From the NCBI RefSeq assembly GCF_000144625.1, contig NC_014376.1, positions 1,922,001-1,986,000 of the forward strand: 64,000 bases of DNA, given 5' to 3'. Made by a program: the position numbers and the translations under genes. Below, in pieces: positions 1 through 64,000 of the stretch. Source of the DNA: [Clostridium] saccharolyticum WM1. GTDB taxonomy: Bacteria > Bacillota > Clostridia > Lachnospirales > Lachnospiraceae. The notes below the pieces were generated by a model. The model saw only the letters and a program-made list of their open reading frames with translations, was not told the DNA's origin and searched no databases. The number at the start of each line of letters is the position of its first letter. The stretch's first letter is position 1.

Positions 1-1
1 A

Positions 2-1408
2 TGCGATGGTGACAGGATTGAGGCAGTATGTGCCCTTCAAATGACAACGGAAAAAACCTTCTGCATTTTCGGCACCCTGTTTTTAGATGCCACAGGAGAC
101 GGCGTGCTGGGAGCTAAGGCGGGAGCGGAGTACCGGATCGGAAGAGAGAGCAGCTCCCGGTATGGAGAGTCTCTGGCGCCGGATATGGAAGATTCCTGCA
201 CCATGGGGAATTCCCTCATGTTCAAGGCCAGGGATATGGGGCATGAGGTGCCCTTTATCAAGCCGTTCTGGGCCAATACCTATACGGAGGAGCAGCTTAG
301 GCTGCGGGATCACAGTGACATTACCTCGGGGTACTGGTGGATCGAACTGGGAGGCGGAGAGCGGGATGTGATTTCCCATGGAGAAGAGCTTCGGGATGAG
401 CTGTTAAAGGCAGTATTTGGTGTATGGGATCATATTAAAAACGGCGGAGAACACGGTGCGGAGCGTATGGAACTGGAATGGGTAGGCTTTCTGCCTGGAA
501 AAAGGGAAAGCCGACGGCTGATAGGCGATTATGTTCTGACGGAAAGGGATTGTCTGAAGAGTCCCCGGTTTGATGATGCCGTAGCCTATGGGGGCTGGCC
601 CATGGATATCCATACGGTAGAAGGCTTTTTAAATGAGAGCGGTGCTCCTACGGTCTGGAATCAGGTAAACGGCATATACTCGATTCCTTACCGGTGTCTG
701 TATTCAAAAAACATCCGGAATTTATTCTTGGGAGGCAGGGCCATCAGTTGTTCCCATGTGGCATTTTCTTCCACAAGGGTTATGGGAACCTGCGCAGTGG
801 TGGGCCAGGCGGCAGGTACTGCCGCAGCCATGGCAGGGAAAAGGAATCTGGAGCCGAGAGAGCTTCTGGATTATGTGGGAGAGCTTCAGCAGGAGCTTTT
901 AAAGGATGATTGCTATATCCCCTTTGTTGTTAACCAGGATCCGGCCGATTATGCCAGGCAGGCAGCGGTAACGGCCACCCACCATATCACAGGCTGGGAA
1001 CCGGAAAAGGTGATAAATGGAGTGGCAAGAACGGTGGAGGGAGAATCAAACGGCTGGCGTGCCCCCATAGAGGGCGGTCCTTCTCTGGTCCTTACCTTAC
1101 CGGAAAGGATACCGATCCGGGAAATACGCCTGATGCTGGACTCTAATTTAAGCAGGGAAATCACCCAATCCATCAACCAGGATGTGCTGTCCAGGCAAAA
1201 GTCCGGGCCGCCTTCGGAGCTGTTAAAGGAGTATGAAGTGGATATCCTCCTGGAAGGGAAGATCATAGAGCACATGGCAGTTCAGTCCCAGGGGCAGAGG
1301 CTTCAGCGGATTTTCCTTAACGGAAGGGAAGGCAATGCAGTCCGGATCAAAGCCATATCCACATACGGAAGCCGGGAAGCCGTGATTTTTGAAGTTAGGA
1401 TTTATTAA
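2..1408 (+). CDS. FAD-dependent oxidoreductase, C-terminal part (5' end outside window)
   Basis: The reading frame is open from base 2 and runs through the first ATG at 41 without a break, so the true start lies upstream and about 468 residues are visible. The segment GTLFLDATGDGVLG followed by AGAEYRIGRES is typical of the FAD_oxidored (PF12831) family, where it forms part of the FAD-binding fold. FLGGRAISCSHVAFSSTRVMGT and the following GQAAGTAAAMA are the conserved C-terminal FAD-contact region. The last ~150 residues (INGVARTVEGESNGW..., LVLTLPERIPIREIRLMLDS) look like a galactose-binding or discoidin-type beta domain appended to the oxidoreductase. Substrate unknown; family members often sit in polysaccharide or organic-acid catabolic loci. 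The N-terminal dinucleotide motif cannot be checked here. Confidence 0.85.
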   Translation, partial: CDGDRIEAVCALQMTTEKTFCIFGTLFLDATGDGVLGAKAGAEYRIGRESSSRYGESLAPDMEDSCTMGNSLMFKARDMGHEVPFIKPFWANTYTEEQLRLRDHSDITSGYWWIELGGGERDVISHGEELRDELLKAVFGVWDHIKNGGEHGAERMELEWVGFLPGKRESRRLIGDYVLTERDCLKSPRFDDAVAYGGWPMDIHTVEGFLNESGAPTVWNQVNGIYSIPYRCLYSKNIRNLFLGGRAISCSHVAFSSTRVMGTCAVVGQAAGTAAAMAGKRNLEPRELLDYVGELQQELLKDDCYIPFVVNQDPADYARQAAVTATHHITGWEPEKVINGVARTVEGESNGWRAPIEGGPSLVLTLPERIPIREIRLMLDSNLSREITQSINQDVLSRQKSGPPSELLKEYEVDILLEGKIIEHMAVQSQGQRLQRIFLNGREGNAVRIKAISTYGSREAVIFEVRIY

Positions 1409-1426
1409 TGCAAAATAAGTATTTCA

Positions 1427-1466
1427 GCCTTCTTTAAGGAATCGTCTTCCTGGAGAAGGCATTTCT
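1427..1466 (+). terminator. Possible terminator after the FAD oxidoreductase
   Basis: GCCTTCT at 1427-1433 pairs with AGAAGGC at 1454-1460, with an inner AGGAA/TTCCT stem. The following tract is ATTTCTTATCTTT, only moderately T-rich, so termination efficiency is uncertain. Confidence 0.4.
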
Positions 1467-1522
1467 TATCTTTAGGTAAGAAAATAAGGAATATGAAGGA
1501 AAATTTACAGATGCACTTAATA

Positions 1523-1551
1523 TTGCCCCTTCTAATACGCTGTGGTAAAAT
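1523..1551 (+). promoter_or_regulatory. Sigma-A promoter for the 2-hydroxyacid dehydrogenase gene
   Basis: TTGCCC at 1523-1528, a 17-bp spacer and TAAAAT at 1546-1551 lie about 45 bases upstream of the ATG at 1596. Confidence 0.6.
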
Positions 1552-1595
1552 GAATCCAAAAGAGGATACAGCAGCAGGACAGGAGAATAAGTAAT

Positions 1596-2555
1596 ATGAA
1601 GATCGTAGTATTAGACGGATATACAGTAAATCCGGGAGACTTGTCCTGGAGTGGGATGGAAGAACTGGGAGAGGTTACGGGATATGACAGGACGCCTGAG
1701 GAGCTGATCGCAGAGAGGATCAAAGATGCAGAGATCGTCTATACCAACAAGACTCCTGTCAGTAAGTCCACATTGGAGGCATGTCCTTCTATAAAGTATA
1801 TCGGTGTGCTGGCTACCGGCTACAATGTGGTGGATATTGAGGCTGCAAAGGAAAAGGGGATTCCGGTGTCAAACATTCCTGCTTACGGGACAGAGGCTGT
1901 TGCTCAGTTTACCATTGCACTTTTATTGGAATTGTGCCATCACATTGGAGCCCATTCCCAATGTGTCATGGAAGGGGACTGGACAAAAAGTAAGGATTTT
2001 TGCTTTTGGAATTACCCTTTGACAGAGCTGGCGGGAAAGACCATGGGAATAATTGGTTTTGGAAGGATCGGGCAGGCTACGGCTAAAATTGCCCAGGCAT
2101 TGGGAATGAACATTCTGGCCTTTTCAAGAAACAGAAATGAAAGCATGGAATCAGAAACCTGCCGTTATGCAGACTTTGATGAGCTTCTGGCAAATTCAGA
2201 TGTAATATCCCTTCATTGCCCCCTTCTTCCTAGTACCCTCGGGATCATCAATAAAGAGACCATCGCTAAGATGAAAGACAATGTTATGATCCTTAACAGT
2301 TCCAGAGGCCCCCTTATTGCAGAAACGGATTTAATGGAAGCATTAAACAGCGGCAAAGTCGGCGGTGCTGCGGTTGATGTAGTATCTGTGGAGCCTATGA
2401 AAGCAGATAATCCGCTGCTGAAAGCAAAAAACTGTATTATTACCCCCCATATCGCCTGGGCGCCAAAAGAAACGAGACAGAGACTGATGAATATTGCAGT
2501 GGATAATCTTAAGTCTTATTTGAATGGCCGGCCTGGGAACATCGTAAATCAATGA
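1596..2555 (+). CDS. D-isomer-specific 2-hydroxyacid dehydrogenase
   Basis: NAD(P)H-dependent reduction of a 2-oxo acid such as hydroxypyruvate or glyoxylate to the D-2-hydroxy acid, in the cytosol. The 319 residues match the family length. The N-terminal substrate lobe contains GVLATGYNVVDIEAA. The Rossmann nucleotide site is GIIGFGRIGQ near residue 151. The catalytic Arg lies in NSSRGPLI, the Glu in VVSVEP and the His in TPHIAWA, so the active site is intact. It is monocistronic, between its own promoter and a strong terminator. The closest named relatives by motif are glycerate dehydrogenase/hydroxypyruvate reductases; exact substrate not determinable. Confidence 0.9.
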   Translation: MKIVVLDGYTVNPGDLSWSGMEELGEVTGYDRTPEELIAERIKDAEIVYTNKTPVSKSTLEACPSIKYIGVLATGYNVVDIEAAKEKGIPVSNIPAYGTEAVAQFTIALLLELCHHIGAHSQCVMEGDWTKSKDFCFWNYPLTELAGKTMGIIGFGRIGQATAKIAQALGMNILAFSRNRNESMESETCRYADFDELLANSDVISLHCPLLPSTLGIINKETIAKMKDNVMILNSSRGPLIAETDLMEALNSGKVGGAAVDVVSVEPMKADNPLLKAKNCIITPHIAWAPKETRQRLMNIAVDNLKSYLNGRPGNIVNQ

Positions 2556-2576
2556 TTGGATTTAAAAAGAGCACTT

Positions 2577-2632
2577 ATCCTGTCTGACAGCGAATGTTTT
2601 GGCACCTCCGCTGCCAAACAGGATTCTTTTTT
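2577..2632 (+). terminator. Rho-independent terminator
   Basis: ATCCTGTCTGACAGCG (2577-2592) pairs with CGCTGCCAAACAGGAT (2609-2624), followed by TCTTTTTT. It ends the dehydrogenase transcript and touches the stop codon of the convergent gene. Confidence 0.85.
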
Positions 2633-3659
2633 ATCTGTTCTCAGGATTATGTTCCATGACCAGGGTCTTTGAAGACAAGGCGCTTCCCTTTCGCAGTTCC
2701 TGACGTGCAGTTTGTATCATAGAATCCATTTTTTCAAGCTCCTCTAACAAGAGCTTTTCTTCCAGGCTGGTATGAAGAACTTTGCTGATTCCGCCGTTTT
2801 TAATAATGATTCTTTTGTCTGCCATTAGTGCCAGAAGAGGGTCGTGAGTTGCCATTAACACGATCTTATCGGAAGAGATCAGCAGCTCAAGTGCCTTTTT
2901 GCGGTCGATACCGGCATTTTCGATTTCATCGATGAGAACAATGGGAGAAGCACTTAAAATAGCGGTATCTGCGATCATCAGGGCTCTGGATTGTCCTCCG
3001 CTTAGGCTGGTAACAGGTGTGGTCAAGTCAAATTTTTCTCCTGCCAGGTGATTGGCGGCCAGGATGATCTGCTCAATGACAGTCTGCGGGTTTTCTACCA
3101 GACGGCTTACGGCATGCATTCTTAAAAATTCCTCTACCGTAAGGTCCATGACAAAATTCATGTTCTGGGATAACTGTGCCACCAGACGGTTATTGGAGGA
3201 AAAACGCCATTTATTATCCGGCTTCTCTCCATTGATCAAAATGCTGCGGCCGGTAGGTGTATCTCTTTGCGCCGCCCATTCGATGTCCGCCAAAAGGCGG
3301 CTTTTCCCGGATCCGGTAGGCCCTACGATAGAAATGATCTGGGAGGTCTCCACCGTAAGTTCTGTGAAACCTTCCGGGTTACCGGATTTGTCATATCCTG
3401 CCAGGATTGTCATGGAAAGGACCCGGTTGTTTTTTTCAAGGCCCAGAAATGCACGCATCTGTTCTAAGTAAACAGGAAGATTTGACAGAAGTTTATCCTT
3501 GTCAATGGCCTGGTCCTCCAATTCCTCCTCCGTAAAATGTTCTAAAAACTCCTGAAAGGTCTTATCCCCGTAACCGGCAATGTCCAGCTTATTCTGTTCA
3601 AAATACGCAATTACAAAGGGATACTCCTTAAGAAGCTGGTCTAAGCTTAATTCCATCAT
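2631..3659 (-). CDS. Stand-alone ABC-type ATPase with N-terminal DUF1858/ScdA_N-like segment
   Basis: Cytosolic ATPase of 342 residues. Residues ~1-80 (LDQLLKEYPFVIAYFEQNKLDI...TFQEFLEHF) resemble the small helical DUF1858/ScdA_N-type domain, which the substrate-binding-like protein two genes upstream also appears to carry. The ABC domain follows, with Walker A GPTGSGKS near residue 115, signature LSGGQSRALMIADTAIL, Walker B IVLIDEIENAG and switch His in MATHDP. No membrane segments are visible and no permease gene is adjacent. It is the last gene of a three-gene minus-strand operon and overlaps its neighbour's stop by 4 nt. It may power metal or cofactor delivery rather than transport; function not established. 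Confidence 0.75.
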   Translation of the reverse strand: MMELSLDQLLKEYPFVIAYFEQNKLDIAGYGDKTFQEFLEHFTEEELEDQAIDKDKLLSNLPVYLEQMRAFLGLEKNNRVLSMTILAGYDKSGNPEGFTELTVETSQIISIVGPTGSGKSRLLADIEWAAQRDTPTGRSILINGEKPDNKWRFSSNNRLVAQLSQNMNFVMDLTVEEFLRMHAVSRLVENPQTVIEQIILAANHLAGEKFDLTTPVTSLSGGQSRALMIADTAILSASPIVLIDEIENAGIDRKKALELLISSDKIVLMATHDPLLALMADKRIIIKNGGISKVLHTSLEEKLLLEELEKMDSMIQTARQELRKGSALSSKTLVMEHNPENR

Positions 3660-4357
3660 GTCTTATCTGCCCCCAAATTAATTTTTTTAACATTTCCCAT
3701 CTGAAATGCTTCTCCGATCCTTGTTTCTCCAAGACAGTAGGAGCAGAGAGCGGAAGGCATGGGAAAGCGAAGCTGCATGCCCTGGACAGATTCAATGTTC
3801 TGGTTTTCATCATAGAGAAGGCTTCCCAGCTCGTAAGCTCCCTGCCCGGTCAGTCCGTTTACATGCATGGTGACGGCCCGAGGATTTACGGAGCTTACAC
3901 AGGAGGCGAACACCTCACGTTCTGCCTGGGAGACGATATCCCCTTTTGTAATCACCACAAAATCAGCGGATTTTAGCATGGGGCCGATTTTTTTTGGAGT
4001 ATTGATGCCGGAAAGGTTATCAATGACACAGACTCCCTTGATTTCCTTTAAATAAGGAGAACAGCGGTTGCAGAGACCGGCAGATTCTGTGATGAGAAGA
4101 TCCAGCTTTTCCCCATTGCCCCAATTTACCACCTCTTCAATATTGGAAGCAAAAAAATGGTCAGGGCACAGGGCACCGGAAAGCCCCTTTTTTACCGGTA
4201 TACCGGCTTTTTCATAGGCGGCATCGTCATCGGTATAAAGACAATCAAATTTAACAACACCCACCTTTATATTTCTGTTCTGAAAAGAAGCAATGGTTTT
4301 TAAAATCACAGACGTCTTCCCGGAGGAAGGAGGGCCTGAAACAATAATCAGATTCAT
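3656..4357 (-). CDS. SIMIBI-class GTPase (CobW/HypB/UreG-like) with Cys pairs
   Basis: Likely GTP-driven metallochaperone-type protein, 233 residues, cytosolic. It opens with the P-loop SGPPSSGKTSV. LLITESAGLCNRCSP combines the DxxxxE(S)AG switch of HypB/UreG-type GTPases with a CxxC. FVVITKGDIVSQAERE fits the nucleotide-specificity region (TKxD). A second CxxC lies near the C terminus (ALCSYCLGETRIG). The two Cys pairs suggest metal or Fe-S binding. It overlaps both neighbours by 4 nt, so the three genes are translationally coupled. The metal and client protein are unknown; the divergent radical SAM protein and FecBCD-type importer are candidate partners. Confidence 0.75.
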   Translation of the reverse strand: MNLIIVSGPPSSGKTSVILKTIASFQNRNIKVGVVKFDCLYTDDDAAYEKAGIPVKKGLSGALCPDHFFASNIEEVVNWGNGEKLDLLITESAGLCNRCSPYLKEIKGVCVIDNLSGINTPKKIGPMLKSADFVVITKGDIVSQAEREVFASCVSSVNPRAVTMHVNGLTGQGAYELGSLLYDENQNIESVQGMQLRFPMPSALCSYCLGETRIGEAFQMGNVKKINLGADKT

Positions 4358-5607
4358 AAAGCCTCCTTTACTGCTGCCTGAAAAAACAGCCGTTCTGTAG
4401 TCTTAATCAGCTCTCCGATATCATGGCTGTGAATATAATCCCAGCCAAGCCACATGAAGTTCTGATCCGGTTTCAAGTGATTGTCTACCAGTGGATTGGT
4501 AGAAGGGAATTTTCCGTTGGAGGAAAGGATTTCGCCTATTTCCTTAGAATAAAGGAAGTCTACAAATGGCTTGACCTTCTCCCTGTTCTTTGCTCTTGCC
4601 AAAAGGAAGATGGGGCTTATAATGGCACCATCCTTTGGCCATACGGGGCGGAGAGGACTTTTTTCATCCGCCATGCTGGCAAAAAAGTAGGGAGAAATTG
4701 TAATGGCAGGAACTTTATTTCCATCCTTTGAAATATGGGATTTAACCATCTGGGCCGGATGCATGCTGCGCAGAAGAGCTTTCCCCATTTTTTTTATGCC
4801 CTCTTCTCCATAATACCGGTAGATATGCAGCAAAAATGCATTGAACATGTCCAAATCCTTCATAGGCATACTGACGCTGTTTTCAAATTCAGGCTTCATT
4901 AGATCCGCCCAGCTCTCGGGAAAAGGACGGTCTCCTAAAGCAGCAGTATTAACCATGATCACCGCCGGAACAATGCCGATGATGGCATACTGGTTCCTTG
5001 GGTCCTTTAACGAAATGGTGTCATTGTCAAAATCAGGATTTATTTGCGTCATATCAGAAATATCTTCAAAGGTACCAAGATCCCGGTAGCGTCCCATCAG
5101 GTTTTTATCAAAGAATAAATCAAAGCCGGCGGATAGATAAAGGTCTGACAAGGCATCAGCATTGCCGTCTGCGGCAATGATCCGTTCTTTCACGTCATCC
5201 AGTCCAAGGTTGGCAGATTTTAAGTTGTAGTCTACCTTATAGTCCATGGAATCTTTCCGGGAAGCCATCCAGGCCTCGAATTTCTCCAGAAGAGGAAGAC
5301 GGATGGGACAGGGCAGTACGCCTTCCATGCGGATGTCACCGCCTTCCTCTTTTCTGGTAGGTGTAAGACCGGAAGTGAGATCCGGGGCGTTCTGCTTAAT
5401 GATTTCTTCCAGTTTTTCTATGAAAAGCGCCTGATTGAGCTTGCGCATGGATAAAGCCATTTCCAGAGTGACGGTCTTTCCAAGGGAATTACGCATTATG
5501 GGATTGTTTAAATGCTCAAAACCATTTGTAACAAACCATCCGATTGTTTCGGGGTATTTTTCAGTTATATCATAAATGGTGTCGGTAGCTTTTATATAAT
5601 GATCCAT
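4354..5607 (-). CDS. Cytoplasmic substrate-binding-protein-like with N-terminal DUF1858 domain
   Basis: 417 residues. Residues ~1-70 (YDITEKYPETIGWFVTNGFEHLNNP..., TVTLEMALSMRKLN) match the DUF1858 pattern. The remainder resembles a type-2 periplasmic binding protein: AIIGIVPAVIMVNTAALGDRPFPESWADL and ISPIFLLARAKNREKVKPFVDFLYSKE are typical of iron/2-aminoethylphosphonate-type binding proteins. There is no signal peptide or lipobox, so it appears to act inside the cell. The start is supported by AGAAAGGA upstream. It is first in an operon with the GTPase and ABC ATPase. A cytosolic binding-protein fold fused to DUF1858 is unusual; it may be a small-molecule or metal-complex carrier or sensor. 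Confidence 0.7.
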   Translation of the reverse strand: MDHYIKATDTIYDITEKYPETIGWFVTNGFEHLNNPIMRNSLGKTVTLEMALSMRKLNQALFIEKLEEIIKQNAPDLTSGLTPTRKEEGGDIRMEGVLPCPIRLPLLEKFEAWMASRKDSMDYKVDYNLKSANLGLDDVKERIIAADGNADALSDLYLSAGFDLFFDKNLMGRYRDLGTFEDISDMTQINPDFDNDTISLKDPRNQYAIIGIVPAVIMVNTAALGDRPFPESWADLMKPEFENSVSMPMKDLDMFNAFLLHIYRYYGEEGIKKMGKALLRSMHPAQMVKSHISKDGNKVPAITISPYFFASMADEKSPLRPVWPKDGAIISPIFLLARAKNREKVKPFVDFLYSKEIGEILSSNGKFPSTNPLVDNHLKPDQNFMWLGWDYIHSHDIGELIKTTERLFFQAAVKEAL

Positions 5608-5959
5608 TTTTCTTCCTTTCTATTTGTGATAACAGTCTGGGTTTTTCAATATGTTTATCATAACATATGATTTCCCATTTGGTTGTTGTAATTACAACGC
5701 ATGTAGAATGGTTATTGATATTTTTTATTAAATTCTGTTAAATAACGCCTGTTTTCTATGAATAGCTCAATGAAGAACCTATCTATGAACCGCTGAACGA
5801 TCTTAGCAGTAAATTACTGGTCCTGGAATTGGATTAAATCGTGCAGGCAGTAATTATTCCCATTATACCGGTAAATTTTATAAAAATTTGGTATGAAAAA
5901 GGGATGCGGCAATTATGATGAATTAAATGGTTTTTAAAAATAGTACAAGGAGAAAGCAT
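5608..5959. promoter_or_regulatory. Divergent intergenic region with two palindromes
   Basis: This 350-bp A/T-rich spacer separates two divergent operons. It contains the perfect 14-bp palindrome GTTGTAATTACAAC (5685-5698) and the inverted repeat ATATGTT-N6-AACATAT (5649-5668), both on the side nearer the minus-strand operon. On the minus strand a TTACAA within the first palindrome and a TATGTT within the second are ~18 bp apart, so a regulator bound here would cover that promoter. The rest (5700-5940) shows no clear gene or RNA structure. Confidence 0.5.
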
Positions 5960-6973
5960 ATGATCGTTTCATGGATGACAACAAATCAGTGTAATCTTAA
6001 ATGCAAGCATTGTTACCAGGATGCCGGTAATAAAAAGACAGATGAATTAACAACGGAAGAAGCCAAACGGCTGATTGATGAAATCGCCAGAGCGGGTTTT
6101 CGGATTATGATATTCAGCGGAGGGGAACCGCTGATGCGTCCGGATATTTTTACTTTGGTATCTTATGCGGCAGGTGCGGGACTTCGGCCTGTTTTTGGCA
6201 CCAATGGTATGCTGATCACGGAGGAGACGGCCATCAGGCTGAAAAAGTGCAAAGCTGCGGTTATGGGAATCAGTCTTGACAGCCTGGATGAACAAAAGCA
6301 TAATAAGTTCCGGGGAGATGAAAATGCATACCGGCTGACCTTAGAGGGGATTGGAAATTGTAAAAAGGCCGGCTTGCCCTTTCAGATCCATACCACGATC
6401 ATGGACTGGAACCAGGAGGAAGTGGAAGCGATTATAGATTTCGGTATGCAATCAGGAGCTGTGGCCAATTACTTGTTTTTCCTGATTCCGGTTGGCAGAG
6501 GAAGATTTCTGGAAGAGACCTCGCTGAAAGTCATGGAGTATGAAAAGCTTTTGCAGATCATTATGAAGAAGCAGAAGGAGGTTCCCATTGATATCAAGCC
6601 TACCTGTGCCCCTCAGTTTACAAGGGTGGCAAGGGAGTTGGAGGTAGAAACCCGATTTACCAGAGGCTGTTTAGCCGGTCTTTCCTATTGTGTGGTTAAT
6701 CCCGTGGGAAAGGTCCGGCCCTGCGCCTACATGGTTGAGGAAGCAGGAGATATCCGCAAAGAACCGTTTGATGAGATCTGGAAAAACAGCCCACTGTTTA
6801 AAACTCTTCGCACACGGGAGTACAAAGGGACATGCCGTGACTGCATTTATGGAAAAGAGTGCGGAGGATGCCGTGCGCGGGCAGGATATTATCATGACGG
6901 CGATTTTATGGCGGAAGACAGCTATTGCGCTTACGGAAAACAAAGATGCAAAGAAGGTGCCAAGAGAATATGA
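5960..6973 (+). CDS. Radical SAM/SPASM protein
   Basis: Radical SAM enzyme of 337 residues, starting at the ATG at 5960 preceded by AAGGAG. The upstream ATG at 5927 lacks a ribosome binding site. CNLKCKHC near residue 11 is the CxxxCxxC [4Fe-4S] site, and FSGGEP is the SAM-contact GGE motif. The C-terminal SPASM region has CLAGLSYC, RPCAYMVE and CRDCIYGKECGGCRARAG for auxiliary clusters. The arrangement resembles NirJ/AhbC-type haem-modifying and peptide-modifying enzymes. Its stop overlaps the start of the binding-protein gene (ATGA), so it is the first gene of a four-gene operon with a FecBCD-type importer. The substrate could be a tetrapyrrole or other metal cofactor; this is inference. 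Confidence 0.85.
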   Translation: MIVSWMTTNQCNLKCKHCYQDAGNKKTDELTTEEAKRLIDEIARAGFRIMIFSGGEPLMRPDIFTLVSYAAGAGLRPVFGTNGMLITEETAIRLKKCKAAVMGISLDSLDEQKHNKFRGDENAYRLTLEGIGNCKKAGLPFQIHTTIMDWNQEEVEAIIDFGMQSGAVANYLFFLIPVGRGRFLEETSLKVMEYEKLLQIIMKKQKEVPIDIKPTCAPQFTRVARELEVETRFTRGCLAGLSYCVVNPVGKVRPCAYMVEEAGDIRKEPFDEIWKNSPLFKTLRTREYKGTCRDCIYGKECGGCRARAGYYHDGDFMAEDSYCAYGKQRCKEGAKRI

Positions 6974-7914
6974 AAAATAAAATGATGGTCTATGCAGGAA
7001 TCTTTCTTTTGATATTAAATATCCTTGCCGGATGCGGCGTCAGGACAGAGAAACCGGCTGCCAGTGCTGGGAAGGGTTATTGTTTTACGGATGCGCTTGG
7101 GCAGGAGGTGACGGTCCGGAATCCGGAGCGTGTGGTGGCTTTGATGGGGAGCTTTGCGGAGGTCTGGCAGGCAGCCGGAGGCAGCCTTGCCGGCGTAACG
7201 GACGACGCATTTGATGAAAGAGGTCTGGGACTTTCAGAGGAAACCGTTTCTGTGGGAAAATACAACCGCCCCAATGTAGAAAAAATCATGGCCATAGCTC
7301 CTGATCTTGTCATACTGTCATCAGAAACAAAGGAACATACGGCCTTGAAAGAAGTTTTAAAACAGGCGGGGATTACGACAGCTTATTTTAAAGTGACCTA
7401 TTTTGAAGATTATCTTTCCATGCTGAAAACCTGTACGGAAATAACCGGGAAGAGGGAGATGTATGAGAAAAAAGGATTGGCTGTAAAATCAGAAATTGAA
7501 GAAATTCTTTCCGGTACAAAAGCTCAGGAGCCGCCTTCTGTTTTGCTTCTCATTACCTACTCCGGCGGAGCGGTGGCCCAGAATTCCAAAACCATGACAG
7601 GTAACATGCTAAATGACTTAGGCTGTAAAAATATAGCCGATGAAAACCAAAGTCTGTTAAAGGAGTTTAGCATGGAATGCATTGTTAAGGAGGACCCTGA
7701 CTTTATTTTTGTGATCCCCATGGGAAATGATGATGCTCTTGCCATGAAAAATTTAAAAGAAAGTATCGAAAAGAATCCGGCATGGAATGGCCTTACTGCC
7801 GTAAAAAACAACCGATACATCCTTTTGCCAAAGGAAAAGTTTCTATATAAACCCAATGAAAAGTGGGGAGAAAGCTATCAATACCTTTCGGAGATTCTTT
7901 ATGGAAAGAAATAA
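6970..7914 (+). CDS. FecB/BtuF-type ABC substrate-binding lipoprotein
   Basis: Extracellular lipoprotein that would capture an iron complex, haem, cobalamin or similar ligand for import. The start at 6970 overlaps the radical SAM stop and gives a clean signal peptide (KNKMMVYAGIFLLILNILAGC) with Cys at the lipobox. The mature part has the family N-terminal segment (FTDALGQEVTVRNPERVVAL), the central KYNRPNVEKIMAIAPDLVI and the C-terminal NPAWNGLTAVKNNRYILLP, as in periplasmic binding family PF01497. At 314 residues it is normal length. It is followed immediately by permease and ATPase genes. Confidence 0.9.
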   Translation: MKNKMMVYAGIFLLILNILAGCGVRTEKPAASAGKGYCFTDALGQEVTVRNPERVVALMGSFAEVWQAAGGSLAGVTDDAFDERGLGLSEETVSVGKYNRPNVEKIMAIAPDLVILSSETKEHTALKEVLKQAGITTAYFKVTYFEDYLSMLKTCTEITGKREMYEKKGLAVKSEIEEILSGTKAQEPPSVLLLITYSGGAVAQNSKTMTGNMLNDLGCKNIADENQSLLKEFSMECIVKEDPDFIFVIPMGNDDALAMKNLKESIEKNPAWNGLTAVKNNRYILLPKEKFLYKPNEKWGESYQYLSEILYGKK

Positions 7915-8893
7915 CAAAGCCCGGCTGCTCATCTTTTTATCAACCGCAGGACTGGCGGTGTCCGTATTGCTGGGATTGTGCCTTGGAGCCAGCAACATCC
8001 GGCCGGCGGTACTCCTTGCAACTTTGGCCGCAGGAAAACCTGATGATTTTTTATACCGGATCCTTCTTACGGTCCGGCTGCCAAGGGTGACAGCCGCCCT
8101 CCTTGCAGGAAGTGCACTTGCAGTGTCCGGCGCAATCATTCAGTCCGTGTTAAACAATCCTCTGGCAAGTCCTAATATTATAGGCGTAAATGCAGGAGCA
8201 GGGTTACTGGTTCTGCTTGCATCGGCATTTTTGCCCCCAGATCCTCTTGCCCTGCCATTATCGGCATTTTCCGGTGCTCTCCTTGCCTGTTTGCTGGTAC
8301 TGGCCATTGCCATGACCGGCAGACTGTCAAGGGTCCTGCTGGTTTTAACAGGCTTTGCGGTCAACAGTATGTTCAGTGCAGGAATGAATACGGTTATGAT
8401 TTTGTACCCGGATGCCTATGTTGGTGCAGGAAATTTTCTGGTGGGAGGTCTCTCCTTCGTTACTCCAAATGTTCTTGTCTATCCTTCGGCTTTTATTGCC
8501 GCAGGTGTTCTTATGGCACAGCTTGGTTCCAAGGGCCTGAACATTCTAAATCTGGGCGCAGACAATGCAAAAGCCCTGGGCATGAATGTCAATGCCTGCC
8601 GGTGTGCCTACCTGGCCATTGCCGCCATCCTTGCCGGTGCAGCCGTCAGCTTTGCCGGTATGATCGGTTTTGTAGGCCTTCTGGTTCCTCATGGAGTGAA
8701 ATTGGTGATCGGACAGGACAACCGGTTCGTGATTCCTGCCAGTGCCCTGACCGGAGGCATGTTTGTTATTTTGTGCGATCTGCTGGCCAGAACTGTATTC
8801 CTGCCCTATGAGCTTCCGGTAGGCATTTTGATGTCCTTTATAGGAGGGCCGTTTTTTCTTTATCTGATTCTTAAAAACAGGCGGAAGGAATGA
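7901..8893 (+). CDS. FecCD-family ABC permease
   Basis: Membrane permease of an iron-siderophore/cobalamin/haem type importer, 330 residues with about ten hydrophobic segments. The start at 7901 has a GGAG upstream and overlaps the preceding gene by 14 nt. Family motifs visible: RILLTVRLPRVTAALLAGSALAVSG near the N terminus, NPLASPNIIGVNAGAGL, LGADNAKALGMNV, and GMIGFVGLLVPH with GQDNRFVIPASALTGG near the C terminus. Only one permease gene is present, so the channel would be a homodimer. The stop overlaps the ATPase start by 4 nt. Confidence 0.93.
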   Translation: MERNNKARLLIFLSTAGLAVSVLLGLCLGASNIRPAVLLATLAAGKPDDFLYRILLTVRLPRVTAALLAGSALAVSGAIIQSVLNNPLASPNIIGVNAGAGLLVLLASAFLPPDPLALPLSAFSGALLACLLVLAIAMTGRLSRVLLVLTGFAVNSMFSAGMNTVMILYPDAYVGAGNFLVGGLSFVTPNVLVYPSAFIAAGVLMAQLGSKGLNILNLGADNAKALGMNVNACRCAYLAIAAILAGAAVSFAGMIGFVGLLVPHGVKLVIGQDNRFVIPASALTGGMFVILCDLLARTVFLPYELPVGILMSFIGGPFFLYLILKNRRKE

Positions 8894-9666
8894 TGGAAAT
8901 TATGATCAGGCTTGAGGATGTGACTTATTCTTATAACAGGCAGCCGCTGATTCGTGAGATGGACTTAACTTTTGAAAAAGGAAAGATAACCACCATCGTC
9001 GGACCCAACGGATGCGGAAAAAGCACGGTGCTAAAGCTGGCTTCCCGGCTTTTGCATCCAGATAAAGGGAAGGTGTTTCTGGGCAATAAAGAGATCAAAG
9101 CCATGAAGCGGAAAGAGTTTGCCAGGAACGTATCCATGCTGCTTCAAAGCAGCCATATACCGGATATGGCAGTGGAAGATGCGGTAATGGCAGGAAGATA
9201 TCCCCATCAGTCTCCCATCCGTTTCTCCTCTTATCAGGATAAACAGATGACGGAATATGCCATGCAAATGACTTGCTGCCAGTCGTTCCGTAACAAAAAC
9301 ATACGACAGCTTTCCGGGGGAGAGCGTCAGCGCGTCTTTCTTGCCATGGTGCTGGCTCAGGATACGCCGGTTATTATTCTCGATGAACCCACAACATATC
9401 TTGATATTCATGTGTCCTATGAAATTATGGAGCTTATCAGCAATTTAAACAGAAAGCTGGGCAAAACCATTGTTCTGGTTTTGCATGATCTTAATCTGGC
9501 TGTTAATTACTCAGACCGGCTAGCTGTGATGGAAAATGGGAGAGTGGTTGCTTTTGAGGAAGCTTCCGCCCCCAGGGTCCATAGCTGTATCCGTGATATT
9601 TTTCAAGTGGATATCCGACGGCTGACAGAAAATGGGAGAACTTATTATTATTCTTTTAAAAGATAA
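8890..9666 (+). CDS. FecE/FepC-type ABC transporter ATPase
   Basis: ATPase subunit of the importer encoded just upstream, 258 residues. Walker A is GPNGCGKST near residue 37, signature LSGGERQRVFLAMVLAQ, Walker B VIILDEPTTYLDI and switch His VLHDLNLA. Translation is coupled to the permease through an ATGA overlap; an alternative start is the ATG at 8893. No convincing U-tract hairpin follows, so transcription could reach into the spacer before the activator gene. Confidence 0.93.
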   Translation: MMEIMIRLEDVTYSYNRQPLIREMDLTFEKGKITTIVGPNGCGKSTVLKLASRLLHPDKGKVFLGNKEIKAMKRKEFARNVSMLLQSSHIPDMAVEDAVMAGRYPHQSPIRFSSYQDKQMTEYAMQMTCCQSFRNKNIRQLSGGERQRVFLAMVLAQDTPVIILDEPTTYLDIHVSYEIMELISNLNRKLGKTIVLVLHDLNLAVNYSDRLAVMENGRVVAFEEASAPRVHSCIRDIFQVDIRRLTENGRTYYYSFKR

Positions 9667-9745
9667 AAACCACCGGTGACGCTGTCATAGAGAAAGCTGA
9701 TGCACGGTAAATATCTCCCTTCCCGCCGGACGATTTTTTAGTGGC

Positions 9746-9774
9746 TTTACCAGCTTTTTTGATTGTGTTATACT
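9746..9774 (+). promoter_or_regulatory. Sigma-A promoter of the sigma-54 activator gene
   Basis: TTTACC at 9746-9751, a 17-bp spacer and TATACT at 9769-9774 lie 66 bases before the start codon at 9840. Confidence 0.55.
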
Positions 9775-9839
9775 TGTGACAACAGGAGAAAGAATCGTGA
9801 GATGATATTGGATTTTTTGTCGTCACAGGAAGGGAAAGC

Positions 9840-11924
9840 ATGAAAAAAAGTATTGCGGTAATTGCATTAGACCCTTTTGCGGGAAAAGCATATGCCCAGC
9901 AGGTCCGGTCAGTATTTGGGGAACGGGCGGTGGTACGTAACTACAGCATGATGGATGGAACGGCAGCAAATATGGAGCCTTGCGATTTGTATATGGGTTC
10001 AACGGATGCGTTTGATGCCATGGGAGATCCAAGCCGGTATATTCCGCCGAAAGCACAACGGATGGAAATTCAGGTTACTTATTTAAAGGAAGCGGTACGC
10101 CGTTTGGAAGAGATCCCAAAGGGGACGAAAGTTCTTTATGTGAATATCACTGAGGTTATGGCAAGGGAAGCGGTGACGCAGCTGGAACAACTGGGAATTA
10201 CCCACTTAAAGTTTATCCTCTATGCGCCGGGAAGCAAGCTGACTGATACAGCAGAGATTGCTGTTACACCGGATGAAGAGCGTTATGTGCCCAGGGGAAT
10301 TCCCACAATTATCAATCTGGGACAGAGAACCTGTTCTTCCGATACAATGATTGAAGCTGCGTTCCGGCTTGGTTTTGACGATCTGCTTGAAGAGGTGGAG
10401 TTTAAACAGTATCAGGAGTCTGTATGTACCAATACCTATTATTTTGACCAGATGTTTAACCGTTCCAGGAGACTGGAAAGTCAGTTTGATATTCTCATGG
10501 AGGTGCTGGACCAGGGCGTCATCGCGGTGAATGAGCACGGAGAAATATATGCGGTCAACAAAAATGCGGCTGATATCACCCGGGTTCCGGAAAATCTCAG
10601 TATTTCAAACGTGGGAGAAGAAGTGTTTCCCTATATCCCATTCCGGAAATGTTTGGAGGAGAAAAAGGAGACCAGTCCCCAGGTTGTAAGAGTTGCGGGA
10701 AATCTGGTCAGCCTTTACGTGCGTCCTGTGTTAAGGCGGGAGGCTTGCGTTGGTGCGTTTGCCATATTGCAGAAGTTTAATGAGATGGAGCGCCGTCAGA
10801 ACGAACTGCGGGTTCAGTTAATGAAAAAAGGCCAGGGGCATAGGGCTAAATATTGTTTTGATGATGTGATTGGGACATCCGAATCCATAGTAAAGACTAA
10901 ATTTATTTTAAATAAAATGGCTTCTACGGAATCTCCGGTTTTGTTAATTGGTGAAACCGGAACCGGTAAGGAGCTGTTTGCACACTCCGTTCATAATGCT
11001 TCAAAGCGCAGAGATCAACCGTTTGTAGCGATCAACTGTGCTGCTATGCCGGAGAATTTATTGGAGAGTGAGCTGTTTGGTTACGAGGAAGGTGCTTTTA
11101 CAGGTGCTAAAAAGGGTGGACGGCCAGGCCTGTTTGAATTTGCCCATCAGGGGACGCTGTTCTTAGATGAAGTGGAAGGCATGAGTCCTGCCTTACAGGT
11201 AAAGCTTCTTCGTGTTTTGCAGGAACGGGAAATCATGCGGGTCGGAGGAAATCAAATCATTCATGTTGATGTGCGTATTGTTGCTGCAACCAATGAAGAG
11301 CTTGAACAAAAGGTGGCGGAAGGAACTTTCCGGCAGGACCTTTATTACAGACTGAATGCCTTGCCGGTATTGATCCCGCCGCTTCGGAAGAGAGGAGAAG
11401 ACGTATTCTTAATTTTGGATCGTTTTCGGAAAGAACTTGGGGGAGGATTCCTTTTAAGTGAGGATATCAAAGAGTTGTTTCGTAAATATAAATGGCCCGG
11501 GAATATACGGGAGCTGCGTAATGTCGTGGAATATTTATGTTTTACCGGTCATACCGTGATAACGATCGATGATCTGCCTCCGGTTTTTTGCATCGATAAA
11601 AACGGAGAAGCAGTGGATAAAAGAAAAGATGCAGATCAGAATATACCTGTCCTTCAAAAGCTGTCTCAGTGTAAAAATGAATCGCATTTACCCACGGTAC
11701 AGGAACGGGCAATTCTGGAACTTCTTTATCAAGCGGAACGTTCGGGACAATCCATTGGACGGGAAAAAATTCTTAAGGAGGCTCAGATGCGTGAAATCAG
11801 GTTAACCCAGCCTCAGGTGCGCAAAATATTAGGCAGATTAGAAGAAAACGGCTACGTAACAGTTACAAAGGGCAGAGGCGGAAGCAGTATTACGAAAAAA
11901 GGAGTTGATTGGATCACCGGTTAA
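9840..11924 (+). CDS. Sigma-54-dependent activator, PrpR_N-PAS-AAA+ type
   Basis: Cytosolic enhancer-binding protein of 694 residues. Residues ~1-190 fit a PrpR_N sensor domain. A PAS-like segment follows ([24 protein letters not shown]). The AAA+ domain has Walker A GETGTGKE, the sigma-54 contact loop GAFTGA intact, Walker [11 protein letters not shown] and arginine-finger region [14 protein letters not shown]. The C terminus is not a Fis helix-turn-helix but a winged-helix-like segment ([32 protein letters not shown]). Downstream are twin repeats, a -24/-12 promoter and, four genes further, rpoN, so it very likely activates the 12182-16048 operon. The signal molecule is not evident; sulfur amino acids or their metabolites are plausible. 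Confidence 0.9.
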
Positions 11925-11960
11925 TGAATAAAGACAGCCTGAGGGTAACCATATATAAAA

Positions 11961-11994
11961 CAATTAACAACCCAATAACGACCAATTAACAACC
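11961..11994. promoter_or_regulatory. Upstream activator sites: twin 12-bp direct repeats
   Basis: CAATTAACAACC occurs at 11961-11972 and again at 11983-11994. The copies are 22 bp apart, two helical turns, and lie about 140 bp upstream of the -24/-12 promoter. This is the usual geometry for an enhancer bound by a sigma-54 activator oligomer. Confidence 0.6.
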
Positions 11995-12061
11995 TGAAAA
12001 TGATCAAAAAAGAAAAGTTTCATTTCTCACTGAAACGCCCCCAGGCTTAGTAAAAAAATAG

Positions 12062-12110
12062 ACGTAGAAAAGTCAGCAATAAAGGCTCTTTTCTACGTTT
12101 TTATTTTTTT
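12062..12110 (+). terminator. Rho-independent terminator of the activator gene
   Basis: ACGTAGAAAAG (12062-12072) pairs with CTTTTCTACGT (12088-12098), followed by TTTTATTTTTTT. It sits between the activator sites and the -24/-12 promoter. Confidence 0.85.
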
Positions 12111-12130
12111 AACCTCTTGATGATAAAAAG

Positions 12131-12147
12131 TTGGCACGCTTATTGCT
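12131..12147 (+). promoter_or_regulatory. Sigma-54 (-24/-12) promoter
   Basis: TTGGCACGCTTATTGCT matches the consensus TTGGCACG-N4-TTGC(A/T) exactly, with GG and GC at the required spacing. The start codon at 12182 lies 35 bases downstream, after an AAAGGAG ribosome binding site. Confidence 0.9.
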
Positions 12148-12181
12148 CTATATAAAAGTATAAAACCGAAAGGAGCTTCAT

Positions 12182-13357
12182 ATGAAATACAATTTTGACA
12201 TCGTTATTGACCGAAGCAAAAACCGCGCGGGAAAATATGATGAGAGGCAAAAAAAGTTTGGTACCATGGATGTGATTCCTCTATGGGTTGCAGATATGGA
12301 TTTCCAGACGGCACAGCCGATCATTGATGCATGCGTGGAAAAGGCCAGGGAAGGAATCTGGGGATATACCTATCGGCCTGATTCTTATTTTGATGCAATA
12401 CTTGGCTGGCAGTACCGCAGACACGGCTGGAAGATTGACAAGGAAAAAGTAAGCTGGAGCTTAGGAGTGGTACCTGCATTATCTTCCATTGTCAAGGTGT
12501 TTACCAATAAGGGAGACTCGGTTATGATCCAGACTCCTGTGTATTCGGAATTTTATGATATTACCGAAGCGTGGGAGAGAACGGTGGTAGAAAATCAACT
12601 GGTTGAACAGGAGGGGAAATGGACCATTGATTTTGCCGATTTCGAGGAAAAGGCAAAAGATCCAAAGGTGAAGATCTTTCTTCTGTGCAGTCCTCATAAC
12701 CCACTTGGGATTGTATGGACGAAAGAGCAGCTGCTGAAGATGTTTGAAATTTGTTATGCCAATGATGTGCTGATGGTTTCTGACGAAATACATTCAGACC
12801 TGGTATTCCATGGCAAAAAGCATATTCCCACAGCTATGATATCAGACAAGGCCAGAGATCATGTCATTAGCTGCATATCAGGTACTAAAACATTCAATCT
12901 TGCAGGATTGCAGGCATCAACCAACGTTTTTCCCAACCTGGATATGAAGGCAGCATTTGATAAGTTCTGGATGAATTTAGACATTCACAGGAATAATGCC
13001 TTCAGCTCGGTGGCGATGGAGGCGGCGTTTCTTGAAGGGGAAGAGTGGCTGGAGCAATTGCTCCCCTATTTGTCTGATAACTTTGATTTTATCAAAGACT
13101 ATTGTGAAAAGTACATTCCTAAAATTAAACCCAATGTACCGGATGCCACTTATCTGGTATGGCTGGATTGCCGGGAATTGGGTATGAATAATGAAGAATT
13201 AAGAAAATTCATGATCGAAGAAGCAAAGCTGGGCTTAAATGAAGGCTATACCTTTGGCCGCAGCCTTTCAGGTTTTATGAGACTGAATGCGGCCTGTTCA
13301 AGAAGCATTCTTGTTAAAGCCATGGAACGGCTGGAGGCCGCTGTAAATCGTCTGTGA
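12182..13357 (+). CDS. MalY/PatB-type PLP C-S lyase (aminotransferase class I/II fold)
   Basis: PLP enzyme of 391 residues, likely a cystathionine or cysteine beta-lyase that releases a thiol or sulfide, pyruvate and ammonia. The MalY/PatB signature N terminus is visible (YDERQKKFGTMDVIPLWVADMDFQT). CSPHNPLGIVW is the cofactor-site region, VSDEIHSDLVF the PLP-pyridine Asp region, and SGTKTFNLAGLQAS carries the Schiff-base Lys. It is the first gene under the sigma-54 promoter and shares the operon with a DAACS symporter and a D-cysteine desulfhydrase-like enzyme, which supports sulfur amino-acid catabolism. A plain aminotransferase function cannot be excluded from sequence. Confidence 0.88.
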   Translation: MKYNFDIVIDRSKNRAGKYDERQKKFGTMDVIPLWVADMDFQTAQPIIDACVEKAREGIWGYTYRPDSYFDAILGWQYRRHGWKIDKEKVSWSLGVVPALSSIVKVFTNKGDSVMIQTPVYSEFYDITEAWERTVVENQLVEQEGKWTIDFADFEEKAKDPKVKIFLLCSPHNPLGIVWTKEQLLKMFEICYANDVLMVSDEIHSDLVFHGKKHIPTAMISDKARDHVISCISGTKTFNLAGLQASTNVFPNLDMKAAFDKFWMNLDIHRNNAFSSVAMEAAFLEGEEWLEQLLPYLSDNFDFIKDYCEKYIPKIKPNVPDATYLVWLDCRELGMNNEELRKFMIEEAKLGLNEGYTFGRSLSGFMRLNAACSRSILVKAMERLEAAVNRL

Positions 13358-13420
13358 GTCAGAGAACTATGGAAAGTCACTTAGAGTCAAAACTATGGGG
13401 TGAAAAGGAGAAGTGTACTT

Positions 13421-14695
13421 ATGAATAGAAGTGAAATTTGGAAAAGCTATCGGTTTCCTATTCTGTTGGTATTGGGAATTTTGATCGGGTCAGTTTTTGG
13501 GCTGGTAGCAGGAGAGAAAGCTGCAATTGTTAAGCCGCTTGGCGATATCTTCCTTAACCTGATGTTTACAATAGTTGTGCCGATGGTCTTGGTTTCTATT
13601 TCCAGTGCCGTGGGAAGCATGGTAAATATGAAACGACTGGGAAGCATTTTAGTAAATCTTATTATTGTTTTTATCGGTACTGGTGCAGTTGCAGCTGTCC
13701 TTGTCCTGTTTGCGGTGAACCTTTTTCCGCCTGCGGCAAACACGACGATTGCAATGGGGGCAGCGGAAGTGGGGGAATCTGCGGCCGTTGGTGACATGAT
13801 TGTCGGCGCTCTCACGGTTTCTGATTTTCCGGATCTATTAAGCCGGAAGAACATGCTTCCATTGATTATTTTTTCTGTTATGTTCGGATTTTGTGTAAGT
13901 GCCTGCGGGGGTGACGAAAGCCCTGTTGGAAAAATGCTTGCAAACTTAAATAATATCATCATGAAAATGGTCAATTTAATCATGAAATTTGCTCCCATTG
14001 GTTTGGGTGCATATTTTGCAAACTTGGTAGGGGAGTTTGGACCGAGCCTGATTGGTGATTACGGACGTTCCATGATCTTGTATTATCCGCTCTGCCTGAT
14101 TTATGTGGTTGTATTCTTTCCCCTGTATTCCTATATGGCAGGCGGTAAAGAAGGGATTCGCCGTATGCTGAAATTTGTTCCCACCCCTGCATTGACGGCT
14201 TTTGCAACTCAAAGCTCAATGGCTACTCTGCCGGTAAATCTGGATGCCTGTGATAAAATGGGAGTTCCAAAGGATATCAGAGAAATTGTTCTTCCCATGG
14301 GAGCAACCATGCATATGGATGGATCGGTATTATCTTCGATTGTTAAGATTGCATTTTTGTTTGGAGTGTTTAATCAGCCGTTTGCTGGTGTTGGAACGTA
14401 TGCCATGTCAATTGTTGTAGCGATTTTATCTGCATTTGTATTGTCCGGAGCGCCGGGAGGAGGTCTGGTAGGTGAAATGCTCATCGTGGGTCTTTTCGGA
14501 TTTCCGCCGGAGGCATTTCCGTTAATTGCAACGTTAGGTTTCCTGTTTGATCCTGCGGCTACCTGCCTCAATGCATCCGGTGATGCAATTGCTTCCATGA
14601 TGGTAGCCAGAATGGTTGAGGGGAAACAGTGGATTCATAACCGCTTAAAGGGTAACAACGAAAAATTGGTTGAAAATACAGATATTACAGTTTAA
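13421..14695 (+). CDS. Dicarboxylate/amino acid:cation symporter (DAACS family)
   Basis: Inner-membrane sodium- or proton-coupled importer for an acidic or neutral amino acid, 424 residues. The ATG at 13421, preceded by AAAGGAG, is preferred to the GTG at 13400. Multiple hydrophobic helices are visible. The re-entrant loop contains FATQSSMATLPVNLDACDKMGVP, the counterpart of the SSSxTLP hairpin. LPMGATMHMDGS, GAPGGG and DPAATCLNASGDAIASMMVAR are the substrate- and cation-site motifs of GltP-type transporters. The Asp in DPAATCLNASGD matches the family amino-group contact region. Operon context suggests a sulfur amino acid such as cyst(e)ine as substrate; this is inference. Confidence 0.9.
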   Translation: MNRSEIWKSYRFPILLVLGILIGSVFGLVAGEKAAIVKPLGDIFLNLMFTIVVPMVLVSISSAVGSMVNMKRLGSILVNLIIVFIGTGAVAAVLVLFAVNLFPPAANTTIAMGAAEVGESAAVGDMIVGALTVSDFPDLLSRKNMLPLIIFSVMFGFCVSACGGDESPVGKMLANLNNIIMKMVNLIMKFAPIGLGAYFANLVGEFGPSLIGDYGRSMILYYPLCLIYVVVFFPLYSYMAGGKEGIRRMLKFVPTPALTAFATQSSMATLPVNLDACDKMGVPKDIREIVLPMGATMHMDGSVLSSIVKIAFLFGVFNQPFAGVGTYAMSIVVAILSAFVLSGAPGGGLVGEMLIVGLFGFPPEAFPLIATLGFLFDPAATCLNASGDAIASMMVARMVEGKQWIHNRLKGNNEKLVENTDITV

Positions 14696-14713
14696 AAGAA
14701 AGGTAGGATCATT

Positions 14714-14974
14714 ATGAAGATTACAATCATTGGAAGTCACTTATGCCCGGATACACTGTATGCATTAAATAAACTGATAGCCATGAAGGCCAGCGTGGAT
14801 TTCAAAAATTTATCGGCAGATTTAAAGGATTTAAAGGCGTACCTTGCAGTTCGTGAAACAGAACCGGCATTTGAGGCGGTAAAAAGTAACGGCGGCATTG
14901 GAATTCCCTTCTTTATTCTTGAAGATGGAACCAAAACCTTAAACCTCAATGAGGTATTAGAACGGCTGTCATAG
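14714..14974 (+). CDS. Glutaredoxin-like protein with CPDT active site
   Basis: Small cytosolic protein of 86 residues with a thioredoxin/glutaredoxin-type pattern: an N-terminal beta strand, then SHLCPDTLYAL at residues 8-18, and GGIGIPFFILEDG carrying the cis-Pro in the expected place. The second Cys of the usual CPxC motif is Thr14, so it would be a monothiol redox protein. It lies between a cystine/amino-acid-type symporter and a D-cysteine desulfhydrase-like gene. It could reduce imported disulfides with a monothiol mechanism, or bind a thiol intermediate. Confidence 0.75.
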   Translation: MKITIIGSHLCPDTLYALNKLIAMKASVDFKNLSADLKDLKAYLAVRETEPAFEAVKSNGGIGIPFFILEDGTKTLNLNEVLERLS

Positions 14975-15019
14975 CCCAAAAGGCAGATTCATCGTCTATT
15001 GAAATCAGGAGGTATGGTG

Positions 15020-16048
15020 ATGGTTTTAGGTCAGGAGAAAGTCTCAATATTGAATTTACCCACTCCTTTGGAATATCTTAAAAATCTTTCAGATGAGTTG
15101 GGAATCCAATTATATCTTAAGCGTGATGATATGACTGGTCTTGGTATGGGAGGCAATAAGCTTCGTAAGCTGGAGTATATATTAAAGGATGCGCTGGACA
15201 AAGGAGCCACAATGCTCATTACGGAGGGCGGAGTACAAACAAATCATGGCCGGTTAACGGCTGCTGTGGCTGCTAAATACAATATGAGGTGCGGGATTGT
15301 TGCGATCGGGGATTACCCTGGTGAATTGTCGGCAAACTTACTATTGGACCGGTTAATGGGTGCTGAAGTAATCATAAAAAAAGATGATGGACGTCCATCA
15401 ACGGTACAGTATAAAGAGTTGGTTAATAATACCATCAAAAAATATGAAGCACAGGGAGAAACCGTTTATTATATACCCCTTGGCGGTTCCGATGATAACG
15501 GTATCCTTGGTTACTATGAATGTGCGGTTGAGCTTACCAGCCAGGCGGCTGCCATGGGAATCGGTGATGCACGGGTCATAACTGCAGTAGGCAGTCTGGG
15601 GACCTACATGGGTCTGTACTGCGGGTTTAATAATGAAAATTCCGGACTGCAATTAACCGGTGTAGCGATTATGCCGTTTGATCATAACAAAGAGCAGAGC
15701 ATTGTTAAGCTGTTTGACAGAGTAAAAGAAGCATATGGAATGAAAATAAACGCTGGGTTAAAAGATTTTAATATTGAAAAAGATTATGTCCGGGGAGGAT
15801 ATAACCTTCCTTCAAGGGAAGTCAGGGAGGCGGTGCGTCTGATGGCTGAAAAAGAAGCCATTTTACTTGATCCGTGTTACACAGGAAAATGTTTCGCCGC
15901 AATCATTGATATGATGAAGGAAGGGAAGATTAAAAAAGGTGAGAAGATCATCATGATTCATACAGGGGGGATGCCTGGATTATACACAAAGCATCATAGA
16001 GTGGAATTTGAAAAGGAATTAATTGATGGGGTTACAATTCTTGATTGA
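15020..16048 (+). CDS. D-cysteine desulfhydrase / ACC deaminase family PLP enzyme
   Basis: Fold-type II PLP lyase of 342 residues, probably converting D-cysteine (or a related beta-substituted amino acid) to pyruvate, ammonia and sulfide. AGGAGG at 15007-15012 best serves the ATG at 15020; the ATG at 15014 is too close and the TTG at 14999 lacks a site. LYLKRDDMTGLGMGGNKLRKLEY carries the PLP Lys in the typical GGNKxRKLE context, and ITEGGVQTNHGRLTAAVAA is the substrate loop. LLDPCYTGKCFAAI and IHTGGMPGLY close the phosphate-binding end. Last gene of the sigma-54 operon. Distinguishing desulfhydrase from ACC deaminase needs active-site modelling; the sulfur-type neighbours favour the former. 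Confidence 0.85.
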   Translation: MVLGQEKVSILNLPTPLEYLKNLSDELGIQLYLKRDDMTGLGMGGNKLRKLEYILKDALDKGATMLITEGGVQTNHGRLTAAVAAKYNMRCGIVAIGDYPGELSANLLLDRLMGAEVIIKKDDGRPSTVQYKELVNNTIKKYEAQGETVYYIPLGGSDDNGILGYYECAVELTSQAAAMGIGDARVITAVGSLGTYMGLYCGFNNENSGLQLTGVAIMPFDHNKEQSIVKLFDRVKEAYGMKINAGLKDFNIEKDYVRGGYNLPSREVREAVRLMAEKEAILLDPCYTGKCFAAIIDMMKEGKIKKGEKIIMIHTGGMPGLYTKHHRVEFEKELIDGVTILD

Positions 16049-16100
16049 ATCAAGTAAGGGTTAAGGCCAGGTTCCTATAACCGTTACCTGCTCCATGGTA

Positions 16101-16133
16101 AAAAGAGCGGAGTTCATGAAACTTCGCTCTTTT
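16101..16133 (+). terminator. Terminator of the sigma-54 operon
   Basis: AAAAGAGCGGAGTT pairs with AACTTCGCTCTTTT (one G-U pair), ending in a short T-run. Confidence 0.7.
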
Positions 16134-16247
16134 GGCTTAGGCGATGGGGAATATAATGCTGCATTTCATATATTCGGATGGTATAATAACGATAATATTG
16201 CAATAGCAATAGGATAATAAGCGGGAGAAATAAGGAGGACGATTGCC

Positions 16248-17618
16248 ATGAAACATAAATTAACTGTTGAACAACGGCAGTTGCTGTCTCAAAATCAGAT
16301 ATCTTCTTTGGAACTGCTCGCGTTATGCAACAGTGATTTGTATCAGTATATGGAAAATGAATATATGGAAAATCCTTTGCTGGAACATACCAATACTGAC
16401 GCGGAATCTTATACTCAAGAAGATGATCAGGCATGGTATCGTTCAAATTACAGCAGACCATCTGAAAATACTGCCGGCTTTTATGAGGAAGTCAGTGGAG
16501 AAGGCAGTCTTGCAATGGAGGCTTTAAATACGGAAAATATCTATAGCTGCATTTATGAGCAGCTGGAGCTGGATCGTTACTCTGACCAACATTTGCAAGT
16601 GATCGATTATTTAATTCAAAGCCTGGATAGTAACGGATATATAGATTTGGAGGTTTCTGAGATTGCACAATTAACCGGTGTAAAGGAGGAGATAATCGAA
16701 AGCTGTTTGTTGGATTTGAAAAAGTTGGAACCAGACGGTATTTTTGCAAAAAATCTGGCAGAATGCCTGTTAATTCAGATTGAACGGCTGGGATTGGATG
16801 ATGCAAATCTAAAACATATTATTTCCCATCATTTAACGGATATCTCTCAGGGAAAATTAAGTTCCATCACCCGTGAACTGGATATCTCATCGGAGCAGGC
16901 TAGAAGATATGTTGCTCTAATCAGTACTTTAAATCCAAGACCGCTGCAAGGGTTTGGACTGAGCGAAAAACAATATATTATTCCGGATGTTATCGTTACC
17001 ATGGAACCGGATGGCAAATGGTATATAGAGATCAATGATAATTGGTGCGGGAATTACCAACTGAACGATTATTATCTGCAGATGATGGCAGAAGCAAAAG
17101 ATCCGGAAATTTTTGAATATTTTAAGAAAAAATTAGAGAGGGCTAGATTTCTGATCCATGCAGTTGAGCAGAGGCGAAAGACTATTATTCAAATAACTAA
17201 TGCAATACTGGAAGAGCAGGAAGCATTTTTTCGGTATTCCGGCAAGCTAAAACCCTGTACCATGACTCAAATGTCGGAAAAACTGTCGGTTAGTACCTCC
17301 ACCATAAGCCGTGCCGTGAAAGATAAATACCTTCAGTTCCCCGCAGGTTGTGTTCTGATGAAAGACCTGTTTTCAACATCGGTTCCCACAAGTAACGGTG
17401 ACCGGATCAATTCGGATGGCATCAAGCAATTCATTCGTGAACTGGTGGATGAAGAGGACAAAGAAAAGCCGTATAGTGATTTAAGGCTTGCAGAACTGCT
17501 TAAAAAGAAAGGATATAGTCTTTCCCGCAGGGTGATTGCAAAATATCGTGAAGAGATAGGCATCTCCGGCAGTTTTGAACGGAAAATGAAAAACGAGATT
17601 AAAAAAGGCGCTGACTGA
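16248..17618 (+). CDS. rpoN: RNA polymerase sigma-54 factor
   Basis: Sigma factor recognising -24/-12 promoters and requiring an AAA+ activator, 456 residues. Region I is the Gln/Leu-rich N terminus (LTVEQRQLLSQNQISSLELL) that contacts the activator. The acidic region II follows. The core-binding domain spans ~100-250. The helix-turn-helix is near TMTQMSEKLSVSTSTISRAV, and the C-terminal RpoN box reads SRRVIAKYREEIGI, close to the consensus ARRTVAKYREELGI. AAGGAGG precedes the ATG. Its position just after a perfect sigma-54-dependent operon and its activator makes a compact regulatory island. Confidence 0.96.
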   Translation: MKHKLTVEQRQLLSQNQISSLELLALCNSDLYQYMENEYMENPLLEHTNTDAESYTQEDDQAWYRSNYSRPSENTAGFYEEVSGEGSLAMEALNTENIYSCIYEQLELDRYSDQHLQVIDYLIQSLDSNGYIDLEVSEIAQLTGVKEEIIESCLLDLKKLEPDGIFAKNLAECLLIQIERLGLDDANLKHIISHHLTDISQGKLSSITRELDISSEQARRYVALISTLNPRPLQGFGLSEKQYIIPDVIVTMEPDGKWYIEINDNWCGNYQLNDYYLQMMAEAKDPEIFEYFKKKLERARFLIHAVEQRRKTIIQITNAILEEQEAFFRYSGKLKPCTMTQMSEKLSVSTSTISRAVKDKYLQFPAGCVLMKDLFSTSVPTSNGDRINSDGIKQFIRELVDEEDKEKPYSDLRLAELLKKKGYSLSRRVIAKYREEIGISGSFERKMKNEIKKGAD

Positions 17619-17645
17619 ACCAATGGTTTTCCCTGACTCTTTGCC

Positions 17646-17688
17646 AGAAAAAGCAGCTGGATTTTTTCGTAATCCAGCTGCTTTTTCT
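17646..17688. terminator. Bidirectional terminator between rpoN and the GGDEF gene
   Basis: An 18-bp perfect stem: AGAAAAAGCAGCTGGATT (17646-17663) with AATCCAGCTGCTTTTTCT (17671-17688). The A-rich and T-rich flanks allow function on both strands between convergent genes. Confidence 0.85.
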
Positions 17689-17741
17689 GCTGCTTAAGAA
17701 ATTTAATTAATTGATAATCAATAACTGCTTCTTTCGGCTAT

Positions 17742-19190
17742 CTAGTACCTGGTCTGATTTCTTCCATTTTTCTTTGCCTCATATAGTTTTCTGTCTGCAA
17801 TGATAAGGGCCTCTGAGACATTGCAGTTCCTGCATTCTGCCATTCCAGCCGAAAAAGTCACCTTACGGGCAAAATTCATGTAAGCGGTTTTTTCTCTCAT
17901 GGCTTCCACCTGCTGAAACGCTTCCTCCATGGTAAGGCCGTTCATAAATACAGCAAATTCCTCGCCGCCATATCTGCACACGGTCTGGGGAGCAAATGTT
18001 TCCTTAAGCGATTCGCCGAAAGCCTTTAAAACCCTGTCACCTTCCACATGGCCGAAGGTATCATTCACAGACTTGAAATGATCCAGGTCAATGATCACGA
18101 AAATCCCTTGCTCCGTTCTGGTTTCTACCTTTTCCATAAAATAACGTCTGTTAGAAAGCCCAGTCAAAGCATCCTCCGTAGCGAGAATTTCAAGCTGCTT
18201 CTTGACGCGCTCTGATTCCGTAATATCATCGACAACGTAAATACACACCTTGCCACTTTTTATATGTATGACCTTAAAGCGAAGCACTTTGTCATGAATC
18301 TGGTAAACAGGCTGCTTGGAAGAAAAGTCATAGCCCTTTAATTCCTGGATCATATGAATGGAATTTCCAACTTTGATCTTTGCGAGGGAGGGGAAGAACC
18401 GTTTGGAAGCATTGTTGAAGTTAACCAGCAATTCATCCTTATCAACAACAAGAACGGCCTCTTCGATGGAATTGAATACCATTTCATGAGTGACCGGCGC
18501 AAGAAACAAGATGTCATATCTTAAAAGTCCGATGATTATGAATGTGCTCATAAAAAAATAGGAAAACGGTAATAAATCAATATAGACCGGTCCCAGCCCA
18601 AGCATGTAAATGATTAATGTTACCATAGGGATGGATACCCCCACCAGCATAAATATAACCTTTTTTCTATAATCCCCTCTCGTGATTTTTACTTTGATAC
18701 TAAAGATTATGATACTGTAAAAGATTGCAAAACACAGGCAAAATACCTGTACATAGTACCACATGCCTTTTTTTGATGCCAGTATAGGAAAACCGGGGGA
18801 AGAATCAATGCCTACGGAAGAATAATACAGCCAATGATACGAATTGGTGTTGACTAATATTAATGTAATAAGGCCTACTGTCAGCATCAGGGTCAGCATA
18901 TATTTATTGGCAAACTGCTTCTCATCCGCATATTCCCTGGCAAACAGCATAATCAGGAACGGATAAAAGGCAGCTCCAAGGTATTCAATTCTGATCCAGA
19001 AATACATTTGGTCCAGGGTATTGCTCAGCAGTTCAAAGGCATAACCGACAGAATGAATGATCATGGCTGTCATGAGAAGAGAGAAAAAGAAAACTCCTGG
19101 AATTTTCTTCTTTCTGATTCCATAGAGGACTAAATTCCCTAGTAATGTGGAAGATATAATTAACAGGATGCTTAAAAGAACATTAATCAC
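17742..19190 (-). CDS. Membrane diguanylate cyclase with 7TM and PAS domains
   Basis: Likely makes cyclic di-GMP from two GTP in response to a membrane or small-molecule cue; 482 residues. Residues ~1-220 form about seven hydrophobic segments like the N-terminal 7TM region found on histidine kinases. A PAS-like domain follows (FNSIEEAVLVVDKDELLVNFNNASKRF). The GGDEF domain begins at DALTGLSNRRYF and carries CRYGGEEFAVF, the catalytic signature in GGEEF form. The allosteric RxxD inhibition site is not obvious upstream of it. Monocistronic, transcribed away from deoB. Confidence 0.9.
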   Translation of the reverse strand: MINVLLSILLIISSTLLGNLVLYGIRKKKIPGVFFFSLLMTAMIIHSVGYAFELLSNTLDQMYFWIRIEYLGAAFYPFLIMLFAREYADEKQFANKYMLTLMLTVGLITLILVNTNSYHWLYYSSVGIDSSPGFPILASKKGMWYYVQVFCLCFAIFYSIIIFSIKVKITRGDYRKKVIFMLVGVSIPMVTLIIYMLGLGPVYIDLLPFSYFFMSTFIIIGLLRYDILFLAPVTHEMVFNSIEEAVLVVDKDELLVNFNNASKRFFPSLAKIKVGNSIHMIQELKGYDFSSKQPVYQIHDKVLRFKVIHIKSGKVCIYVVDDITESERVKKQLEILATEDALTGLSNRRYFMEKVETRTEQGIFVIIDLDHFKSVNDTFGHVEGDRVLKAFGESLKETFAPQTVCRYGGEEFAVFMNGLTMEEAFQQVEAMREKTAYMNFARKVTFSAGMAECRNCNVSEALIIADRKLYEAKKNGRNQTRY

Positions 19191-19600
19191 AAAATTATAC
19201 TCCTTTTAGCTGATTTGAGCTTCCTCTGACGCAGCTGATTCGAATTTTGTATACTCACATTTACAAACATCTTAAATCTTCCCTTGATTTTTGTCAACTC
19301 GAAGTGACTGTGGGGATATGCAGGAATCAGGACTGCAGCCGGGTATGATCCGGATGTCATAAGCATAGTTGGGTAAATTTAGAGAAAATAGAGAAAAAGA
19401 TTGCAAAAATTTTACAAAATTGTATAATAAAAGTGGAAAGATATCATCAAAAGATCCTTGATACCATGCAGTGTTGTTTTGATGGATATCGGTTTCCAAA
19501 TTCGAAATATGAAAGTCTGACAGAAATTAAGTGAATCATTTAGCAGCTTCAGACGAATAAAAAGATAACAGGTGCTGTGATCAATCTGCAGGGAGGGAAT
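19191..19600. promoter_or_regulatory. Divergent spacer with the deoB promoter
   Basis: TTGCAA at 19401-19406, a 16-bp spacer and TATAAT at 19423-19428 form a good plus-strand promoter, leaving a ~160-nt leader before deoB. Nothing else recognisable is seen in this A/T-rich spacer; no clear riboswitch fold was recognised in the leader. Confidence 0.55.
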
Positions 19601-20788
19601 ATGAAGCGATTTAAACGTATTTTTGTTGTTGTCATTGATTCTTTGGGAATAGGAGCCATGGATAATGCCGCCCAGTACGGTGACGAGGGCAGTGATACCC
19701 TGGGGCATATTGATGCTTCTGTGGACCATTTGCTGCTGCCTCATTTGGAAAAGCTTGGTTTGGGAAATCTTTGCGCCTTAAATCATGTAAAGCCAGTCGC
19801 AGAGCCTATGGCGTATTATGGCAGGCTGAATGAAGCCAGTGTGGGAAAAGATACAATGACAGGTCATTGGGAAATGATGGGGCTTTACATAACAAAGCCC
19901 TTCAAGACATTTACGGATACAGGTTTCCCAAAGGAACTGTTAGAAGAACTGGAAAAACGCACAGGACATAAGATCGTAGGAAATAAATCTGCCAGCGGTA
20001 CGGAAATCATGGATGAACTGGGAGAGCATCAGATAGCCACTGGAGACATGATCGTATATACGTCAGCTGACTCGGTTCTTCAGATATGCGCCAATGAAGA
20101 TACCTTTGGCCTGCAGGAGCTTTACCGCTGCTGCGAAATTGCAAGAGAGCTTACCTTAAAAGATGAATGGAAGGTGGGCAGAGTCATTGCCAGGCCTTAT
20201 GTAGGCATGAAAAAGGGTGAGTTTAAAAGAACTGCCAACCGTCATGATTACGCCTTAAAGCCCTTTGGAACCACTGCCCTTAACCTATTGAAGGATAAAG
20301 GCCTGGATGTGATAAGCGTTGGTAAGATCTTTGATATTTTTGACGGCGAAGGACTCACGGAGGGCAACAAATCCCAAAGCAGCGTTCATGGCATGGAACA
20401 GACCATAGAGATCGCAAAAAGGGATTTTAACGGACTGTGCTTTGTGAATCTGGTAGATTTTGACGCACTTTGGGGACACCGCAGGGATCCGGTTGGTTAT
20501 GGGGCCGAGCTGGAACGGTTTGATGAAAAGCTTGGAGAGCTGCTTCCTCTCATTAAGGATGATGATCTTCTGCTGATAACGGCAGACCATGGCAATGATC
20601 CAACCTTTAAGGGCAGCGACCACACCAAGGAAAGGGTGCCGTTACTGGCTTATTCTCCTTCTTATGGAAATTGCAAAGAATTAAAAGAACGGAATACCTT
20701 TGCGGTGATCGGAGCTACGGTGCTGGACAATTTCGGCTTGCATAAAGACAAGGATATGATCGGTGAGCCAATAGAGGAATTGCTTTAG
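19601..20788 (+). CDS. deoB: Phosphopentomutase
   Basis: Interconverts (deoxy)ribose 1-phosphate and 5-phosphate in nucleoside salvage, cytosolic, two Mn ions. 395 residues from the ATG at 19601, preceded by GGGAGGG; the GTG at 19577 is not needed. [27 protein letters not shown] has the metal Asp and the family signature. [13 protein letters not shown] surrounds the phosphorylated Thr. [16 protein letters not shown] and [26 protein letters not shown] supply the remaining Asp/His metal ligands of the alkaline-phosphatase fold. It stands alone between its own promoter and terminator. Its nearness to the deoxyribose-type BMC locus 9 kb away may be incidental. Confidence 0.95.
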
Positions 20789-20833
20789 AGATTCCGGATA
20801 ATCAGAAGATTATCACCAATATAAATAAAAATG

Positions 20834-20903
20834 AAAAAAGCGCCGCTTGTTTGCGATGATGGATCAAAAATCCATCATTGCAAACAAGTTCTGGCGCTTT
20901 TTT
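20834..20903 (+). terminator. Strong long-stem terminator after deoB
   Basis: AAAAAAGCGCC...CTTGTTTGC...ATGATGGAT pairs with ATCCATCAT...GCAAACAAG...GGCGCTTTTTT in an almost continuous stem of ~30 bp with an A-rich loop. It could serve both converging transcripts. Confidence 0.88.
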
Positions 20904-20941
20904 ATATTCCTCTTAAGGTTACAGCTCATCATTATTTCATC

Positions 20942-22489
20942 TTACACAAAATAATCTCCGTAATTTTCCTTTAAATATGCTTCTAATTCAGACTCACTTT
21001 TCCCGCCGATTTCGGATACAAAGCTGGCGGTCAGAAAACGATGCTTCCGTGTGGAAAAGCCGTGTGACGCAAGGATTTTCATATCGCTGCTATCCACAAA
21101 AAAGTTCATTCGGATGACAGGAAGGTTCTGACCATGGAGAAGATTATAAATCCGGGATGAGAAGCAGAAAATGTGATCATAATCCAGATCTTTCAGCTTA
21201 TGGATCTCGTTTATATTCAGGGTGCCCATCCACTGCAGTTCCACATATTCCTTGATCTGCTCCAAAAAAAAGCTGACCCGTTCAAAATTGATGCTGGTCA
21301 TTACCACAATCTTCTTATGCTGTCGGGTTACAATACGGTTTCGCAGGATATGCTTTTGCACCAGCAGGGTCAGAGTGGAAAGGTGCTCGTCCATAAATGA
21401 AAAATTATAGGAGGCTTTAAAGTATACCTCATATTTTTTGATGGTTTCATACAGGGCTGAAAACTGCCCTTTCGTATTTTCTACAGTCTTATCCACAAAG
21501 GTGCAATGAAAATGATTCAGGGTGATCTCCCGGTAAAAATAGCCGTACAGCTCATTGATGAATTCTTCCTGGATGGCAAACGGACTATTTAGATGGCTTA
21601 CCACTTGCTCTGTAAACTGTTCAGTAGTATGCCAAAGCCGTTTGTCAAAGGGAAAATCCAGGCTGCGGGAGAAGTTCATCATGCTGAAAGCCACATTGTA
21701 CAGCTTGTTCTCCCGGATTCCGCCAACAAAGTTGATATGAAGCGGTGACAGGGGCAGCCGGTAGCTAAAAACCATGGATTTGTCAACGGGCCTGATTTCC
21801 ATGATGCAGATAAACAGCAGGAGAAACTTTTTGGATGGATAATTCACTGACAGATTGTATTCTGTTAAAAAGGAATTCAGCTGCTCCACTGCCTGGCGGG
21901 ATACAGGCTGTAAATAGGCACCGGCCAGATCATAGCTTTGTTTTTCTAAGGGGGTGTTGGCGTAGCGGGCTTCAATCCGGTTTTCAGCCGTAAACTCCAG
22001 CAGGGGATGAAGGATATCAATGACCAGAAACCTTAACTGCAGCTCATCCCCTTCAATGGTAAGTCCTTTTTTCTTTAAGGTCAGAAGGGACAGGCCGTGT
22101 CCGGCCAAAAGTTGGCGGAGATGGGCCGTGTCCTGTTTTTTTGTGGTCAGGGAAAGACCCCAATGTTCATACAGGGAAGAAGCATTGACATAGCCATTGA
22201 AAAAAATGGTCACAATCATGACTCTGATCCGCTCGATGTAAGAACTGGTATAGTCGCTCATGGTGATCTGCTGGATAAAGTCCACAAATTCTTTGTAGCT
22301 GAAACGGCTTAAACAGATGCCCTTTTGTATTTCTACCAAGGGCTGATGGGAGAAAAGGTTGATCCGCTCAATGGTCCGCCGTATGGATATCTCATCCTTT
22401 TGAAACTCCAGGGCCACCTTTGATAAGGAAATGCGCTGCCTTTTCTGCAGAAACCGAAGCAGGCTTAAATCACTGTAACTTAATCCCAT
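20942..22489 (-). CDS. BglG/Mga-type transcriptional regulator
   Basis: 515-residue regulator, cytosolic. The N terminus has two helix-turn-helix-like segments: SLLRFLQKRQRISLSKVALEF...SIRRTIERIN (HTH_11-like) and VNASSLYEHWGLSLTTKKQDTAHLRQLLAGHGL (Mga-like). Helical PRD-like segments follow, but classical PRD histidines are not clear. Residues ~410-500 (KKIVVMTSINFERVSFFLEQIKEYV) resemble an EIIB-like domain. It is divergent from the PTS operon at 22666, so PTS-dependent control of that operon is the likely role. GGAGGTGG precedes the ATG. Family assignment is by architecture; the exact subfamily is uncertain. Confidence 0.75.
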   Translation of the reverse strand: MGLSYSDLSLLRFLQKRQRISLSKVALEFQKDEISIRRTIERINLFSHQPLVEIQKGICLSRFSYKEFVDFIQQITMSDYTSSYIERIRVMIVTIFFNGYVNASSLYEHWGLSLTTKKQDTAHLRQLLAGHGLSLLTLKKKGLTIEGDELQLRFLVIDILHPLLEFTAENRIEARYANTPLEKQSYDLAGAYLQPVSRQAVEQLNSFLTEYNLSVNYPSKKFLLLFICIMEIRPVDKSMVFSYRLPLSPLHINFVGGIRENKLYNVAFSMMNFSRSLDFPFDKRLWHTTEQFTEQVVSHLNSPFAIQEEFINELYGYFYREITLNHFHCTFVDKTVENTKGQFSALYETIKKYEVYFKASYNFSFMDEHLSTLTLLVQKHILRNRIVTRQHKKIVVMTSINFERVSFFLEQIKEYVELQWMGTLNINEIHKLKDLDYDHIFCFSSRIYNLLHGQNLPVIRMNFFVDSSDMKILASHGFSTRKHRFLTASFVSEIGGKSESELEAYLKENYGDYFV

Positions 22490-22579
22490 AATCCCACCTC
22501 CTTTGCTGTAGTGTTGATAATGGTTCTATTATAAAATTGAGGGCAACGAAATGCAATAATAAAATGTTAATATTTTGCC

Positions 22580-22608
22580 TTGAAGCAACTGATGTTATCT
22601 GCCATAAT
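22580..22608 (+). promoter_or_regulatory. Promoter of the PTS operon
   Basis: TTGAAG at 22580-22585, a 17-bp spacer and CATAAT at 22603-22608 lie 58 bases before the EIICB start, in the spacer shared with the divergent regulator. Confidence 0.5.
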
Positions 22609-22665
22609 GAACACAGTTTCAAGGCGCCTAAAACCACTATGTCATAACAAAGGAAGGGAAAAAAT

Positions 22666-24267
22666 ATGAGCAATAAAAAGTCAAGCTGGAAGGACGGCAT
22701 TCAAACCTTTGGCCGTTCACTCCTTCTGCCAATCGCGCTCCTTGCACCTATTGGTATGGTTATGGGTATTTGCAGTGCGTTAGGGCAGTCCTACATGATA
22801 GAGAAATTCCCGTTTTTGGGAAGTCAGGGTCTGAAGCTTATGTTATCCAGTCTGCAGACCATTACCAGTATCATTTTTAATAATATCCCGCTGCTGTTTG
22901 CCATGGGCGTTGCCCAGGGCATGGCAAAGAATGAAAAGGGGATAGCTGTCTTTTCGGCCGTTGTGGGCTATTTGACCTTAAATGTGGTTATGAGCATTTA
23001 TTTAAAGCAGACGGGAACCCTGGCTGACCCGGAGGTTGCGGCTCAGGTAGGGCAGGGAACGGTTCTAGGCATCCAGACACTGAAGATTGAGGCACTGGGG
23101 GGCCTGATCGCAGGTTTGGTGGCCGCCAAGGCGGCGGACCGGTTTTACCGTCTGGAGCTGCCTCTTGCATTTGCATTTTTTGGAGGAAAGAAATCCATTC
23201 CCATTATCACCTTTGGAATAATGGTTCCTATCGGGCTGATGATTCCGGTGTTCTGGAATCTGCTGACCAATTTCCTCATCAGCATTTCTTTTATCTTTAC
23301 CACGCCGTACATAGGAAACGCGGTTTATTATGCCTTAAACCGTGCGCTGATTCCTTTTGGATTGCATCACGTTCTTTCTTCCATGGTCCGTTTTACCGAG
23401 GCCGGCGGAACGTATATGATCAATGGAACCGAATACGTGGGTATCCTTAATGCAACCAATGAAGTTTTGTTCCATTTAGGACCCGGCAGCGAATACTGGG
23501 GCCAGCTTATGCCCACCCTTACCAGTTACTTGGGAGGTGCGCAGATGCTGACTACCCTGTTCCGGGTGCCTGCTGTTGGCCTAGCCATGTACCGAACATC
23601 TTATCTGAAAAACAGAAAGATTGCTAAGGGAGTCATTCTTACCTGCTGTCTGACTGCGTTTTTAGGAAATATCACAGAGCCGCTGGAATTTTCATTCCTG
23701 TTTATTTCCCCGCCTCTGTTTATTCTTTACTGCGTTATGAGCGGTATTGGCGCCATTCCTTATCAGATGCTTCATATTTCCATCGGTTATATCCGCGGAA
23801 CGATTTTTGACTTTGGAATTTTTGGACTTCTGTATGAAAATACCCATTGGTTTCACTTAATTCTTTTAGGCATTGGAAACTTTATTGTGTTTTACTTTGT
23901 GTTCAAATGGTTTATTGTAAAATTTAATCTGGAAACACCAGGAAGAGAAGGGTTTGAAATTGAAGAATCCGCCAGCCTTCTGTTAAAGGAAAAGAACTGG
24001 CGGGCCATTGCCGAAGTCGTTATTAAGGGACTGGGAGGGAAAGACAATATCCTCAGTGTGGAAAACTGTATTTCCCGCTTGCGGGTGGACTTAAAAGATC
24101 CATCTAAGGTAGATCAGATAAAAATAAAGGATTCTGGCTGTGCAGGTATTTTTTTCCCGTCAGCAGATCACATTCATGTTGTTTTTGGGCCTCATGTGGA
24201 ATTTGTCCGCCATGCTGTGGACGACGCCATGAAGAAATCAGAGGTGAAGGATGAGAGCTTTCTATGA
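22666..24267 (+). CDS. PTS EIICB transporter, glucose/glucoside family
   Basis: Membrane permease that imports and phosphorylates a sugar, 533 residues. The EIIC domain covers ~1-420 with about ten membrane segments and the family signatures GLHHVLSSMVRFTEAGG and GNITEPLEFSFLF. The EIIB domain follows at the C terminus: GLGGKDNILSVENCISRLRV contains the phosphorylated Cys in the NCxxRLR motif. No EIIA domain is fused or encoded nearby, so a general EIIA-Glc-like protein must come from elsewhere. The GH4 enzyme downstream implies a 6-phospho-alpha- or beta-glucoside product. Confidence 0.9.
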   Translation: MSNKKSSWKDGIQTFGRSLLLPIALLAPIGMVMGICSALGQSYMIEKFPFLGSQGLKLMLSSLQTITSIIFNNIPLLFAMGVAQGMAKNEKGIAVFSAVVGYLTLNVVMSIYLKQTGTLADPEVAAQVGQGTVLGIQTLKIEALGGLIAGLVAAKAADRFYRLELPLAFAFFGGKKSIPIITFGIMVPIGLMIPVFWNLLTNFLISISFIFTTPYIGNAVYYALNRALIPFGLHHVLSSMVRFTEAGGTYMINGTEYVGILNATNEVLFHLGPGSEYWGQLMPTLTSYLGGAQMLTTLFRVPAVGLAMYRTSYLKNRKIAKGVILTCCLTAFLGNITEPLEFSFLFISPPLFILYCVMSGIGAIPYQMLHISIGYIRGTIFDFGIFGLLYENTHWFHLILLGIGNFIVFYFVFKWFIVKFNLETPGREGFEIEESASLLLKEKNWRAIAEVVIKGLGGKDNILSVENCISRLRVDLKDPSKVDQIKIKDSGCAGIFFPSADHIHVVFGPHVEFVRHAVDDAMKKSEVKDESFL

Positions 24268-25657
24268 TTCAAAGAGTAAACTGGATGACAGGGGAATTAA
24301 AAAGCTGTTAACTGAAACGGCCAAATATGAAGCGTGGCTGAAGGTGGAGGCTGCCCTGGCACTTTCTCAGGCAGAGGAAGGTTTTATCCCTATGGAAGCT
24401 GCGAGGGACATTGGGGCGGTTCGGCTTGAAGATCTGGACCTTGAAGAAATGGAGCGGATTAAAGCCAGGGTAGGCCATGGGTTTGTCCCTTTTATAAAGG
24501 TGCTGGTTAAGGCTTGCGGGGAAAACGGCGGAAAATACGTTCACTATGGGGTTACCACACAAAATATCCAGCAAACCGCCCAGCTTTATACTGCAATGCA
24601 GGTGAATTCTGTTTTTAAAAGCTTTCTTGCAGATATTTTGGAAAACCTGGGAAGGCTTGCTATGGACCATAAAGATACGGTCATGTCAGGACGGACCCAT
24701 GGAAGGCATGCCATCCCCATTACTTATGGTTATAAGGTTTCCGTCTGGATCAGCGAACTGATTATGTCTCTGGAACGTCTGGAGGAAAGCGAGAAGCGGG
24801 TTTTTGTGGCAATGATGGGAGGGGCTGCGGGAGGCTTTCATGCCACAGGTGCTCCGGGACGCAGCGTTCAGAAACGGGTTGCCGGAAAGCTTGGCATGGG
24901 CTCCATGGAGGTGCCCAGCCGGAACATGAGTCAGATGAAGGTGGAATATCTGATGGATCTGGCGCTGCTGTGCAATACCTTTCATAAAATGGCGGAAGAG
25001 GTTTATTATACCGGAATGGAAGAGTTTTCAGAGATCAGTGAATCCTTTGCTCCGGGAACCATTGGCAGCTCCACCATGCCTCAGAAGATTAACCCCAAGC
25101 TGGCAAAGGGCATTATCGCCAATTCTCAGAAGCTATATTCCCTTCCTGCTGTAGGGCTTTATTCTGCGGTGCGGATGTTTGAGGGGGACAGCAGTTCCTA
25201 TATGCTGTTTGACGGAATCATGGAGGAAGGGCTTCAGCTGACTGCAGAGGTACTCATCCGGGCCGAAGAACTAAGCCGCACCCTTAAAGTCAATAAAGAG
25301 CAGATGCTTAAAAATGCCAACATAAACCAGGGACTGGACAACAGTGAATGGATAATGATGCATGTGGCTGAAAAAATCGGTAAGGACAAGGCACATGAGC
25401 TTATGTACGAAAAGGCCATGAAGGCGGAGCTGGAAGGTGAGGATTATTATCATGTGCTGACAAAGGATGAAACGCTGGCATCCATGTTTACGGCAGATGA
25501 ATTAAAATCCATGATCGACCCTGGAAATTATACGGGGCTATGCAGCTTGCTCGCAGAGGAGATGTCTCGGAAGGCATTGGAGAGGGCGGTAAAAATAAGA
25601 AAATCAAGGAAGCCGGAAGAAATAGACGGCGACAGGAAAGCTGCGGCTGACGAATAA
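24251..25657 (+). CDS. Fumarase/PurB-superfamily lyase
   Basis: Argininosuccinate/adenylosuccinate lyase-superfamily enzyme of 468 residues, cytosolic. KYVHYGVTTQNIQQTAQ corresponds to the PurB HxGxTSQDxxDT segment, SGRTHGRHAIPITYG carries the catalytic TH, and GTIGSSTMPQKINPKLAKG is the superfamily signature loop with the catalytic Ser. After KINP the family usually has an acidic residue (KxNPxxxE); here it is Lys. The gene overlaps EIICB by 17 nt inside a sugar-PTS operon, which is not where purine or arginine biosynthesis genes are expected. It may eliminate a carboxylic acid from a phosphorylated sugar conjugate; substrate unknown. Confidence 0.8.
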   Translation: MRAFYDSKSKLDDRGIKKLLTETAKYEAWLKVEAALALSQAEEGFIPMEAARDIGAVRLEDLDLEEMERIKARVGHGFVPFIKVLVKACGENGGKYVHYGVTTQNIQQTAQLYTAMQVNSVFKSFLADILENLGRLAMDHKDTVMSGRTHGRHAIPITYGYKVSVWISELIMSLERLEESEKRVFVAMMGGAAGGFHATGAPGRSVQKRVAGKLGMGSMEVPSRNMSQMKVEYLMDLALLCNTFHKMAEEVYYTGMEEFSEISESFAPGTIGSSTMPQKINPKLAKGIIANSQKLYSLPAVGLYSAVRMFEGDSSSYMLFDGIMEEGLQLTAEVLIRAEELSRTLKVNKEQMLKNANINQGLDNSEWIMMHVAEKIGKDKAHELMYEKAMKAELEGEDYYHVLTKDETLASMFTADELKSMIDPGNYTGLCSLLAEEMSRKALERAVKIRKSRKPEEIDGDRKAAADE

Positions 25658-25740
25658 AGGAGCAGTATTTATTCAAATAAGGGGATGCGGCAGAAGTTTG
25701 CGGCATTCCCTTTCATCATTAAGAGTACAAGGAGAGTAAC

Positions 25741-27063
25741 ATGAGAAAACAACACGTGATTACGATTTCCGGAGCGGGAAGTGCCCGGGTTCCTGCACTT
25801 GTGGGTACGCTGGTGAATTATAAGGAACGATTTCCTCTTTCAAAAATTATTTTTTATGATATAGATAAGGATCGTATGGGATTGATGGAAGCTTATAACC
25901 GTTTGGTGTTAAAATGCCGCTATCCAAAATGCCAGGTGGTTTTTACCACGGATGAAGAGGAAGCCTACAGAAATACAGATTTTATTTTCTGCCAGATGCG
26001 GGTGGGAAAGACCAGCATGCGTTCTCTGGATGAAAAGATTCCTCTGCGTTATGGCCTGGTCGGACAGGAAACCTGCGGACCCGGCGGATTTGCCTATGGG
26101 ATGCGTTCCCTGGGAGCTATGAAGCAGATGGTGGAAAAGGTCCGTTCCTATTCCAAGGACACCTGGATTTTAAATTATACCAATCCTGCGGCCATCGTGG
26201 CTTTGGGTCTTGACCGGATGTTCCCTGATGATAAGCACATTTTAAACCTCTGCGACCAGCCCTTCTCCTTAATGAAGAGTTATTCTAAAATTCTTGAAGT
26301 GCCTCAGGAAAGGCTCCGGGCCCGCTATTTTGGTCTGAATCATTTCGGATGGTTTACGGAGCTGAAGGACACGGATGGAAAAGATTATTTTAATGCTTTG
26401 CGTTCTTATTTAAAGAATCATGATTTTAAACCCTTTAATGCGGAGCAGCGCTCAAAGTCCTGGCTTGACACCTATGTAAGAGTGAACAAATACATGAAAC
26501 TGCTGGATGAATACATCCCTACCACCTACATGCAATATTACATGTTTCCTGAGGAAATTGTGGCGGAAAGCGACCCGAATTACACCCGCGCTGAGGAATC
26601 CAGGGATTCCAGGGAAAAAGACGTCTTTGACATTTGCGCTAGGGCCGTGGGAAAGGATAATATGGATGGGCTTGATATGCTTACCAACAGTGTGTTTGGA
26701 AACCTAATGGTGGAAGTGGCGGAATCCATTGCCTATGACCTGAACAACGAATTTATTGTAATGGTGAAAAACCGTGGAATCATTGACAACTTTGAGCCGG
26801 AGGCAATTATAGAGGTGGCGGGAACCATTGGAAAGGAAGGGGCAATGGGATATCCCTATGGAACCATCAAGCCTTTTTACAAAGGACTGATGGAAGGGCA
26901 GTACGCCTATGAGCTTCTGACCGTGGAGGCATTTATGGAAGAGGATTATACGAAGGCGCTGATGGCCCTGACCTTAAACCGCACCGTGGTGGATCCTTCC
27001 AAGGCAAAAGCAGTGCTTGATGACCTGATGGCAGCAAATAAAGATTATTGGATATTAAGGTAG
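25741..27063 (+). CDS. GH4 6-phospho-glucosidase
   Basis: NAD- and Mn-dependent glycoside hydrolase of family 4, 440 residues, hydrolysing a PTS-derived 6-phospho-glycoside in the cytosol by an oxidation-elimination mechanism. ITISGAGSARVPALVGTL is the N-terminal dinucleotide site. LRYGLVGQETCGPGGFAYGMRS, the metal Cys in NLCDQP and the His in FGLNHFGW are family positions. By these motifs it sits nearer 6-phospho-alpha-glucosidases (GlvA/AglB) than alpha-galactosidases. AAGGAG precedes the ATG. It is co-transcribed with the PTS and a deacetylase. Confidence 0.88.
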   Translation: MRKQHVITISGAGSARVPALVGTLVNYKERFPLSKIIFYDIDKDRMGLMEAYNRLVLKCRYPKCQVVFTTDEEEAYRNTDFIFCQMRVGKTSMRSLDEKIPLRYGLVGQETCGPGGFAYGMRSLGAMKQMVEKVRSYSKDTWILNYTNPAAIVALGLDRMFPDDKHILNLCDQPFSLMKSYSKILEVPQERLRARYFGLNHFGWFTELKDTDGKDYFNALRSYLKNHDFKPFNAEQRSKSWLDTYVRVNKYMKLLDEYIPTTYMQYYMFPEEIVAESDPNYTRAEESRDSREKDVFDICARAVGKDNMDGLDMLTNSVFGNLMVEVAESIAYDLNNEFIVMVKNRGIIDNFEPEAIIEVAGTIGKEGAMGYPYGTIKPFYKGLMEGQYAYELLTVEAFMEEDYTKALMALTLNRTVVDPSKAKAVLDDLMAANKDYWILR

Positions 27064-27070
27064 GTGGAGT

Positions 27071-28276
27071 ATGGTACTTTATTCAAAGCATATTATTCTC
27101 GAACATGAGGAATTTGACGGATTTTTAGAACTGGAGCATGGAAAAATAAAGGCGCTGCATAAGGAATTTTCAGGGCAATATGAGGATTTTTCTGATTTTA
27201 TTATTCTGCCGGGATTTATAGACATCCATATTCATGGCTGGGCAACAGGCTCTTTCTGGTTTGAAAAGAATGCAGGAGCATTAAAGGAAATGTGCCGTAC
27301 CCTTCCTTATGCCGGAGTCACTTCTTATCTGGCAACTTCAGGAGCAGATACCATAGAAGAGATTCAACGATGCATTAAGGCGGCAGACGAAGCCTATGAA
27401 GCAGATTATCCGGGGGCAGAGATGCTGGGGGTTCATCTGGAGGGACCTTTTATCAATCCCCGGTACCGCGGAATGCAGCGGGAGGAATGCTGCATTCTGC
27501 CAAGTCTTAAAGTGATGGAGGACCTATATAACGGCTTCCGGAACAAGGAGCTCTGCCGTCATATGACCATTGCAGTGGAACTGGAGGGAGCAAGAGAGGT
27601 GCTGAAATTCTGCAAGGAGCACAGGATACAGACTGCCATCGGCCACAGCGGGGCCACCTTCGCCCAGATCCAGGAAATAAAAGATGCTGGTGTAGGGGGA
27701 TTTACTCATACCTTCAGCGGGATGAGGGGATTGCATCACCGGGAGCCGGGAGCAGCAGGAGCTGCTCTGTATTTTGATGATATGATGTGTGAATTTGCCA
27801 AACAGACAGGCATGACCGTGTCTCATGAAGTCTTTGACATCGCTTACCGGATCAAGGGCAGCGGAAGAATCATCATGACCACTGACTGCAGCGGACTTGC
27901 CCAGACACAAACGGAATTTGACCATTATGTCAGGAGAATGAAATTCATAAAGGATAGAGATATGGTCCGGATCGTTCATTATGACGGCAGGGAGGAGTGG
28001 ATGGACCCCAAGGATTATCAGGCGGTCAGAGAGATTGAGCTAAGTTACATAGGATCCATACGGAATATGGCAAAGCATTCCAGGGTGGATTGGTTTGATA
28101 TTATGAGGATGACCAGTTTAAATCCTGCCAGATATATTTATGTGGATGATCGGAAAGGCAGCATAGCCCCGGGCAAGGATGGGGACCTGACGGTTGTGGA
28201 TTCAAATTTGAACCTGATCAGTGTGTTCTGCAGGGGGAAGGAGATAAGGGAAAGGGATGAAATTTGCGGTAAGTGA
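27071..28276 (+). CDS. NagA-like N-acetylhexosamine-6-phosphate deacetylase
   Basis: Amidohydrolase-superfamily enzyme of 401 residues, probably removing an acetyl group from a phosphorylated amino sugar. LPGFIDIHIHGW has the HxH metal site, GVHLEGPFINP the conserved Glu, and AIGHSGATFAQ and GFTHTFSGMRGLHHREPG the later His ligands. The NagA motif HLFNAM is replaced by HTFSGM. The catalytic Asp lies in MTTDCSG. These differences suggest a substrate other than plain GlcNAc-6-P. It directly follows the GH4 gene and overlaps the HAD gene by 20 nt. Confidence 0.82.
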   Translation: MVLYSKHIILEHEEFDGFLELEHGKIKALHKEFSGQYEDFSDFIILPGFIDIHIHGWATGSFWFEKNAGALKEMCRTLPYAGVTSYLATSGADTIEEIQRCIKAADEAYEADYPGAEMLGVHLEGPFINPRYRGMQREECCILPSLKVMEDLYNGFRNKELCRHMTIAVELEGAREVLKFCKEHRIQTAIGHSGATFAQIQEIKDAGVGGFTHTFSGMRGLHHREPGAAGAALYFDDMMCEFAKQTGMTVSHEVFDIAYRIKGSGRIIMTTDCSGLAQTQTEFDHYVRRMKFIKDRDMVRIVHYDGREEWMDPKDYQAVREIELSYIGSIRNMAKHSRVDWFDIMRMTSLNPARYIYVDDRKGSIAPGKDGDLTVVDSNLNLISVFCRGKEIRERDEICGK

Positions 28277-29003
28277 TTTTGACAGGACCCTGTATATAGA
28301 CGGATGGATCAGCCCTGAAAACATAGGAGCTATGAACAAGTGGCAGGCAGCCGGAAACCTGTTTGCCATTGCCACAGGGCGGAATGAAGCGTCTCTCCAT
28401 GGTTTTTTAGAGAATTATTCCCTGAAGCCTGATTATCTCATACTTAACAACGGTGCCTTGATTCTGGATAAAACAGGGAAAGAGCTGTTTTGCAGGACCA
28501 TAGACGATTCCACAGCCCAGGAGGTGCTTTGGTTCCTTCACGGCCTTGGGGATGAAGGAAGCGGCGTATCCATGCGAAAGACCAAGGTAAATGTACTCTC
28601 AGGCTCCGGTACCACCACTCAAAAGCCCTGCCGCGGGCAGGTTACCATTGATCAGATCCATGACCTTAAGGAAATTCTACAAATTCACAGGCGCAGGAAG
28701 GATGTGCTGTGGATTAAGGAGCTATGCGCCCGGCTGAACGCCATGTTTCCGTTAATATCTGCCTATGCAAATGTCTGGAACGGGGACATTGTGGCAAAAG
28801 GTGTAAACAAGTCTGCTGCTGTGGACTGGATTGTAAGACTGTGGGGCGGCTTTGATGAAATAAGGGTCATTGGTGACAGCGCAAATGATTTGCAGATGAT
28901 AAAGGACTATGGCGGAGCCGCGATGCAGCAGGCTGATCCTGAGGTCCGGGCGGCTGCCGCTATGGTTGTGAGAGCGGTAGCGGATTATTTAACCATGACT
29001 TAA
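28257..29003 (+). CDS. HAD-superfamily (Cof-type) sugar phosphatase
   Basis: Cytosolic phosphatase of 248 residues with the nucleophile motif SDFDRTLY at the N terminus, an ATGRN motif II and VIGDSANDLQMI motif IV; the C2-type cap lies between. Members of this group dephosphorylate sugar phosphates or PLP and FMN. Being last in the PTS/GH4/NagA operon, overlapping its neighbour, it may relieve sugar-phosphate stress or release the final sugar. Specific substrate unknown. Confidence 0.85.
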   Translation: MKFAVSDFDRTLYIDGWISPENIGAMNKWQAAGNLFAIATGRNEASLHGFLENYSLKPDYLILNNGALILDKTGKELFCRTIDDSTAQEVLWFLHGLGDEGSGVSMRKTKVNVLSGSGTTTQKPCRGQVTIDQIHDLKEILQIHRRRKDVLWIKELCARLNAMFPLISAYANVWNGDIVAKGVNKSAAVDWIVRLWGGFDEIRVIGDSANDLQMIKDYGGAAMQQADPEVRAAAAMVVRAVADYLTMT

Positions 29004-29045
29004 GGGTATTATTTTCAAAAACTTCTTAAATTATAATGGATCAAG

Positions 29046-29125
29046 AAAAAGAGAGAAACAGTACCCTGCCGGACGGGACAGCTTTTTAGCTGGATTCGGT
29101 TGGCAGGATGCCGTTTCTCTCTTTT
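29046..29125 (+). terminator. Terminator of the PTS/GH4 operon
   Basis: AAAAAGAGAGAAAC (29046-29059) pairs with GTTTCTCTCTTTT (29113-29125), with an inner CCTGCC/GGCAGG stem and a small internal hairpin. Confidence 0.8.
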
Positions 29126-29312
29126 CATGGATATCCATAAGAGAGATGCTGGCCCCCCGGAGAATGGTAAAAAACAACCAGAACATGATTTTAAACTAGG
29201 ATAAAGCGAGATTAGATTTGATTGCAAATAATTTTTATTAATTTGATATTGTTTTATATGGAAGAAAATGGATGAATAGATATAATGGTGAAAATCAAAA
29301 CATGAACAAGAC

Positions 29313-29390
29313 ACAAAACAACAAAAAACACAATAAAATACATTATAAAACAAAATAAATAAATAAAATCAAATAAAAATATTGCAAAAC
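29313..29390. repeat. Phased ATAAAA-type repeats at the ABC-transporter promoter (putative DeoR operators)
   Basis: ACAAAAC/ATAAAA-type heptamers begin near 29313, 29323, 29333, 29345, 29355, 29363, 29373 and 29384, close to one per helical turn. They run up to and into the -35 box. The promoter of the aldolase/BMC operon has a cleaner version of the same array, and the deoR-type gene lies between the two operons. Confidence 0.5.
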
Positions 29391-29410
29391 CAGATATAAT
29401 ATGCTACAAT
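29382..29410 (+). promoter_or_regulatory. Promoter of the sugar-uptake/kinase operon
   Basis: TTGCAA at 29382-29387, a 17-bp spacer and TACAAT at 29405-29410 lie 75 bases upstream of the binding-protein start at 29485. The spacer 29126-29312 shows nothing else recognisable. Confidence 0.6.
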
Positions 29411-29484
29411 TTCTACAGGAAGGACATGATGGGTGTGTCCGGAATAGAAAACTATATTTTATATTTTTTAAGGAGGTTTACTTT

Positions 29485-30657
29485 ATGAAAAAGAAGTTAG
29501 CAATGGTGCTTGCAGCGGCAATGGTATTGTCAGCAACTGCATGCGGCAGCAGCGGCACAGCCGCAACAACAGCAGCTACAGAAGCAAAAACAGAAGCTGC
29601 CAAGACGGATCAGACAACTGCAGCGGAGAAGGTAGAAAAAGCCCAGGCCACAGGCTCTTTGGAAGGAAAGAAGATTGCCGTTGTGCGGAACCTGGCAGCA
29701 GGAGATCATACCCAGCAGTTTTTAGACGGCTGTGTATCCGAAGGAAAGAAGTTTGGCTGGACCGTAGACACCTTTGTAACGGATGGCGATGATGCAAAGG
29801 CTCAGGAGACGGTAGCTCAGGTCATTGCAAAGGATTATCAGGGAATTATCGTATCTCATGGACAGTTGTCTTATTCCTATGATATGTTAAAACCCGCCAG
29901 AGACAAAGGCATGGAAGTTGTTACCTTTGATACCATGCCATTTAAGGGCGGCGATGCAAGCGGCGAGCTTCTTGAAGGGGTAACTTCTACCGCTCAGAAC
30001 GACCAGGCTCTTGCAGAACTTTCTCTTGGCTACATGATGAAGGAATTTGAAGCAAAAGGCGGAAAATACCCGATGAAAGTTTTAAAGACCTTCATGGGCC
30101 CTGGAATCCCTCCGCTGGACAGACGTAATGAAATCTATACCAAGCTGGAAGCAGATGGCAAGATCCAGACTCTGGAAGTAATTGCACCATCTGATTCAGC
30201 CAATGCCCGCGGTGATATGACCAACAAGACAGCTGCTATTCTTCCAAAGTATCCGGAAGGCTCCGTAGATGCCATCTGGGGCTGCTACGATGAGCTGGCT
30301 AAGGGCGTACTTCAGGCATTAAACGATGCAGGACGTACCGATATCCCTATGTACACCATTGACGTATCCAACGATGACATTCAGTTAATGGTTAAGAATC
30401 CTGATGTTTGGAAATCTACCGCAGCCGTTGATCCGAAACTGATCGGTATTGTCGATACCCGCCTTCTGGCTTTGAAGTTTATGGGAGAAGAGACACCGGA
30501 TTACTTTAACTTAAATGCATGCAATATTGAAACAACTCAGCTTACCGCTCAAACCACTATGAACGATTTAGGCAGCATCATTGATGGCTGGGGCGATGCT
30601 GAAGATCCAAAGGGTGCTTTGTTTACCGATGAGATCAAGAACAAATATGTAAATTAA
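29485..30657 (+). CDS. Sugar ABC transporter substrate-binding lipoprotein (RbsB-like)
   Basis: Exported lipoprotein that would bind a pentose-like sugar, 390 residues. The ATG at 29485 follows AAGGAGG and opens a standard signal peptide (KKKLAMVLAAAMVLSATAC) with a lipobox Cys. A low-complexity Ala/Thr/Lys linker follows, then a type-1 periplasmic binding fold: KIAVVRNLAAGDHTQQFLDG, VIAKDYQGIIVSHG, MEVVTFDTMPF and VDAIWGCYDELAKGVLQAL. First gene of the operon feeding the MtnK/MtnA pair, so the ligand is probably 5-deoxyribose, 5-methylthioribose or a similar 5-modified pentose (inference). Confidence 0.9.
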   Translation: MKKKLAMVLAAAMVLSATACGSSGTAATTAATEAKTEAAKTDQTTAAEKVEKAQATGSLEGKKIAVVRNLAAGDHTQQFLDGCVSEGKKFGWTVDTFVTDGDDAKAQETVAQVIAKDYQGIIVSHGQLSYSYDMLKPARDKGMEVVTFDTMPFKGGDASGELLEGVTSTAQNDQALAELSLGYMMKEFEAKGGKYPMKVLKTFMGPGIPPLDRRNEIYTKLEADGKIQTLEVIAPSDSANARGDMTNKTAAILPKYPEGSVDAIWGCYDELAKGVLQALNDAGRTDIPMYTIDVSNDDIQLMVKNPDVWKSTAAVDPKLIGIVDTRLLALKFMGEETPDYFNLNACNIETTQLTAQTTMNDLGSIIDGWGDAEDPKGALFTDEIKNKYVN

Positions 30658-30700
30658 GGAAAATGCTCTGTATTCATTACATAATTAAGGAAGAGATGCC

Positions 30701-32212
30701 ATGACCGAAGTAAAACTTGAAATGAAAGATATATCCATCGAATTTCCTGGAGTTAAGGCTTTGGATGGAGTTGATTTTAGTCTGGAAAGTGGTACGATTC
30801 ATGCGCTCGTGGGTGCGAATGGCGCAGGTAAGTCCACCTTGATGAAAGTACTTGCCGGTGTTAATACGCACTATACAGGACAAATTTACGTTGGAGGGGA
30901 ACCGGTGGAAATCCGGTGCCCCAAAGACGCAAAAAATCTTGGAATAGAAATCGTATTTCAGGAGGTCGACACCGCATTGATCCCCTATCTGTCCGTAGCT
31001 GAGAATGTAATGTTCAACACGCTGGTTAATAAAATGGGGCGGAAACAGGTTGTACACTGGAAAGAAATCAGGCAGGCAGCAGCAGCAGTATTAAAGAAAT
31101 TAAATGTAGATGTGGATATTAATCAACAGGTATCAGGACTTACTCTTGCACAAAAGCAAATGGTTCTCATTGCCAGATGTGTGGCGGAAAAGTGCCGGTT
31201 CCTGATTTTGGATGAGCCGACAGCCCCTCTTTCCAATTCTGAGACATTGGAATTGTTCCGGGTTGTGCGTGAACTTGCAAAAGAGAATGTGGGAGTTGTG
31301 TTTATTTCTCACCGGTTAAGTGAGCTTTACGAGATTTGTGAAAGTATTACCATTATGAGAGACGGCAAACTGGTAACCAATCTGCCGCTTACTAAGGAAC
31401 TGGAAGTGAATACTCTTGTCGAATATATGTTAGGCCGCAGCTATGAGGATAATTACATCAAGAAAAAATGCGAAATCGGCGGGCCATTGCTTGAGATAGA
31501 AAACCTTACCGAAAAGGAAGGGAAAGTTAAAAATATCAATATGACCGTCTGCAAAGGAGAAATTATCGGAGTGGCAGGGCTGGTTGGCGCAGGAAAAACA
31601 GAGCTTTGTAAGACTTTGTTTTCTGCATACCAGCAGGCAGGCGGTACCATGAAGCTCAACGGAAAAGTGATCAAGGCAAAAGGGCCGACCCAGGCTGTGA
31701 AACATGGGCTGGCGCTGGTACCGGAGGAACGGAGAAAAGAAGGCGTTCTGATCACGGACCCGGTGGTGTCCAATATTTCTGTGGCAGCCATGGAGAAGTA
31801 TACGAATTGGCTTTCTGTGGTGAACAAAAAGCGGGAAAAAGAGGATGCAAAAAATATGATACGGGGCCTTGGAATCAAGACTCCATCAGAAAACCAGGTC
31901 GTTGCCCTGCTGTCCGGCGGCAACCAGCAGAAGGTGGTCGTTGGAAAATGGCTGAACAAGGATTCCGAGGTTTATATTTTCGATGAACCTACCAAGGGAA
32001 TCGATGTGGGTGCCAAGCAGGATATGTATGAACTGATTGAAGGCCTGGCAGCCAAGGGAAAGGGTGTTATTTATGCCACCTGCGAATTCCAGGAAATATT
32101 GAGTATCTGCGACCGCATCTATGTAATGTACGACGGAGAGGTCATCAAAGAATTAAACGCAGCGGATACGAACGAAAAAGAACTGCTTTATTATTCGACA
32201 GGAGGTAAATGA
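30701..32212 (+). CDS. Sugar ABC transporter ATPase, RbsA/MglA type
   Basis: Dual-domain ATPase of 503 residues that energises the importer. The first ABC domain has Walker A GANGAGKST near residue 38, a degenerate signature region (VSGLTLAQKQMV) and Walker B LILDEPTAPL. The second has the degenerate Walker A GLVGAGKTE, signature LLSGGNQQKVVVGKWL and VYIFDEPTKGID. This asymmetric pattern is normal for RbsA-type sugar importers. It lies 43 nt after the binding protein and 1 nt before the permease. Confidence 0.94.
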   Translation: MTEVKLEMKDISIEFPGVKALDGVDFSLESGTIHALVGANGAGKSTLMKVLAGVNTHYTGQIYVGGEPVEIRCPKDAKNLGIEIVFQEVDTALIPYLSVAENVMFNTLVNKMGRKQVVHWKEIRQAAAAVLKKLNVDVDINQQVSGLTLAQKQMVLIARCVAEKCRFLILDEPTAPLSNSETLELFRVVRELAKENVGVVFISHRLSELYEICESITIMRDGKLVTNLPLTKELEVNTLVEYMLGRSYEDNYIKKKCEIGGPLLEIENLTEKEGKVKNINMTVCKGEIIGVAGLVGAGKTELCKTLFSAYQQAGGTMKLNGKVIKAKGPTQAVKHGLALVPEERRKEGVLITDPVVSNISVAAMEKYTNWLSVVNKKREKEDAKNMIRGLGIKTPSENQVVALLSGGNQQKVVVGKWLNKDSEVYIFDEPTKGIDVGAKQDMYELIEGLAAKGKGVIYATCEFQEILSICDRIYVMYDGEVIKELNAADTNEKELLYYSTGGK

Positions 32213-32213
32213 T

Positions 32214-33233
32214 ATGTCTGGGGCAGAGAAGGTAAAAAAGAAAAGGAACGTTGGAGATTTTGTGACAAAATGGGGTACCATCGCAACAATGCTCATCATG
32301 TTCATCCTGTTTACATTTGGGAACTGGAGTAAGGATACGGGATCGAGCATGTTTCTGACCCAGTCTAATATGATCACGATTCTTCGTGCGGTATCCATTA
32401 CCACCATCATTGCAATCGGTCTTACGTTTGCCCTGGCGGTAAACGGCATGGATCTTTCCATTGGAGCTACGGCTCAGTTTGCCAATGTTTTTGTTATGAC
32501 ATGCTTTGTGTGGCACAACATCAATATCGGTGTATCCGTCATTCTAACGGTGCTTATTTGTTTAAGCGTTGCAGTCATCAACAGCATTTTGATTGTTAAA
32601 TTCAAAATACCGGATATGGTTGCGGCACTTTCCGTAATGTTTATGTATCAGGGAGTTTCCATGACGTATTCCAAGGGCGGTGCCATCACGGAACGTATGA
32701 CCCGTGCCGATGGGACTCAGGCTCCCGGTCTTGTTCCGGAGGCATTCCGGGCATTGGGGAAGGAACCATGGCTGATCATCATTATGATCTGCGTGGTGCT
32801 GTTCGCATACTTTTTCTTAAATTATACAAAACACGGCAGATACATGTATGCAGTAGGCGGGAATCCTGAGGCGGCCCAGCTTTCCGGAATTCCGGTTGCA
32901 AAGTATAAAATTCTTGCCTATTTTCTGTCAGCTACCTTTGCATCCATTGGCGGAATCTGTCTTGCGGCCCGTGTGGGAACCGCTCAGATTTCAGCGGGCG
33001 ATGCCTATTTAATGCCTTCCGTTTGTGCTGCCTATATCGGATTTTCTGTAATGGGCGCCGGAAAAGCCAATGCGTTCGGTACCTTTGCCGGAGCGGTGTT
33101 AGTGGGTATGCTGGAAAACGGTTTGATTATGATGTCCGTACCATATTATGCAATGAATATCATCAAGGGTGCAGTCCTTGCCATTGCTCTTGCTATGACT
33201 TATGCAAGCGGCAAGACAAAAAATGCAAACTAA
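32214..33233 (+). CDS. Sugar ABC transporter permease, RbsC type
   Basis: Membrane channel subunit, 339 residues with about eight to ten hydrophobic helices. TFALAVNGMDLSIGATAQFANV is the conserved RbsC-family segment, HGRYMYAVGGNPEAAQLSGIPV the cytoplasmic coupling loop and SAGDAYLMPSVCAAYIGFSVMGAGKANAFGTFAGAVLVGML the C-terminal signature region. AGGAGG immediately upstream. It functions with the ATPase and lipoprotein encoded before it. Confidence 0.94.
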   Translation: MSGAEKVKKKRNVGDFVTKWGTIATMLIMFILFTFGNWSKDTGSSMFLTQSNMITILRAVSITTIIAIGLTFALAVNGMDLSIGATAQFANVFVMTCFVWHNINIGVSVILTVLICLSVAVINSILIVKFKIPDMVAALSVMFMYQGVSMTYSKGGAITERMTRADGTQAPGLVPEAFRALGKEPWLIIIMICVVLFAYFFLNYTKHGRYMYAVGGNPEAAQLSGIPVAKYKILAYFLSATFASIGGICLAARVGTAQISAGDAYLMPSVCAAYIGFSVMGAGKANAFGTFAGAVLVGMLENGLIMMSVPYYAMNIIKGAVLAIALAMTYASGKTKNAN

Positions 33234-33272
33234 CCATACATATGTTATATTGAACAGGGGAAGGTGACGGAA

Positions 33273-34496
33273 ATGTCTAAATACGACAGTTATTTTTTGA
33301 TGAAAGCGGAAGAGGTACCGGATTATGTTCAGGAGAAGCTCTCCTATTTTGATAAGGATGCCAGGCTGGAATGCAAGGAGATTGGAGACGGAAACTTAAA
33401 CTATGTATTTCGTGTCAAGGATCCGGCAAGCGGGAAATCCATCATCGTAAAGCAGGCTGGAGAAGCACTTCGTATTTCAGCAGAAATGCATGTTTCCACT
33501 GACCGGGGAAGAATTGAAGCTAAGATCCTGGGAATTCAGGATTCTTATGCGCCTGGGCTTGTTCCGAAGGTTTATCTGTATGACGGAACCATGTGTGCCA
33601 TGGCTATGGAGGATATGACCGGCCATACCATGATGCGTACCGGACTGTTAAAACATGAGATTTATCCCAGGTTCGCAGATCATGTAACCACTTTTATGGT
33701 TAATTCCCTTCTGCGCACAACGGATGTTGTCATGGGGCATAAGGAGAAGAAAGAGCTGGTTAAAAGCTTTATCAATCCGGATTTGTGTGAGATATCAGAG
33801 GACCTGGTGTACAGCGAGCCATTTATTGATTACAACCACAGGAACAATGTATTTCCACCCAATGCAGAATTTGTAAAAAAGGAATTGTACGAGGACCAGG
33901 CCCTTCATCTGGAAGCTGCCAAGCTGAAATTCGAGTTTATGAACAATGCACAGTCTCTGATCCACGGGGATTTGCATACAGGCTCTGTGTTTATCAACAA
34001 GGAGCATACTTATATTTTTGATCCGGAATTCGCTTTCTACGGACCTATGGGCTATGATATCGGCAATGTCATTGCAAACATGTTTTTTGCATGGTGCAAC
34101 GGTGATGCAACCATAGAAGATGAGAAGGAAAAAGAAGAATTTTGCGGCTGGTGCTTAAATACGATTTCCGACATTGTGGACTTGTTCATTGAAAAATATA
34201 ATAAAGTTTTTGATGAACATGTCACGGAAACCATGGCAAAGGTCCCGGGATTTAAAGAATGGTATCTGGAAGGCATTCTTTCCGATACTGCGGGAGTGGC
34301 AGGACTTGAATCCATCCGCCGGACCGTGGGAATGGCCAACGTTATTGATATTACCACGATTCCCGATGCGGAAAAACGGGCGAGAGCGGAAAAAATTGTC
34401 ATTACTCTGGCGAAGAATTATATTATGAACCGCCGTAGTTTCCGGTGCGGAGCAGATTATTTAAAGGCTGTAAAAGAGGCAACAGGCAAGTTTTGA
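33273..34496 (+). CDS. mtnK: MtnK-family kinase, 5-methylthioribose or 5-deoxyribose 1-kinase
   Basis: ATP-dependent kinase of 407 residues with the aminoglycoside/choline-kinase fold, phosphorylating C1 of a 5-modified ribose. The ATG at 33273 (GGGGAAGG upstream) is chosen over the GTG at 33264. EIGDGNLNYVFRV is the nucleotide loop, SIIVKQAGEALRIS the ATP-site Lys, LIHGDLHTGSVF the catalytic loop and FDPEFAFYGPMGYDIGNV the metal site, all characteristic of MtnK. The same family supplies DrdK of the 5-deoxyribose disposal pathway. Coupled with an MtnA-type isomerase next door and a sugar importer before it. FGGY sugar kinases are absent, arguing against fucose or rhamnose. Confidence 0.9.
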   Translation: MSKYDSYFLMKAEEVPDYVQEKLSYFDKDARLECKEIGDGNLNYVFRVKDPASGKSIIVKQAGEALRISAEMHVSTDRGRIEAKILGIQDSYAPGLVPKVYLYDGTMCAMAMEDMTGHTMMRTGLLKHEIYPRFADHVTTFMVNSLLRTTDVVMGHKEKKELVKSFINPDLCEISEDLVYSEPFIDYNHRNNVFPPNAEFVKKELYEDQALHLEAAKLKFEFMNNAQSLIHGDLHTGSVFINKEHTYIFDPEFAFYGPMGYDIGNVIANMFFAWCNGDATIEDEKEKEEFCGWCLNTISDIVDLFIEKYNKVFDEHVTETMAKVPGFKEWYLEGILSDTAGVAGLESIRRTVGMANVIDITTIPDAEKRARAEKIVITLAKNYIMNRRSFRCGADYLKAVKEATGKF

Positions 34497-34541
34497 GGCC
34501 GGCAACAGGATTGAAAGCCGGTAAACAAGAAAGGGATAAAC

Positions 34542-35648
34542 ATGAGCGAAGAAACAAAAAAATCCATCATGGACTATGATACCGTGGCACTTGATGAGGA
34601 GAACAACGCCCTGGTAATCATAGACCAGACACAGCTTCCGTATCATACGGAAATTCTTTCCCTGACAAAACAGAAGGATATCTGGAATGCAATCTATCTT
34701 CTTCAGGTAAGAGGGGCACCTGCCATCGGTGTGGCAGCCGCCATCGGTATCTATCTGGCTGCAAGGGAGATCCAGGCAGATGGTTTTGATGAATTTTATA
34801 CAAAATTTCAAAAGGCAAAGGACTATCTGGATTCCGCCCGTCCTACAGCAGTTAATTTATCGTGGGCTTTAAAACGGATGGAGCAGGTGGTTTTAAAAAA
34901 CAAGGATAAAACGGTTTCTGAGATCGTAGAACTTCTCCATAAAGAAGCAATCGAGATCAGGGAAGAGGATATCTGGGTCTGCAGGATGATAGGAGAATAT
35001 GGCTTGTCTCTTGTAAAGCCGGGAGACGGTCTGCTGACTCACTGCAATGCCGGACAGCTGGCAACTGTAAAGTACGGAACGGCAACCGCTCCCATGTATT
35101 TAGGTCACGAAAAAGGCTATGGCTTCCGCATTTTTTCCGATGAGACCAGACCCCTTCTTCAAGGGGCGCGGCTGACTTCTTTCGAATTAAAGGAATCAGG
35201 CCTTGATGTCACAGTGATCTGTGACAATATGTCGGCTACCGTCATGAGAAACGGCTGGGTGGATGCTGTATTTGTAGGCTGTGACCGGGTAGCGGCCAAT
35301 GGGGATACGGCAAACAAAATCGGGACCTCCATGGTGGCCCTGGCAGCTAAGCGCTATGGAGTGCCCATGTATATCTGTGCCCCCACCTCCACCATTGATA
35401 TGAGCACCCCTACGGGCAAGGAGATCCACATTGAGGAGCGTCCTGCTGAGGAAGTGGTTGAAATGTGGTATAAAAAGCGGATGGCACCGGAAGGGGTAAA
35501 GGTATTTAATCCTGCGTTTGATGTGACGGACAATGATCTGATCGCAGGAATCGTGACGGAGTACGGGATCGCCAAAGCACCTTACACAGAATCATTAAAA
35601 GAAATATTCAGAAAAAAGGAAGAGGCCCTGAAAGCTAAGGAAATGTAA
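34542..35648 (+). CDS. mtnA: MtnA-family aldose-1-phosphate isomerase (methylthioribose/deoxyribose 1-P)
   Basis: Converts the 1-phospho-aldose made by the kinase into the corresponding ketose 1-phosphate; 368 residues. LLQVRGAPAIGVAAAIG is the phosphate-binding segment, LLTHCNAGQLATVKYGTATAP carries the catalytic Cys of the family and GCDRVAANGDTANKIGT the catalytic Asp. CAPTSTIDMSTPTGKEIHIEER is the closing signature of the eIF2B-like family. Sequence cannot separate 5-methylthioribulose-1-P from 5-deoxyribulose-1-P isomerase (DrdI). The aldolase rather than MtnB-type dehydratase in the next operon favours a cleavage (DHAP shunt) route. Confidence 0.92.
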   Translation: MSEETKKSIMDYDTVALDEENNALVIIDQTQLPYHTEILSLTKQKDIWNAIYLLQVRGAPAIGVAAAIGIYLAAREIQADGFDEFYTKFQKAKDYLDSARPTAVNLSWALKRMEQVVLKNKDKTVSEIVELLHKEAIEIREEDIWVCRMIGEYGLSLVKPGDGLLTHCNAGQLATVKYGTATAPMYLGHEKGYGFRIFSDETRPLLQGARLTSFELKESGLDVTVICDNMSATVMRNGWVDAVFVGCDRVAANGDTANKIGTSMVALAAKRYGVPMYICAPTSTIDMSTPTGKEIHIEERPAEEVVEMWYKKRMAPEGVKVFNPAFDVTDNDLIAGIVTEYGIAKAPYTESLKEIFRKKEEALKAKEM

Positions 35649-35749
35649 ACTGCAGTCTGGCCATGAAGGAACATGAGGCAGCATACATACCTGCCATAGG
35701 GAAATACAGTATATCCGCCGGATTATGATGGCAAAAGCTGAACTTTGCA

Positions 35750-35792
35750 TAAGAAAAAAGAGGATGTCTCAAAGGAACTGGGACATCCTCTT
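35750..35792 (-). terminator. Terminator of the deoR-type gene
   Basis: AAGAGGATGTC (35758-35768) pairs with GACATCCTCTT (35782-35792). The T-run TTTTTTCTT follows on the minus strand only, so it chiefly ends the regulator transcript. The upstream plus-strand operon has no clearer terminator here. Confidence 0.75.
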
Positions 35793-35804
35793 GCCAAAAT
35801 CAGG

Positions 35805-36578
35805 CTATGCTTCCGTTGCTTCGTAAAGCTCTACATCATTTTTGGAAAGGTATTCTCTCCACTGTTCGTCCATTCGTTTGTCAGTGACCAGACCCGTGAT
35901 GGTTTCAAAGCCTGATATCCGTATGAATGAGGTCTTATCGAATTTGGAGTGGTCTGCAATTAAGTAAACGTGATTGCTCCTGGTCATCAGTATCTGGCGT
36001 ATAGCGGCAATGGCTTCATTGGAATCGGTGATCCCGTGCTCCATGGAAACGCTCCGGCAGGACATAAAGGTTTTGTCCAGGTAAAAGGATTCCAAATTCT
36101 TAAGGGCTGTATTGCCTACAAAAGCCTTGTCCCGGGGGGTATAGGAGCCTCCGATGGAAATCAGGCGGATATCCTCTTTGTCATACAGCTCATTGATGAT
36201 CAGGAGGGAATTTGTTACCACAGTGAGACGCATTCCCTGTAAGGTCTTAGCCAGTTGAAGGGCCGTGGTAGAGGCATCCAGGAAAATTGAGTCCCCGTTG
36301 TGTATGATTGACAGGCACTTCTTTGCGATGGACTGCTTGCTTTCCATATATGCGGTTTCCCGGATTGTTAAATCTACGTTATTCTCAACCCCGTCTTGTA
36401 TGAATGCACCGCCGTATGTTCTGGTCAGGAACCCGTCATCTTCCAATTGCTTTAAATCCCGCCGGATGGTTTCTTCGGTCACGGAGAAAATTTTGGAAAG
36501 TTCGGTCACTGTTACGCTTTTCTTTTCTAAAATAATATCTTTGATCTTGGCCTTCCTCGTTACTGCTAACATAGGCAT
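35805..36578 (-). CDS. DeoR-family transcriptional repressor
   Basis: Sugar-phosphate-responsive repressor, 257 residues. The N-terminal helix-turn-helix is KKSVTVTELSKIFSVTEETIRRDLKQLEDDGFLTRTYGGA, typical DeoR. The effector domain (ISIIHNGDSIFLDASTTALQLAKTL, VVTNSLLIINEL, YLIADHSKFDKTSF) is the phosphosugar-binding part. The second ATG (36572) is equally plausible as start, since it gives better spacing from AAAGGA. It lies between the uptake/kinase operon and the divergent aldolase/BMC operon; both promoters carry similar phased repeats, so it probably controls both, with a ketose-1-P or related compound as inducer (inference). Confidence 0.92.
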   Translation of the reverse strand: MPMLAVTRKAKIKDIILEKKSVTVTELSKIFSVTEETIRRDLKQLEDDGFLTRTYGGAFIQDGVENNVDLTIRETAYMESKQSIAKKCLSIIHNGDSIFLDASTTALQLAKTLQGMRLTVVTNSLLIINELYDKEDIRLISIGGSYTPRDKAFVGNTALKNLESFYLDKTFMSCRSVSMEHGITDSNEAIAAIRQILMTRSNHVYLIADHSKFDKTSFIRISGFETITGLVTDKRMDEQWREYLSKNDVELYEATEA

Positions 36579-36710
36579 GTTCCTTTCTTTATAACAAAAA
36601 ATGTTTATTTAAAAATAAAATACAATATAAAACCATAAGAATCAGGTGGTATATGAGTATATTGTATAATTTTTTTGACGAAATGTAAAGAAGAAATGGA
36701 TGAAATAAAA

Positions 36711-36768
36711 ATAAAACGGTATAAACGGAAATAAAACAACATAAAACATTGACAAACAAACATAAAAG
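36711..36768. repeat. 10-bp-phased ATAAAAC direct repeats (putative DeoR operator array)
   Basis: ATAAA(A)C begins at 36711, 36721, 36731 and 36741, exactly 10 bp apart. A degenerate ACAAAC lies at 36752 and ATAAAAG at 36762. The array overlaps the TTGACA -35 box at 36749, so a bound repressor would block RNA polymerase. Confidence 0.65.
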
Positions 36769-36777
36769 TGGTAAAAA
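36749..36777 (+). promoter_or_regulatory. Promoter of the aldolase/BMC operon
   Basis: A perfect -35 TTGACA (36749-36754), a 17-bp spacer and a weak -10 TAAAAA (36772-36777) sit 67 bases before the aldolase start, embedded in the repeat array. Confidence 0.6.
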
Positions 36778-36844
36778 TACAGTATAAAAGATGAGAGTTC
36801 CGACAGAGAGAATGCGTAATTGTTTGGACTTTGGAGGTAAAGAT

Positions 36845-37798
36845 ATGATGACAGTTCAAGGCAAAAAGTACATGTCTGATTTTGAAGCCAAAAAGGCAAT
36901 TTTGGACATCGGCAGACGCATGTACGACAAAGGCTTTGTAGCCTCGAATGATGGAAACATTAGCTGTAAGGTAGGGCCGAACACCATCTGGACGACGCCG
37001 ACCGGGGTATCTAAGGGATTTATGACACAGGATATGCTGGTGAAAATGGATTTAAACGGAAAAGTGCTGATGGGAAGATGGAAGCCCTCATCGGAAGTAA
37101 AAATGCATCTGAGAGTCTATAAGGAAAATCCCGATGTGCAGGCAGTCACCCATGCCCACCCGCTGGTTGCCACCAGCTTTGCCATTGCCGGAATCAGCCT
37201 GGATGCGGCGGTCCTTACGGAAGCGGTCCTGGGGCTTGGATCTATCCCGGTTGCAAAATACGCAACGCCCGGCACGGATGAAGTTCCTGATTCCATTGCC
37301 CCTTTTGTGAATACCCATAATGGTGTACTTCTTGCAAATCACGGGGCGCTTACCTGGGGAAAAGATATTTACCAGGCATTTTACAGACTGGAATCCATTG
37401 AGTATTATGCGACGATATTGATGTATACGGGTAATATCATCGGACGCCAGAATCTTCTTTCCTGTGATCAGGTAAATAAGCTGCTTGATATCCGGCATAA
37501 GCTTGGCATTACAGCTGGAGGCATTCCACCCTGTGCCATAGAGGAAACAAATATGAGGGATGTGGTTTCCGCTGCAGATGCCCGTCCGGCTGAGACGGCA
37601 GCGCCTGTATTAAAGGGAGTAACCTCTATCGTAAGGCCGGGAGAGAACCTGGCGCCAACCGGCTGTGGATGCACCGGTGTAACAAGGCAGGTTCTGCCTG
37701 CGGAGGAAGTGAAGCCTGTGCAGGCGGAGGCGTTAGGCAAGGCAAAGGAGGAAATCATAGCCGAAGTAGTGAGAAGAGTGACAGAGCAGCTAAACTAG
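36845..37798 (+). CDS. Class II ketose-1-phosphate aldolase with C-terminal BMC encapsulation peptide
   Basis: Zn-dependent aldolase of the fuculose-phosphate aldolase/adducin family, 317 residues from the ATG at 36845 (GGAGG 7 nt upstream). Predicted to split a ketose 1-phosphate into DHAP and an aldehyde. DGNISCKVG is the phosphate region, KPSSEVKMHLRVY has the catalytic Glu, VTHAHPLVA two Zn His and LLANHGALTWG the third. The catalytic core ends near residue 230. It is followed by a Pro/Ala-rich linker and a terminal amphipathic helix (EALGKAKEEIIAEVVRRV) like BMC-targeting peptides. It is the first gene of the BMC operon. With MtnK and MtnA it parallels DrdA/Ald2 of the DHAP shunt. Confidence 0.88.
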   Translation: MMTVQGKKYMSDFEAKKAILDIGRRMYDKGFVASNDGNISCKVGPNTIWTTPTGVSKGFMTQDMLVKMDLNGKVLMGRWKPSSEVKMHLRVYKENPDVQAVTHAHPLVATSFAIAGISLDAAVLTEAVLGLGSIPVAKYATPGTDEVPDSIAPFVNTHNGVLLANHGALTWGKDIYQAFYRLESIEYYATILMYTGNIIGRQNLLSCDQVNKLLDIRHKLGITAGGIPPCAIEETNMRDVVSAADARPAETAAPVLKGVTSIVRPGENLAPTGCGCTGVTRQVLPAEEVKPVQAEALGKAKEEIIAEVVRRVTEQLN

Positions 37799-37808
37799 GA
37801 GGCAGATT

Positions 37809-39230
37809 ATGGAAATTGGGGCAAAAGAGATAGAACTGATTGTAAGGGAAGTGCTTGCCGGCATAGAAAGCAGGGGCCCAAAGCTTTCTTATATTCCCGC
37901 TCAAAGTGATAACGGGGTATTTGAACGTGTGGAGGATGCGATTGGTGCAGCCCACACAGCCCAGCGTGAATGGGTGGAACATTACAGAGTTGAGGACAGG
38001 CGCAGAATCATTGAGGCTATCCGGATGACAGCAAAAAGTCATGCAAAAACTCTGGCAAAATTGGTTTGGGAAGAAACCGGAATGGGGCGTTTTGAGGATA
38101 AGATTCAAAAGCATATGGCAGTGATAGAGAAAACGCCAGGTGTGGAATGTCTCACTACAGATGCCATTTCCGGTGACGAAGGACTGATGATAGAGGAATA
38201 TGCTCCTTTTGGGGTGATCGGAGCTATTACACCCTCCACCAATCCAACAGAGACTATCATCAATAATACCATCAGCATGATAGCCGGAGGAAATGCCGTT
38301 GTGTTTAATGTTCATCCAGGTGCAAAAAAGTGCTGTGCTCACTGTTTAAAGCTTCTTCATCAGGCCATTGTGGAAAATGGAGGTCCGGCAAATCTGATCA
38401 CCATGCAGAAAGAGCCAACGATGGAGGCAGTGACCAAAATGACGTCTGATCCCAGGATCCGGCTCATGGTGGGGACTGGGGGCATGCCCATGGTAAATGC
38501 ATTGCTGCGTTCCGGAAAGAAGACCATCGGAGCCGGTGCAGGTAACCCCCCGGTTATTGTGGACGATTCAGCGGATGTCAGTCTTGCGGCAAGAGAGATT
38601 TACCGGGGAGCTTCCTTTGATAATAATATCCTGTGCCTGGCAGAGAAGGAAGTCTTTGTTATGGAGAAGGCCGCAGACGAGCTGGTAAACAATCTGGTAA
38701 AAGAAGGTGCGTACTTACTGAATCCCATGGAGCTGAATGAAATTCTTAAGTTTGCCATGATTGAAAAGAACGGCAGCTGCGAAGTGAATAAAAAATGGGT
38801 AGGAAAGGATGCGGGATTATTTTTAGAGGCCATAGGGGTTTCCGGCCATAAGGATGTCCGCCTTCTGATCTGCGAGACAGACAGAAACCATCCATTTGTC
38901 ATGGTAGAGCAGCTGATGCCCATACTTCCCATTGTCCGCTTAAGGACCTTTGAAGAATGTGTGGAAAGTGCAGTAGCAGCAGAATCAGGCAACCGGCATA
39001 CGGCTTCCATGTTTTCCAGAAATGTTGAAAACATGACCAGATTCGGAAAAGTCATTGAAACAACTATATTTACGAAGAATGGTTCGACCTTAAAAGGGGT
39101 AGGGATCGGCGGAGAGGGCCATACGACCATGACCATTGCAGGCCCTACCGGAGAAGGACTTACCTGTGCTAGAAGCTTTACAAGAAGACGCAGATGTATG
39201 CTGGCAGAAGGAGGCTTGCGGATCATCTAG
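37809..39230 (+). CDS. CoA-acylating aldehyde dehydrogenase, BMC-associated (PduP/EutE-like)
   Basis: Oxidises the aldolase-derived aldehyde to acyl-CoA with NAD; 473 residues. The first ~20 residues (EIGAKEIELIVREVLAGI) form an amphipathic helix typical of a BMC encapsulation peptide. APFGVIGAITPSTNPTET and the CoA-type AGNPPVIVDDSADV identify the acylating branch. The catalytic Cys276 lies in NNILCLAEKEVFV. TIAGPTGEGLTCARSF is the C-terminal PduP/EutE-type signature. It starts 10 nt after the aldolase with AGGAGG. The acyl-CoA would pass to PduL and its CoA be recycled in the shell. Confidence 0.94.
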   Translation: MEIGAKEIELIVREVLAGIESRGPKLSYIPAQSDNGVFERVEDAIGAAHTAQREWVEHYRVEDRRRIIEAIRMTAKSHAKTLAKLVWEETGMGRFEDKIQKHMAVIEKTPGVECLTTDAISGDEGLMIEEYAPFGVIGAITPSTNPTETIINNTISMIAGGNAVVFNVHPGAKKCCAHCLKLLHQAIVENGGPANLITMQKEPTMEAVTKMTSDPRIRLMVGTGGMPMVNALLRSGKKTIGAGAGNPPVIVDDSADVSLAAREIYRGASFDNNILCLAEKEVFVMEKAADELVNNLVKEGAYLLNPMELNEILKFAMIEKNGSCEVNKKWVGKDAGLFLEAIGVSGHKDVRLLICETDRNHPFVMVEQLMPILPIVRLRTFEECVESAVAAESGNRHTASMFSRNVENMTRFGKVIETTIFTKNGSTLKGVGIGGEGHTTMTIAGPTGEGLTCARSFTRRRRCMLAEGGLRII

Positions 39231-39246
39231 AGAGGGGAAGGTACAT

Positions 39247-39585
39247 ATGGCCATCGGCTTTTTGGAATGTGCGGGATACGGAGCTGTTCTCTATGCCATG
39301 GATAAGGCCTGTAAGGCGGCGAATGTGAGAATCATCGGGATCGACACCATTAATCCCAAGGATGCGACTGCATTTATTCCCCTTACGGCCCAGGTGAAGT
39401 TTGAAGGCGGAATAGACGATGTGAAAGAAGCCTGTGAAGTGGCAAAAAGGGCGGCTCTTAAGATCAACAGACCGGAAGAGGTCCTGGTAGAGATGATCGA
39501 AAAACCATATGAGGGAACAAGGGCATTGTCTCATATAACAAAAGTAGACCTAGCGGAAAAAAATATTGATAATTTCAGGAGGTAG
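39247..39585 (+). CDS. BMC-domain shell protein (BMC-H), divergent type with C-terminal extension
   Basis: 112-residue shell protein from the ATG at 39247, preceded by GAGGGGAAGG; the longer frame upstream overlaps the dehydrogenase and is not used. [20 protein letters not shown] and [13 protein letters not shown] fit one PF00936 domain, but the usual pore motif KIGSG is replaced by a longer loop ([13 protein letters not shown]). About 25 extra residues follow the domain. Probably a hexamer occupying specialised facet positions. Confidence 0.85.
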
Positions 39586-39590
39586 CAAAA

Positions 39591-39872
39591 ATGGCATCCA
39601 CATCAATTGGGTTAATTGAAACAAGAGGTTTGACTGCATCCATCGAAGCGGCCGATGCAATGTTAAAGGCAGCGGACGTTGAGCTTGTGGGAACGGAAAA
39701 AATCGGATCCGGTCTTGTAACTGTTATTGTGACCGGTGAAGTAGGTGCGGTAAAAGCGGCTACTGAAGCAGGCAGTGAAGCGGCTTCCAGAGTCGGTGAG
39801 CTGGTGGCGGTCCATGTGATTCCGAGGCCGCATCAGGACATTGCAAAGATTTTACCAAATATCAAAGGTTAA
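39591..39872 (+). CDS. BMC-H shell protein, PduA/PduJ-like (copy 1)
   Basis: Canonical 93-residue hexameric shell protein: [20 protein letters not shown], pore loop [11 protein letters not shown] and C-terminal [18 protein letters not shown]. It is nearly identical over most of its length to the shell protein at 40288, so the pair arose by duplication. The KIGSG pore loop is the type that passes small polar metabolites in PduA. It starts 5 nt after the previous stop with AGGAGG. Confidence 0.96.
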
Positions 39873-39927
39873 AAGATAAGCATCGATAGGGGCAAATAAT
39901 AACAGGCATCAGAAAAAGGTGGGCGTC

Positions 39928-40287
39928 ATGAAAACGAACCGAAACGCCATAGGGGTTTTAGAGATTAATTATTACGCAAATACCGTTGTGGTAGTGGACC
40001 AGGCGTTAAAGGCGGCGGAAGTGGAAATCGTAAGCTGCCATAAGAAGCTGGGAGGCAGGATGTGCCACACCGTAATAGCGGGTGAGACCTCGGCGGTCCG
40101 GGCAGCTGTGGAAGCAGCCAGAGAGGCCGGGAGCATGGTGGGAGACGAGAACATAAAAGTTTCCGTATCCATCGAAAACCCTCACCCGGAGGTATTGAAG
40201 CTTTTAAACATGATAGACAGACATGAGAGCGAAAAGGATTCTGCAAAAGCAGAGGAAAATGAACCCGTGATTAAGGAGGAAAATTAA
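39928..40287 (+). CDS. BMC-H shell protein, variant pore, acidic tail
   Basis: 119-residue single-BMC-domain protein. The ATG at 39928 (AAAGGTGG upstream) is preferred to the GTG at 39919. AIGVLEINYYANTVVVVDQALKAAEVEIV replaces the ETRG segment, and the pore loop reads KKLGGRMCHTV rather than KIGSG. A Glu/Lys-rich tail of ~25 residues follows the domain. The changed pore suggests passage of a different metabolite, or a structural or gated role. Confidence 0.9.
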   Translation: MKTNRNAIGVLEINYYANTVVVVDQALKAAEVEIVSCHKKLGGRMCHTVIAGETSAVRAAVEAAREAGSMVGDENIKVSVSIENPHPEVLKLLNMIDRHESEKDSAKAEENEPVIKEEN

Positions 40288-40587
40288 ATGGCAGAGGCAG
40301 TAGTAAAAAAAGGAATGTTGGCTTTGGGAATGATTGAAACAAGAGGACTTACCGCATCCATCGAGGCGGCAGACGCTATGTTAAAGGCAGCGGATGTTGA
40401 AATGGTGGGAACCGAGAAGATCGGCTCCGGACTGGTTTCCGTTATGGTTCAGGGAGATGTAGGAGCTGTAAAGGCGGCTGTGGAAGCAGGAGAGGAAGCA
40501 GCCTCCAGAGTGGGAGAGGTGGTAGCAGTTCATGTAATTCCAAGACCCCATAATTCCATCGGGCAAATCCTTCCATTTATTAAATAG
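40288..40587 (+). CDS. BMC-H shell protein, PduA/PduJ-like (copy 2)
   Basis: 99-residue hexameric shell protein, with [20 protein letters not shown], pore [11 protein letters not shown] and [15 protein letters not shown]. Paralogue of the protein at 39591, differing mainly by a longer N terminus and scattered substitutions. The ATG directly abuts the preceding stop, so translation is probably coupled. Confidence 0.96.
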
Positions 40588-40622
40588 AAAGAACAGGAAA
40601 TTGTCTAGGTTGGAGGCTTTCA

Positions 40623-41279
40623 ATGGAAAACAGGGAAGAACTGATTCAAAAGGTAACCTCACTGGTCGTGGAAAACTGGACGAGGCTGAGCACACAGCCT
40701 TATCAGGTTCCTGTAGGAATCTCAGCAAGGCATGTTCACCTGTCCAAGGAACATGTGGAAATGCTTTTTGGAACCGGTTACCGGCTGACTCCTATTAAGG
40801 CTTTAAGCCAGCCGGGGCAGTTTGCCTGTGAAGAGCAGGTAGCTGTCTGCGGCCGTTTGGGAACACTTCCCAGGGTAAGGATCCTTGGACCGGAAAGAAA
40901 ACAAAGTCAGGTGGAAATGGCCTTCAGTGACTGCAGGGGGCTGGGAATACAGCCCCAGGTGAGGTCGTCAGGAGATTTAAAGGGAACGCCGGGAATCCTG
41001 CTGAAGGGACCAAAGGGAGAAGTACTGCTGACAGAGGGTGTCATTATAGCAGACCGCCATATTCATATGACGCCGGAAGATTCCCTTTGGTTTGGGGTAT
41101 CGGATCAGGACCGGGTAAGCGTTGCGGTCAATGGACCAAAGGGCGGCGTGCTGGACCAGGTACTGATACGTGTCACCCAGGAGAGCAGGCTGGATTTTCA
41201 TTTGGACACGGATGACGCAAATGCATTCCAGCTAAAACAAGGACAGTGGGTAACCATCAGAAAGGAAGTGGCCCGATGA
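40623..41279 (+). CDS. pduL: Phosphotransacylase PduL
   Basis: Exchanges CoA for phosphate on the acyl-CoA, giving acyl-phosphate (ATP source) and recycling CoA inside the shell; 218 residues. The two half-barrels carry the zinc-ligand motifs SARHVHLS and ADRHIHMT. RILGPERKQSQVE and GPKGGVLDQVLIRV are further family blocks. The first ~20 residues (ENREELIQKVTSLVVENW) form an amphipathic helix that looks like an encapsulation peptide. The stop overlaps the vertex-protein start (ATGA). Confidence 0.95.
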   Translation: MENREELIQKVTSLVVENWTRLSTQPYQVPVGISARHVHLSKEHVEMLFGTGYRLTPIKALSQPGQFACEEQVAVCGRLGTLPRVRILGPERKQSQVEMAFSDCRGLGIQPQVRSSGDLKGTPGILLKGPKGEVLLTEGVIIADRHIHMTPEDSLWFGVSDQDRVSVAVNGPKGGVLDQVLIRVTQESRLDFHLDTDDANAFQLKQGQWVTIRKEVAR

Positions 41280-41536
41280 TATTAGGTACAATTATGGGAA
41301 CTGTGGTTTCCACGAGAAAATGCAGAAATCTGGTTGGGTTTAAGCTCCTTTTGGTCGAACCCTATTATGGGGATAAGAAGGATATTTTTGTGGCCGCCGA
41401 TACCATAGGTGCAGGAATCGGGGAACTGGTACTGGTAACCACGGATAATACCACCCAATATGCACTGGACCGTTCGGCGCCTGTGGATGCCTACATTGTA
41501 GGCATTGTTGACGCGCCGCCTCAGCCGGGAAGGTAA
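41276..41536 (+). CDS. eutN: BMC-P pentameric vertex protein (EutN/CcmL family)
   Basis: 86-residue protein that would cap shell vertices as a pentamer. MILGTIMGTVVSTRKCRNLVGFKLLLVEP and FVAADTIGAGIGELVLVTTDNTTQYAL are typical EutN/CcmL segments, ending in DAYIVGIVD. The ATG at 41276 overlaps the pduL stop by 4 nt, giving the usual family length; the upstream GTG would add an unneeded extension. It is the only BMC-P gene in the window. Confidence 0.95.
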   Translation: MILGTIMGTVVSTRKCRNLVGFKLLLVEPYYGDKKDIFVAADTIGAGIGELVLVTTDNTTQYALDRSAPVDAYIVGIVDAPPQPGR

Positions 41537-41554
41537 AAAGGAGAGGGAAAGTTT

Positions 41555-42673
41555 ATGGAACGGGAAACTCTTAAGGTTTTGGCAGTGGCAGACCCGGCTG
41601 TGGAGGGTTATCTGGATGAAGAGCTGGGTATTTTAGAGGGATATGGAGGAAATGTGGATTTCCATATCGTGCCCTGGGCAGATTACTACCCCATGATGAT
41701 GAGAGCATTTGCCGGGGAAGAGGATTACGACATTGTTATGGTTGCAGGCCATTTATGGCTTCGTGACTTTGTTGAACAGGGATTCCTTTCAGAGCTTGAG
41801 CTTGAGGAAGAAGATATTCTTCCGGTCATTGCAGAGGAAATGAGGTATAAGGGCAAGGCGTATTTATCCCCCTCCTTCTGTGACGGCCATATGATTGTTT
41901 ACCGCAGGAGCCAGCTTTGTCAGGCATTGGGAAGGGAGCTTGAAAGCGTTATCACTCCCCGGGAATACATAGAGGCAGCAAAGGCATGCAAAACTGCTTT
42001 AGGAAAGCAGGCCGTGGCCATGAAGGCTGACCGGTCAGAAATCTTTACCGATGCGCTTCCCTTCCTGCGTATGTATGGAGGAGATGCTTATGATCCTCAC
42101 GGAACAGCATCCTGTGGAAAGGAAGAAGCTGTAAAGGGACTAAAATCCTACATGGAACTGAAAGCTTATGCAGTGGATGGCACGGAATTCTTCGGAAACG
42201 GGGAAATTGCGGCAGCGATCCGGGAAAAGGGAGCGGCCATGGCGGTTACTTGGAGCGGCCAGATGGGTGAGGTTTTCAAGGAAGGCTGCCTGGAACGGCC
42301 GGATCTGGGATTTTCCACCTTTTCTACTGCCTGGAATGTAACCTGGTCTTTTGGGATCTGTAAAAGCTCCGGAAAAAAGGAAGAGGCTGAAGCATTTCTT
42401 AAGTACTTAAGGTCCCCTTTGGTGGATCAAAAGGTGGGAAGAAAAAGCGGTGCTCCCATTCGGAGCGGCAGCTATATGGAAGGGGCCGGGGACTGCCCCT
42501 GGTTTCCGGTACAGCAAAAGATGATAGAGCTTGCAAGGCCTCTTCCTCATTTGTCAAAGGCAGGGGAGAAAAACGGTGTTCTATATGAGAAAATCTTCGA
42601 GGCCTTTTCCGGAAAAAAGACGGCTGAGGAAGCCATGCGGGAAGCAGGACAAGAGATTGACTGTGTAAAATGA
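41555..42673 (+). CDS. Cytoplasmic extracellular-solute-binding-like protein in the BMC operon
   Basis: 372 residues resembling a type-2 sugar/oligosaccharide binding protein: DYDIVMVAGHLWLRDFVEQGFLSEL, YKGKAYLSPSFCDGHMIVYRR, GAAMAVTWSGQMGEVF and KKEEAEAFLKYLRSPLVDQ are characteristic. There is no signal peptide; the N terminus begins ETLKVLAVADP, so it should stay in the cytosol or shell. No ABC permease of this type is adjacent. Its place between the vertex protein and the flavoprotein suggests a binding, sensing or scaffold role for a pathway metabolite. Function unknown. Confidence 0.75.
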   Translation: MERETLKVLAVADPAVEGYLDEELGILEGYGGNVDFHIVPWADYYPMMMRAFAGEEDYDIVMVAGHLWLRDFVEQGFLSELELEEEDILPVIAEEMRYKGKAYLSPSFCDGHMIVYRRSQLCQALGRELESVITPREYIEAAKACKTALGKQAVAMKADRSEIFTDALPFLRMYGGDAYDPHGTASCGKEEAVKGLKSYMELKAYAVDGTEFFGNGEIAAAIREKGAAMAVTWSGQMGEVFKEGCLERPDLGFSTFSTAWNVTWSFGICKSSGKKEEAEAFLKYLRSPLVDQKVGRKSGAPIRSGSYMEGAGDCPWFPVQQKMIELARPLPHLSKAGEKNGVLYEKIFEAFSGKKTAEEAMREAGQEIDCVK

Positions 42674-42686
42674 TCAGGGAGAAAAC

Positions 42687-44024
42687 ATGAAAATTATTAT
42701 AATTGGAGGAGTGGCGGCAGGAATGAGTGCCGCTTCCAAGATCCGCAGGATGGACCCGAATATGGAAGTGACGGTCTATGAAAAGGGAGGTTTTCTTTCT
42801 TATGGAGCGTGCGGCCTTCCCTACTATGTGGGAGATTATAACGATGATTACCGTAAAATGATCGCCCGCTCCCGGGAGACCTTTACCAAAATGGGAATAA
42901 AGACCTTTCTCCGTCATCAGGTATTGTCTGTTGATGCAGATAGGAAAGAGGTCCTTGTAAGGAATCTTGAAAATGGTCAGGAATGGAAAGACAGGTATGA
43001 CAAACTGATGATAGCCACTGGGGCATCGTCTGTAGTTCCGCCCTTTCCCGGCCGGGAGCTTTTAGGTGTCCATGTGCTGAAATCCATGGAAGACGGTATT
43101 TTTTTAAAGGAATATGCAAAAATGCCGGAGATCCAAAATGTTGTCATCGTTGGAGGAGGATACATTGGAGTCGAATGTGCGGAAGCGTTTTTAAGCCTTG
43201 GAAAAAAGGTCCGTATCCTGGAAGCGGCTCCCAGAATCCTGACGCCTTTTGATGAGGAAATTACAGCCCTGGCCCAGGAAGAACTGGTAAGGTGCGGAAT
43301 AGAACTCAATCTTGGGGAAAAGGTAGAAGGTTTTTATGGAGACGGTCTTTATGTGAAGCGTGTAAAAACGGACAGAGGAACCTATGAAGCAGATCTGGTA
43401 ATTGTTGCGGTAGGAGTCCGCCCCTGTACGGAATTTTTGAAAGATACGGGGATCTCCATGGCAAAAAACGGAGCACTGATCGTGGACAGGGAAATGAAAA
43501 CCTCATTGCCGGATGTGTATGCGGCAGGAGACTGTATCCTTGTCCATCATGAGGTTTTAGAAGAAGACAGCTTCCTTGCTTTGGGAACGGTGGCTAACAA
43601 ATGCGGAAGAATTGCAGGAACCAACCTGGCAGGCGGCCATGAGCAGTTCCTGGGTGCCCTGGGGTCGGCGGCGATTAAGGTTTGCGGGCTGGAACTAGGG
43701 CGCACAGGCATGGGAGAAGGGGATGCCAAACGCCTTCAAAAGGATTACAAGACCCTGATTGTACAGGCCAACGATCATCCGGCTTATTACCCGGATCCAA
43801 CCCCCATCACCATTAAGCTGATTTATGAAAAAGGAACAAAAAGGCTGCTGGGTGCACAGACCTGCGGGCAAAAAGGAGCAGTTTTGCGGGCCGACGTGTT
43901 TGCAGTTGCAATCCATTGCAGAATGACAACGGCGGAGCTGGGAATGACGGATCTTATTTATGCGCCTCCTTTTTCCGGCGTGTGGGATGCGATCCAGATT
44001 GCCTGCAATGCGGCAAAAGGCTGA
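42687..44024 (+). CDS. CoA-disulfide reductase / NADH oxidase-like flavoprotein
   Basis: FAD- and NAD(P)H-dependent oxidoreductase of 445 residues. IIIGGVAAGMSAASKIRR is the FAD site and SYGACGLPYYVGD carries the single redox Cys42 of the CoADR/Nox group. VVIVGGGYIGVECAEAF binds NAD(P)H, VYAAGDC is the second FAD motif and a dimerisation domain closes the chain. No rhodanese domain is fused. In this locus it could keep CoA reduced, or reoxidise NADH to balance the aldehyde dehydrogenase; which one is not decided by sequence. Confidence 0.9.
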   Translation: MKIIIIGGVAAGMSAASKIRRMDPNMEVTVYEKGGFLSYGACGLPYYVGDYNDDYRKMIARSRETFTKMGIKTFLRHQVLSVDADRKEVLVRNLENGQEWKDRYDKLMIATGASSVVPPFPGRELLGVHVLKSMEDGIFLKEYAKMPEIQNVVIVGGGYIGVECAEAFLSLGKKVRILEAAPRILTPFDEEITALAQEELVRCGIELNLGEKVEGFYGDGLYVKRVKTDRGTYEADLVIVAVGVRPCTEFLKDTGISMAKNGALIVDREMKTSLPDVYAAGDCILVHHEVLEEDSFLALGTVANKCGRIAGTNLAGGHEQFLGALGSAAIKVCGLELGRTGMGEGDAKRLQKDYKTLIVQANDHPAYYPDPTPITIKLIYEKGTKRLLGAQTCGQKGAVLRADVFAVAIHCRMTTAELGMTDLIYAPPFSGVWDAIQIACNAAKG

Positions 44025-44069
44025 TGAAAGGCAAACGGCGGAGTGAAGGATAGAAAGTGAGGTCAGACC

Positions 44070-44882
44070 ATGAGCAAAGTCATATCTTTGCAGGAGGCGG
44101 CATCCCGGATCCAGGATGGGGATATTCTGGGCCTTGGGGGCAATGTGCTTCATCGGGCGCCCATGGCAATGGTACGGGAACTGGTGCGTCAGAAGAAAAG
44201 AAATCTAAAGCTGGTAAAGACCGCAGGAGCCATGGATGTGGATCTGCTGTGCTTTGGCGGCTGCGTTACCAGCGTTGATGCCGGCTTTATCAGCTATGAA
44301 AGCGAATATTCCCTGGCAGGCCATTACCGCCGGGCGGTTGAAAGCGGGGCTGTAAAAGGGAATGAACATGCCTGCTATACGGTGATATCCGCCCTCCGTG
44401 CCGCCAGCTACGGGGTAGGTTTCATGCCTGTAAAAGGGCTTGTGATCAGCGATCTGATTGATGCAAATGACTATTTTATTCGGGTCGAGGATCCCTTTAC
44501 CAAGGAACCGGTTACTGTGGTAAGGGCCATAAGGCCGGACGTTGCGGTCCTCCATGTCCAGGAGGCGGATGAGGATGGAAATGCAAGGATCACAGGACCT
44601 TTGTTTGAAGATGTCCTGTTTTCCAGAGCAGCCAAAAGAGTCATCCTGACAACGGAAAATATCGTCCATGGATCCGTATTTAAGGGCAGCCAGAAAAAGG
44701 CAGACATACCCCGGTTTCTGGTGGAAGCGGTGGTCAAGGTTCCCAAGGGGGCTTCTCCCTGCTCTTGCCCGGGCTTGTATGACATTGACGGAAAGAATTT
44801 AAAGGAATTTAAAGGCTTAAAAGATATGGATGGCCTTTATGCCTATTTAAAGGCATTTGAAAAATCCGACTATAAAGGATAA
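44070..44882 (+). CDS. CoA-transferase family I, subunit A (GctA/IpdA-like)
   Basis: 270-residue subunit of a glutaconate-CoA-transferase-type enzyme. The N terminus has the family GDILGLGGN-type oxyanion segment (IQDGDILGLGGNVLHRAPMAMV). DEDGNARITGPLFEDVLFSRAAKRVILTTE and a C-terminal SCPGLYDIDGKNL are typical of subunit A. It pairs with the gene 11 nt downstream. Within the BMC operon it might move CoA between acyl groups or act as a hydrolase; see the note on subunit B. Confidence 0.88.
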   Translation: MSKVISLQEAASRIQDGDILGLGGNVLHRAPMAMVRELVRQKKRNLKLVKTAGAMDVDLLCFGGCVTSVDAGFISYESEYSLAGHYRRAVESGAVKGNEHACYTVISALRAASYGVGFMPVKGLVISDLIDANDYFIRVEDPFTKEPVTVVRAIRPDVAVLHVQEADEDGNARITGPLFEDVLFSRAAKRVILTTENIVHGSVFKGSQKKADIPRFLVEAVVKVPKGASPCSCPGLYDIDGKNLKEFKGLKDMDGLYAYLKAFEKSDYKG

Positions 44883-44893
44883 GGGGGCATGGC

Positions 44894-45619
44894 ATGATGG
44901 AAGAAAAATACAGAGTCTGCGATATTATGGTCTGCGCCATGGCCCGCTTCATACCTGACGGCAGCAAGGTGTTTCACGGGGTTTCTTCCCATATGCCCAT
45001 GATAGCCCTTCTGCTGGCAAAGGCACTTCATGCGCCGGGAGCCGTGCATCTGAACATACCTGGAGGAACAGATCCGGAACCAATAAGGCTTAAGAAGTAT
45101 ACCAGCGCAGGTCCCGAGCTTATGGAACGGGCTACCGCTTATTTCCCGCTCATGGAGGTTTTTGACCTGGCCATGAGAGGGGATCTGGATGTGGCATTTT
45201 TAAGCGGCATCCAGTTTGATTTCCATGGCAATGTCAATGCATCAGTCATCGGAGATTATAAAAAACCAAAGGTAAGGATGCCGGGAGGGGCAGGCAGCGC
45301 CGTACTCATTCCAACCGCAAAAAGGGCTATACTCTGGAGGACAAAGCATGATAAGCGCACCTTTGTCAACCAGGTGGATTTTGTAACGACCAGGGGAAAC
45401 GTGGACCGGATCGTTACACCCTTGTGCATCTTTAAAATGGAAAACGGGGAAATGGTACTGGAAACCATCCATCCCACTTCCAGCTTAGAAGAGGTGAAGG
45501 AAAATACCGGATTTCCTATAAAATGCTCCCATGTCGCCTATACGCCACTTCCTACCAGGGAAGAACTGAGTGCACTGAAACGGATCGATCCGGGAGATTT
45601 CAGAAATATAGAATTCTAA
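44894..45619 (+). CDS. CoA-transferase family I, subunit B, apparently lacking the catalytic Glu
   Basis: 241-residue partner of the preceding subunit. VFHGVSSHMPMIALLLAKALHAP and SGIQFDFHGNVNASVIGDYKKPKVRMPGGAG are GctB-family blocks, and HPTSSLEEVKENTGFPI matches the C-terminal part. Where GctB has the catalytic Glu in a VESG motif, this protein reads LNIPGG, so Ile55 aligns with the Glu. Without that Glu the usual covalent CoA-thioester mechanism is unlikely, as in IpdAB-type hydrolase relatives. It may therefore be a CoA-dependent lyase or hydrolase rather than a transferase. Confidence 0.85.
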   Translation: MMEEKYRVCDIMVCAMARFIPDGSKVFHGVSSHMPMIALLLAKALHAPGAVHLNIPGGTDPEPIRLKKYTSAGPELMERATAYFPLMEVFDLAMRGDLDVAFLSGIQFDFHGNVNASVIGDYKKPKVRMPGGAGSAVLIPTAKRAILWRTKHDKRTFVNQVDFVTTRGNVDRIVTPLCIFKMENGEMVLETIHPTSSLEEVKENTGFPIKCSHVAYTPLPTREELSALKRIDPGDFRNIEF

Positions 45620-45630
45620 GGAGGCCAGTT

Positions 45631-46797
45631 ATGGCGCTTGAAAGGATCAATGCAGTAGGAACCAGCTTTTTTGGCCGCGGCTCCATGGGACTGCTGCCGG
45701 ATGAGCTTAAGAAACGGGGATTTAAGCGGGGACTTATTGTTACAGACCCGTTTCTGTATGAAAATGGTACCGGAGATAACGTAGGAGCCTGCCTTTTAAA
45801 GGCCGGGGTGGAATATGCCATTTATTATCTGGTTGAACCGAATCCTTCCACAACCATTGTCAATGACTGCCTGAATGCGGCATTGGCACTGGAAGTGGAC
45901 CTGCTGGTGGCCGTGGGTGGAGGCTCGGCCATTGATACGGCAAAGGCAGTCAGCATTGTCATGGCAAACGGCGGCAAGGTAGAGGATTATGAGGGAGTGA
46001 ACCGTTCCCGCAAACCGGGGATTCCCATTGTGGCAGTGAACACTACCGCAGGGACCGGCTCCGAAGTTACGGCATTTTATATTGTGACTGACCCGGCGAG
46101 GCATTCCAAGATGTGTATGGTGGACCCTAACGCTATGGTCACCATTGCAGTCAATGATGTGGACCTGATGATGACCATGCCAAAGGGCCTTACGGCTTCT
46201 ACAGGAATGGATGCCATGACTCACGCCGTTGAAGCGGCTGTGGCAAAGAGAGCTACACCATTTACAGATAAAGATGCTCTCTGGGCTATGGGAGTGATCC
46301 GGACCTATCTGCCGGAAGCGGTGGCAGACGGCAGCAAAGAAAAGGCCAGGGAGATGATGGCTTATGGGGAATACAGCGCAGGAATGGCTTTCTCCAATGC
46401 AGGGCTTGGCATGGTCCATGCCATGGCACATTCCCTGGGCGGCCGCAATAATCTGCCTCATGGCATCTGCAATGCGGTTTTGCTGCCCTTTGTTATGGAA
46501 TTTAACGGAAGCAGGCCGGAGACCGCAGTGCGGTATAAAAAGGTGGCAGAGGGACTTCGGCTTCCAGGGGCGGCTGCCATGACAGGGGAACAGGCGGTAA
46601 AGGAATCAGTAGCATGTATCAGGCGGTTGTCTAAGGAAGTTGGTATCACACAGAGTTTGCAGGATCTTAAGGTGAATCCTGAGGATTTTAAGGCTTTGGC
46701 AGAGGTTGCGCTGTGTGATTCCTGTATGGAAGATAATCCCTTCCGGCCTACGCTCCAACAGGTAATAGAGGTATATCGGAACGCCTATGGAAAATAG
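45631..46797 (+). CDS. Iron-containing alcohol dehydrogenase
   Basis: Group III alcohol dehydrogenase of 388 residues, reducing the pathway aldehyde to an alcohol and regenerating NAD. The ATG at 45631 (AAGGAGG) is used; the frame upstream overlaps the CoA-transferase gene. LVAVGGGSAIDTAKAV binds the nucleotide, TTAGTGSEVTAF is the family motif, GMDAMTHAVEA and GMVHAMAHSLGGRNNLPHGICNA supply the Fe ligands. In BMC loci such enzymes make ethanol or propanol as the fermentative branch. No obvious encapsulation peptide is seen. Confidence 0.95.
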   Translation: MALERINAVGTSFFGRGSMGLLPDELKKRGFKRGLIVTDPFLYENGTGDNVGACLLKAGVEYAIYYLVEPNPSTTIVNDCLNAALALEVDLLVAVGGGSAIDTAKAVSIVMANGGKVEDYEGVNRSRKPGIPIVAVNTTAGTGSEVTAFYIVTDPARHSKMCMVDPNAMVTIAVNDVDLMMTMPKGLTASTGMDAMTHAVEAAVAKRATPFTDKDALWAMGVIRTYLPEAVADGSKEKAREMMAYGEYSAGMAFSNAGLGMVHAMAHSLGGRNNLPHGICNAVLLPFVMEFNGSRPETAVRYKKVAEGLRLPGAAAMTGEQAVKESVACIRRLSKEVGITQSLQDLKVNPEDFKALAEVALCDSCMEDNPFRPTLQQVIEVYRNAYGK

Positions 46798-46893
46798 GCT
46801 GGCCTATGTAGCTAATTTTAGTAACACAGGATACGCATGAAAAGTTTCTGTATGGCTCAATGGCAATAAATTGCGGGAAGGAGAGGGAAATAA

Positions 46894-47907
46894 ATGAAAA
46901 AACTGATTAATGTACCGGAAAACTATGTAAATGAGATGCTGGAGGGGATCTATCTTGCCCATCCGGATCACGTCACTTATACCGCAGGCGATTTACGCTG
47001 TCTGGTCACCTCCAATAAGGTGGAGGGAAAGGTGGGAATCGCAACCGGAGGAGGTTCTGGACATCTTCCTCTGTTTTTAGGCTATGTGGGAAAGGGAATG
47101 TTGGATGGCTGCTCTGTTGGAGATGTCTTCCAGTCTCCAAGCGCAGAGCAGATGCTGCATGTGACCAAGAGTATTGATTCCGGAGCAGGCGTTCTTTATA
47201 TATACGGCAATTATAACGGGGATATCTTTAATTTTGACATGGCTGCAGAGATGGCGGATATGGAAGAGGGAATCCAGGTGGAAAGCGTCGTAGCGGGGGA
47301 AGACGTGGCATCTCCCAAGGCGGCGCCAGGAGAGAAGAATACCAGAAGAGGAGTGGCTGGCATCTTTTTTGTATATAAATGCGCAGGCGCGGCAGCTGCG
47401 GCAGGGAAGGATCTGCAGGAAGTAAAACGGATAGCAGAGAAGGCAGCCGCCAGTGTCAGAACCATGGGTGTTGCCCTGACGCCATGTACTGTGCCGAGAG
47501 TGGGTCATCCCGGGTTTGAAATCGGAGAGGATGAAATGGAAATCGGTATGGGAATCCATGGGGAGCCTGGAATCCGCCGGGGGAACATTGAGACTGCAGA
47601 TGAGATCACATCAGAAATGATGGAAAAGATCCTTGAGGACATCCCATTTGCTGCTGGAGATGAGGTTGCAGTCCTTGTAAACGGACTGGGGGCAACTCCT
47701 CTTGATGAACAGTATATTGTGGCCAGAAAGGTCAATCAGATTCTGGAAGAAAAGGGGATCATGGTTCACCGCTATTATGTAGGGGAATATGTGACTTCCA
47801 TTGAGATGGCGGGCTTATCCATTTCTCTTTTAAAAATGGATGAGGAACTGAAGGGTTACCTGGATGCTCCCGCTGATACGCCGTTCTTTAAACAGGGAAC
47901 TATCTAA
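46894..47907 (+). CDS. dhaK: Dihydroxyacetone kinase subunit DhaK-like
   Basis: 337-residue DhaK-type subunit that binds a short ketose covalently as a hemiaminal. GIATGGGSGHLPLFLGYVGKGMLDG is the conserved substrate region, and the substrate-binding His sits in EIGMGIHGEPGIRR. GVAGIFFVYKCAGAAAAAG is also typical. Paired with a DhaL-type gene 24-86 nt downstream. No DhaM phosphoryl donor is encoded in the window, so phosphate must come from a distant PTS protein or from ATP. It might recover dihydroxyacetone or a related ketose from side reactions. Its membership of the BMC operon is inferred from the absence of a terminator in the 96-nt gap. Confidence 0.9.
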   Translation: MKKLINVPENYVNEMLEGIYLAHPDHVTYTAGDLRCLVTSNKVEGKVGIATGGGSGHLPLFLGYVGKGMLDGCSVGDVFQSPSAEQMLHVTKSIDSGAGVLYIYGNYNGDIFNFDMAAEMADMEEGIQVESVVAGEDVASPKAAPGEKNTRRGVAGIFFVYKCAGAAAAAGKDLQEVKRIAEKAAASVRTMGVALTPCTVPRVGHPGFEIGEDEMEIGMGIHGEPGIRRGNIETADEITSEMMEKILEDIPFAAGDEVAVLVNGLGATPLDEQYIVARKVNQILEEKGIMVHRYYVGEYVTSIEMAGLSISLLKMDEELKGYLDAPADTPFFKQGTI

Positions 47908-47993
47908 AAAAATGCTGCAGGAAATGGAAAGTGGCGGATATTGTATGTCATGATTATATATGCCGCCGGAGCAGCGGCAGAATGGAGGCTGAT

Positions 47994-48611
47994 ATGAACC
48001 AGCAGGAACTGATAGCCATGCTTGAAAGAATAAGTAAAATCATGGAGCAAAACCGGAACTACTTAATTGAGCTGGACAGTGTTGTAGGAGACAGTGATCT
48101 GGGGCTGACCATGGCGGATGGATTCGGAGCAGCCTATGAATCGGTTTCCGATGGGGCGGAACCAGATCTGGGCAAGCTTTTGTACAAAGCCGGAAAAACC
48201 ATGGGAAATAAGGTTCCTTCCACCATGGGGACATTAATGGCGGCAGGGCTGATGCGTGCCGGAAAAGTCTTAAAAGGAAAGACGGATTTGTCCTGTGCAG
48301 ATGTTGCCGGACTGTTTGAAGCTTATGAAGCCGGTGTTGCAGATCTGGGTAAGGCGAAATTAGGAGATAAAACCTTTTTGGACGGATTTCATCCCGGAGT
48401 GCAGACTCTTAAGGCTGAATTGGAAGCAGGAGTCTCCCTTAGGGAAGCTTTTGGCAAGGCTGCTGAAGCTGCCTGGGAAGGCTTTGAACAAACAACAACT
48501 CTCATAGCCGTTCATGGAAGAGCGGCTACCAGGGGGGAAGCTTCCCGGTCCTTAAAGGATCCGGGAGCCGCTGTGGCAGCGCTGATTATGAAGGCTGTTG
48601 CTGACCAGTAA
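47994..48611 (+). CDS. dhaL: Dihydroxyacetone kinase subunit DhaL-like
   Basis: 205-residue ADP/ATP-binding subunit. The ATG at 47994 follows GGAGG (47984-); the longer frame upstream has no site. LDSVVGDSDLGLTMADGF holds the three Asp that bind Mg-nucleotide; the usual GDGDxG is here GDSDLG. KAGKTMGNKVPSTMGTLMAAGL is the phosphate loop and LIAVHGRAATRGEASRSLKDPGA the C-terminal signature. Works with the DhaK-like protein upstream. Ends at a strong terminator that closes the whole locus. Confidence 0.9.
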   Translation: MNQQELIAMLERISKIMEQNRNYLIELDSVVGDSDLGLTMADGFGAAYESVSDGAEPDLGKLLYKAGKTMGNKVPSTMGTLMAAGLMRAGKVLKGKTDLSCADVAGLFEAYEAGVADLGKAKLGDKTFLDGFHPGVQTLKAELEAGVSLREAFGKAAEAAWEGFEQTTTLIAVHGRAATRGEASRSLKDPGAAVAALIMKAVADQ

Positions 48612-48637
48612 AAAGACGGATATCTATGATGAGACAG

Positions 48638-48668
48638 GAGGGAGAATTCTATGATTCTCCCTCTTTTC
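48638..48668 (+). terminator. Terminator closing the BMC/Dha operon
   Basis: GAGGGAGAAT (48638-48647) pairs with ATTCTCCCTC (48654-48663) around a 6-nt loop, followed by TTTTC. Confidence 0.85.
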
Positions 48669-48789
48669 GCACCGGATACACCTGTTGTTGGCGTATCCGG
48701 ATGCAATAACCGCCCTTATGATGAAAAGTGCCCGGTAGTATACCTGGATTACAGTGACCAATAATAATAAAATGTTAAATATTATTAAT

Positions 48790-48819
48790 TTGACTTATAC
48801 AGGACAGATATAATATAGT
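48790..48819 (+). promoter_or_regulatory. Promoter of the SIMPL-domain gene
   Basis: TTGACT (48790-48795), an 18-bp spacer and TATAGT (48814-48819) give a leader of ~120 nt. The remaining bases of the 48612-48946 spacer show only the operon terminator. Confidence 0.45.
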
Positions 48820-48946
48820 ATCGTTATAATACATCATGCTTCCGGAAATGCGCCCAGCACCTTTTGACGTTATCATATTATGAAAAACGAAGGAAAGAAT
48901 AAGACAGAAAACCGGAGGGAAAGGTTACATTGAAAGGAGTTTCATT

Positions 48947-49693
48947 ATGAATGAAATGAACAAAAGGTCAGTCAGCATCATTGCTGTAGCCATTATTTTG
49001 GCCACAGGTGTCATCGGAGCCGCACTTATCCTGACTAACGGCATTGTGAAAGTCAAAGCTTCCAAGACCAATGTCGTAGTTACCGGTTCTGCCAAACAGC
49101 AGATCTCCTCTGATTTAATTGTCTGGACCGGCAGTTTTAATGCCCAGTCAGCGAATCTGCAGGATGCTTATACCAAATTAGAGGCAGGCAGGGATAAGGT
49201 CTCCGCTTATCTGACGGGCAATGGCATCGCAAAGGATGATTTTGTATTCTCAGCCATTACGACCACCGTCAATTATGCCATGAACGAGTATGGCAATTAT
49301 ACCAATGAAATTGATAATTATGCCTTAAGCCAGACCGTAACCATAAGCTCAGGGGAAATTGATAAGATTACGGAGATTTCAAGAAATGCGACGGAACTGC
49401 TGAATCAGGATGTTGCTTTTGAATCCGATCCTCCCCAGTATTTTTACACAAAACTGGCGGACTTAAAGGTTGCCATGCTAGCGGAAGCGACTAAGGATGC
49501 TAGAAAACGTGCCGAAATGATCGTAGAAAATGCAGGAAATAAACTGGGCGATTTAAAATATGCGGATATGGGTGTCATGCAGATCACTCCCTTATATTCC
49601 AATGAAGTAGACGATTATGGGATCAATGATACCTCATCTCTGGAGAAAGAAATTACCGCAGTAGTGCATTGCCAGTTTGAAATTGCAAAATAA
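48947..49693 (+). CDS. SIMPL (DUF541) domain exported protein
   Basis: 248 residues with one N-terminal hydrophobic segment (SVSIIAVAIILATGVIGAALI), so membrane-anchored with the domain outside. NVVVTGSAKQQISSDLIVWTGSF begins the SIMPL/DUF541 domain, and ATKDARKRAEMIVENAGNKLGDLKYADMGVMQITPLYS is its conserved C-terminal part. The family is linked to envelope stress and oligomeric channel-like assemblies in a few bacteria, but its role in Firmicutes is unclear. Monocistronic. AAAGGAG precedes the ATG. Confidence 0.88.
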   Translation: MNEMNKRSVSIIAVAIILATGVIGAALILTNGIVKVKASKTNVVVTGSAKQQISSDLIVWTGSFNAQSANLQDAYTKLEAGRDKVSAYLTGNGIAKDDFVFSAITTTVNYAMNEYGNYTNEIDNYALSQTVTISSGEIDKITEISRNATELLNQDVAFESDPPQYFYTKLADLKVAMLAEATKDARKRAEMIVENAGNKLGDLKYADMGVMQITPLYSNEVDDYGINDTSSLEKEITAVVHCQFEIAK

Positions 49694-49772
49694 CAGTTTC
49701 ACATGGTTCTATGAACATGTGTCATGTTTTGGATTGACTACGTTTTCACTATCTTACAGATACATATATGGA

Positions 49773-49806
49773 TGCCGGGCTTTGAAAAAAAGCCCGGCAT
49801 TACTTT
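49773..49806 (+). terminator. Terminator after the SIMPL gene
   Basis: TGCCGGGCTTT (49773-49783) pairs with AAAGCCCGGCA (49789-49799), then TTACTTTT. It may also serve the convergent subtilase gene. Confidence 0.85.
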
Positions 49807-49855
49807 TATGATTTTAATTGGCAGCCAAAGGCTGTGCCGTTTAATCTTGCATTCT

Positions 49856-51529
49856 TTAAATAGCGGCAATTTTTTGAAACAGTTTGTATACATCCATCTG
49901 GCCATATCCCCAGATATTGTTGGGATAAGTATAGGCACTGTTTCTGTATGCTCCCCGCATCATCATATGGTTGATCTGAACTCCTGTGACTGAGGTATGA
50001 TTGCCTTTGCAGAATCCCCATTCCATAATAAGCGCTGCTACTCCTGCTGCGTGGGCTGCAGCGGCACCGGTTCCGGTTATGCTTCCATACTGATTTCCGG
50101 GAATGGCGCAGGGGATGTGGTATCCGGGAGCAGCTACATCGGGGACAATCTCTCCGAACCTGGAAAAGCCTCTTCCTGATTCTTTCAGTATGCTGCCGTC
50201 AAACTGGTTATAAGCAGAAACGGTCAGGGGGGTTCTGGCATTTCCGGGGGAGGTTATGGTGTTATCCGGGCTTGAACCAAAAAAATAAGTCTCGTTCGTG
50301 ATCAAATTTCCTGATGGCAGCCAGGAATGGAAAGAGAAAGGTTCGTTATCAATACTGGAAACCTGAAAATACCAGATTCCGGGAATTGGATTGTCAAACC
50401 GTAATAAAAGGAGCTGGTCTCCGCTGGAGCCTTCTAAAAGGATATTGTTGATCCAAATGGTAGTTTGGCCCAGGGAAAGTCTGTATTTTTGACAATCCGT
50501 GGACGCAGGAGATATGCTTTGGACGATCTCCCGGTTGGGTGCGAAAATTTCGATGGTTATTTTCCCGGGAAGAAAGGGCCAGATTTCCATTGAAAATTTT
50601 TTATCATTTTTTCCGATATTTAAATTAAATCCATTGCAAAAGGGCGCTGCTGCAGAATAATAGAAATAGTGTCTTCGGTTATTTCCTTCATTTCCGGCCG
50701 CCACTGTTACGTCTGTTTTAGGCAGCCGCACAATATGGTCTAAGTAGGAGCTTAAGACACCCAGTCCGTCATGGCCTCCCTGGCTGCTTCCCATTGCAAT
50801 GCATATGACAATGGGCAGTTCGGTTCTTTCAGAAACAGAGAGAAGGTAACGGATTCCCAGCATAATATCTGATTCCTGATAGCACATGGCTTGATCCGGA
50901 GCAAAAAACAGTTTTTTTAAATTTTCCTTTGCCTCTTTTAATTTTACGACTACCAGCTCTGACTGAGGAACAACACCGGTAAAAGATTGTTCTTCATTGG
51001 CACTGCCGGAGGCTATGCTTGCAATTGCAGTGCCATGTCCGCTGGCATCAAATGTGGGGACAATGGACAGAGGATCACTTGATTTTAATGCGGTATTAAT
51101 GTGGTTTTTACTATATTCAGAACCGAAACTAAAAGCTGTAGGAGGCTTGCCGCTTTGATCTGTCTGGTCCCAAATGGAGAGAATACGGGTGGAACCGTCG
51201 CGATTTCTGAATGCTGGATGCTGGTAATCAATACCGGTATCAACAAAGCCGATCAGCACCCCCAGACCCATCAAACTTAAATGGGGGTGCTGGCGGATAT
51301 TGCTGATGCCGGATTTATCAATACTTATTTTTGAGGATAATGTAAAAAGAGAGGGAAAATTGTCGTAAGGATATAGACCCAGGTCGCAGGCATCCATACT
51401 GTTTTTCCATATATGCAGCAGTGAGAACTTGTCATTCAGGACCGTAATATTGTTGCTGGCATTTAAATCGGGAACTAAAGAGTTGCTGATGATTAAATCA
51501 TAATATTCGTTGTCAAATATTTTATTCAT
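49856..51529 (-). CDS. Csp-like S8 family peptidase with catalytic Ser replaced by Gly (probable pseudoprotease)
   Basis: 557-residue subtilisin-fold protein without a signal peptide, with length and inserts like clostridial Csp germination proteases. Asp97 lies in GFVDTGIDY, His165 in DASGHGTAIAS and the oxyanion Asn in AAGNEGN, all intact. The Ser motif GTSxA is instead GTGAAAAHAAG: residue 488 is Gly, encoded by GGT at 50066-50068 (complement). The insert typical of Csp jelly-roll domains (~310-440) is present. It stands alone, outside a recognisable csp operon. In C. difficile, the CspC pseudoprotease has a Gly at the Ser position and acts in germinant sensing, so a sensory or scaffolding role is possible. 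Confidence 0.88.
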   Translation of the reverse strand: MNKIFDNEYYDLIISNSLVPDLNASNNITVLNDKFSLLHIWKNSMDACDLGLYPYDNFPSLFTLSSKISIDKSGISNIRQHPHLSLMGLGVLIGFVDTGIDYQHPAFRNRDGSTRILSIWDQTDQSGKPPTAFSFGSEYSKNHINTALKSSDPLSIVPTFDASGHGTAIASIASGSANEEQSFTGVVPQSELVVVKLKEAKENLKKLFFAPDQAMCYQESDIMLGIRYLLSVSERTELPIVICIAMGSSQGGHDGLGVLSSYLDHIVRLPKTDVTVAAGNEGNNRRHYFYYSAAAPFCNGFNLNIGKNDKKFSMEIWPFLPGKITIEIFAPNREIVQSISPASTDCQKYRLSLGQTTIWINNILLEGSSGDQLLLLRFDNPIPGIWYFQVSSIDNEPFSFHSWLPSGNLITNETYFFGSSPDNTITSPGNARTPLTVSAYNQFDGSILKESGRGFSRFGEIVPDVAAPGYHIPCAIPGNQYGSITGTGAAAAHAAGVAALIMEWGFCKGNHTSVTGVQINHMMMRGAYRNSAYTYPNNIWGYGQMDVYKLFQKIAAI

Positions 51530-51859
51530 GATAAAGCCCCCATCCTGCTTTTTTAAACGCAGTATATAGTTATCTTATGCGTAGATATGGGGGTTCATGA
51601 AATGTTATCTTTCTTGGGCGGCTCAACGTCCTTAAAAGTTTGTAGAAAACCGTATGCTCTAGGTTATACCGTTTTTTGTGATATGGGATGGGAACGCAGT
51701 CTTCCCTGGATTATATGATTCCTATAACAGAAAAAGGAAAATGAGCAAAGTGCACAGAGATTTTTTGCATGCGTTCCTGATATTGGTTCATGAAGGTCCA
51801 GGAACTATATAAAAAGACGGAACCAGTCCGGGGACTGTCCGTCTTTTTGTGGTGGGAAT
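51530..51859. other. Intergenic spacer, no gene recognised
   Basis: The only structure found in this 330-bp spacer is the minus-strand terminator at 51811-51848. The subtilase ribosome binding site (GGATGGGGGC on the minus strand) lies at its low end; no convincing promoter hexamers were found for it. Confidence 0.5.
51811..51848 (-). terminator. Terminator of the Lys-rich membrane protein gene
   Basis: AAAAAGACGGA (51811-51821) pairs with TCCGTCTTTTT (51838-51848). The structure is symmetric, so it has a T-run on either strand, but only the minus-strand gene reaches it. Confidence 0.8.
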
Positions 51860-52912
51860 TCAGCCGAGAGGAGTTGCTTTTTCTGTCACTTCATCATACT
51901 GAAATGCCACACTGCTTGTATCATAATCAAATAAATACGAAGCAACGTAAATCAGGGTATCGTCGGAATGACGTTTGTATGCCCTGACCGTATAATAATT
52001 TTTGCCGTCTATTTTAGATATTCCTGGCGCCGCAATATATTCATAGGATTCGGCAGCATCCGGCAGGCCAAGCTTTTCCTGGCCTTGGGAACGGACAGTT
52101 TCCTCTGCCTGTTCAATGGTATTGGTCGCTTTCGGCTGTTTTTCAAAATCCGCGATTACCTTTTTCTGTTGATTCCACTGGTCCTTAAAATAGGTGTTCC
52201 AGGGCTGGTTTTCTTTGGCAGTGGTTACGGTATAACTGCCGGCTTGGGATTCTAAGGTGATGGATAGATAGGAAGAGGAATCCTTTGAGGGGCCTGCCAG
52301 CTGGTAAATCTCTGTATCGGCCTTTGAAGCTTCCTCCGTGGTTGTCTGTCCTGGTTTTTGAGATCGATCCGTTACGTCAATGAAATTTTTTTCTCCCTCA
52401 AGATAATCCATGTAGCTTTTTAAATCAGCAGAGGTATCATCTACATGAAGGTACTTGTACCGGTCCTCCGATCCTGGGGTTTGGGGAGAGGAACCAGCGG
52501 AAGATTCTCCGGCTTCCTGTGCCTGGCTTCCGGTTTCTTTTGTTTCCGTTTCCTGGCCGGCTTCAGAGGCCGGCTGCTTTTCAAATTCACGTTCTCCCAC
52601 GATTTCCGTCACAGAGGAGATATCTTCGTCTTTGGAAAAGTAAAAGGAGGGAGCTTTTTGCACCTGCTCTTTAGAAACATCCTTTTTCTTTGCAGTGAGC
52701 AGGATAATGGCCTGGGCAGATCCTATTATAATGATCATAAGAGCTGCTGCCAGCAAAACCAGAACTCTCTTATTTTTAGGCAACAGGCTTTTTCCTTTGG
52801 TTTTTGCAGCTTTTGCCGGCTTCCCTTTTGCTTTTTTTACTTTTGCGGCCTTTGTTTTCTTTGTTTTTGTCTTGGGAACCTTCTCTTTCTTGGCTTTTAT
52901 GAATTTTGGCAT
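51860..52912 (-). CDS. Single-pass membrane protein with Lys-rich cytoplasmic tail, function unknown
   Basis: 350 residues. The start at 52912 fits the AAGGA 9 nt upstream better than the ATG three codons earlier. Residues ~1-45 are extremely Lys/Ala-rich (KTKTKKTKAAKVKKAKGKPA), then one membrane helix (VLVLLAAALMIIIIGSAQAIILL), then an extracytoplasmic acidic, Ser/Gln/Thr-rich region. The C-terminal ~150 residues look folded (SSYLSITLESQAGSYTVTTAKENQPW, SYEYIAAPGISKIDGKNYYTVRAYKR). Not recognised as a named family. The basic tail could contact nucleic acid, membrane phospholipid or ribosomes. Confidence 0.75.
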   Translation of the reverse strand: MPKFIKAKKEKVPKTKTKKTKAAKVKKAKGKPAKAAKTKGKSLLPKNKRVLVLLAAALMIIIIGSAQAIILLTAKKKDVSKEQVQKAPSFYFSKDEDISSVTEIVGEREFEKQPASEAGQETETKETGSQAQEAGESSAGSSPQTPGSEDRYKYLHVDDTSADLKSYMDYLEGEKNFIDVTDRSQKPGQTTTEEASKADTEIYQLAGPSKDSSSYLSITLESQAGSYTVTTAKENQPWNTYFKDQWNQQKKVIADFEKQPKATNTIEQAEETVRSQGQEKLGLPDAAESYEYIAAPGISKIDGKNYYTVRAYKRHSDDTLIYVASYLFDYDTSSVAFQYDEVTEKATPLG

Positions 52913-53026
52913 AATGATCATCCTTGTGTATTTACTGATGCGGAATACAGATCAAACGGCTGCTTAACATCGCTATCCATATATCGGTTCATTTCCTTTG
53001 AAAAATAAGGTTTTCGGATAAAATTG

Positions 53027-53608
53027 TTATACAGCAAGAAGTTTTTTTGCCGTTCCCATGACCACCTTATCCACAAATTCGGCGACTTCCTCCTTGGGCT
53101 GCTGCATATCGGTATCCACCCATTGCTTTAAGACGCCGGTCAGTCCATAGGTGATGAATTCAAGGAAATAGTTCATGGTTACTTCCTTTGCATCAGGGTA
53201 TTGTTCTTTAATGATCGCTGTGCCGTTTTTTAAGACGAGCATGTGGAAGCGGTTTACAAAGTCATTGGAGGAGCTGTTTTCAAAAAGTATTTTACATATC
53301 TTTTTGTTCTCCTCGATGTATTGAATAATGGGGATAACAACGGGCAGGAGCGAGTCCTTTTTAAAGGCATAACGGCAATTACTGACCATATCCTGGAAAT
53401 CACTGAGAACTTCGGATTCCATCTCCTGCAGCAGGCTGTAGGTATCGGCATAGTGGAGATAAAAGGTACCCCGGTTTAAGTCAGCCAGTTCCGTGATATC
53501 CTTTACAGAAATATTCTTAAAGTCTTTTTTTACCATGAGCTCTAGAAGGCTTTCCTTTAACAGTTTCTGAGTTTTTCGGATACGGCGATCCTGTTTCTGC
53601 ATTTCCAT
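53027..53608 (-). CDS. TetR/AcrR-family transcriptional regulator
   Basis: 193-residue repressor. The N-terminal helix-turn-helix is KDFKNISVKDITELADLNRGTFYLHYADTYSLLQEM, a standard TetR pattern; the C-terminal ligand/dimer part resembles TetR_C_7/8. Divergent from the MMPL transporter gene, so it probably represses that operon and responds to its substrate. The intergenic region carries an AACACT/AGTGTT inverted repeat that may be its operator. Confidence 0.9.
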   Translation of the reverse strand: MEMQKQDRRIRKTQKLLKESLLELMVKKDFKNISVKDITELADLNRGTFYLHYADTYSLLQEMESEVLSDFQDMVSNCRYAFKKDSLLPVVIPIIQYIEENKKICKILFENSSSNDFVNRFHMLVLKNGTAIIKEQYPDAKEVTMNYFLEFITYGLTGVLKQWVDTDMQQPKEEVAEFVDKVVMGTAKKLLAV

Positions 53609-53667
53609 ATCATTCCTCCAATTGCGTTTCTATACTTGCTTTTCATTTTCAGGGACTTAAGATCATG

Positions 53668-53688
53668 AACACTATGATAAAAAGTGTT
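53668..53688. promoter_or_regulatory. Inverted repeat, candidate TetR operator
   Basis: AACACT (53668-53673) and AGTGTT (53683-53688) form a 6-bp inverted repeat with a 9-bp centre, between the divergent regulator and transporter genes. Confidence 0.4.
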
Positions 53689-53748
53689 GAGTATTGCATG
53701 AAAAATTTACTTATGATTATTAATAGAATTATCGCTAATGATTGATTA

Positions 53749-53777
53749 TTGAAAGTTATCTACAAGAGTATTATAAT
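53749..53777 (+). promoter_or_regulatory. Promoter of the MMPL operon
   Basis: TTGAAA (53749-53754), a 17-bp spacer and a perfect TATAAT (53772-53777), 66 bases before the start at 53843. Confidence 0.75.
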
Positions 53778-53842
53778 GTACACATGTTCAAAAGTCAATA
53801 ATATATCTATTAGTAGAATAAGGATGGGTAATGGAGGAAGCC

Positions 53843-56026
53843 ATGAAAAAAAACAAAAGTTTATTTGATAAAATGGTGCATGTGATTGTGTACTGGGGAA
53901 AGGAAATAGAAACTTTTTTCTTTCTTGCCACCATCATCTGTGCAATTTGCTTTCCCTTTGTAAAGGTCAATTATGATTTGAGCAAATACCTGCCCCATTT
54001 CGCCCAGACAAAACAGGCACTGGATGTGATGGAGGATGAGTTCGGGTATCCCGGTATGGCCCGGATCATGGTAAAAGATGTAAGCCTTCAGGAGGCGAAA
54101 AAAATAAGACAGCAGATATCGGATCTGGATGGAGTGGATCTGGTCATAGGTCCGGATCTGACCACGGATGTTTATATGGGAGCTTCTTTTGTGAATCAGG
54201 GAATTACCGATATGATGTCTGTGGATGCCTTTTCCATGGAGGATTATTACCATGATGGGTATGCATTGATGGATGTGATATTTGAAAATGGAGATGACAG
54301 CCCTCTGACACGGGAAGGGGTTGACGCGATCTACCGCATTGTAGGAAAGGACCGAGGTTATTTTGCCGGAAGCGCTGTTTCCAGTAAGGAGCGTGAAGAG
54401 TCGATCACAAAGGAAATCACCATGGCCATCGGAATGGCGCTGGTGATCATATGGCTGATACTGACACTTACCACGACGTCCTGGATGGAACCTTTTTTAT
54501 TTATTTCCGTTATGATTGTGGCCATCATCCTGAATATGGGATCCAACCTGATGTTTGGTACCATATCGTTCTTTACATTTTCCACGGCAGCGATTTTACA
54601 ATTAGCAGTATCCATGGATTATTCCATATTTCTTTTACATACTTTTACGGCAATTAAAAATACCGGCGTTGAAATACATGATGCCATGGAATTGGCGGTT
54701 AAGGAGTCCTGCAGTTCTATCCTGGCAAGCGGGGCCACCACCATTGTAGGGTTTATAGTGATCGCATTCATGCGTTTTACCATTGGCAGAGACGTTGGAT
54801 TCGTGCTGACCAAGGGAATCATCTGCAGTCTGGCTACCGTACTGTTCCTTATGCCAACTTTGATTCTGCACTTTAACGATAAGATTGAAAAAACAGCACA
54901 TAAGCCTTTTCTTCCATCTTTTGACCGTTTTGCAAAACTGATGAACCGGATCCGTAAGCCTGTTTTCGTAATTGCCATATTTTTGGCGGTACCCTGTTAT
55001 TTCGGTCAGAATATGAATGTTTTTTATTACGGTGATGATGCCATTGGCGCAGGGCCGGGAACCAGGGTTTATGAGGATACCAGGGCAATTAATGAGGAGT
55101 TTGGAAAATCAAACATGATCATCGGAATTGTTCCCAACGGCGATCTTGTAAAGGAGCGGCAGCTGACAGAGGCTTTGGAAGACCTGGATTTCGTGAATAA
55201 TGCCATGTCCATGGCCGGGACAGTGCCAAAGGGCATCCCGGAAAGCTTTCTTCCGGATAAAGTAAGGGAACAGCTTCGAAGTGAGCGCTACGCCAGACTT
55301 TTGATATCTTTAAATACGGTACAGGAGAGCCGGTACGCCTTTGACTGCAGCCAGAAGCTGGAACAGGTGGTCAGGGAATATTATCCGGAGGATGCTTATG
55401 TCATAGGCATGACTCCCACAACCATTGATATCCGCGACATACTGACAGATGATTACAATAAGGTTTCCCTGTTATCCCTGGCAGGGGTGGCTCTGGTGGT
55501 CTTTGCTACATTTCAGTCTGTCCTGGTTCCGATCCTTGTTATCATACCCATTGAGGTGGCCATTTATTTAAATATGACCTTGCCATATGTGATGGGAGAC
55601 AGCATGGTGTACATCGGTTATATCATTGTAAGCTGTCTGCAGCTGGGAGCCACCATTGATTATTCTATCCTGATGACCAATAATTATCTGGGCTTTCGAA
55701 AAACCATGAGCAACACAGATTCCGCCATGGCTGCTATATCAAAAAGTACCTTATCCATTCTGACGTCAGGAGGAATTCTTACGGTCGTAGGCTATCTTTT
55801 GTACTTTACGTCGTCAATTCAGGCCATTTCCCAGGTGGGACGCCTGGTAGGAAGAGGAGCGGTCTTAAGTATGGTTCTGGTTCTTTCCCTTCTTCCGGCT
55901 CTGTTAAGCACCTTTGACAAACAGATCCAGAAACAGCAGCTTCGTTCGGCGAGGAGGAAGGAAAAACGGCGTTTACGATACGGAAAAGTGAAAATAAAAG
56001 GAGAGAATGACCATGAAAAAGTATAA
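53843..56026 (+). CDS. MMPL/RND-family membrane transporter
   Basis: 727-residue proton-driven exporter of lipids, drugs or similar hydrophobic compounds. The ATG at 53843 (GGAGGAAG) is chosen over the ATG at 53831. Two homologous halves are visible, each with one N-terminal helix, an extracellular loop and a cluster of five helices: STAAILQLAVSMDYSIFLLHTF and SCLQLGATIDYSILMTNNYLG are the paired TM4-type segments with the proton-relay Asp-Tyr (DYS). The C terminus is Lys/Arg-rich and cytosolic. The next gene overlaps by 14 nt and is probably a partner. Confidence 0.92.
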   Translation: MKKNKSLFDKMVHVIVYWGKEIETFFFLATIICAICFPFVKVNYDLSKYLPHFAQTKQALDVMEDEFGYPGMARIMVKDVSLQEAKKIRQQISDLDGVDLVIGPDLTTDVYMGASFVNQGITDMMSVDAFSMEDYYHDGYALMDVIFENGDDSPLTREGVDAIYRIVGKDRGYFAGSAVSSKEREESITKEITMAIGMALVIIWLILTLTTTSWMEPFLFISVMIVAIILNMGSNLMFGTISFFTFSTAAILQLAVSMDYSIFLLHTFTAIKNTGVEIHDAMELAVKESCSSILASGATTIVGFIVIAFMRFTIGRDVGFVLTKGIICSLATVLFLMPTLILHFNDKIEKTAHKPFLPSFDRFAKLMNRIRKPVFVIAIFLAVPCYFGQNMNVFYYGDDAIGAGPGTRVYEDTRAINEEFGKSNMIIGIVPNGDLVKERQLTEALEDLDFVNNAMSMAGTVPKGIPESFLPDKVREQLRSERYARLLISLNTVQESRYAFDCSQKLEQVVREYYPEDAYVIGMTPTTIDIRDILTDDYNKVSLLSLAGVALVVFATFQSVLVPILVIIPIEVAIYLNMTLPYVMGDSMVYIGYIIVSCLQLGATIDYSILMTNNYLGFRKTMSNTDSAMAAISKSTLSILTSGGILTVVGYLLYFTSSIQAISQVGRLVGRGAVLSMVLVLSLLPALLSTFDKQIQKQQLRSARRKEKRRLRYGKVKIKGENDHEKV

Positions 56027-58250
56027 TAGAATCCTGAGTATGGGCCTGGCTGCCATATTTTCCCTTCAACCGGTGTTGTCGGCTTTGGCTTCGCCGGAGG
56101 TGCCACAGTATGATGAAACACTTTATGTGACGATGGATCCTTATGGGGAGATAAAAGAAAGCAGCATTGTAAAGAATTACCAGATGAATGGAAACAGCAA
56201 GGTGGTGGATTACGGTACTTATGAGAAAGTAATGAACTTAACGGATCACTCAGAACCTGTCCAGGGAGATGACGGCTCGATTACCTTTTCGCCGGAAGAG
56301 ACGGGAAGCCGGTTTTATTTTGAAGGCCGGACCAAAACAGAGAAATCCCAGCTCCCATGGGATATAAAGGTGAGCTACCGGTTAAATGGAGTGGAAAAAA
56401 GGGCGGAAGAGCTTGCCGGAGAAAAGGGACTGATTGAAATCAATGTGGATCTCATCCCCAACAAAGGGCTTTCCGACTATTACCAGAATAACATAGCCCT
56501 GATGGCAAGTTCCGTGGTGGATATGGATAAAAACTTAAGTCTGGAGGCGGAAGGAGCCCAGGTGCAGGCCATGGGAAATTTAAACATGGTAGTTTTCTTT
56601 GAACTGCCGGGTGAGGAAGGCCATTATTCCATACGCATCGGTTCGGAAGATTTTAAATTTCCTGGTATCGTTTTTGCCATGGTGCCATTGACTGTGAGCC
56701 AGCTGGATAAAGTTGCGGATCTAAGAGATGCCAAGGAGACCATGGAGGACTCCGCAGATGCCATCAGCGACAGCCTTGATGTGGTTTTAGATACCATGGG
56801 AAACATGCAAAAAAGCATTGAGGATACGGCAGATGGCATCAGGGGACTGGATAAAACAAGGCAGATTTTTGCTGATTCCAAGGGCAAGGTGTATGAGAAT
56901 GCGGATGAGGCACTTGCAGCTTTAGACGGCCTGTCTCAGACCTTGCGGCCCTTTTACAACCACACCCAGAATGCTGGAAATGCCTTAAACGAAATCAGGA
57001 CCCAGACAAATCATACGGTAGAAATTCTTGATGATCTGTCACCGGATCTGGGTGATTTGCAGGACAGTGTCCGCCATTTAAGAGATGAAGTAGATGAGCT
57101 GCGGAAAATGGCAAAGAACTCTCAGACGGATTTAAAATCCCAGGCATTTCTTGGGCAGGTAAAAAAGGTAGAAGAGCACTTATATACATTGACCGCTGAG
57201 CAGCAGAAACTTGCAAAGGCCCTTGCTTCCCTTGGGCAGACCCTTCCTAAACTGACGGCTCTGAATAATTCCTTAAGCAGCTCAGCAGCGGGAATTGAGG
57301 CCGGAGAATTGCAGGATTTGATCCAGGAGATTCAGGATGAAGGACTCATGGACGAAGATGAAATCTCCTCTTATTTATTTAATGAAAAAGGGTATTCTCT
57401 TCCGGAAATCAATGCACTGACCGGTTATCTGTCTACGGCGCTGGAAACCGGCCGGACAGCAACCCCCAGCAATGGGTCCAAGGTCATGGTGGAAGCGGCA
57501 GCTCCTCTGGCAGCGCTTCTTCCCCAGCTGGTTGACAGTGGTGCGGGACTGACCGGAGATCTGGGAAAAATGCTTGGGATGACCCAGGTACTGGTGGCTG
57601 ATCTGTATTCCTTAAGAGGCCCGGTAAACGGAGTTTTTGACGGCGCCATGGGCATAGCTACGGCGGCAGGAAATATCTGTGATACGGCTGATGATCTGAT
57701 CAACTCTGCCGATGAATTAAATGGTATTTTAAACCGTCACCATGATGAAATGATCACAACACTGAACGATGTTGGTAAAATGACTGACAGTGCTTCCAGG
57801 GGCATTGATTCCATGAATGTATTTTTCCGGTCCCTGGAAAACCAGATGAAGACGGTGGGGAATTCCTTAAACGGAAGTACAGAGAAAACCTTAAATGGCC
57901 TGGCCGGTACCTTGGATGAGGCCGGCAGCGGTTTAAACCAGACGGATGTATTGAGAAATGCAAAGGATACGATCAAGGGAATGATTGACGATAAATGGGA
58001 TGAATATACAACGGATAAGACGACGATATTAAGTATCGACACGGAGGCTTCCCCGGTGTCCATAACCTCATCGAAGAATCCATCCCCCAGAAGCATTCAG
58101 ATGATCCTGCGCACAGAGGAAATTAAGGCTGAAAAGGGAAAAGACGATGGAACTGTGGATGAAGATTTTCATCCCGACGGTAATATTTTCCATAGAATCG
58201 GATCTATTTTTAAACATATCTGGGAGACTGTCACCTCAGTTTTTAAATGA
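56013..58250 (+). CDS. Secreted coiled-coil protein, partner of the MMPL transporter (YhgE-like)
   Basis: 745 residues from the ATG at 56013 (GGAG 9 nt upstream; the ATG at 56007 is too close). Signal peptide KYNRILSMGLAAIFSLQPVLSALA, then a beta-rich domain (~30-230) with ETLYVTMDPYGEIKESSIVKNY. Long heptad-like helices follow at ~240-400 and 530-660 (SADAISDSLDVVLDTMGNMQKSIEDTADGI). This is the pattern of YhgE/Pip-type extracytoplasmic domains, but no clear C-terminal membrane helices are seen. Translational overlap with the transporter implies a shared complex, possibly a periplasmic-adaptor-like role at the Gram-positive surface. Function unproven. Confidence 0.78.
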   Translation: MKKYNRILSMGLAAIFSLQPVLSALASPEVPQYDETLYVTMDPYGEIKESSIVKNYQMNGNSKVVDYGTYEKVMNLTDHSEPVQGDDGSITFSPEETGSRFYFEGRTKTEKSQLPWDIKVSYRLNGVEKRAEELAGEKGLIEINVDLIPNKGLSDYYQNNIALMASSVVDMDKNLSLEAEGAQVQAMGNLNMVVFFELPGEEGHYSIRIGSEDFKFPGIVFAMVPLTVSQLDKVADLRDAKETMEDSADAISDSLDVVLDTMGNMQKSIEDTADGIRGLDKTRQIFADSKGKVYENADEALAALDGLSQTLRPFYNHTQNAGNALNEIRTQTNHTVEILDDLSPDLGDLQDSVRHLRDEVDELRKMAKNSQTDLKSQAFLGQVKKVEEHLYTLTAEQQKLAKALASLGQTLPKLTALNNSLSSSAAGIEAGELQDLIQEIQDEGLMDEDEISSYLFNEKGYSLPEINALTGYLSTALETGRTATPSNGSKVMVEAAAPLAALLPQLVDSGAGLTGDLGKMLGMTQVLVADLYSLRGPVNGVFDGAMGIATAAGNICDTADDLINSADELNGILNRHHDEMITTLNDVGKMTDSASRGIDSMNVFFRSLENQMKTVGNSLNGSTEKTLNGLAGTLDEAGSGLNQTDVLRNAKDTIKGMIDDKWDEYTTDKTTILSIDTEASPVSITSSKNPSPRSIQMILRTEEIKAEKGKDDGTVDEDFHPDGNIFHRIGSIFKHIWETVTSVFK

Positions 58251-58324
58251 CAGCATGCCATACCGGAACCGGCAGAAGAACATTAAGATGTATCATACAT
58301 AAAAAAGCTTAAAGTTTATCTGAA

Positions 58325-58375
58325 AGCAGAGGAGAGAGGCGGATCAAGCGTTCTCTCTTTTTCTGCTGCTTTTTT
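58325..58375 (+). terminator. Terminator of the MMPL operon
   Basis: AGCAGAGGAGAGAGGCG (58325-58341) pairs imperfectly with CG-TTCTCTCT...CTGCT (58349-58367) and is followed by a T-run. Confidence 0.7.
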
Positions 58376-58402
58376 ATGATGAGAACATACATTCGAAAAA
58401 GC

Positions 58403-58431
58403 TTGAAAAAATAATCTGTCTATGCTACAAT
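58403..58431 (+). promoter_or_regulatory. Promoter of the DNA-repair radical SAM operon
   Basis: TTGAAA (58403-58408), a 17-bp spacer and TACAAT (58426-58431), 33 bases before the ATG at 58464. Confidence 0.7.
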
Positions 58432-58440
58432 AAAGAAAAA

Positions 58441-58452
58441 GAACATGTGTTC
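58441..58452. promoter_or_regulatory. LexA (SOS) box
   Basis: GAACATGTGTTC matches the Gram-positive LexA core GAAC-N4-GTTC and is followed by G (TTCG). It lies 10-21 bases after the -10 box, where repressor would block initiation. A near-match, GAACATACATTC, lies at 58383-58394 just upstream of the -35 box. Confidence 0.8.
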
Positions 58453-58463
58453 GAGGTGTGATT

Positions 58464-59792
58464 ATGCTGATTCAGGAAGAAATAAGTATTCAGGAAAAGC
58501 TTGAAATCTTATCAGATGCCGCAAAATATGATGTCGCTTGTACCTCCAGCGGAGTGGACCGCAAAGGAAAGGCGGGGACCCTTGGAAATACAACGGCACC
58601 TGGGATCTGCCACAGCTTTTCCGCAGATGGAAGATGTATCTCCCTTTTGAAAATATTGTTTACCAACCAGTGTATTTATGACTGTAAGTACTGCATCAAC
58701 CGTTGCTCCAACGATGTGGTAAGGACTGCCTTTACTCCGGAAGAGGTATGCCAGCTGACGATCCAGTTTTACCGCCGCAATTACATTGAAGGACTGTTTC
58801 TCAGCTCCGGAGTTCTTTACAATGCTGATTATACCATGGATCTGATATACCAGACCCTGAAAAAGCTTCGGAAGGAGTACCATTTCCGCGGGTATATCCA
58901 TGTTAAGGCCATTCCCGGCGCAGATCCGGTTCTCATTGAAAAGACGGGGTTTCTTGCGGACCGTATGAGCATAAATTTAGAACTTCCCACGGCTGACGGA
59001 CTTAAGAAGCTGGCTCCTGGAAAGAGCAGGAGCAAGATCCTTACGCCCATGAAGCAGATACAGAAAGGAATCGCGGCTAACCGTTATGAGTTGATGGAAT
59101 ATGGAAAGTCCCCTTCTTTTGTACCCGCAGGACAAAGCACTCAGATGATCGTGGGAGCCACCGGGGAAAATGATTTCCAGATGATGATGGTAGCGGAGGC
59201 ACTATATCAGAATTATGATTTAAAAAGAGTGTTCTATTCTGCCTTTGTCCCTGTCAATAAGGACAGCAGTCTGCCTGCTCTTCCCGGGGGACCTCCCCTT
59301 CTGAGGGAACACAGGCTGTACCAGGCTGACTGGCTCATGCGTTTTTATGGATTTCAAGCGGGGGAATTGCTTTCTGAGGACCGTCCTAATTTTAATGTGC
59401 TTCTGGATCCCAAGTGCGACTGGGCTTTGCGCCATCTGGAGATGTTTCCGGTGGAAGTAAACCGGGCAGACTATTATACGCTTCTAAGGGTCCCTGGAAT
59501 GGGAGTGAAATCAGTAAAACGGATCATTGCAGCGAGAAGAAATGGACCTTTGGATTTTGATGCTTTGAAAAAAATCGGTGTGGTATTAAAACGGGCACTT
59601 TATTTTATCACTTGCTCCGGCAGGATGATGTATCCGGTTAAGATTGAGGAGGATTATATATCCGGCCATCTCATAGGTGAGGAACAGAGAAAGATTTGGG
59701 ATATCGGTACAACGGGAACGTTTCGCCAGCTTTCTCTGTTTGATGACATGAATTTACCCGCTTTATCAGATTTTGGAGGAGTCAGGTTATGA
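58464..59792 (+). CDS. Putative DNA modification/repair radical SAM protein (TIGR03916 type)
   Basis: 442 residues from the ATG at 58464. KILFTNQCIYDCKYCINR carries the CxxxCxxC cluster site. FLSSGVLYNADYTMDLI and YIHVKAIPGADPVLI follow the radical SAM barrel. A C-terminal helix-hairpin-helix (LLRVPGMGVKSVKRIIAARRNGPLDF) would contact DNA. The partner gene downstream overlaps by 4 nt and belongs to the companion family, a pair found together in many bacteria. The LexA box in its promoter supports a role in DNA damage repair; the lesion handled is unknown to me. Confidence 0.9.
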   Translation: MLIQEEISIQEKLEILSDAAKYDVACTSSGVDRKGKAGTLGNTTAPGICHSFSADGRCISLLKILFTNQCIYDCKYCINRCSNDVVRTAFTPEEVCQLTIQFYRRNYIEGLFLSSGVLYNADYTMDLIYQTLKKLRKEYHFRGYIHVKAIPGADPVLIEKTGFLADRMSINLELPTADGLKKLAPGKSRSKILTPMKQIQKGIAANRYELMEYGKSPSFVPAGQSTQMIVGATGENDFQMMMVAEALYQNYDLKRVFYSAFVPVNKDSSLPALPGGPPLLREHRLYQADWLMRFYGFQAGELLSEDRPNFNVLLDPKCDWALRHLEMFPVEVNRADYYTLLRVPGMGVKSVKRIIAARRNGPLDFDALKKIGVVLKRALYFITCSGRMMYPVKIEEDYISGHLIGEEQRKIWDIGTTGTFRQLSLFDDMNLPALSDFGGVRL

Positions 59793-60568
59793 AAACAGTC
59801 TATTTATGTGAAAACAATGTAGAAGGCATTCTAAGTGGCGTATATGCAGCCTGGACCGGCAGAAAGGGGCATAAGAATGTAAAACTGGGTCTTATGGGGA
59901 ATGAGGACACCATGGAGCTGTTCTGCCAGTATGAGGAGGTTCCGGTCAATGCCGGGAATGCGGATAAAGTGGTGGAGGCTGTAAGGAAGAAGATATCGGA
60001 AGATGCCTATATTGCTGTGTACAAAGCAGCCTTAAGCAAGGACAAGGACCGTGCGGATAAAATCTACCGTTTCTTGGTTTACGGCTTTCATTTCGGAGCT
60101 GACATTGTCCACATGCTTCAGGTCCAGGAGGTATACGATATATTTCAAATATGCCGCCATATTGATCATGAGGCCCATCTGCTCACAGGCTTTGTACGTT
60201 TTGTGGAAATGGAGGAGGGCCTTTTGGTAAGCCGGATCGGTCCAAAGAATGATGTGCTTGTTCTTCTGGCTCCTCATTTTGCAGATCGTCTGTCAGGAGA
60301 AAATTGGGTTTTATACGATGAAAACAGGAAAAAGGCGGTTTTGCATCCCGCTCTGCGGCCGTGGTTTTTGGCTGATCTGATTTCGTCGGAATGGGAGGAT
60401 CGAATAAGTAAAGCGTCGGATGAAGACGAATATGAAACACTTTTTCAGTGCTTCAGAAAAAGTATTTCCATAAAAGAAAGGACGAATCCGACTTGTCAGC
60501 GCAATCACATGCCACTTCGTTACCGGGCCTATATGCCTGAATTTTCCCATGGTTTAAAGGAGTGCTGA
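59789..60568 (+). CDS. TIGR03915/DUF4130 DNA-metabolism protein
   Basis: 259-residue cytosolic protein, translationally coupled (4-nt overlap) to the radical SAM gene. VYLCENNVEGILSGVYAAWTGRKGHKNVKLG and AHLLTGFVRFVEMEEGLLVSRIGPKNDVLVLLAPHFADRL are hallmark segments of the family that accompanies the TIGR03916 radical SAM protein. The latter block resembles a DUF4130 domain near residues 85-250. Likely co-induced in the SOS response. Biochemical role unknown. Confidence 0.88.
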   Translation: MKTVYLCENNVEGILSGVYAAWTGRKGHKNVKLGLMGNEDTMELFCQYEEVPVNAGNADKVVEAVRKKISEDAYIAVYKAALSKDKDRADKIYRFLVYGFHFGADIVHMLQVQEVYDIFQICRHIDHEAHLLTGFVRFVEMEEGLLVSRIGPKNDVLVLLAPHFADRLSGENWVLYDENRKKAVLHPALRPWFLADLISSEWEDRISKASDEDEYETLFQCFRKSISIKERTNPTCQRNHMPLRYRAYMPEFSHGLKEC

Positions 60569-60747
60569 ATCCTTCAGCAATTCTTGCATATCAGAAGATT
60601 GAGCGGCACCAGGGAAAAAAACCATTGCCTTTTTCCTTTATTTCGGCTATCATAAAAGCAGGTTCCGGTTCAGGAACATTCCAGATGCGTTTCTGCATAT
60701 TTTCCAGACTTTTTAAGTGATACAGAAGGATGAAAGGAGAGGCGGTT

Positions 60748-62295
60748 TTGTATAGTAAAGTTCATAGCGTAGGGATTAAGGGAGTGGAGGGGGTTCCGAT
60801 CCTGGTAGAGGCGGATGTCAGTGAAGGGCTTCCGGGGTTTTCCATGGTTGGATATCTCTCATCCGAAGTAAAGGAAGCCCAGGACCGGGTGAGAACGGCT
60901 CTGAAAAACTCCGGCTTCCGACTGCCTGCAAGAAAGATTACCATTAATTTATCCCCTGCCGACATCCGCAAGGAGGGGACTGCTTTTGATCTGCCCATTG
61001 CGGTGGCCATTCTCACTGCATCCGGCATGATAGCGCCGGGTGCTTTGATCGATAGTGTGATTTCCGGGGAATTGGGTTTGGATGGGCAAATTAAGCCTGT
61101 ACGAGGCGCTCTCTCCATTACTTTGGCTGCAAAAAAGGATGGAAAGCGACAATGTTTTCTTCCCCGTGAAAACGTCAGGGAGGGCTTAGTAATAGAAGGA
61201 ATAGAAATCATTGGAGTGGATCATCTGAAGGATCTGACGGATCTGCTGAATTTTCCGGAGAAGCAAAGAGCGGATTGTCATGGAAATGAATGGCTGAAGG
61301 GGCAGGAGGAGTTTTATGGTGCGGATTTTTCAGAAATTGGAGGCCAGTTGCTGTTAAGACGGGCCACTGAGGTGGCTGTGGCAGGTATGCACAACATACT
61401 TTATATTGGTCCTGCGGGAACCGGAAAGACCATGCTGGCTAAAAGGATCCCCACCATCATGCCTTCCCTGTCATTGGAGGAAGCCGTAGAAATATCAAAA
61501 ATCTACAGCGTTTGCGGACTGCTTTCTCAGGAAAGACCCCTGATGACAATACGGCCCTTTCGCAGTCCCCACCATACCATCAGCCCTACGGCCTTGGCCG
61601 GGGGAGGGCGGATCCCAAAACCAGGTGAGATCTCCCTGGCTTCCGGAGGCGTTCTGTTTCTGGATGAATTACCCGAATTTGAGAAAAACACCATAGAGAT
61701 TTTAAGGCAGCCACTTGAAGAGAGAAAAATAACGGTTTCCAGGATGTTCGGAGCCTATGAATTCCCGGCAGATTTTATGATGGCAGCTGCCATGAACCCC
61801 TGCGCCTGTGGATTTTTTCCGGATCGTACAAGATGCAGATGCTCTGAACAACAGGTACGCAAATATTTAAGCAGAATATCAAAACCTCTGTTGGACCGGA
61901 TCGATATTTGTGCAGAATCAGGTGCAGTTACTTATGAAGAACTCCAGGAGAATAAAGGCGGAGAGTCTTCAGCCTCCATACGGGCACGTGTGGAGGGAGC
62001 AAGAAGGATCCAAAAAAAGAGGTTTGAAGGACAGGGAATGCACTTTAACAGCTCAATGAAAAAGGCTCAGATCCGGGAATTCTGCAGTCTCGGAAAGAAG
62101 GAACAGGAATTTTTAAAAAGTGTTTATGAAAATCTGGGTCTCAGTGTGAGAGGTTACGAAAAGATATTGAAGGTGTCAAGGACCATAGCGGATCTGGAGG
62201 GCTGTGATATAATCAAAAAGGACCATCTGGCAGAGGCGGTGGGACTGCGCAGTCTGGAAGGAAAATATTGGGGAGGAATTTATGGACAATCATGA
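60748..62295 (+). CDS. comM: ComM/YifB-type Mg-chelatase-like AAA+ ATPase
   Basis: 515 residues using the TTG at 60748, which fits AAAGGAG 8 nt upstream and restores the usual family N terminus (YSKVHSVGIKGVEG); the ATG at 60730 lacks a site. The N-terminal ChlI-like domain (ITINLSPADIRKEGTAFDLPIAVAIL, VISGELGLDGQIKPVRGAL) precedes the AAA+ module with Walker A GPAGTGKTM, the FRSPHHTISPTALAGGG loop and GGVLFLDELPEF Walker B. A C-terminal Cys cluster (MNPCACGFFPDRTRCRC) and the C-terminal helical domain close it. Family members promote branch migration in natural transformation. It precedes dprA, which fits a recombination cluster. Confidence 0.93.
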   Translation: MYSKVHSVGIKGVEGVPILVEADVSEGLPGFSMVGYLSSEVKEAQDRVRTALKNSGFRLPARKITINLSPADIRKEGTAFDLPIAVAILTASGMIAPGALIDSVISGELGLDGQIKPVRGALSITLAAKKDGKRQCFLPRENVREGLVIEGIEIIGVDHLKDLTDLLNFPEKQRADCHGNEWLKGQEEFYGADFSEIGGQLLLRRATEVAVAGMHNILYIGPAGTGKTMLAKRIPTIMPSLSLEEAVEISKIYSVCGLLSQERPLMTIRPFRSPHHTISPTALAGGGRIPKPGEISLASGGVLFLDELPEFEKNTIEILRQPLEERKITVSRMFGAYEFPADFMMAAAMNPCACGFFPDRTRCRCSEQQVRKYLSRISKPLLDRIDICAESGAVTYEELQENKGGESSASIRARVEGARRIQKKRFEGQGMHFNSSMKKAQIREFCSLGKKEQEFLKSVYENLGLSVRGYEKILKVSRTIADLEGCDIIKKDHLAEAVGLRSLEGKYWGGIYGQS

Positions 62296-63382
62296 AGAAC
62301 GGGAGTATTTATTCTGGCTTTGCCATGTTCCGTCTCTTGGGGCAGTGAAAATAAAAAAACTGTATGATTACATTGGAGGCTATAAAAGAATATATAATAT
62401 AGAAGGAAAAGAACTGGAACGTTCCGGGCTCTTAAATCAGACGGAGGCTTCCCTTTTTGAGAATATGAAAATAGAGATAGACGGCTGTAAATCGGAGCTG
62501 GCGGATTTGGAAAACAGAGGGATCCATTTTATCACACCTTATGACAGGGAATACCCGAAACGTCTTCTCAAAATTTATGGATATCCTATGGGAATCTTTG
62601 TGAAAGGAAAGGTGCCTGAGGATGATAGGCCTGCGGCTGCTATCATCGGAGCCAGAAACTGTACCAATTACGGAAAACAAATGGCCTCTTCCCTGGCAGC
62701 AGAGCTTTCCGGTGCAGGGATTCAGATCATCAGCGGCCTGGCCTGGGGAATTGACGGAGCAGGGCATCTGGGAGCCCTCAAAGCAGGCGGGGACACTTAT
62801 GGGGTTTTGGGCTGCGGAATCAATCTCTGTTATCCAAAGGAAAACTTTGGATTATACCAGCGAATGGTAGACCAGGGGGGAATCATTACAGAGTTTTTGC
62901 CCAATGAAGCGCCGAGGCCATGTAATTTTCCCATGAGGAACCGGATCATCAGCGGGCTGTCGGATGTGATACTGGTAATTGAGGCCAGGGAAAAGAGCGG
63001 TTCTCTGATCACGGTGAACTTAGGACTTGAGCAGGGAAAAGATGTTTTTGCCCTTCCGGGAAGGGTTACAGATCCCTTGAGTGCCGGCTGCAACCGTCTT
63101 ATTTCTGAAGGTGCCGGAATCTTGTTAGGTCCTGATTCTGTGCTGGAATATTTCAAATTACAGAGTGGTAATATATTAAGAGTTCATGAAAAAGATAATA
63201 ACGGACTTGTCAAAAAAGAAAAAATGGTGTATAGTTGCCTAGATTTGCATCCAAAGAATCTGGAAGAGATTATAGCTTTAAGCGGATTGTCTGTCAGCGA
63301 TTGTATGAGCACCCTTTTGGAATTAGAGCTTAAAGGCTGCGTTGTGCAGACGTCCCATCAATATTATGGAAAGAAACGATAG
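62282..63382 (+). CDS. dprA: DNA-processing protein DprA
   Basis: 366-residue RecA loader and ssDNA-binding protein of transformation. The N-terminal SAM/HhH-like domain ([24 protein letters not shown]) is followed by the Rossmann fold: [65 protein letters not shown] and [26 protein letters not shown] winged-helix-like segment lies at the C terminus ([30 protein letters not shown]). Its start overlaps the comM end by 14 nt. Confidence 0.96.
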
Positions 63383-63396
63383 GCGAGGAGTTTGGT

Positions 63397-64000
63397 ATGG
63401 CGAACTGTTTAGTAATTGTGGAATCACCGGCAAAGGTAAAGACGATAAAAAAGTTCCTGGGAGCGAATTATGAAGTGGATGCCTCTAACGGACATGTAAG
63501 GGATCTGCCGAAAAGCCAGATGGGAATTGATGTAGAGAATGATTTTGATCCGAAATATATAACAATCAGAGGAAAGGGTGACATTCTGGCTAAGCTTCGA
63601 AAAGAAGTAAAGAAGGCAGATAAGATCTATCTTGCAACGGACCCTGACCGGGAGGGGGAAGCCATCTCCTGGCATCTGATGAAGGCATTGAAGCTGGATG
63701 AGCTGAAGGATAAGCAGGTGTACCGGATCAGCTTTAACGAGATCACAAAGAATGCGGTTAAGGCTTCCTTAAAAACCCCAAGAGTCATTGATATGGACCT
63801 TGTAGATGCCCAGCAGGCCAGAAGGGTCCTGGATCGAATGGTGGGATATATGATAAGTCCTCTCCTTTGGGCAAAGGTTAAGAGAGGCTTAAGTGCCGGC
63901 CGTGTTCAATCTGTGGCACTGCGTCTGATTTGTGACCGGGAGGAAGAGATTGGTGCGTTTATTCCTGAGGAATACTGGAACCTGGAAGCAGTTTTAAAGC
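63397..64000 (+). CDS. topA: DNA topoisomerase I, N-terminal part (3' end outside window)
   Basis: Type IA topoisomerase that relaxes negative supercoils; 201 codons are visible. The start at 63397 follows [29 protein letters not shown] is the Toprim opening with the catalytic Glu, and [19 protein letters not shown] has the metal-binding DxDx[38 protein letters not shown] is the next conserved block. The active-site Tyr, expected about 100 residues later, is beyond the window. The order comM-dprA-topA is common in Firmicutes. Confidence 0.97.

Follow-up and report, generated by a model that had tools for sequence, protein, structure and literature searches.

The question raised by this locus of [Clostridium] saccharolyticum WM1 is which sugar supplies a bacterial microcompartment (BMC) whose operon adjoins genes for a 5-methylthioribose / 5-deoxyribose kinase and an isomerase of 5-substituted ribose 1-phosphates. 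Both 5-deoxyribose and 5-methylthioribose are waste sugars of SAM chemistry, and the initial annotation of the window (the whole stretch of DNA analyzed, 64,000 nucleotides) had proposed that they are degraded by a microcompartment-encapsulated shunt. As judged by comparisons of gene content and sequence, the locus probably encodes a PVM-like metabolosome with a front end of the DHAP-shunt type.

Profile searches of the window (hits to TIGR01767, TIGR00512, PF00596, PRK15398, PF00936, PF06130 and PF03319) located every gene named in that annotation at the place given for it, between 29485 and 48611; Rfam and tRNA searches of the window gave no matches. All genes lie on the forward strand except the regulator. 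The importer operon begins with an RbsABC-type transporter (29485–33233), made up of a sugar-binding protein (RbsB/AlsB-like, 29485–30657; PF13407) and, from profile searches, an ATPase (RbsA/AraG-like, 30701–32212) and a permease (RbsC-like, 32214–33233). It continues with the MtnK/DrdK-type kinase (33264–34496; TIGR01767, 415.8 bits, cut-off 275; methylthioribose kinase 2olc, 263 bits) and the MtnA-type isomerase (34542–35648; TIGR00512, 411.7 bits, cut-off 279; 2yrf/2yvk, 340 bits). A DeoR-family regulator on the reverse strand (35805–36578; PF08220, PF00455) separates it from the BMC operon, which opens with the aldolase.

The signature enzyme of the BMC operon, a class II aldolase with a C-terminal encapsulation-like helix (36845–37798; PF00596, 168.4 bits), is followed by a CoA-acylating aldehyde dehydrogenase (AldDH, 37809–39230; PRK15398, 653.8 bits, cut-off 403). 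The shell genes encode four single-domain BMC proteins, two of them BMC-H (39591–39872 and 40288–40587; PF00936, 106.2 and 105.6 bits) and two BMC-domain proteins with starts read from the sequence (39247–39585 and 39928–40287; PF00936, 50.2 and 59.1 bits), together with one BMC-P (EutN/CcmL) vertex protein (41276–41536; PF03319, 85.3 bits; start also read from the sequence). A PduL phosphotransacylase (40623–41279; PF06130, 249.5 bits; PRK15070, 266.6 bits, cut-off 209) and an iron-containing alcohol dehydrogenase (Fe-ADH, lactaldehyde-reductase-like, 45631–46797, start read likewise; TIGR02638, 401 bits, below the cut-off of 523; 42% identical to E. coli FucO) complete the metabolosome core set of AldDH, PduL-type PTAC, alcohol dehydrogenase, BMC-H and BMC-P. 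The initial list had not included the DeoR gene, a solute-binding-protein-like protein (41555–42673; PF01547; 5ysb Lin1841, 42.6 bits), a CoA-disulfide reductase / NADH oxidase-type flavoprotein (42687–44024; PRK09564, 560.9 bits, cut-off 458) and a CoA-transferase pair (44070–45619) of subunit A (glutaconate CoA-transferase family, 44070–44882; PF01144; 5mzw, 138 bits) and subunit B (44894–45619; PF01144). The last two genes encode DhaK-type (46894–47907; PF02733; dhaK1, 394 bits, cut-off 406) and DhaL-type (47994–48611; PF02734; start read from the sequence) kinase subunits, for which there is no obvious role if cleavage already gives DHAP.

The front end matches the characterized DHAP shunt (DrdK-DrdI-DrdA of Bacillus thuringiensis, MtnK-MtnA-Ald2 of E. 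coli ATCC 25922), in which a kinase, an isomerase and a class II aldolase yield DHAP and an aldehyde, with a transporter and a DeoR-type regulator nearby as in the window. Both MtnK and MtnA are equivalog-level matches, whereas the aldolase belongs to a clade other than that of DrdA and Ald2, bears a C-terminal tail and is encoded in the same BMC operon as AldDH, PduL and ADH. By analogy, it may nevertheless work like the shunt aldolases. Universal methionine salvage differs in having an MtnB-type dehydratase after MtnA, where the window has AldDH, PduL and ADH; against TIGR03328, used as the test for such a dehydratase, the aldolase scored 85.6 bits (cut-off 137).

In the pathway that we propose, the importer would take up a ribose modified at position 5: 5-deoxyribose is the likeliest, and 5-methylthioribose another possibility. 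In the cytosol, MtnK would phosphorylate C1 and MtnA would isomerize the product to 5-deoxy- (or 5-methylthio-) ribulose 1-phosphate, which would then enter the shell. There the aldolase, presumably tethered by its C-terminal helix, would cleave the ketose 1-phosphate to DHAP and acetaldehyde (or methylthioacetaldehyde). AldDH and PduL would convert part of the aldehyde to an acyl phosphate, able to yield ATP, and Fe-ADH would reduce the remainder, with NAD and CoA being recycled. The sugar phosphate utilization (SPU) BMCs share the logic of a sugar-phosphate aldolase giving triose phosphate and acetaldehyde for AldDH, but use, in the available parts of PMC8217296, a DeoC-type aldolase and RpiB on 2-deoxyribose phosphate; the aldolase of the window is of class II, and its proposed substrate is a ketose 1-phosphate. 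The best solved relatives of AldDH are 5jfl and 4c3s; we rejected them as a guide to its aldehyde, as they do not show acetaldehyde specificity.

The aldolase likely starts at 36845, with GGAGG seven bases upstream, although a longer ORF would begin at 36791. Its predicted structure has a linker (residues 234–298, pLDDT<50) and then a helix (295–316), which together look like an encapsulation peptide. The tail helix is found in all 18 shell-associated aldolases among the 28 genomes with a fetched neighborhood. Similar tails also occur at four loci lacking shell-gene matches (L079, L080, L081 and L015): PF00936 has no match in the genomes of the first three (G353, G578 and G290) and none in view at L015. 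Such a tail was therefore rejected as proof of a shell, as was a lone EutN/CcmL-domain ORF adjoining MtnA at L081, whose genome, G290, is without a PF00936 match. A helical-moment test for encapsulation peptides did not discriminate, because the C-termini of MtnK (0.67) and MtnA (0.56) have high scores too (aldolase tail, 0.60). The genome also carries a second operon of MtnK, MtnA and a DrdA-like aldolase, which is unencapsulated. Of the proposal that the aldehyde is made inside the shell, what finds support by comparison is the resemblance of the aldolase to shell cargo; the unencapsulated second shunt tempers it.

Whether the main substrate might be 5-methylthioribose rather than 5-deoxyribose is a sub-case of the DHAP-shunt metabolosome. 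The shell would then confine methylthioacetaldehyde, and the CoA-transferase and CoA-disulfide-reductase-type genes would process sulfur-containing products. The BMC-linked MtnA scores 411.7 bits against the methylthioribose-1-phosphate isomerase model and the second copy 203.5, and locus L061, with MtnK, MtnA, the aldolase and different shell genes, also carries a RuBisCO-like protein with a sub-cut-off match to MtnW. However, characterized kinases and shunts take both sugars (available parts of PMC6079011 and PMC10986504), and no sulfur-specific enzyme was recognized among the annotated window genes. In genome G099, a cluster of MtnK, MtnA, tailed aldolase, PduL and shell genes, in which AldDH found no match, lies about 5 kb after an EutB-EutC-AldDH (ethanolamine) BMC locus; this neighbor is an acetaldehyde system and the cluster is therefore a hint at acetaldehyde. 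We consider methylthioribose as the main substrate rather unlikely.

Ribose or another 5-hydroxy pentose is an improbable substrate. Ribose 1-phosphate would be converted to ribulose 1-phosphate and cleaved to DHAP and glycolaldehyde, giving glycolyl phosphate and ethylene glycol. The importer is RbsABC-like, the MtnK-MtnA operon at L071 also holds a ribokinase-like kinase, and against the model for ribulose-1-phosphate aldolase the enzyme of the window reaches 85.8 bits, though this is far under the cut-off of 300. Against this, the matches of the kinase and isomerase to MtnK and MtnA are of equivalog level, and in the available parts of PMC6079011 no activity toward ribose or fucose was seen with DrdK, which is active on 5-deoxyribose and methylthioribose.

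The locus resembles PVM-like BMCs in combining a class II aldolase and AldDH with shell genes and a DeoR-family regulator (found in most PVM-like loci), the label being given here and not by the 2021 catalogue's own shell and AldDH models. In the parts of the surveys available, the substrate of such BMCs is presumed to be fucose- or rhamnose-like (PMC4207490, PMC8217296, PMC8156839), in which case the adjacent MtnK and MtnA would be incidental. In the PVM and GRM5 fucose/rhamnose BMCs, too, AldDH is supplied within a shell by a class II aldolase, a homologue of the window's. In a tree, the window's aldolase lies outside the DrdA, Ald2 and FucA clades, with the PVM/GRM5-type aldolases as its sister group. 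Its subfamily is split from the fucose/rhamnose aldolases (88/83), and in all 200 bootstrap trees (100%) this takes a single change. By contrast, loci labeled "MtnA without BMC" show no clustering at all (500/500 shuffles as low). In this tree L040, L045, L048, L050 and L055 are labeled GRM5-like solely from a nearby AldDH and L067 from AldDH and shell matches, and the long branches L020, L064, L059, L076 and L060 are of unsure placement. The aldolase shares about 30% identity with DrdA and as much with FucA, and its sequence thus does not name the substrate; even the shunt aldolase Ald2 of E. coli falls with FucA in the tree, and we rejected sequence as a substrate test.

The PVM and GRM5 loci compared carry FucI (L016), RhaB (L017) or a glycyl radical enzyme (L066). 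As the initial annotation had stated for FGGY kinases and FucI/RhaA, the window lacks these: tblastn of the 64 kb (E<=1e-4) with E. coli FucI, FucK, RhaA and RhaB, one FGGY kinase and one glycyl radical enzyme (for the locus comparison that of L022, identity confirmed) gave no match. Compared with the PVM-like BMCs as available in Axen 2014 and Sutter 2021, the window adds the importer-MtnK-MtnA front end, Fe-ADH, DhaKL, and the CoA-transferase and CoA-disulfide-reductase-type genes; a core alcohol dehydrogenase is given for just one PVM-like locus of the 2014 set (available parts of Axen 2014). Of the 10 genomes with an MtnK/MtnA-BMC locus, 5 have RhaA and 7, this genome among them, have a PF02952 protein over cut-off. 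Here, however, RhaB-RhaA-RhaD form a separate operon (RhaD 47% identical to that of E. coli), the PF02952 region has no FucI match, and G011, G014 and G018 have neither family (genome completeness unstated). With the MtnK/MtnA linkage recurring across genomes, a fucose/rhamnose metabolosome is quite improbable.

That the two operons belong together, as first proposed, finds support in their conservation. The layout of importer, MtnK, MtnA and DeoR, then aldolase and BMC genes, is repeated in 7 of 19 aldolase loci, and L065, whose contig begins at MtnK with no importer visible, repeats it from there onward. Lacrimispora celerecrescens and [Clostridium] aerotolerans are among the strains with matching loci (L001 and L003). 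The same-chassis layout is thus kept in nine genomes including this one; DeoR is present in all eight of the other genomes' loci, and Fe-ADH has no match within view at L011. Among 200 same-family genomes, MtnK exceeds the cut-off in nine, and in five of these no more than 3.5 kb separates it from an aldolase 61–100% identical to the window's; four of these five have shell genes in the locus, G173 being the exception. In 391 genomes of the class, the aldolase occurs in 87 (E<=1e-50) and MtnK in 21 (E<=1e-40; 18 over cut-off). The five with both have them adjacent, all belong to the eight with an aldolase at least 63% identical, and four of the five, all of one genus, have no BMC domain; none of the 79 with an aldolase of 59% or less has MtnK.

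The neighbors of aldolases at least 59% identical (28 genomes) are MtnA in 18, an FGGY kinase and ketose epimerase in six, PTS in two, and undetermined in two. This count leaves out G365, G418 and G458 (aldolases of at least 63%), other loci of about 3.6 kb, L019 (29%) and the DrdA-like or second aldolases L020, L023, L024 and L068. Duplicates were removed beforehand: L028–L031 (= window, L065, L010, L015), L063 (= L015), and L032–L039, L041 and L043 (= L058–L062, L064, L066, L073, L067, L072). The FGGY, epimerase and second-aldolase labels at L005, L008 and L009 were assigned by tblastn with L007 genes. Aldolases 71–75% identical share the chassis behind the ketose-epimerase/FGGY-kinase front end and those 61–64% identical behind PTS; the aldolase is therefore not tied to a single sugar. 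Comparison supports the encapsulated shunt first proposed in part. These other front ends would fit independent neighbors, with the BMC processing another ketose 1-phosphate, but this is very improbable given the adjacency conserved in the nine genomes and separately in G099, the missing L007-like FGGY kinase, and MtnA being the commonest neighbor of the subfamily, also without a shell.

DeoR may control both operons. Operator-like sequences on the forward strand lie 5' of the importer operon (29313–29329) and in the DeoR-aldolase intergenic region (36731–36747). The 17-base pattern was composed from these two promoters, so its recovery of both is by construction and only its scarcity elsewhere is informative: at one mismatch or fewer it has three matches in the 4.66 Mb genome, one of them outside the two sites (backwards-read control, one). 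Promoter similarity exceeded shuffles in four Lacrimispora-group genomes and did not in L010, L011 and L018, and sharing is seen only in that group; by the shuffle test, the window's best shared stretch differs from the 17-base site.

We found no open-license paper joining BMCs to the 5-deoxyribose/methylthioribose shunt, nor one in which microcompartment and mtnK occur together (supplements, outside this scope, may hold mentions). In the available parts of PMC10986504, E. coli with the shunt grew on 5-deoxyribose by aerobic or TMAO respiration and not by fermentation or nitrate respiration. We give about even chances to a dedicated 5-deoxyribose organelle, by which fermenting Clostridia would take up a waste sugar of radical-SAM chemistry and grow on it through shell-coupled aldol cleavage and aldehyde dismutation, a second lineage (G099) reaching the same end with MtnK-MtnA-aldolase beside an ethanolamine microcompartment. 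If so, PVM-like BMCs would be metabolosomes for ketose 1-phosphates whose sugar front ends can be exchanged. More generally, if the metabolosome does have a DHAP-shunt front end, a function open to testing could be assigned to part of a BMC type known from gut Firmicutes, an organelle would be tied to waste sugars derived from SAM, and a route would come into view by which fermenters could use 5-deoxyribose. It also suggests a general rule, in which one aldolase-shell chassis may be combined with interchangeable front ends, each supplying a ketose 1-phosphate.

According to family searches, 29485-35648 of the forward strand encodes an ABC importer followed by MtnK and MtnA. A DeoR gene lies on the reverse strand at 35805-36578, and an aldolase/BMC operon extends from 36845 to 48611; some gene starts were set by reading the sequence. 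The latter operon opens with a class II aldolase and AldDH, followed by four BMC proteins of a single domain each, PduL and BMC-P. Next come a solute-binding-like protein, a flavoprotein of the CoA-disulfide-reductase type (CoADR), a CoA-transferase pair of the glutaconate CoA-transferase family and Fe-ADH, and the operon closes with DhaK and DhaL. Thus the importer, MtnK, MtnA, class II aldolase, AldDH, BMC shell genes, PduL and Fe-ADH named in the initial annotation are all present. Its claim that fucose/rhamnose isomerases and kinases and FGGY kinase are absent also held, as probes for them had no match in the whole 64 kb; a glycyl radical enzyme probe had none there either. The host genome is a single contig of 4.66 Mb. 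The protein encoded at 41555-42673, within the BMC operon, has an extracellular-type solute-binding domain, its signal peptide apparently absent as judged by eye. Upstream of the importer, genes for PTS EIIBC, a lyase, a GH4 glycosidase, an amidohydrolase and a HAD phosphatase (22666-29003) may form a sugar operon of their own.

The feature is real and conserved. A single aldolase scan gave 19 loci in other genomes, seven of which (L001, L002, L003, L010, L011, L014, L018) repeat the arrangement of importer-MtnK-MtnA-DeoR and aldolase-AldDH-shell-PduL; L065 repeats it starting at MtnK, where the contig begins. Counting the window genome, nine genomes carry a chassis (aldolase-AldDH-shell-PduL) of the window type behind MtnK-MtnA. 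The closest locus is L001 of Lacrimispora celerecrescens, whose tblastn segments range from 64 to 98% identity and mostly exceed 85%. Accessory genes differ among loci: DhaK can be seen in L001, L002, L003, L010 and L011, L011 has no Fe-ADH match in view, and the stretch of L018 in view lacks CoADR, CoA-transferase and DhaK. Most loci of the MtnKA version carry the flavoprotein and CoA-transferase genes (42687-45619 in the window), and CoADR is present in L013 too.

MtnK was over cut-off in 9 of 200 genomes of the family. In five of these (G000, G043, G183, G099, G173) an aldolase sharing 61-100% identity with that of the window is no more than 3.5 kb away from MtnK, and all but G173 have shell genes in the locus. 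The other four are G194, where a DrdA-type aldolase adjoins MtnK, G103, with a 48% aldolase about 23 kb off, and G040 and G107, with no aldolase within the stretch fetched around MtnK. The G107 operon (L071:5203-13917) comprises importer, MtnK, MtnA, DhaK, DhaL and a ribokinase-like gene, and the 19 kb fetched showed no match to a class II aldolase; DhaKL was found repeatedly with MtnKA. The class scan of 391 genomes found MtnK in 21 (E<=1e-40; 18 over cut-off) and the aldolase in 87 (E<=1e-50). Both occur in five (G000, G353, G418, G458, G578), adjacent each time, and all five are among the eight class genomes with an aldolase at least 63% identical to that of the window; MtnK was found in none of the 79 whose aldolase is at most 59% identical. 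Four of the five belong to one genus and have no BMC domain.

For 28 genomes the neighbourhood of an aldolase at least 59% identical was fetched. In 18 of them the aldolase neighbours MtnA, in six (L004-L009; L008 shows the kinase end only) an FGGY kinase and ketose 3-epimerase, and in two (L012, L015) a PTS of galactitol type that includes its own EI; the last two (L013, L062) have no assigned front end. Below 59%, five of eight fetched neighbourhoods (L016, L017, L066, L072, L083) hold FucI, RhaA/RhaB or glycyl radical enzyme, one (L064) has MtnA about 8 kb away, and two (L067, L073) have neither kind. In L004-L009, L023 and L024 the chassis is the same, and its partners are an importer (outside the view in L008), a D-psicose-3-epimerase-like protein, an FGGY kinase and another class II aldolase, which has no tail; L006 has an additional fructose-type PTS and EI upstream. 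The PTS feeding the aldolase locus of L012 (3864-8839) also has its own HPr, while that of L015 accompanies a tailed aldolase but no AldDH or shell match nearby.

In a tree of 42 aldolases, the split between the window subfamily (24 rows) and the fucose/rhamnose aldolases (10 rows) is supported at 88/83, and DrdA, Ald2 and FucA fall far outside. The fucose/rhamnose label requires a single change in each of the 200 bootstrap trees (100%). The MtnK/MtnA-BMC rows require four changes, three of them forced by starred branches, which means that front ends were swapped or lost. Some row labels in this tree were set by a nearby AldDH or by AldDH and shell matches, and the long branches L020, L064, L059, L076 and L060 are of unsure position.

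In the structure model of the aldolase (mean pLDDT 69.9, pTM 0.61) the catalytic domain extends to roughly residue 233, residues 234-298 (pLDDT<50) make up an unstructured linker, and the last helix spans 295-316; the best structural matches are FucA (4c24, 4c25) and DrdA (6btd). Glu84, His103, His105 and His166 are invariant in the aldolase alignment, and we take the histidines to be metal ligands. Shell genes adjoin 18 of the 28 aldolases, and all 18 have the C-terminal helix (13 aligned together, all 18 C-termini inspected). It is missing in L058, L059, L060, L062 and L082; L084 was left out of this check. The tail supports encapsulation, short of proof, because L015 has the helix though no shell match is in view, and EP-like tails occur in L079, L080 and L081, whose genomes (G353, G578, G290) lack a BMC hexamer gene. 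The tailed aldolases at L079:7193-7990 and L080:8603-9400 belong to MtnK-MtnA-aldolase operons in genomes without a BMC-domain match. In G290 an EutN/CcmL-domain protein (L081:10350-11039) lies directly upstream of MtnA-aldolase, and in G365 a PF03319 match lies about 1.5 kb from the aldolase.

Operator-like sequences in the importer-operon and aldolase-operon promoters of the window (29313-29329 and 36731-36747) are alike. A pattern composed from both had one more match in the genome, and the backwards control also had one. Of 500 shuffles, the best local promoter similarity was equalled in 1 for the window, 0 for L001, 2 for L002 and 1 for L003; L010 (211/500), L011 (93/500) and L018 (44/500) gave no excess. 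The best-matching stretch in the window and L003 differs from the 17-base site.

Ethanolamine BMCs process acetaldehyde. G099 offers an independent association: here an EutB-EutC-AldDH BMC locus ends about 5 kb upstream of a cluster (L061:1508-15001, L085) of importer, MtnK, MtnA, DeoR, a RuBisCO-like protein (MtnW-like, 207 bits, below the cut-off of 409), an aldolase (67%) that has the tail, PduL and an RnfC-like protein. Its shell genes encode one protein with two BMC domains, one BMC-H and three BMC-P; two AldDH probes had no match in the cluster. Because of this adjacency, this one locus hints at acetaldehyde and so at 5-deoxyribose.

The predicted pathway logic follows characterised homologues, and we infer the substrate. 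DrdK accepts 5-deoxyribose and methylthioribose, with undetectable activity on ribose, fucose and others, and Glu76 is the acid/base residue of DrdA (PMC6079011). Work on PVM-like loci describes a class II aldolase and mostly DeoR, and presumes a fucose/rhamnose-like substrate (PMC8217296, PMC4207490, PMC8156839); an MtnK gene adjoining a BMC cluster in Acetobacterium woodii was judged unrelated to BMC function (PMC7593272). Further literature consulted comprises PMC12632272, PMC10986504, PMC6302742 and PMC6620236. Among the matches listed, no open-licence paper proposed combining a BMC with the MtnK/MtnA pathway or linked an organelle to the DHAP shunt; BMC papers that came up carry no MtnA, and a review using terms of both fields is unrelated.

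The window genome has two more BMC loci, one ethanolamine-type (EutB, EutC) and one choline-type (CutC, 1692 bits), and its RhaB-RhaA-RhaD form their own operon at 1.088-1.092 Mb. RhaA was found in five of ten MtnK/MtnA-BMC genomes and a PF02952 protein over cut-off in seven; G011, G014 and G018 have neither. MtnN, over cut-off in eight of the ten and far from the locus in the window genome, could be an internal source of 5-deoxyribose and 5-methylthioribose. A second MtnK-MtnA(DrdI-like)-DrdA-like operon lies at 3.88 Mb with DeoR and Fe-ADH (L020, 3873000-3892000; within it 6346-10816 on the reverse and 11150-13107 on the forward strand). It is unencapsulated, its aldolase best matches 6btd (194 bits) and its permease is of the Na+/H+-antiporter family. 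The cell thus has an unencapsulated shunt and, on the DHAP-shunt reading, an encapsulated one as well.
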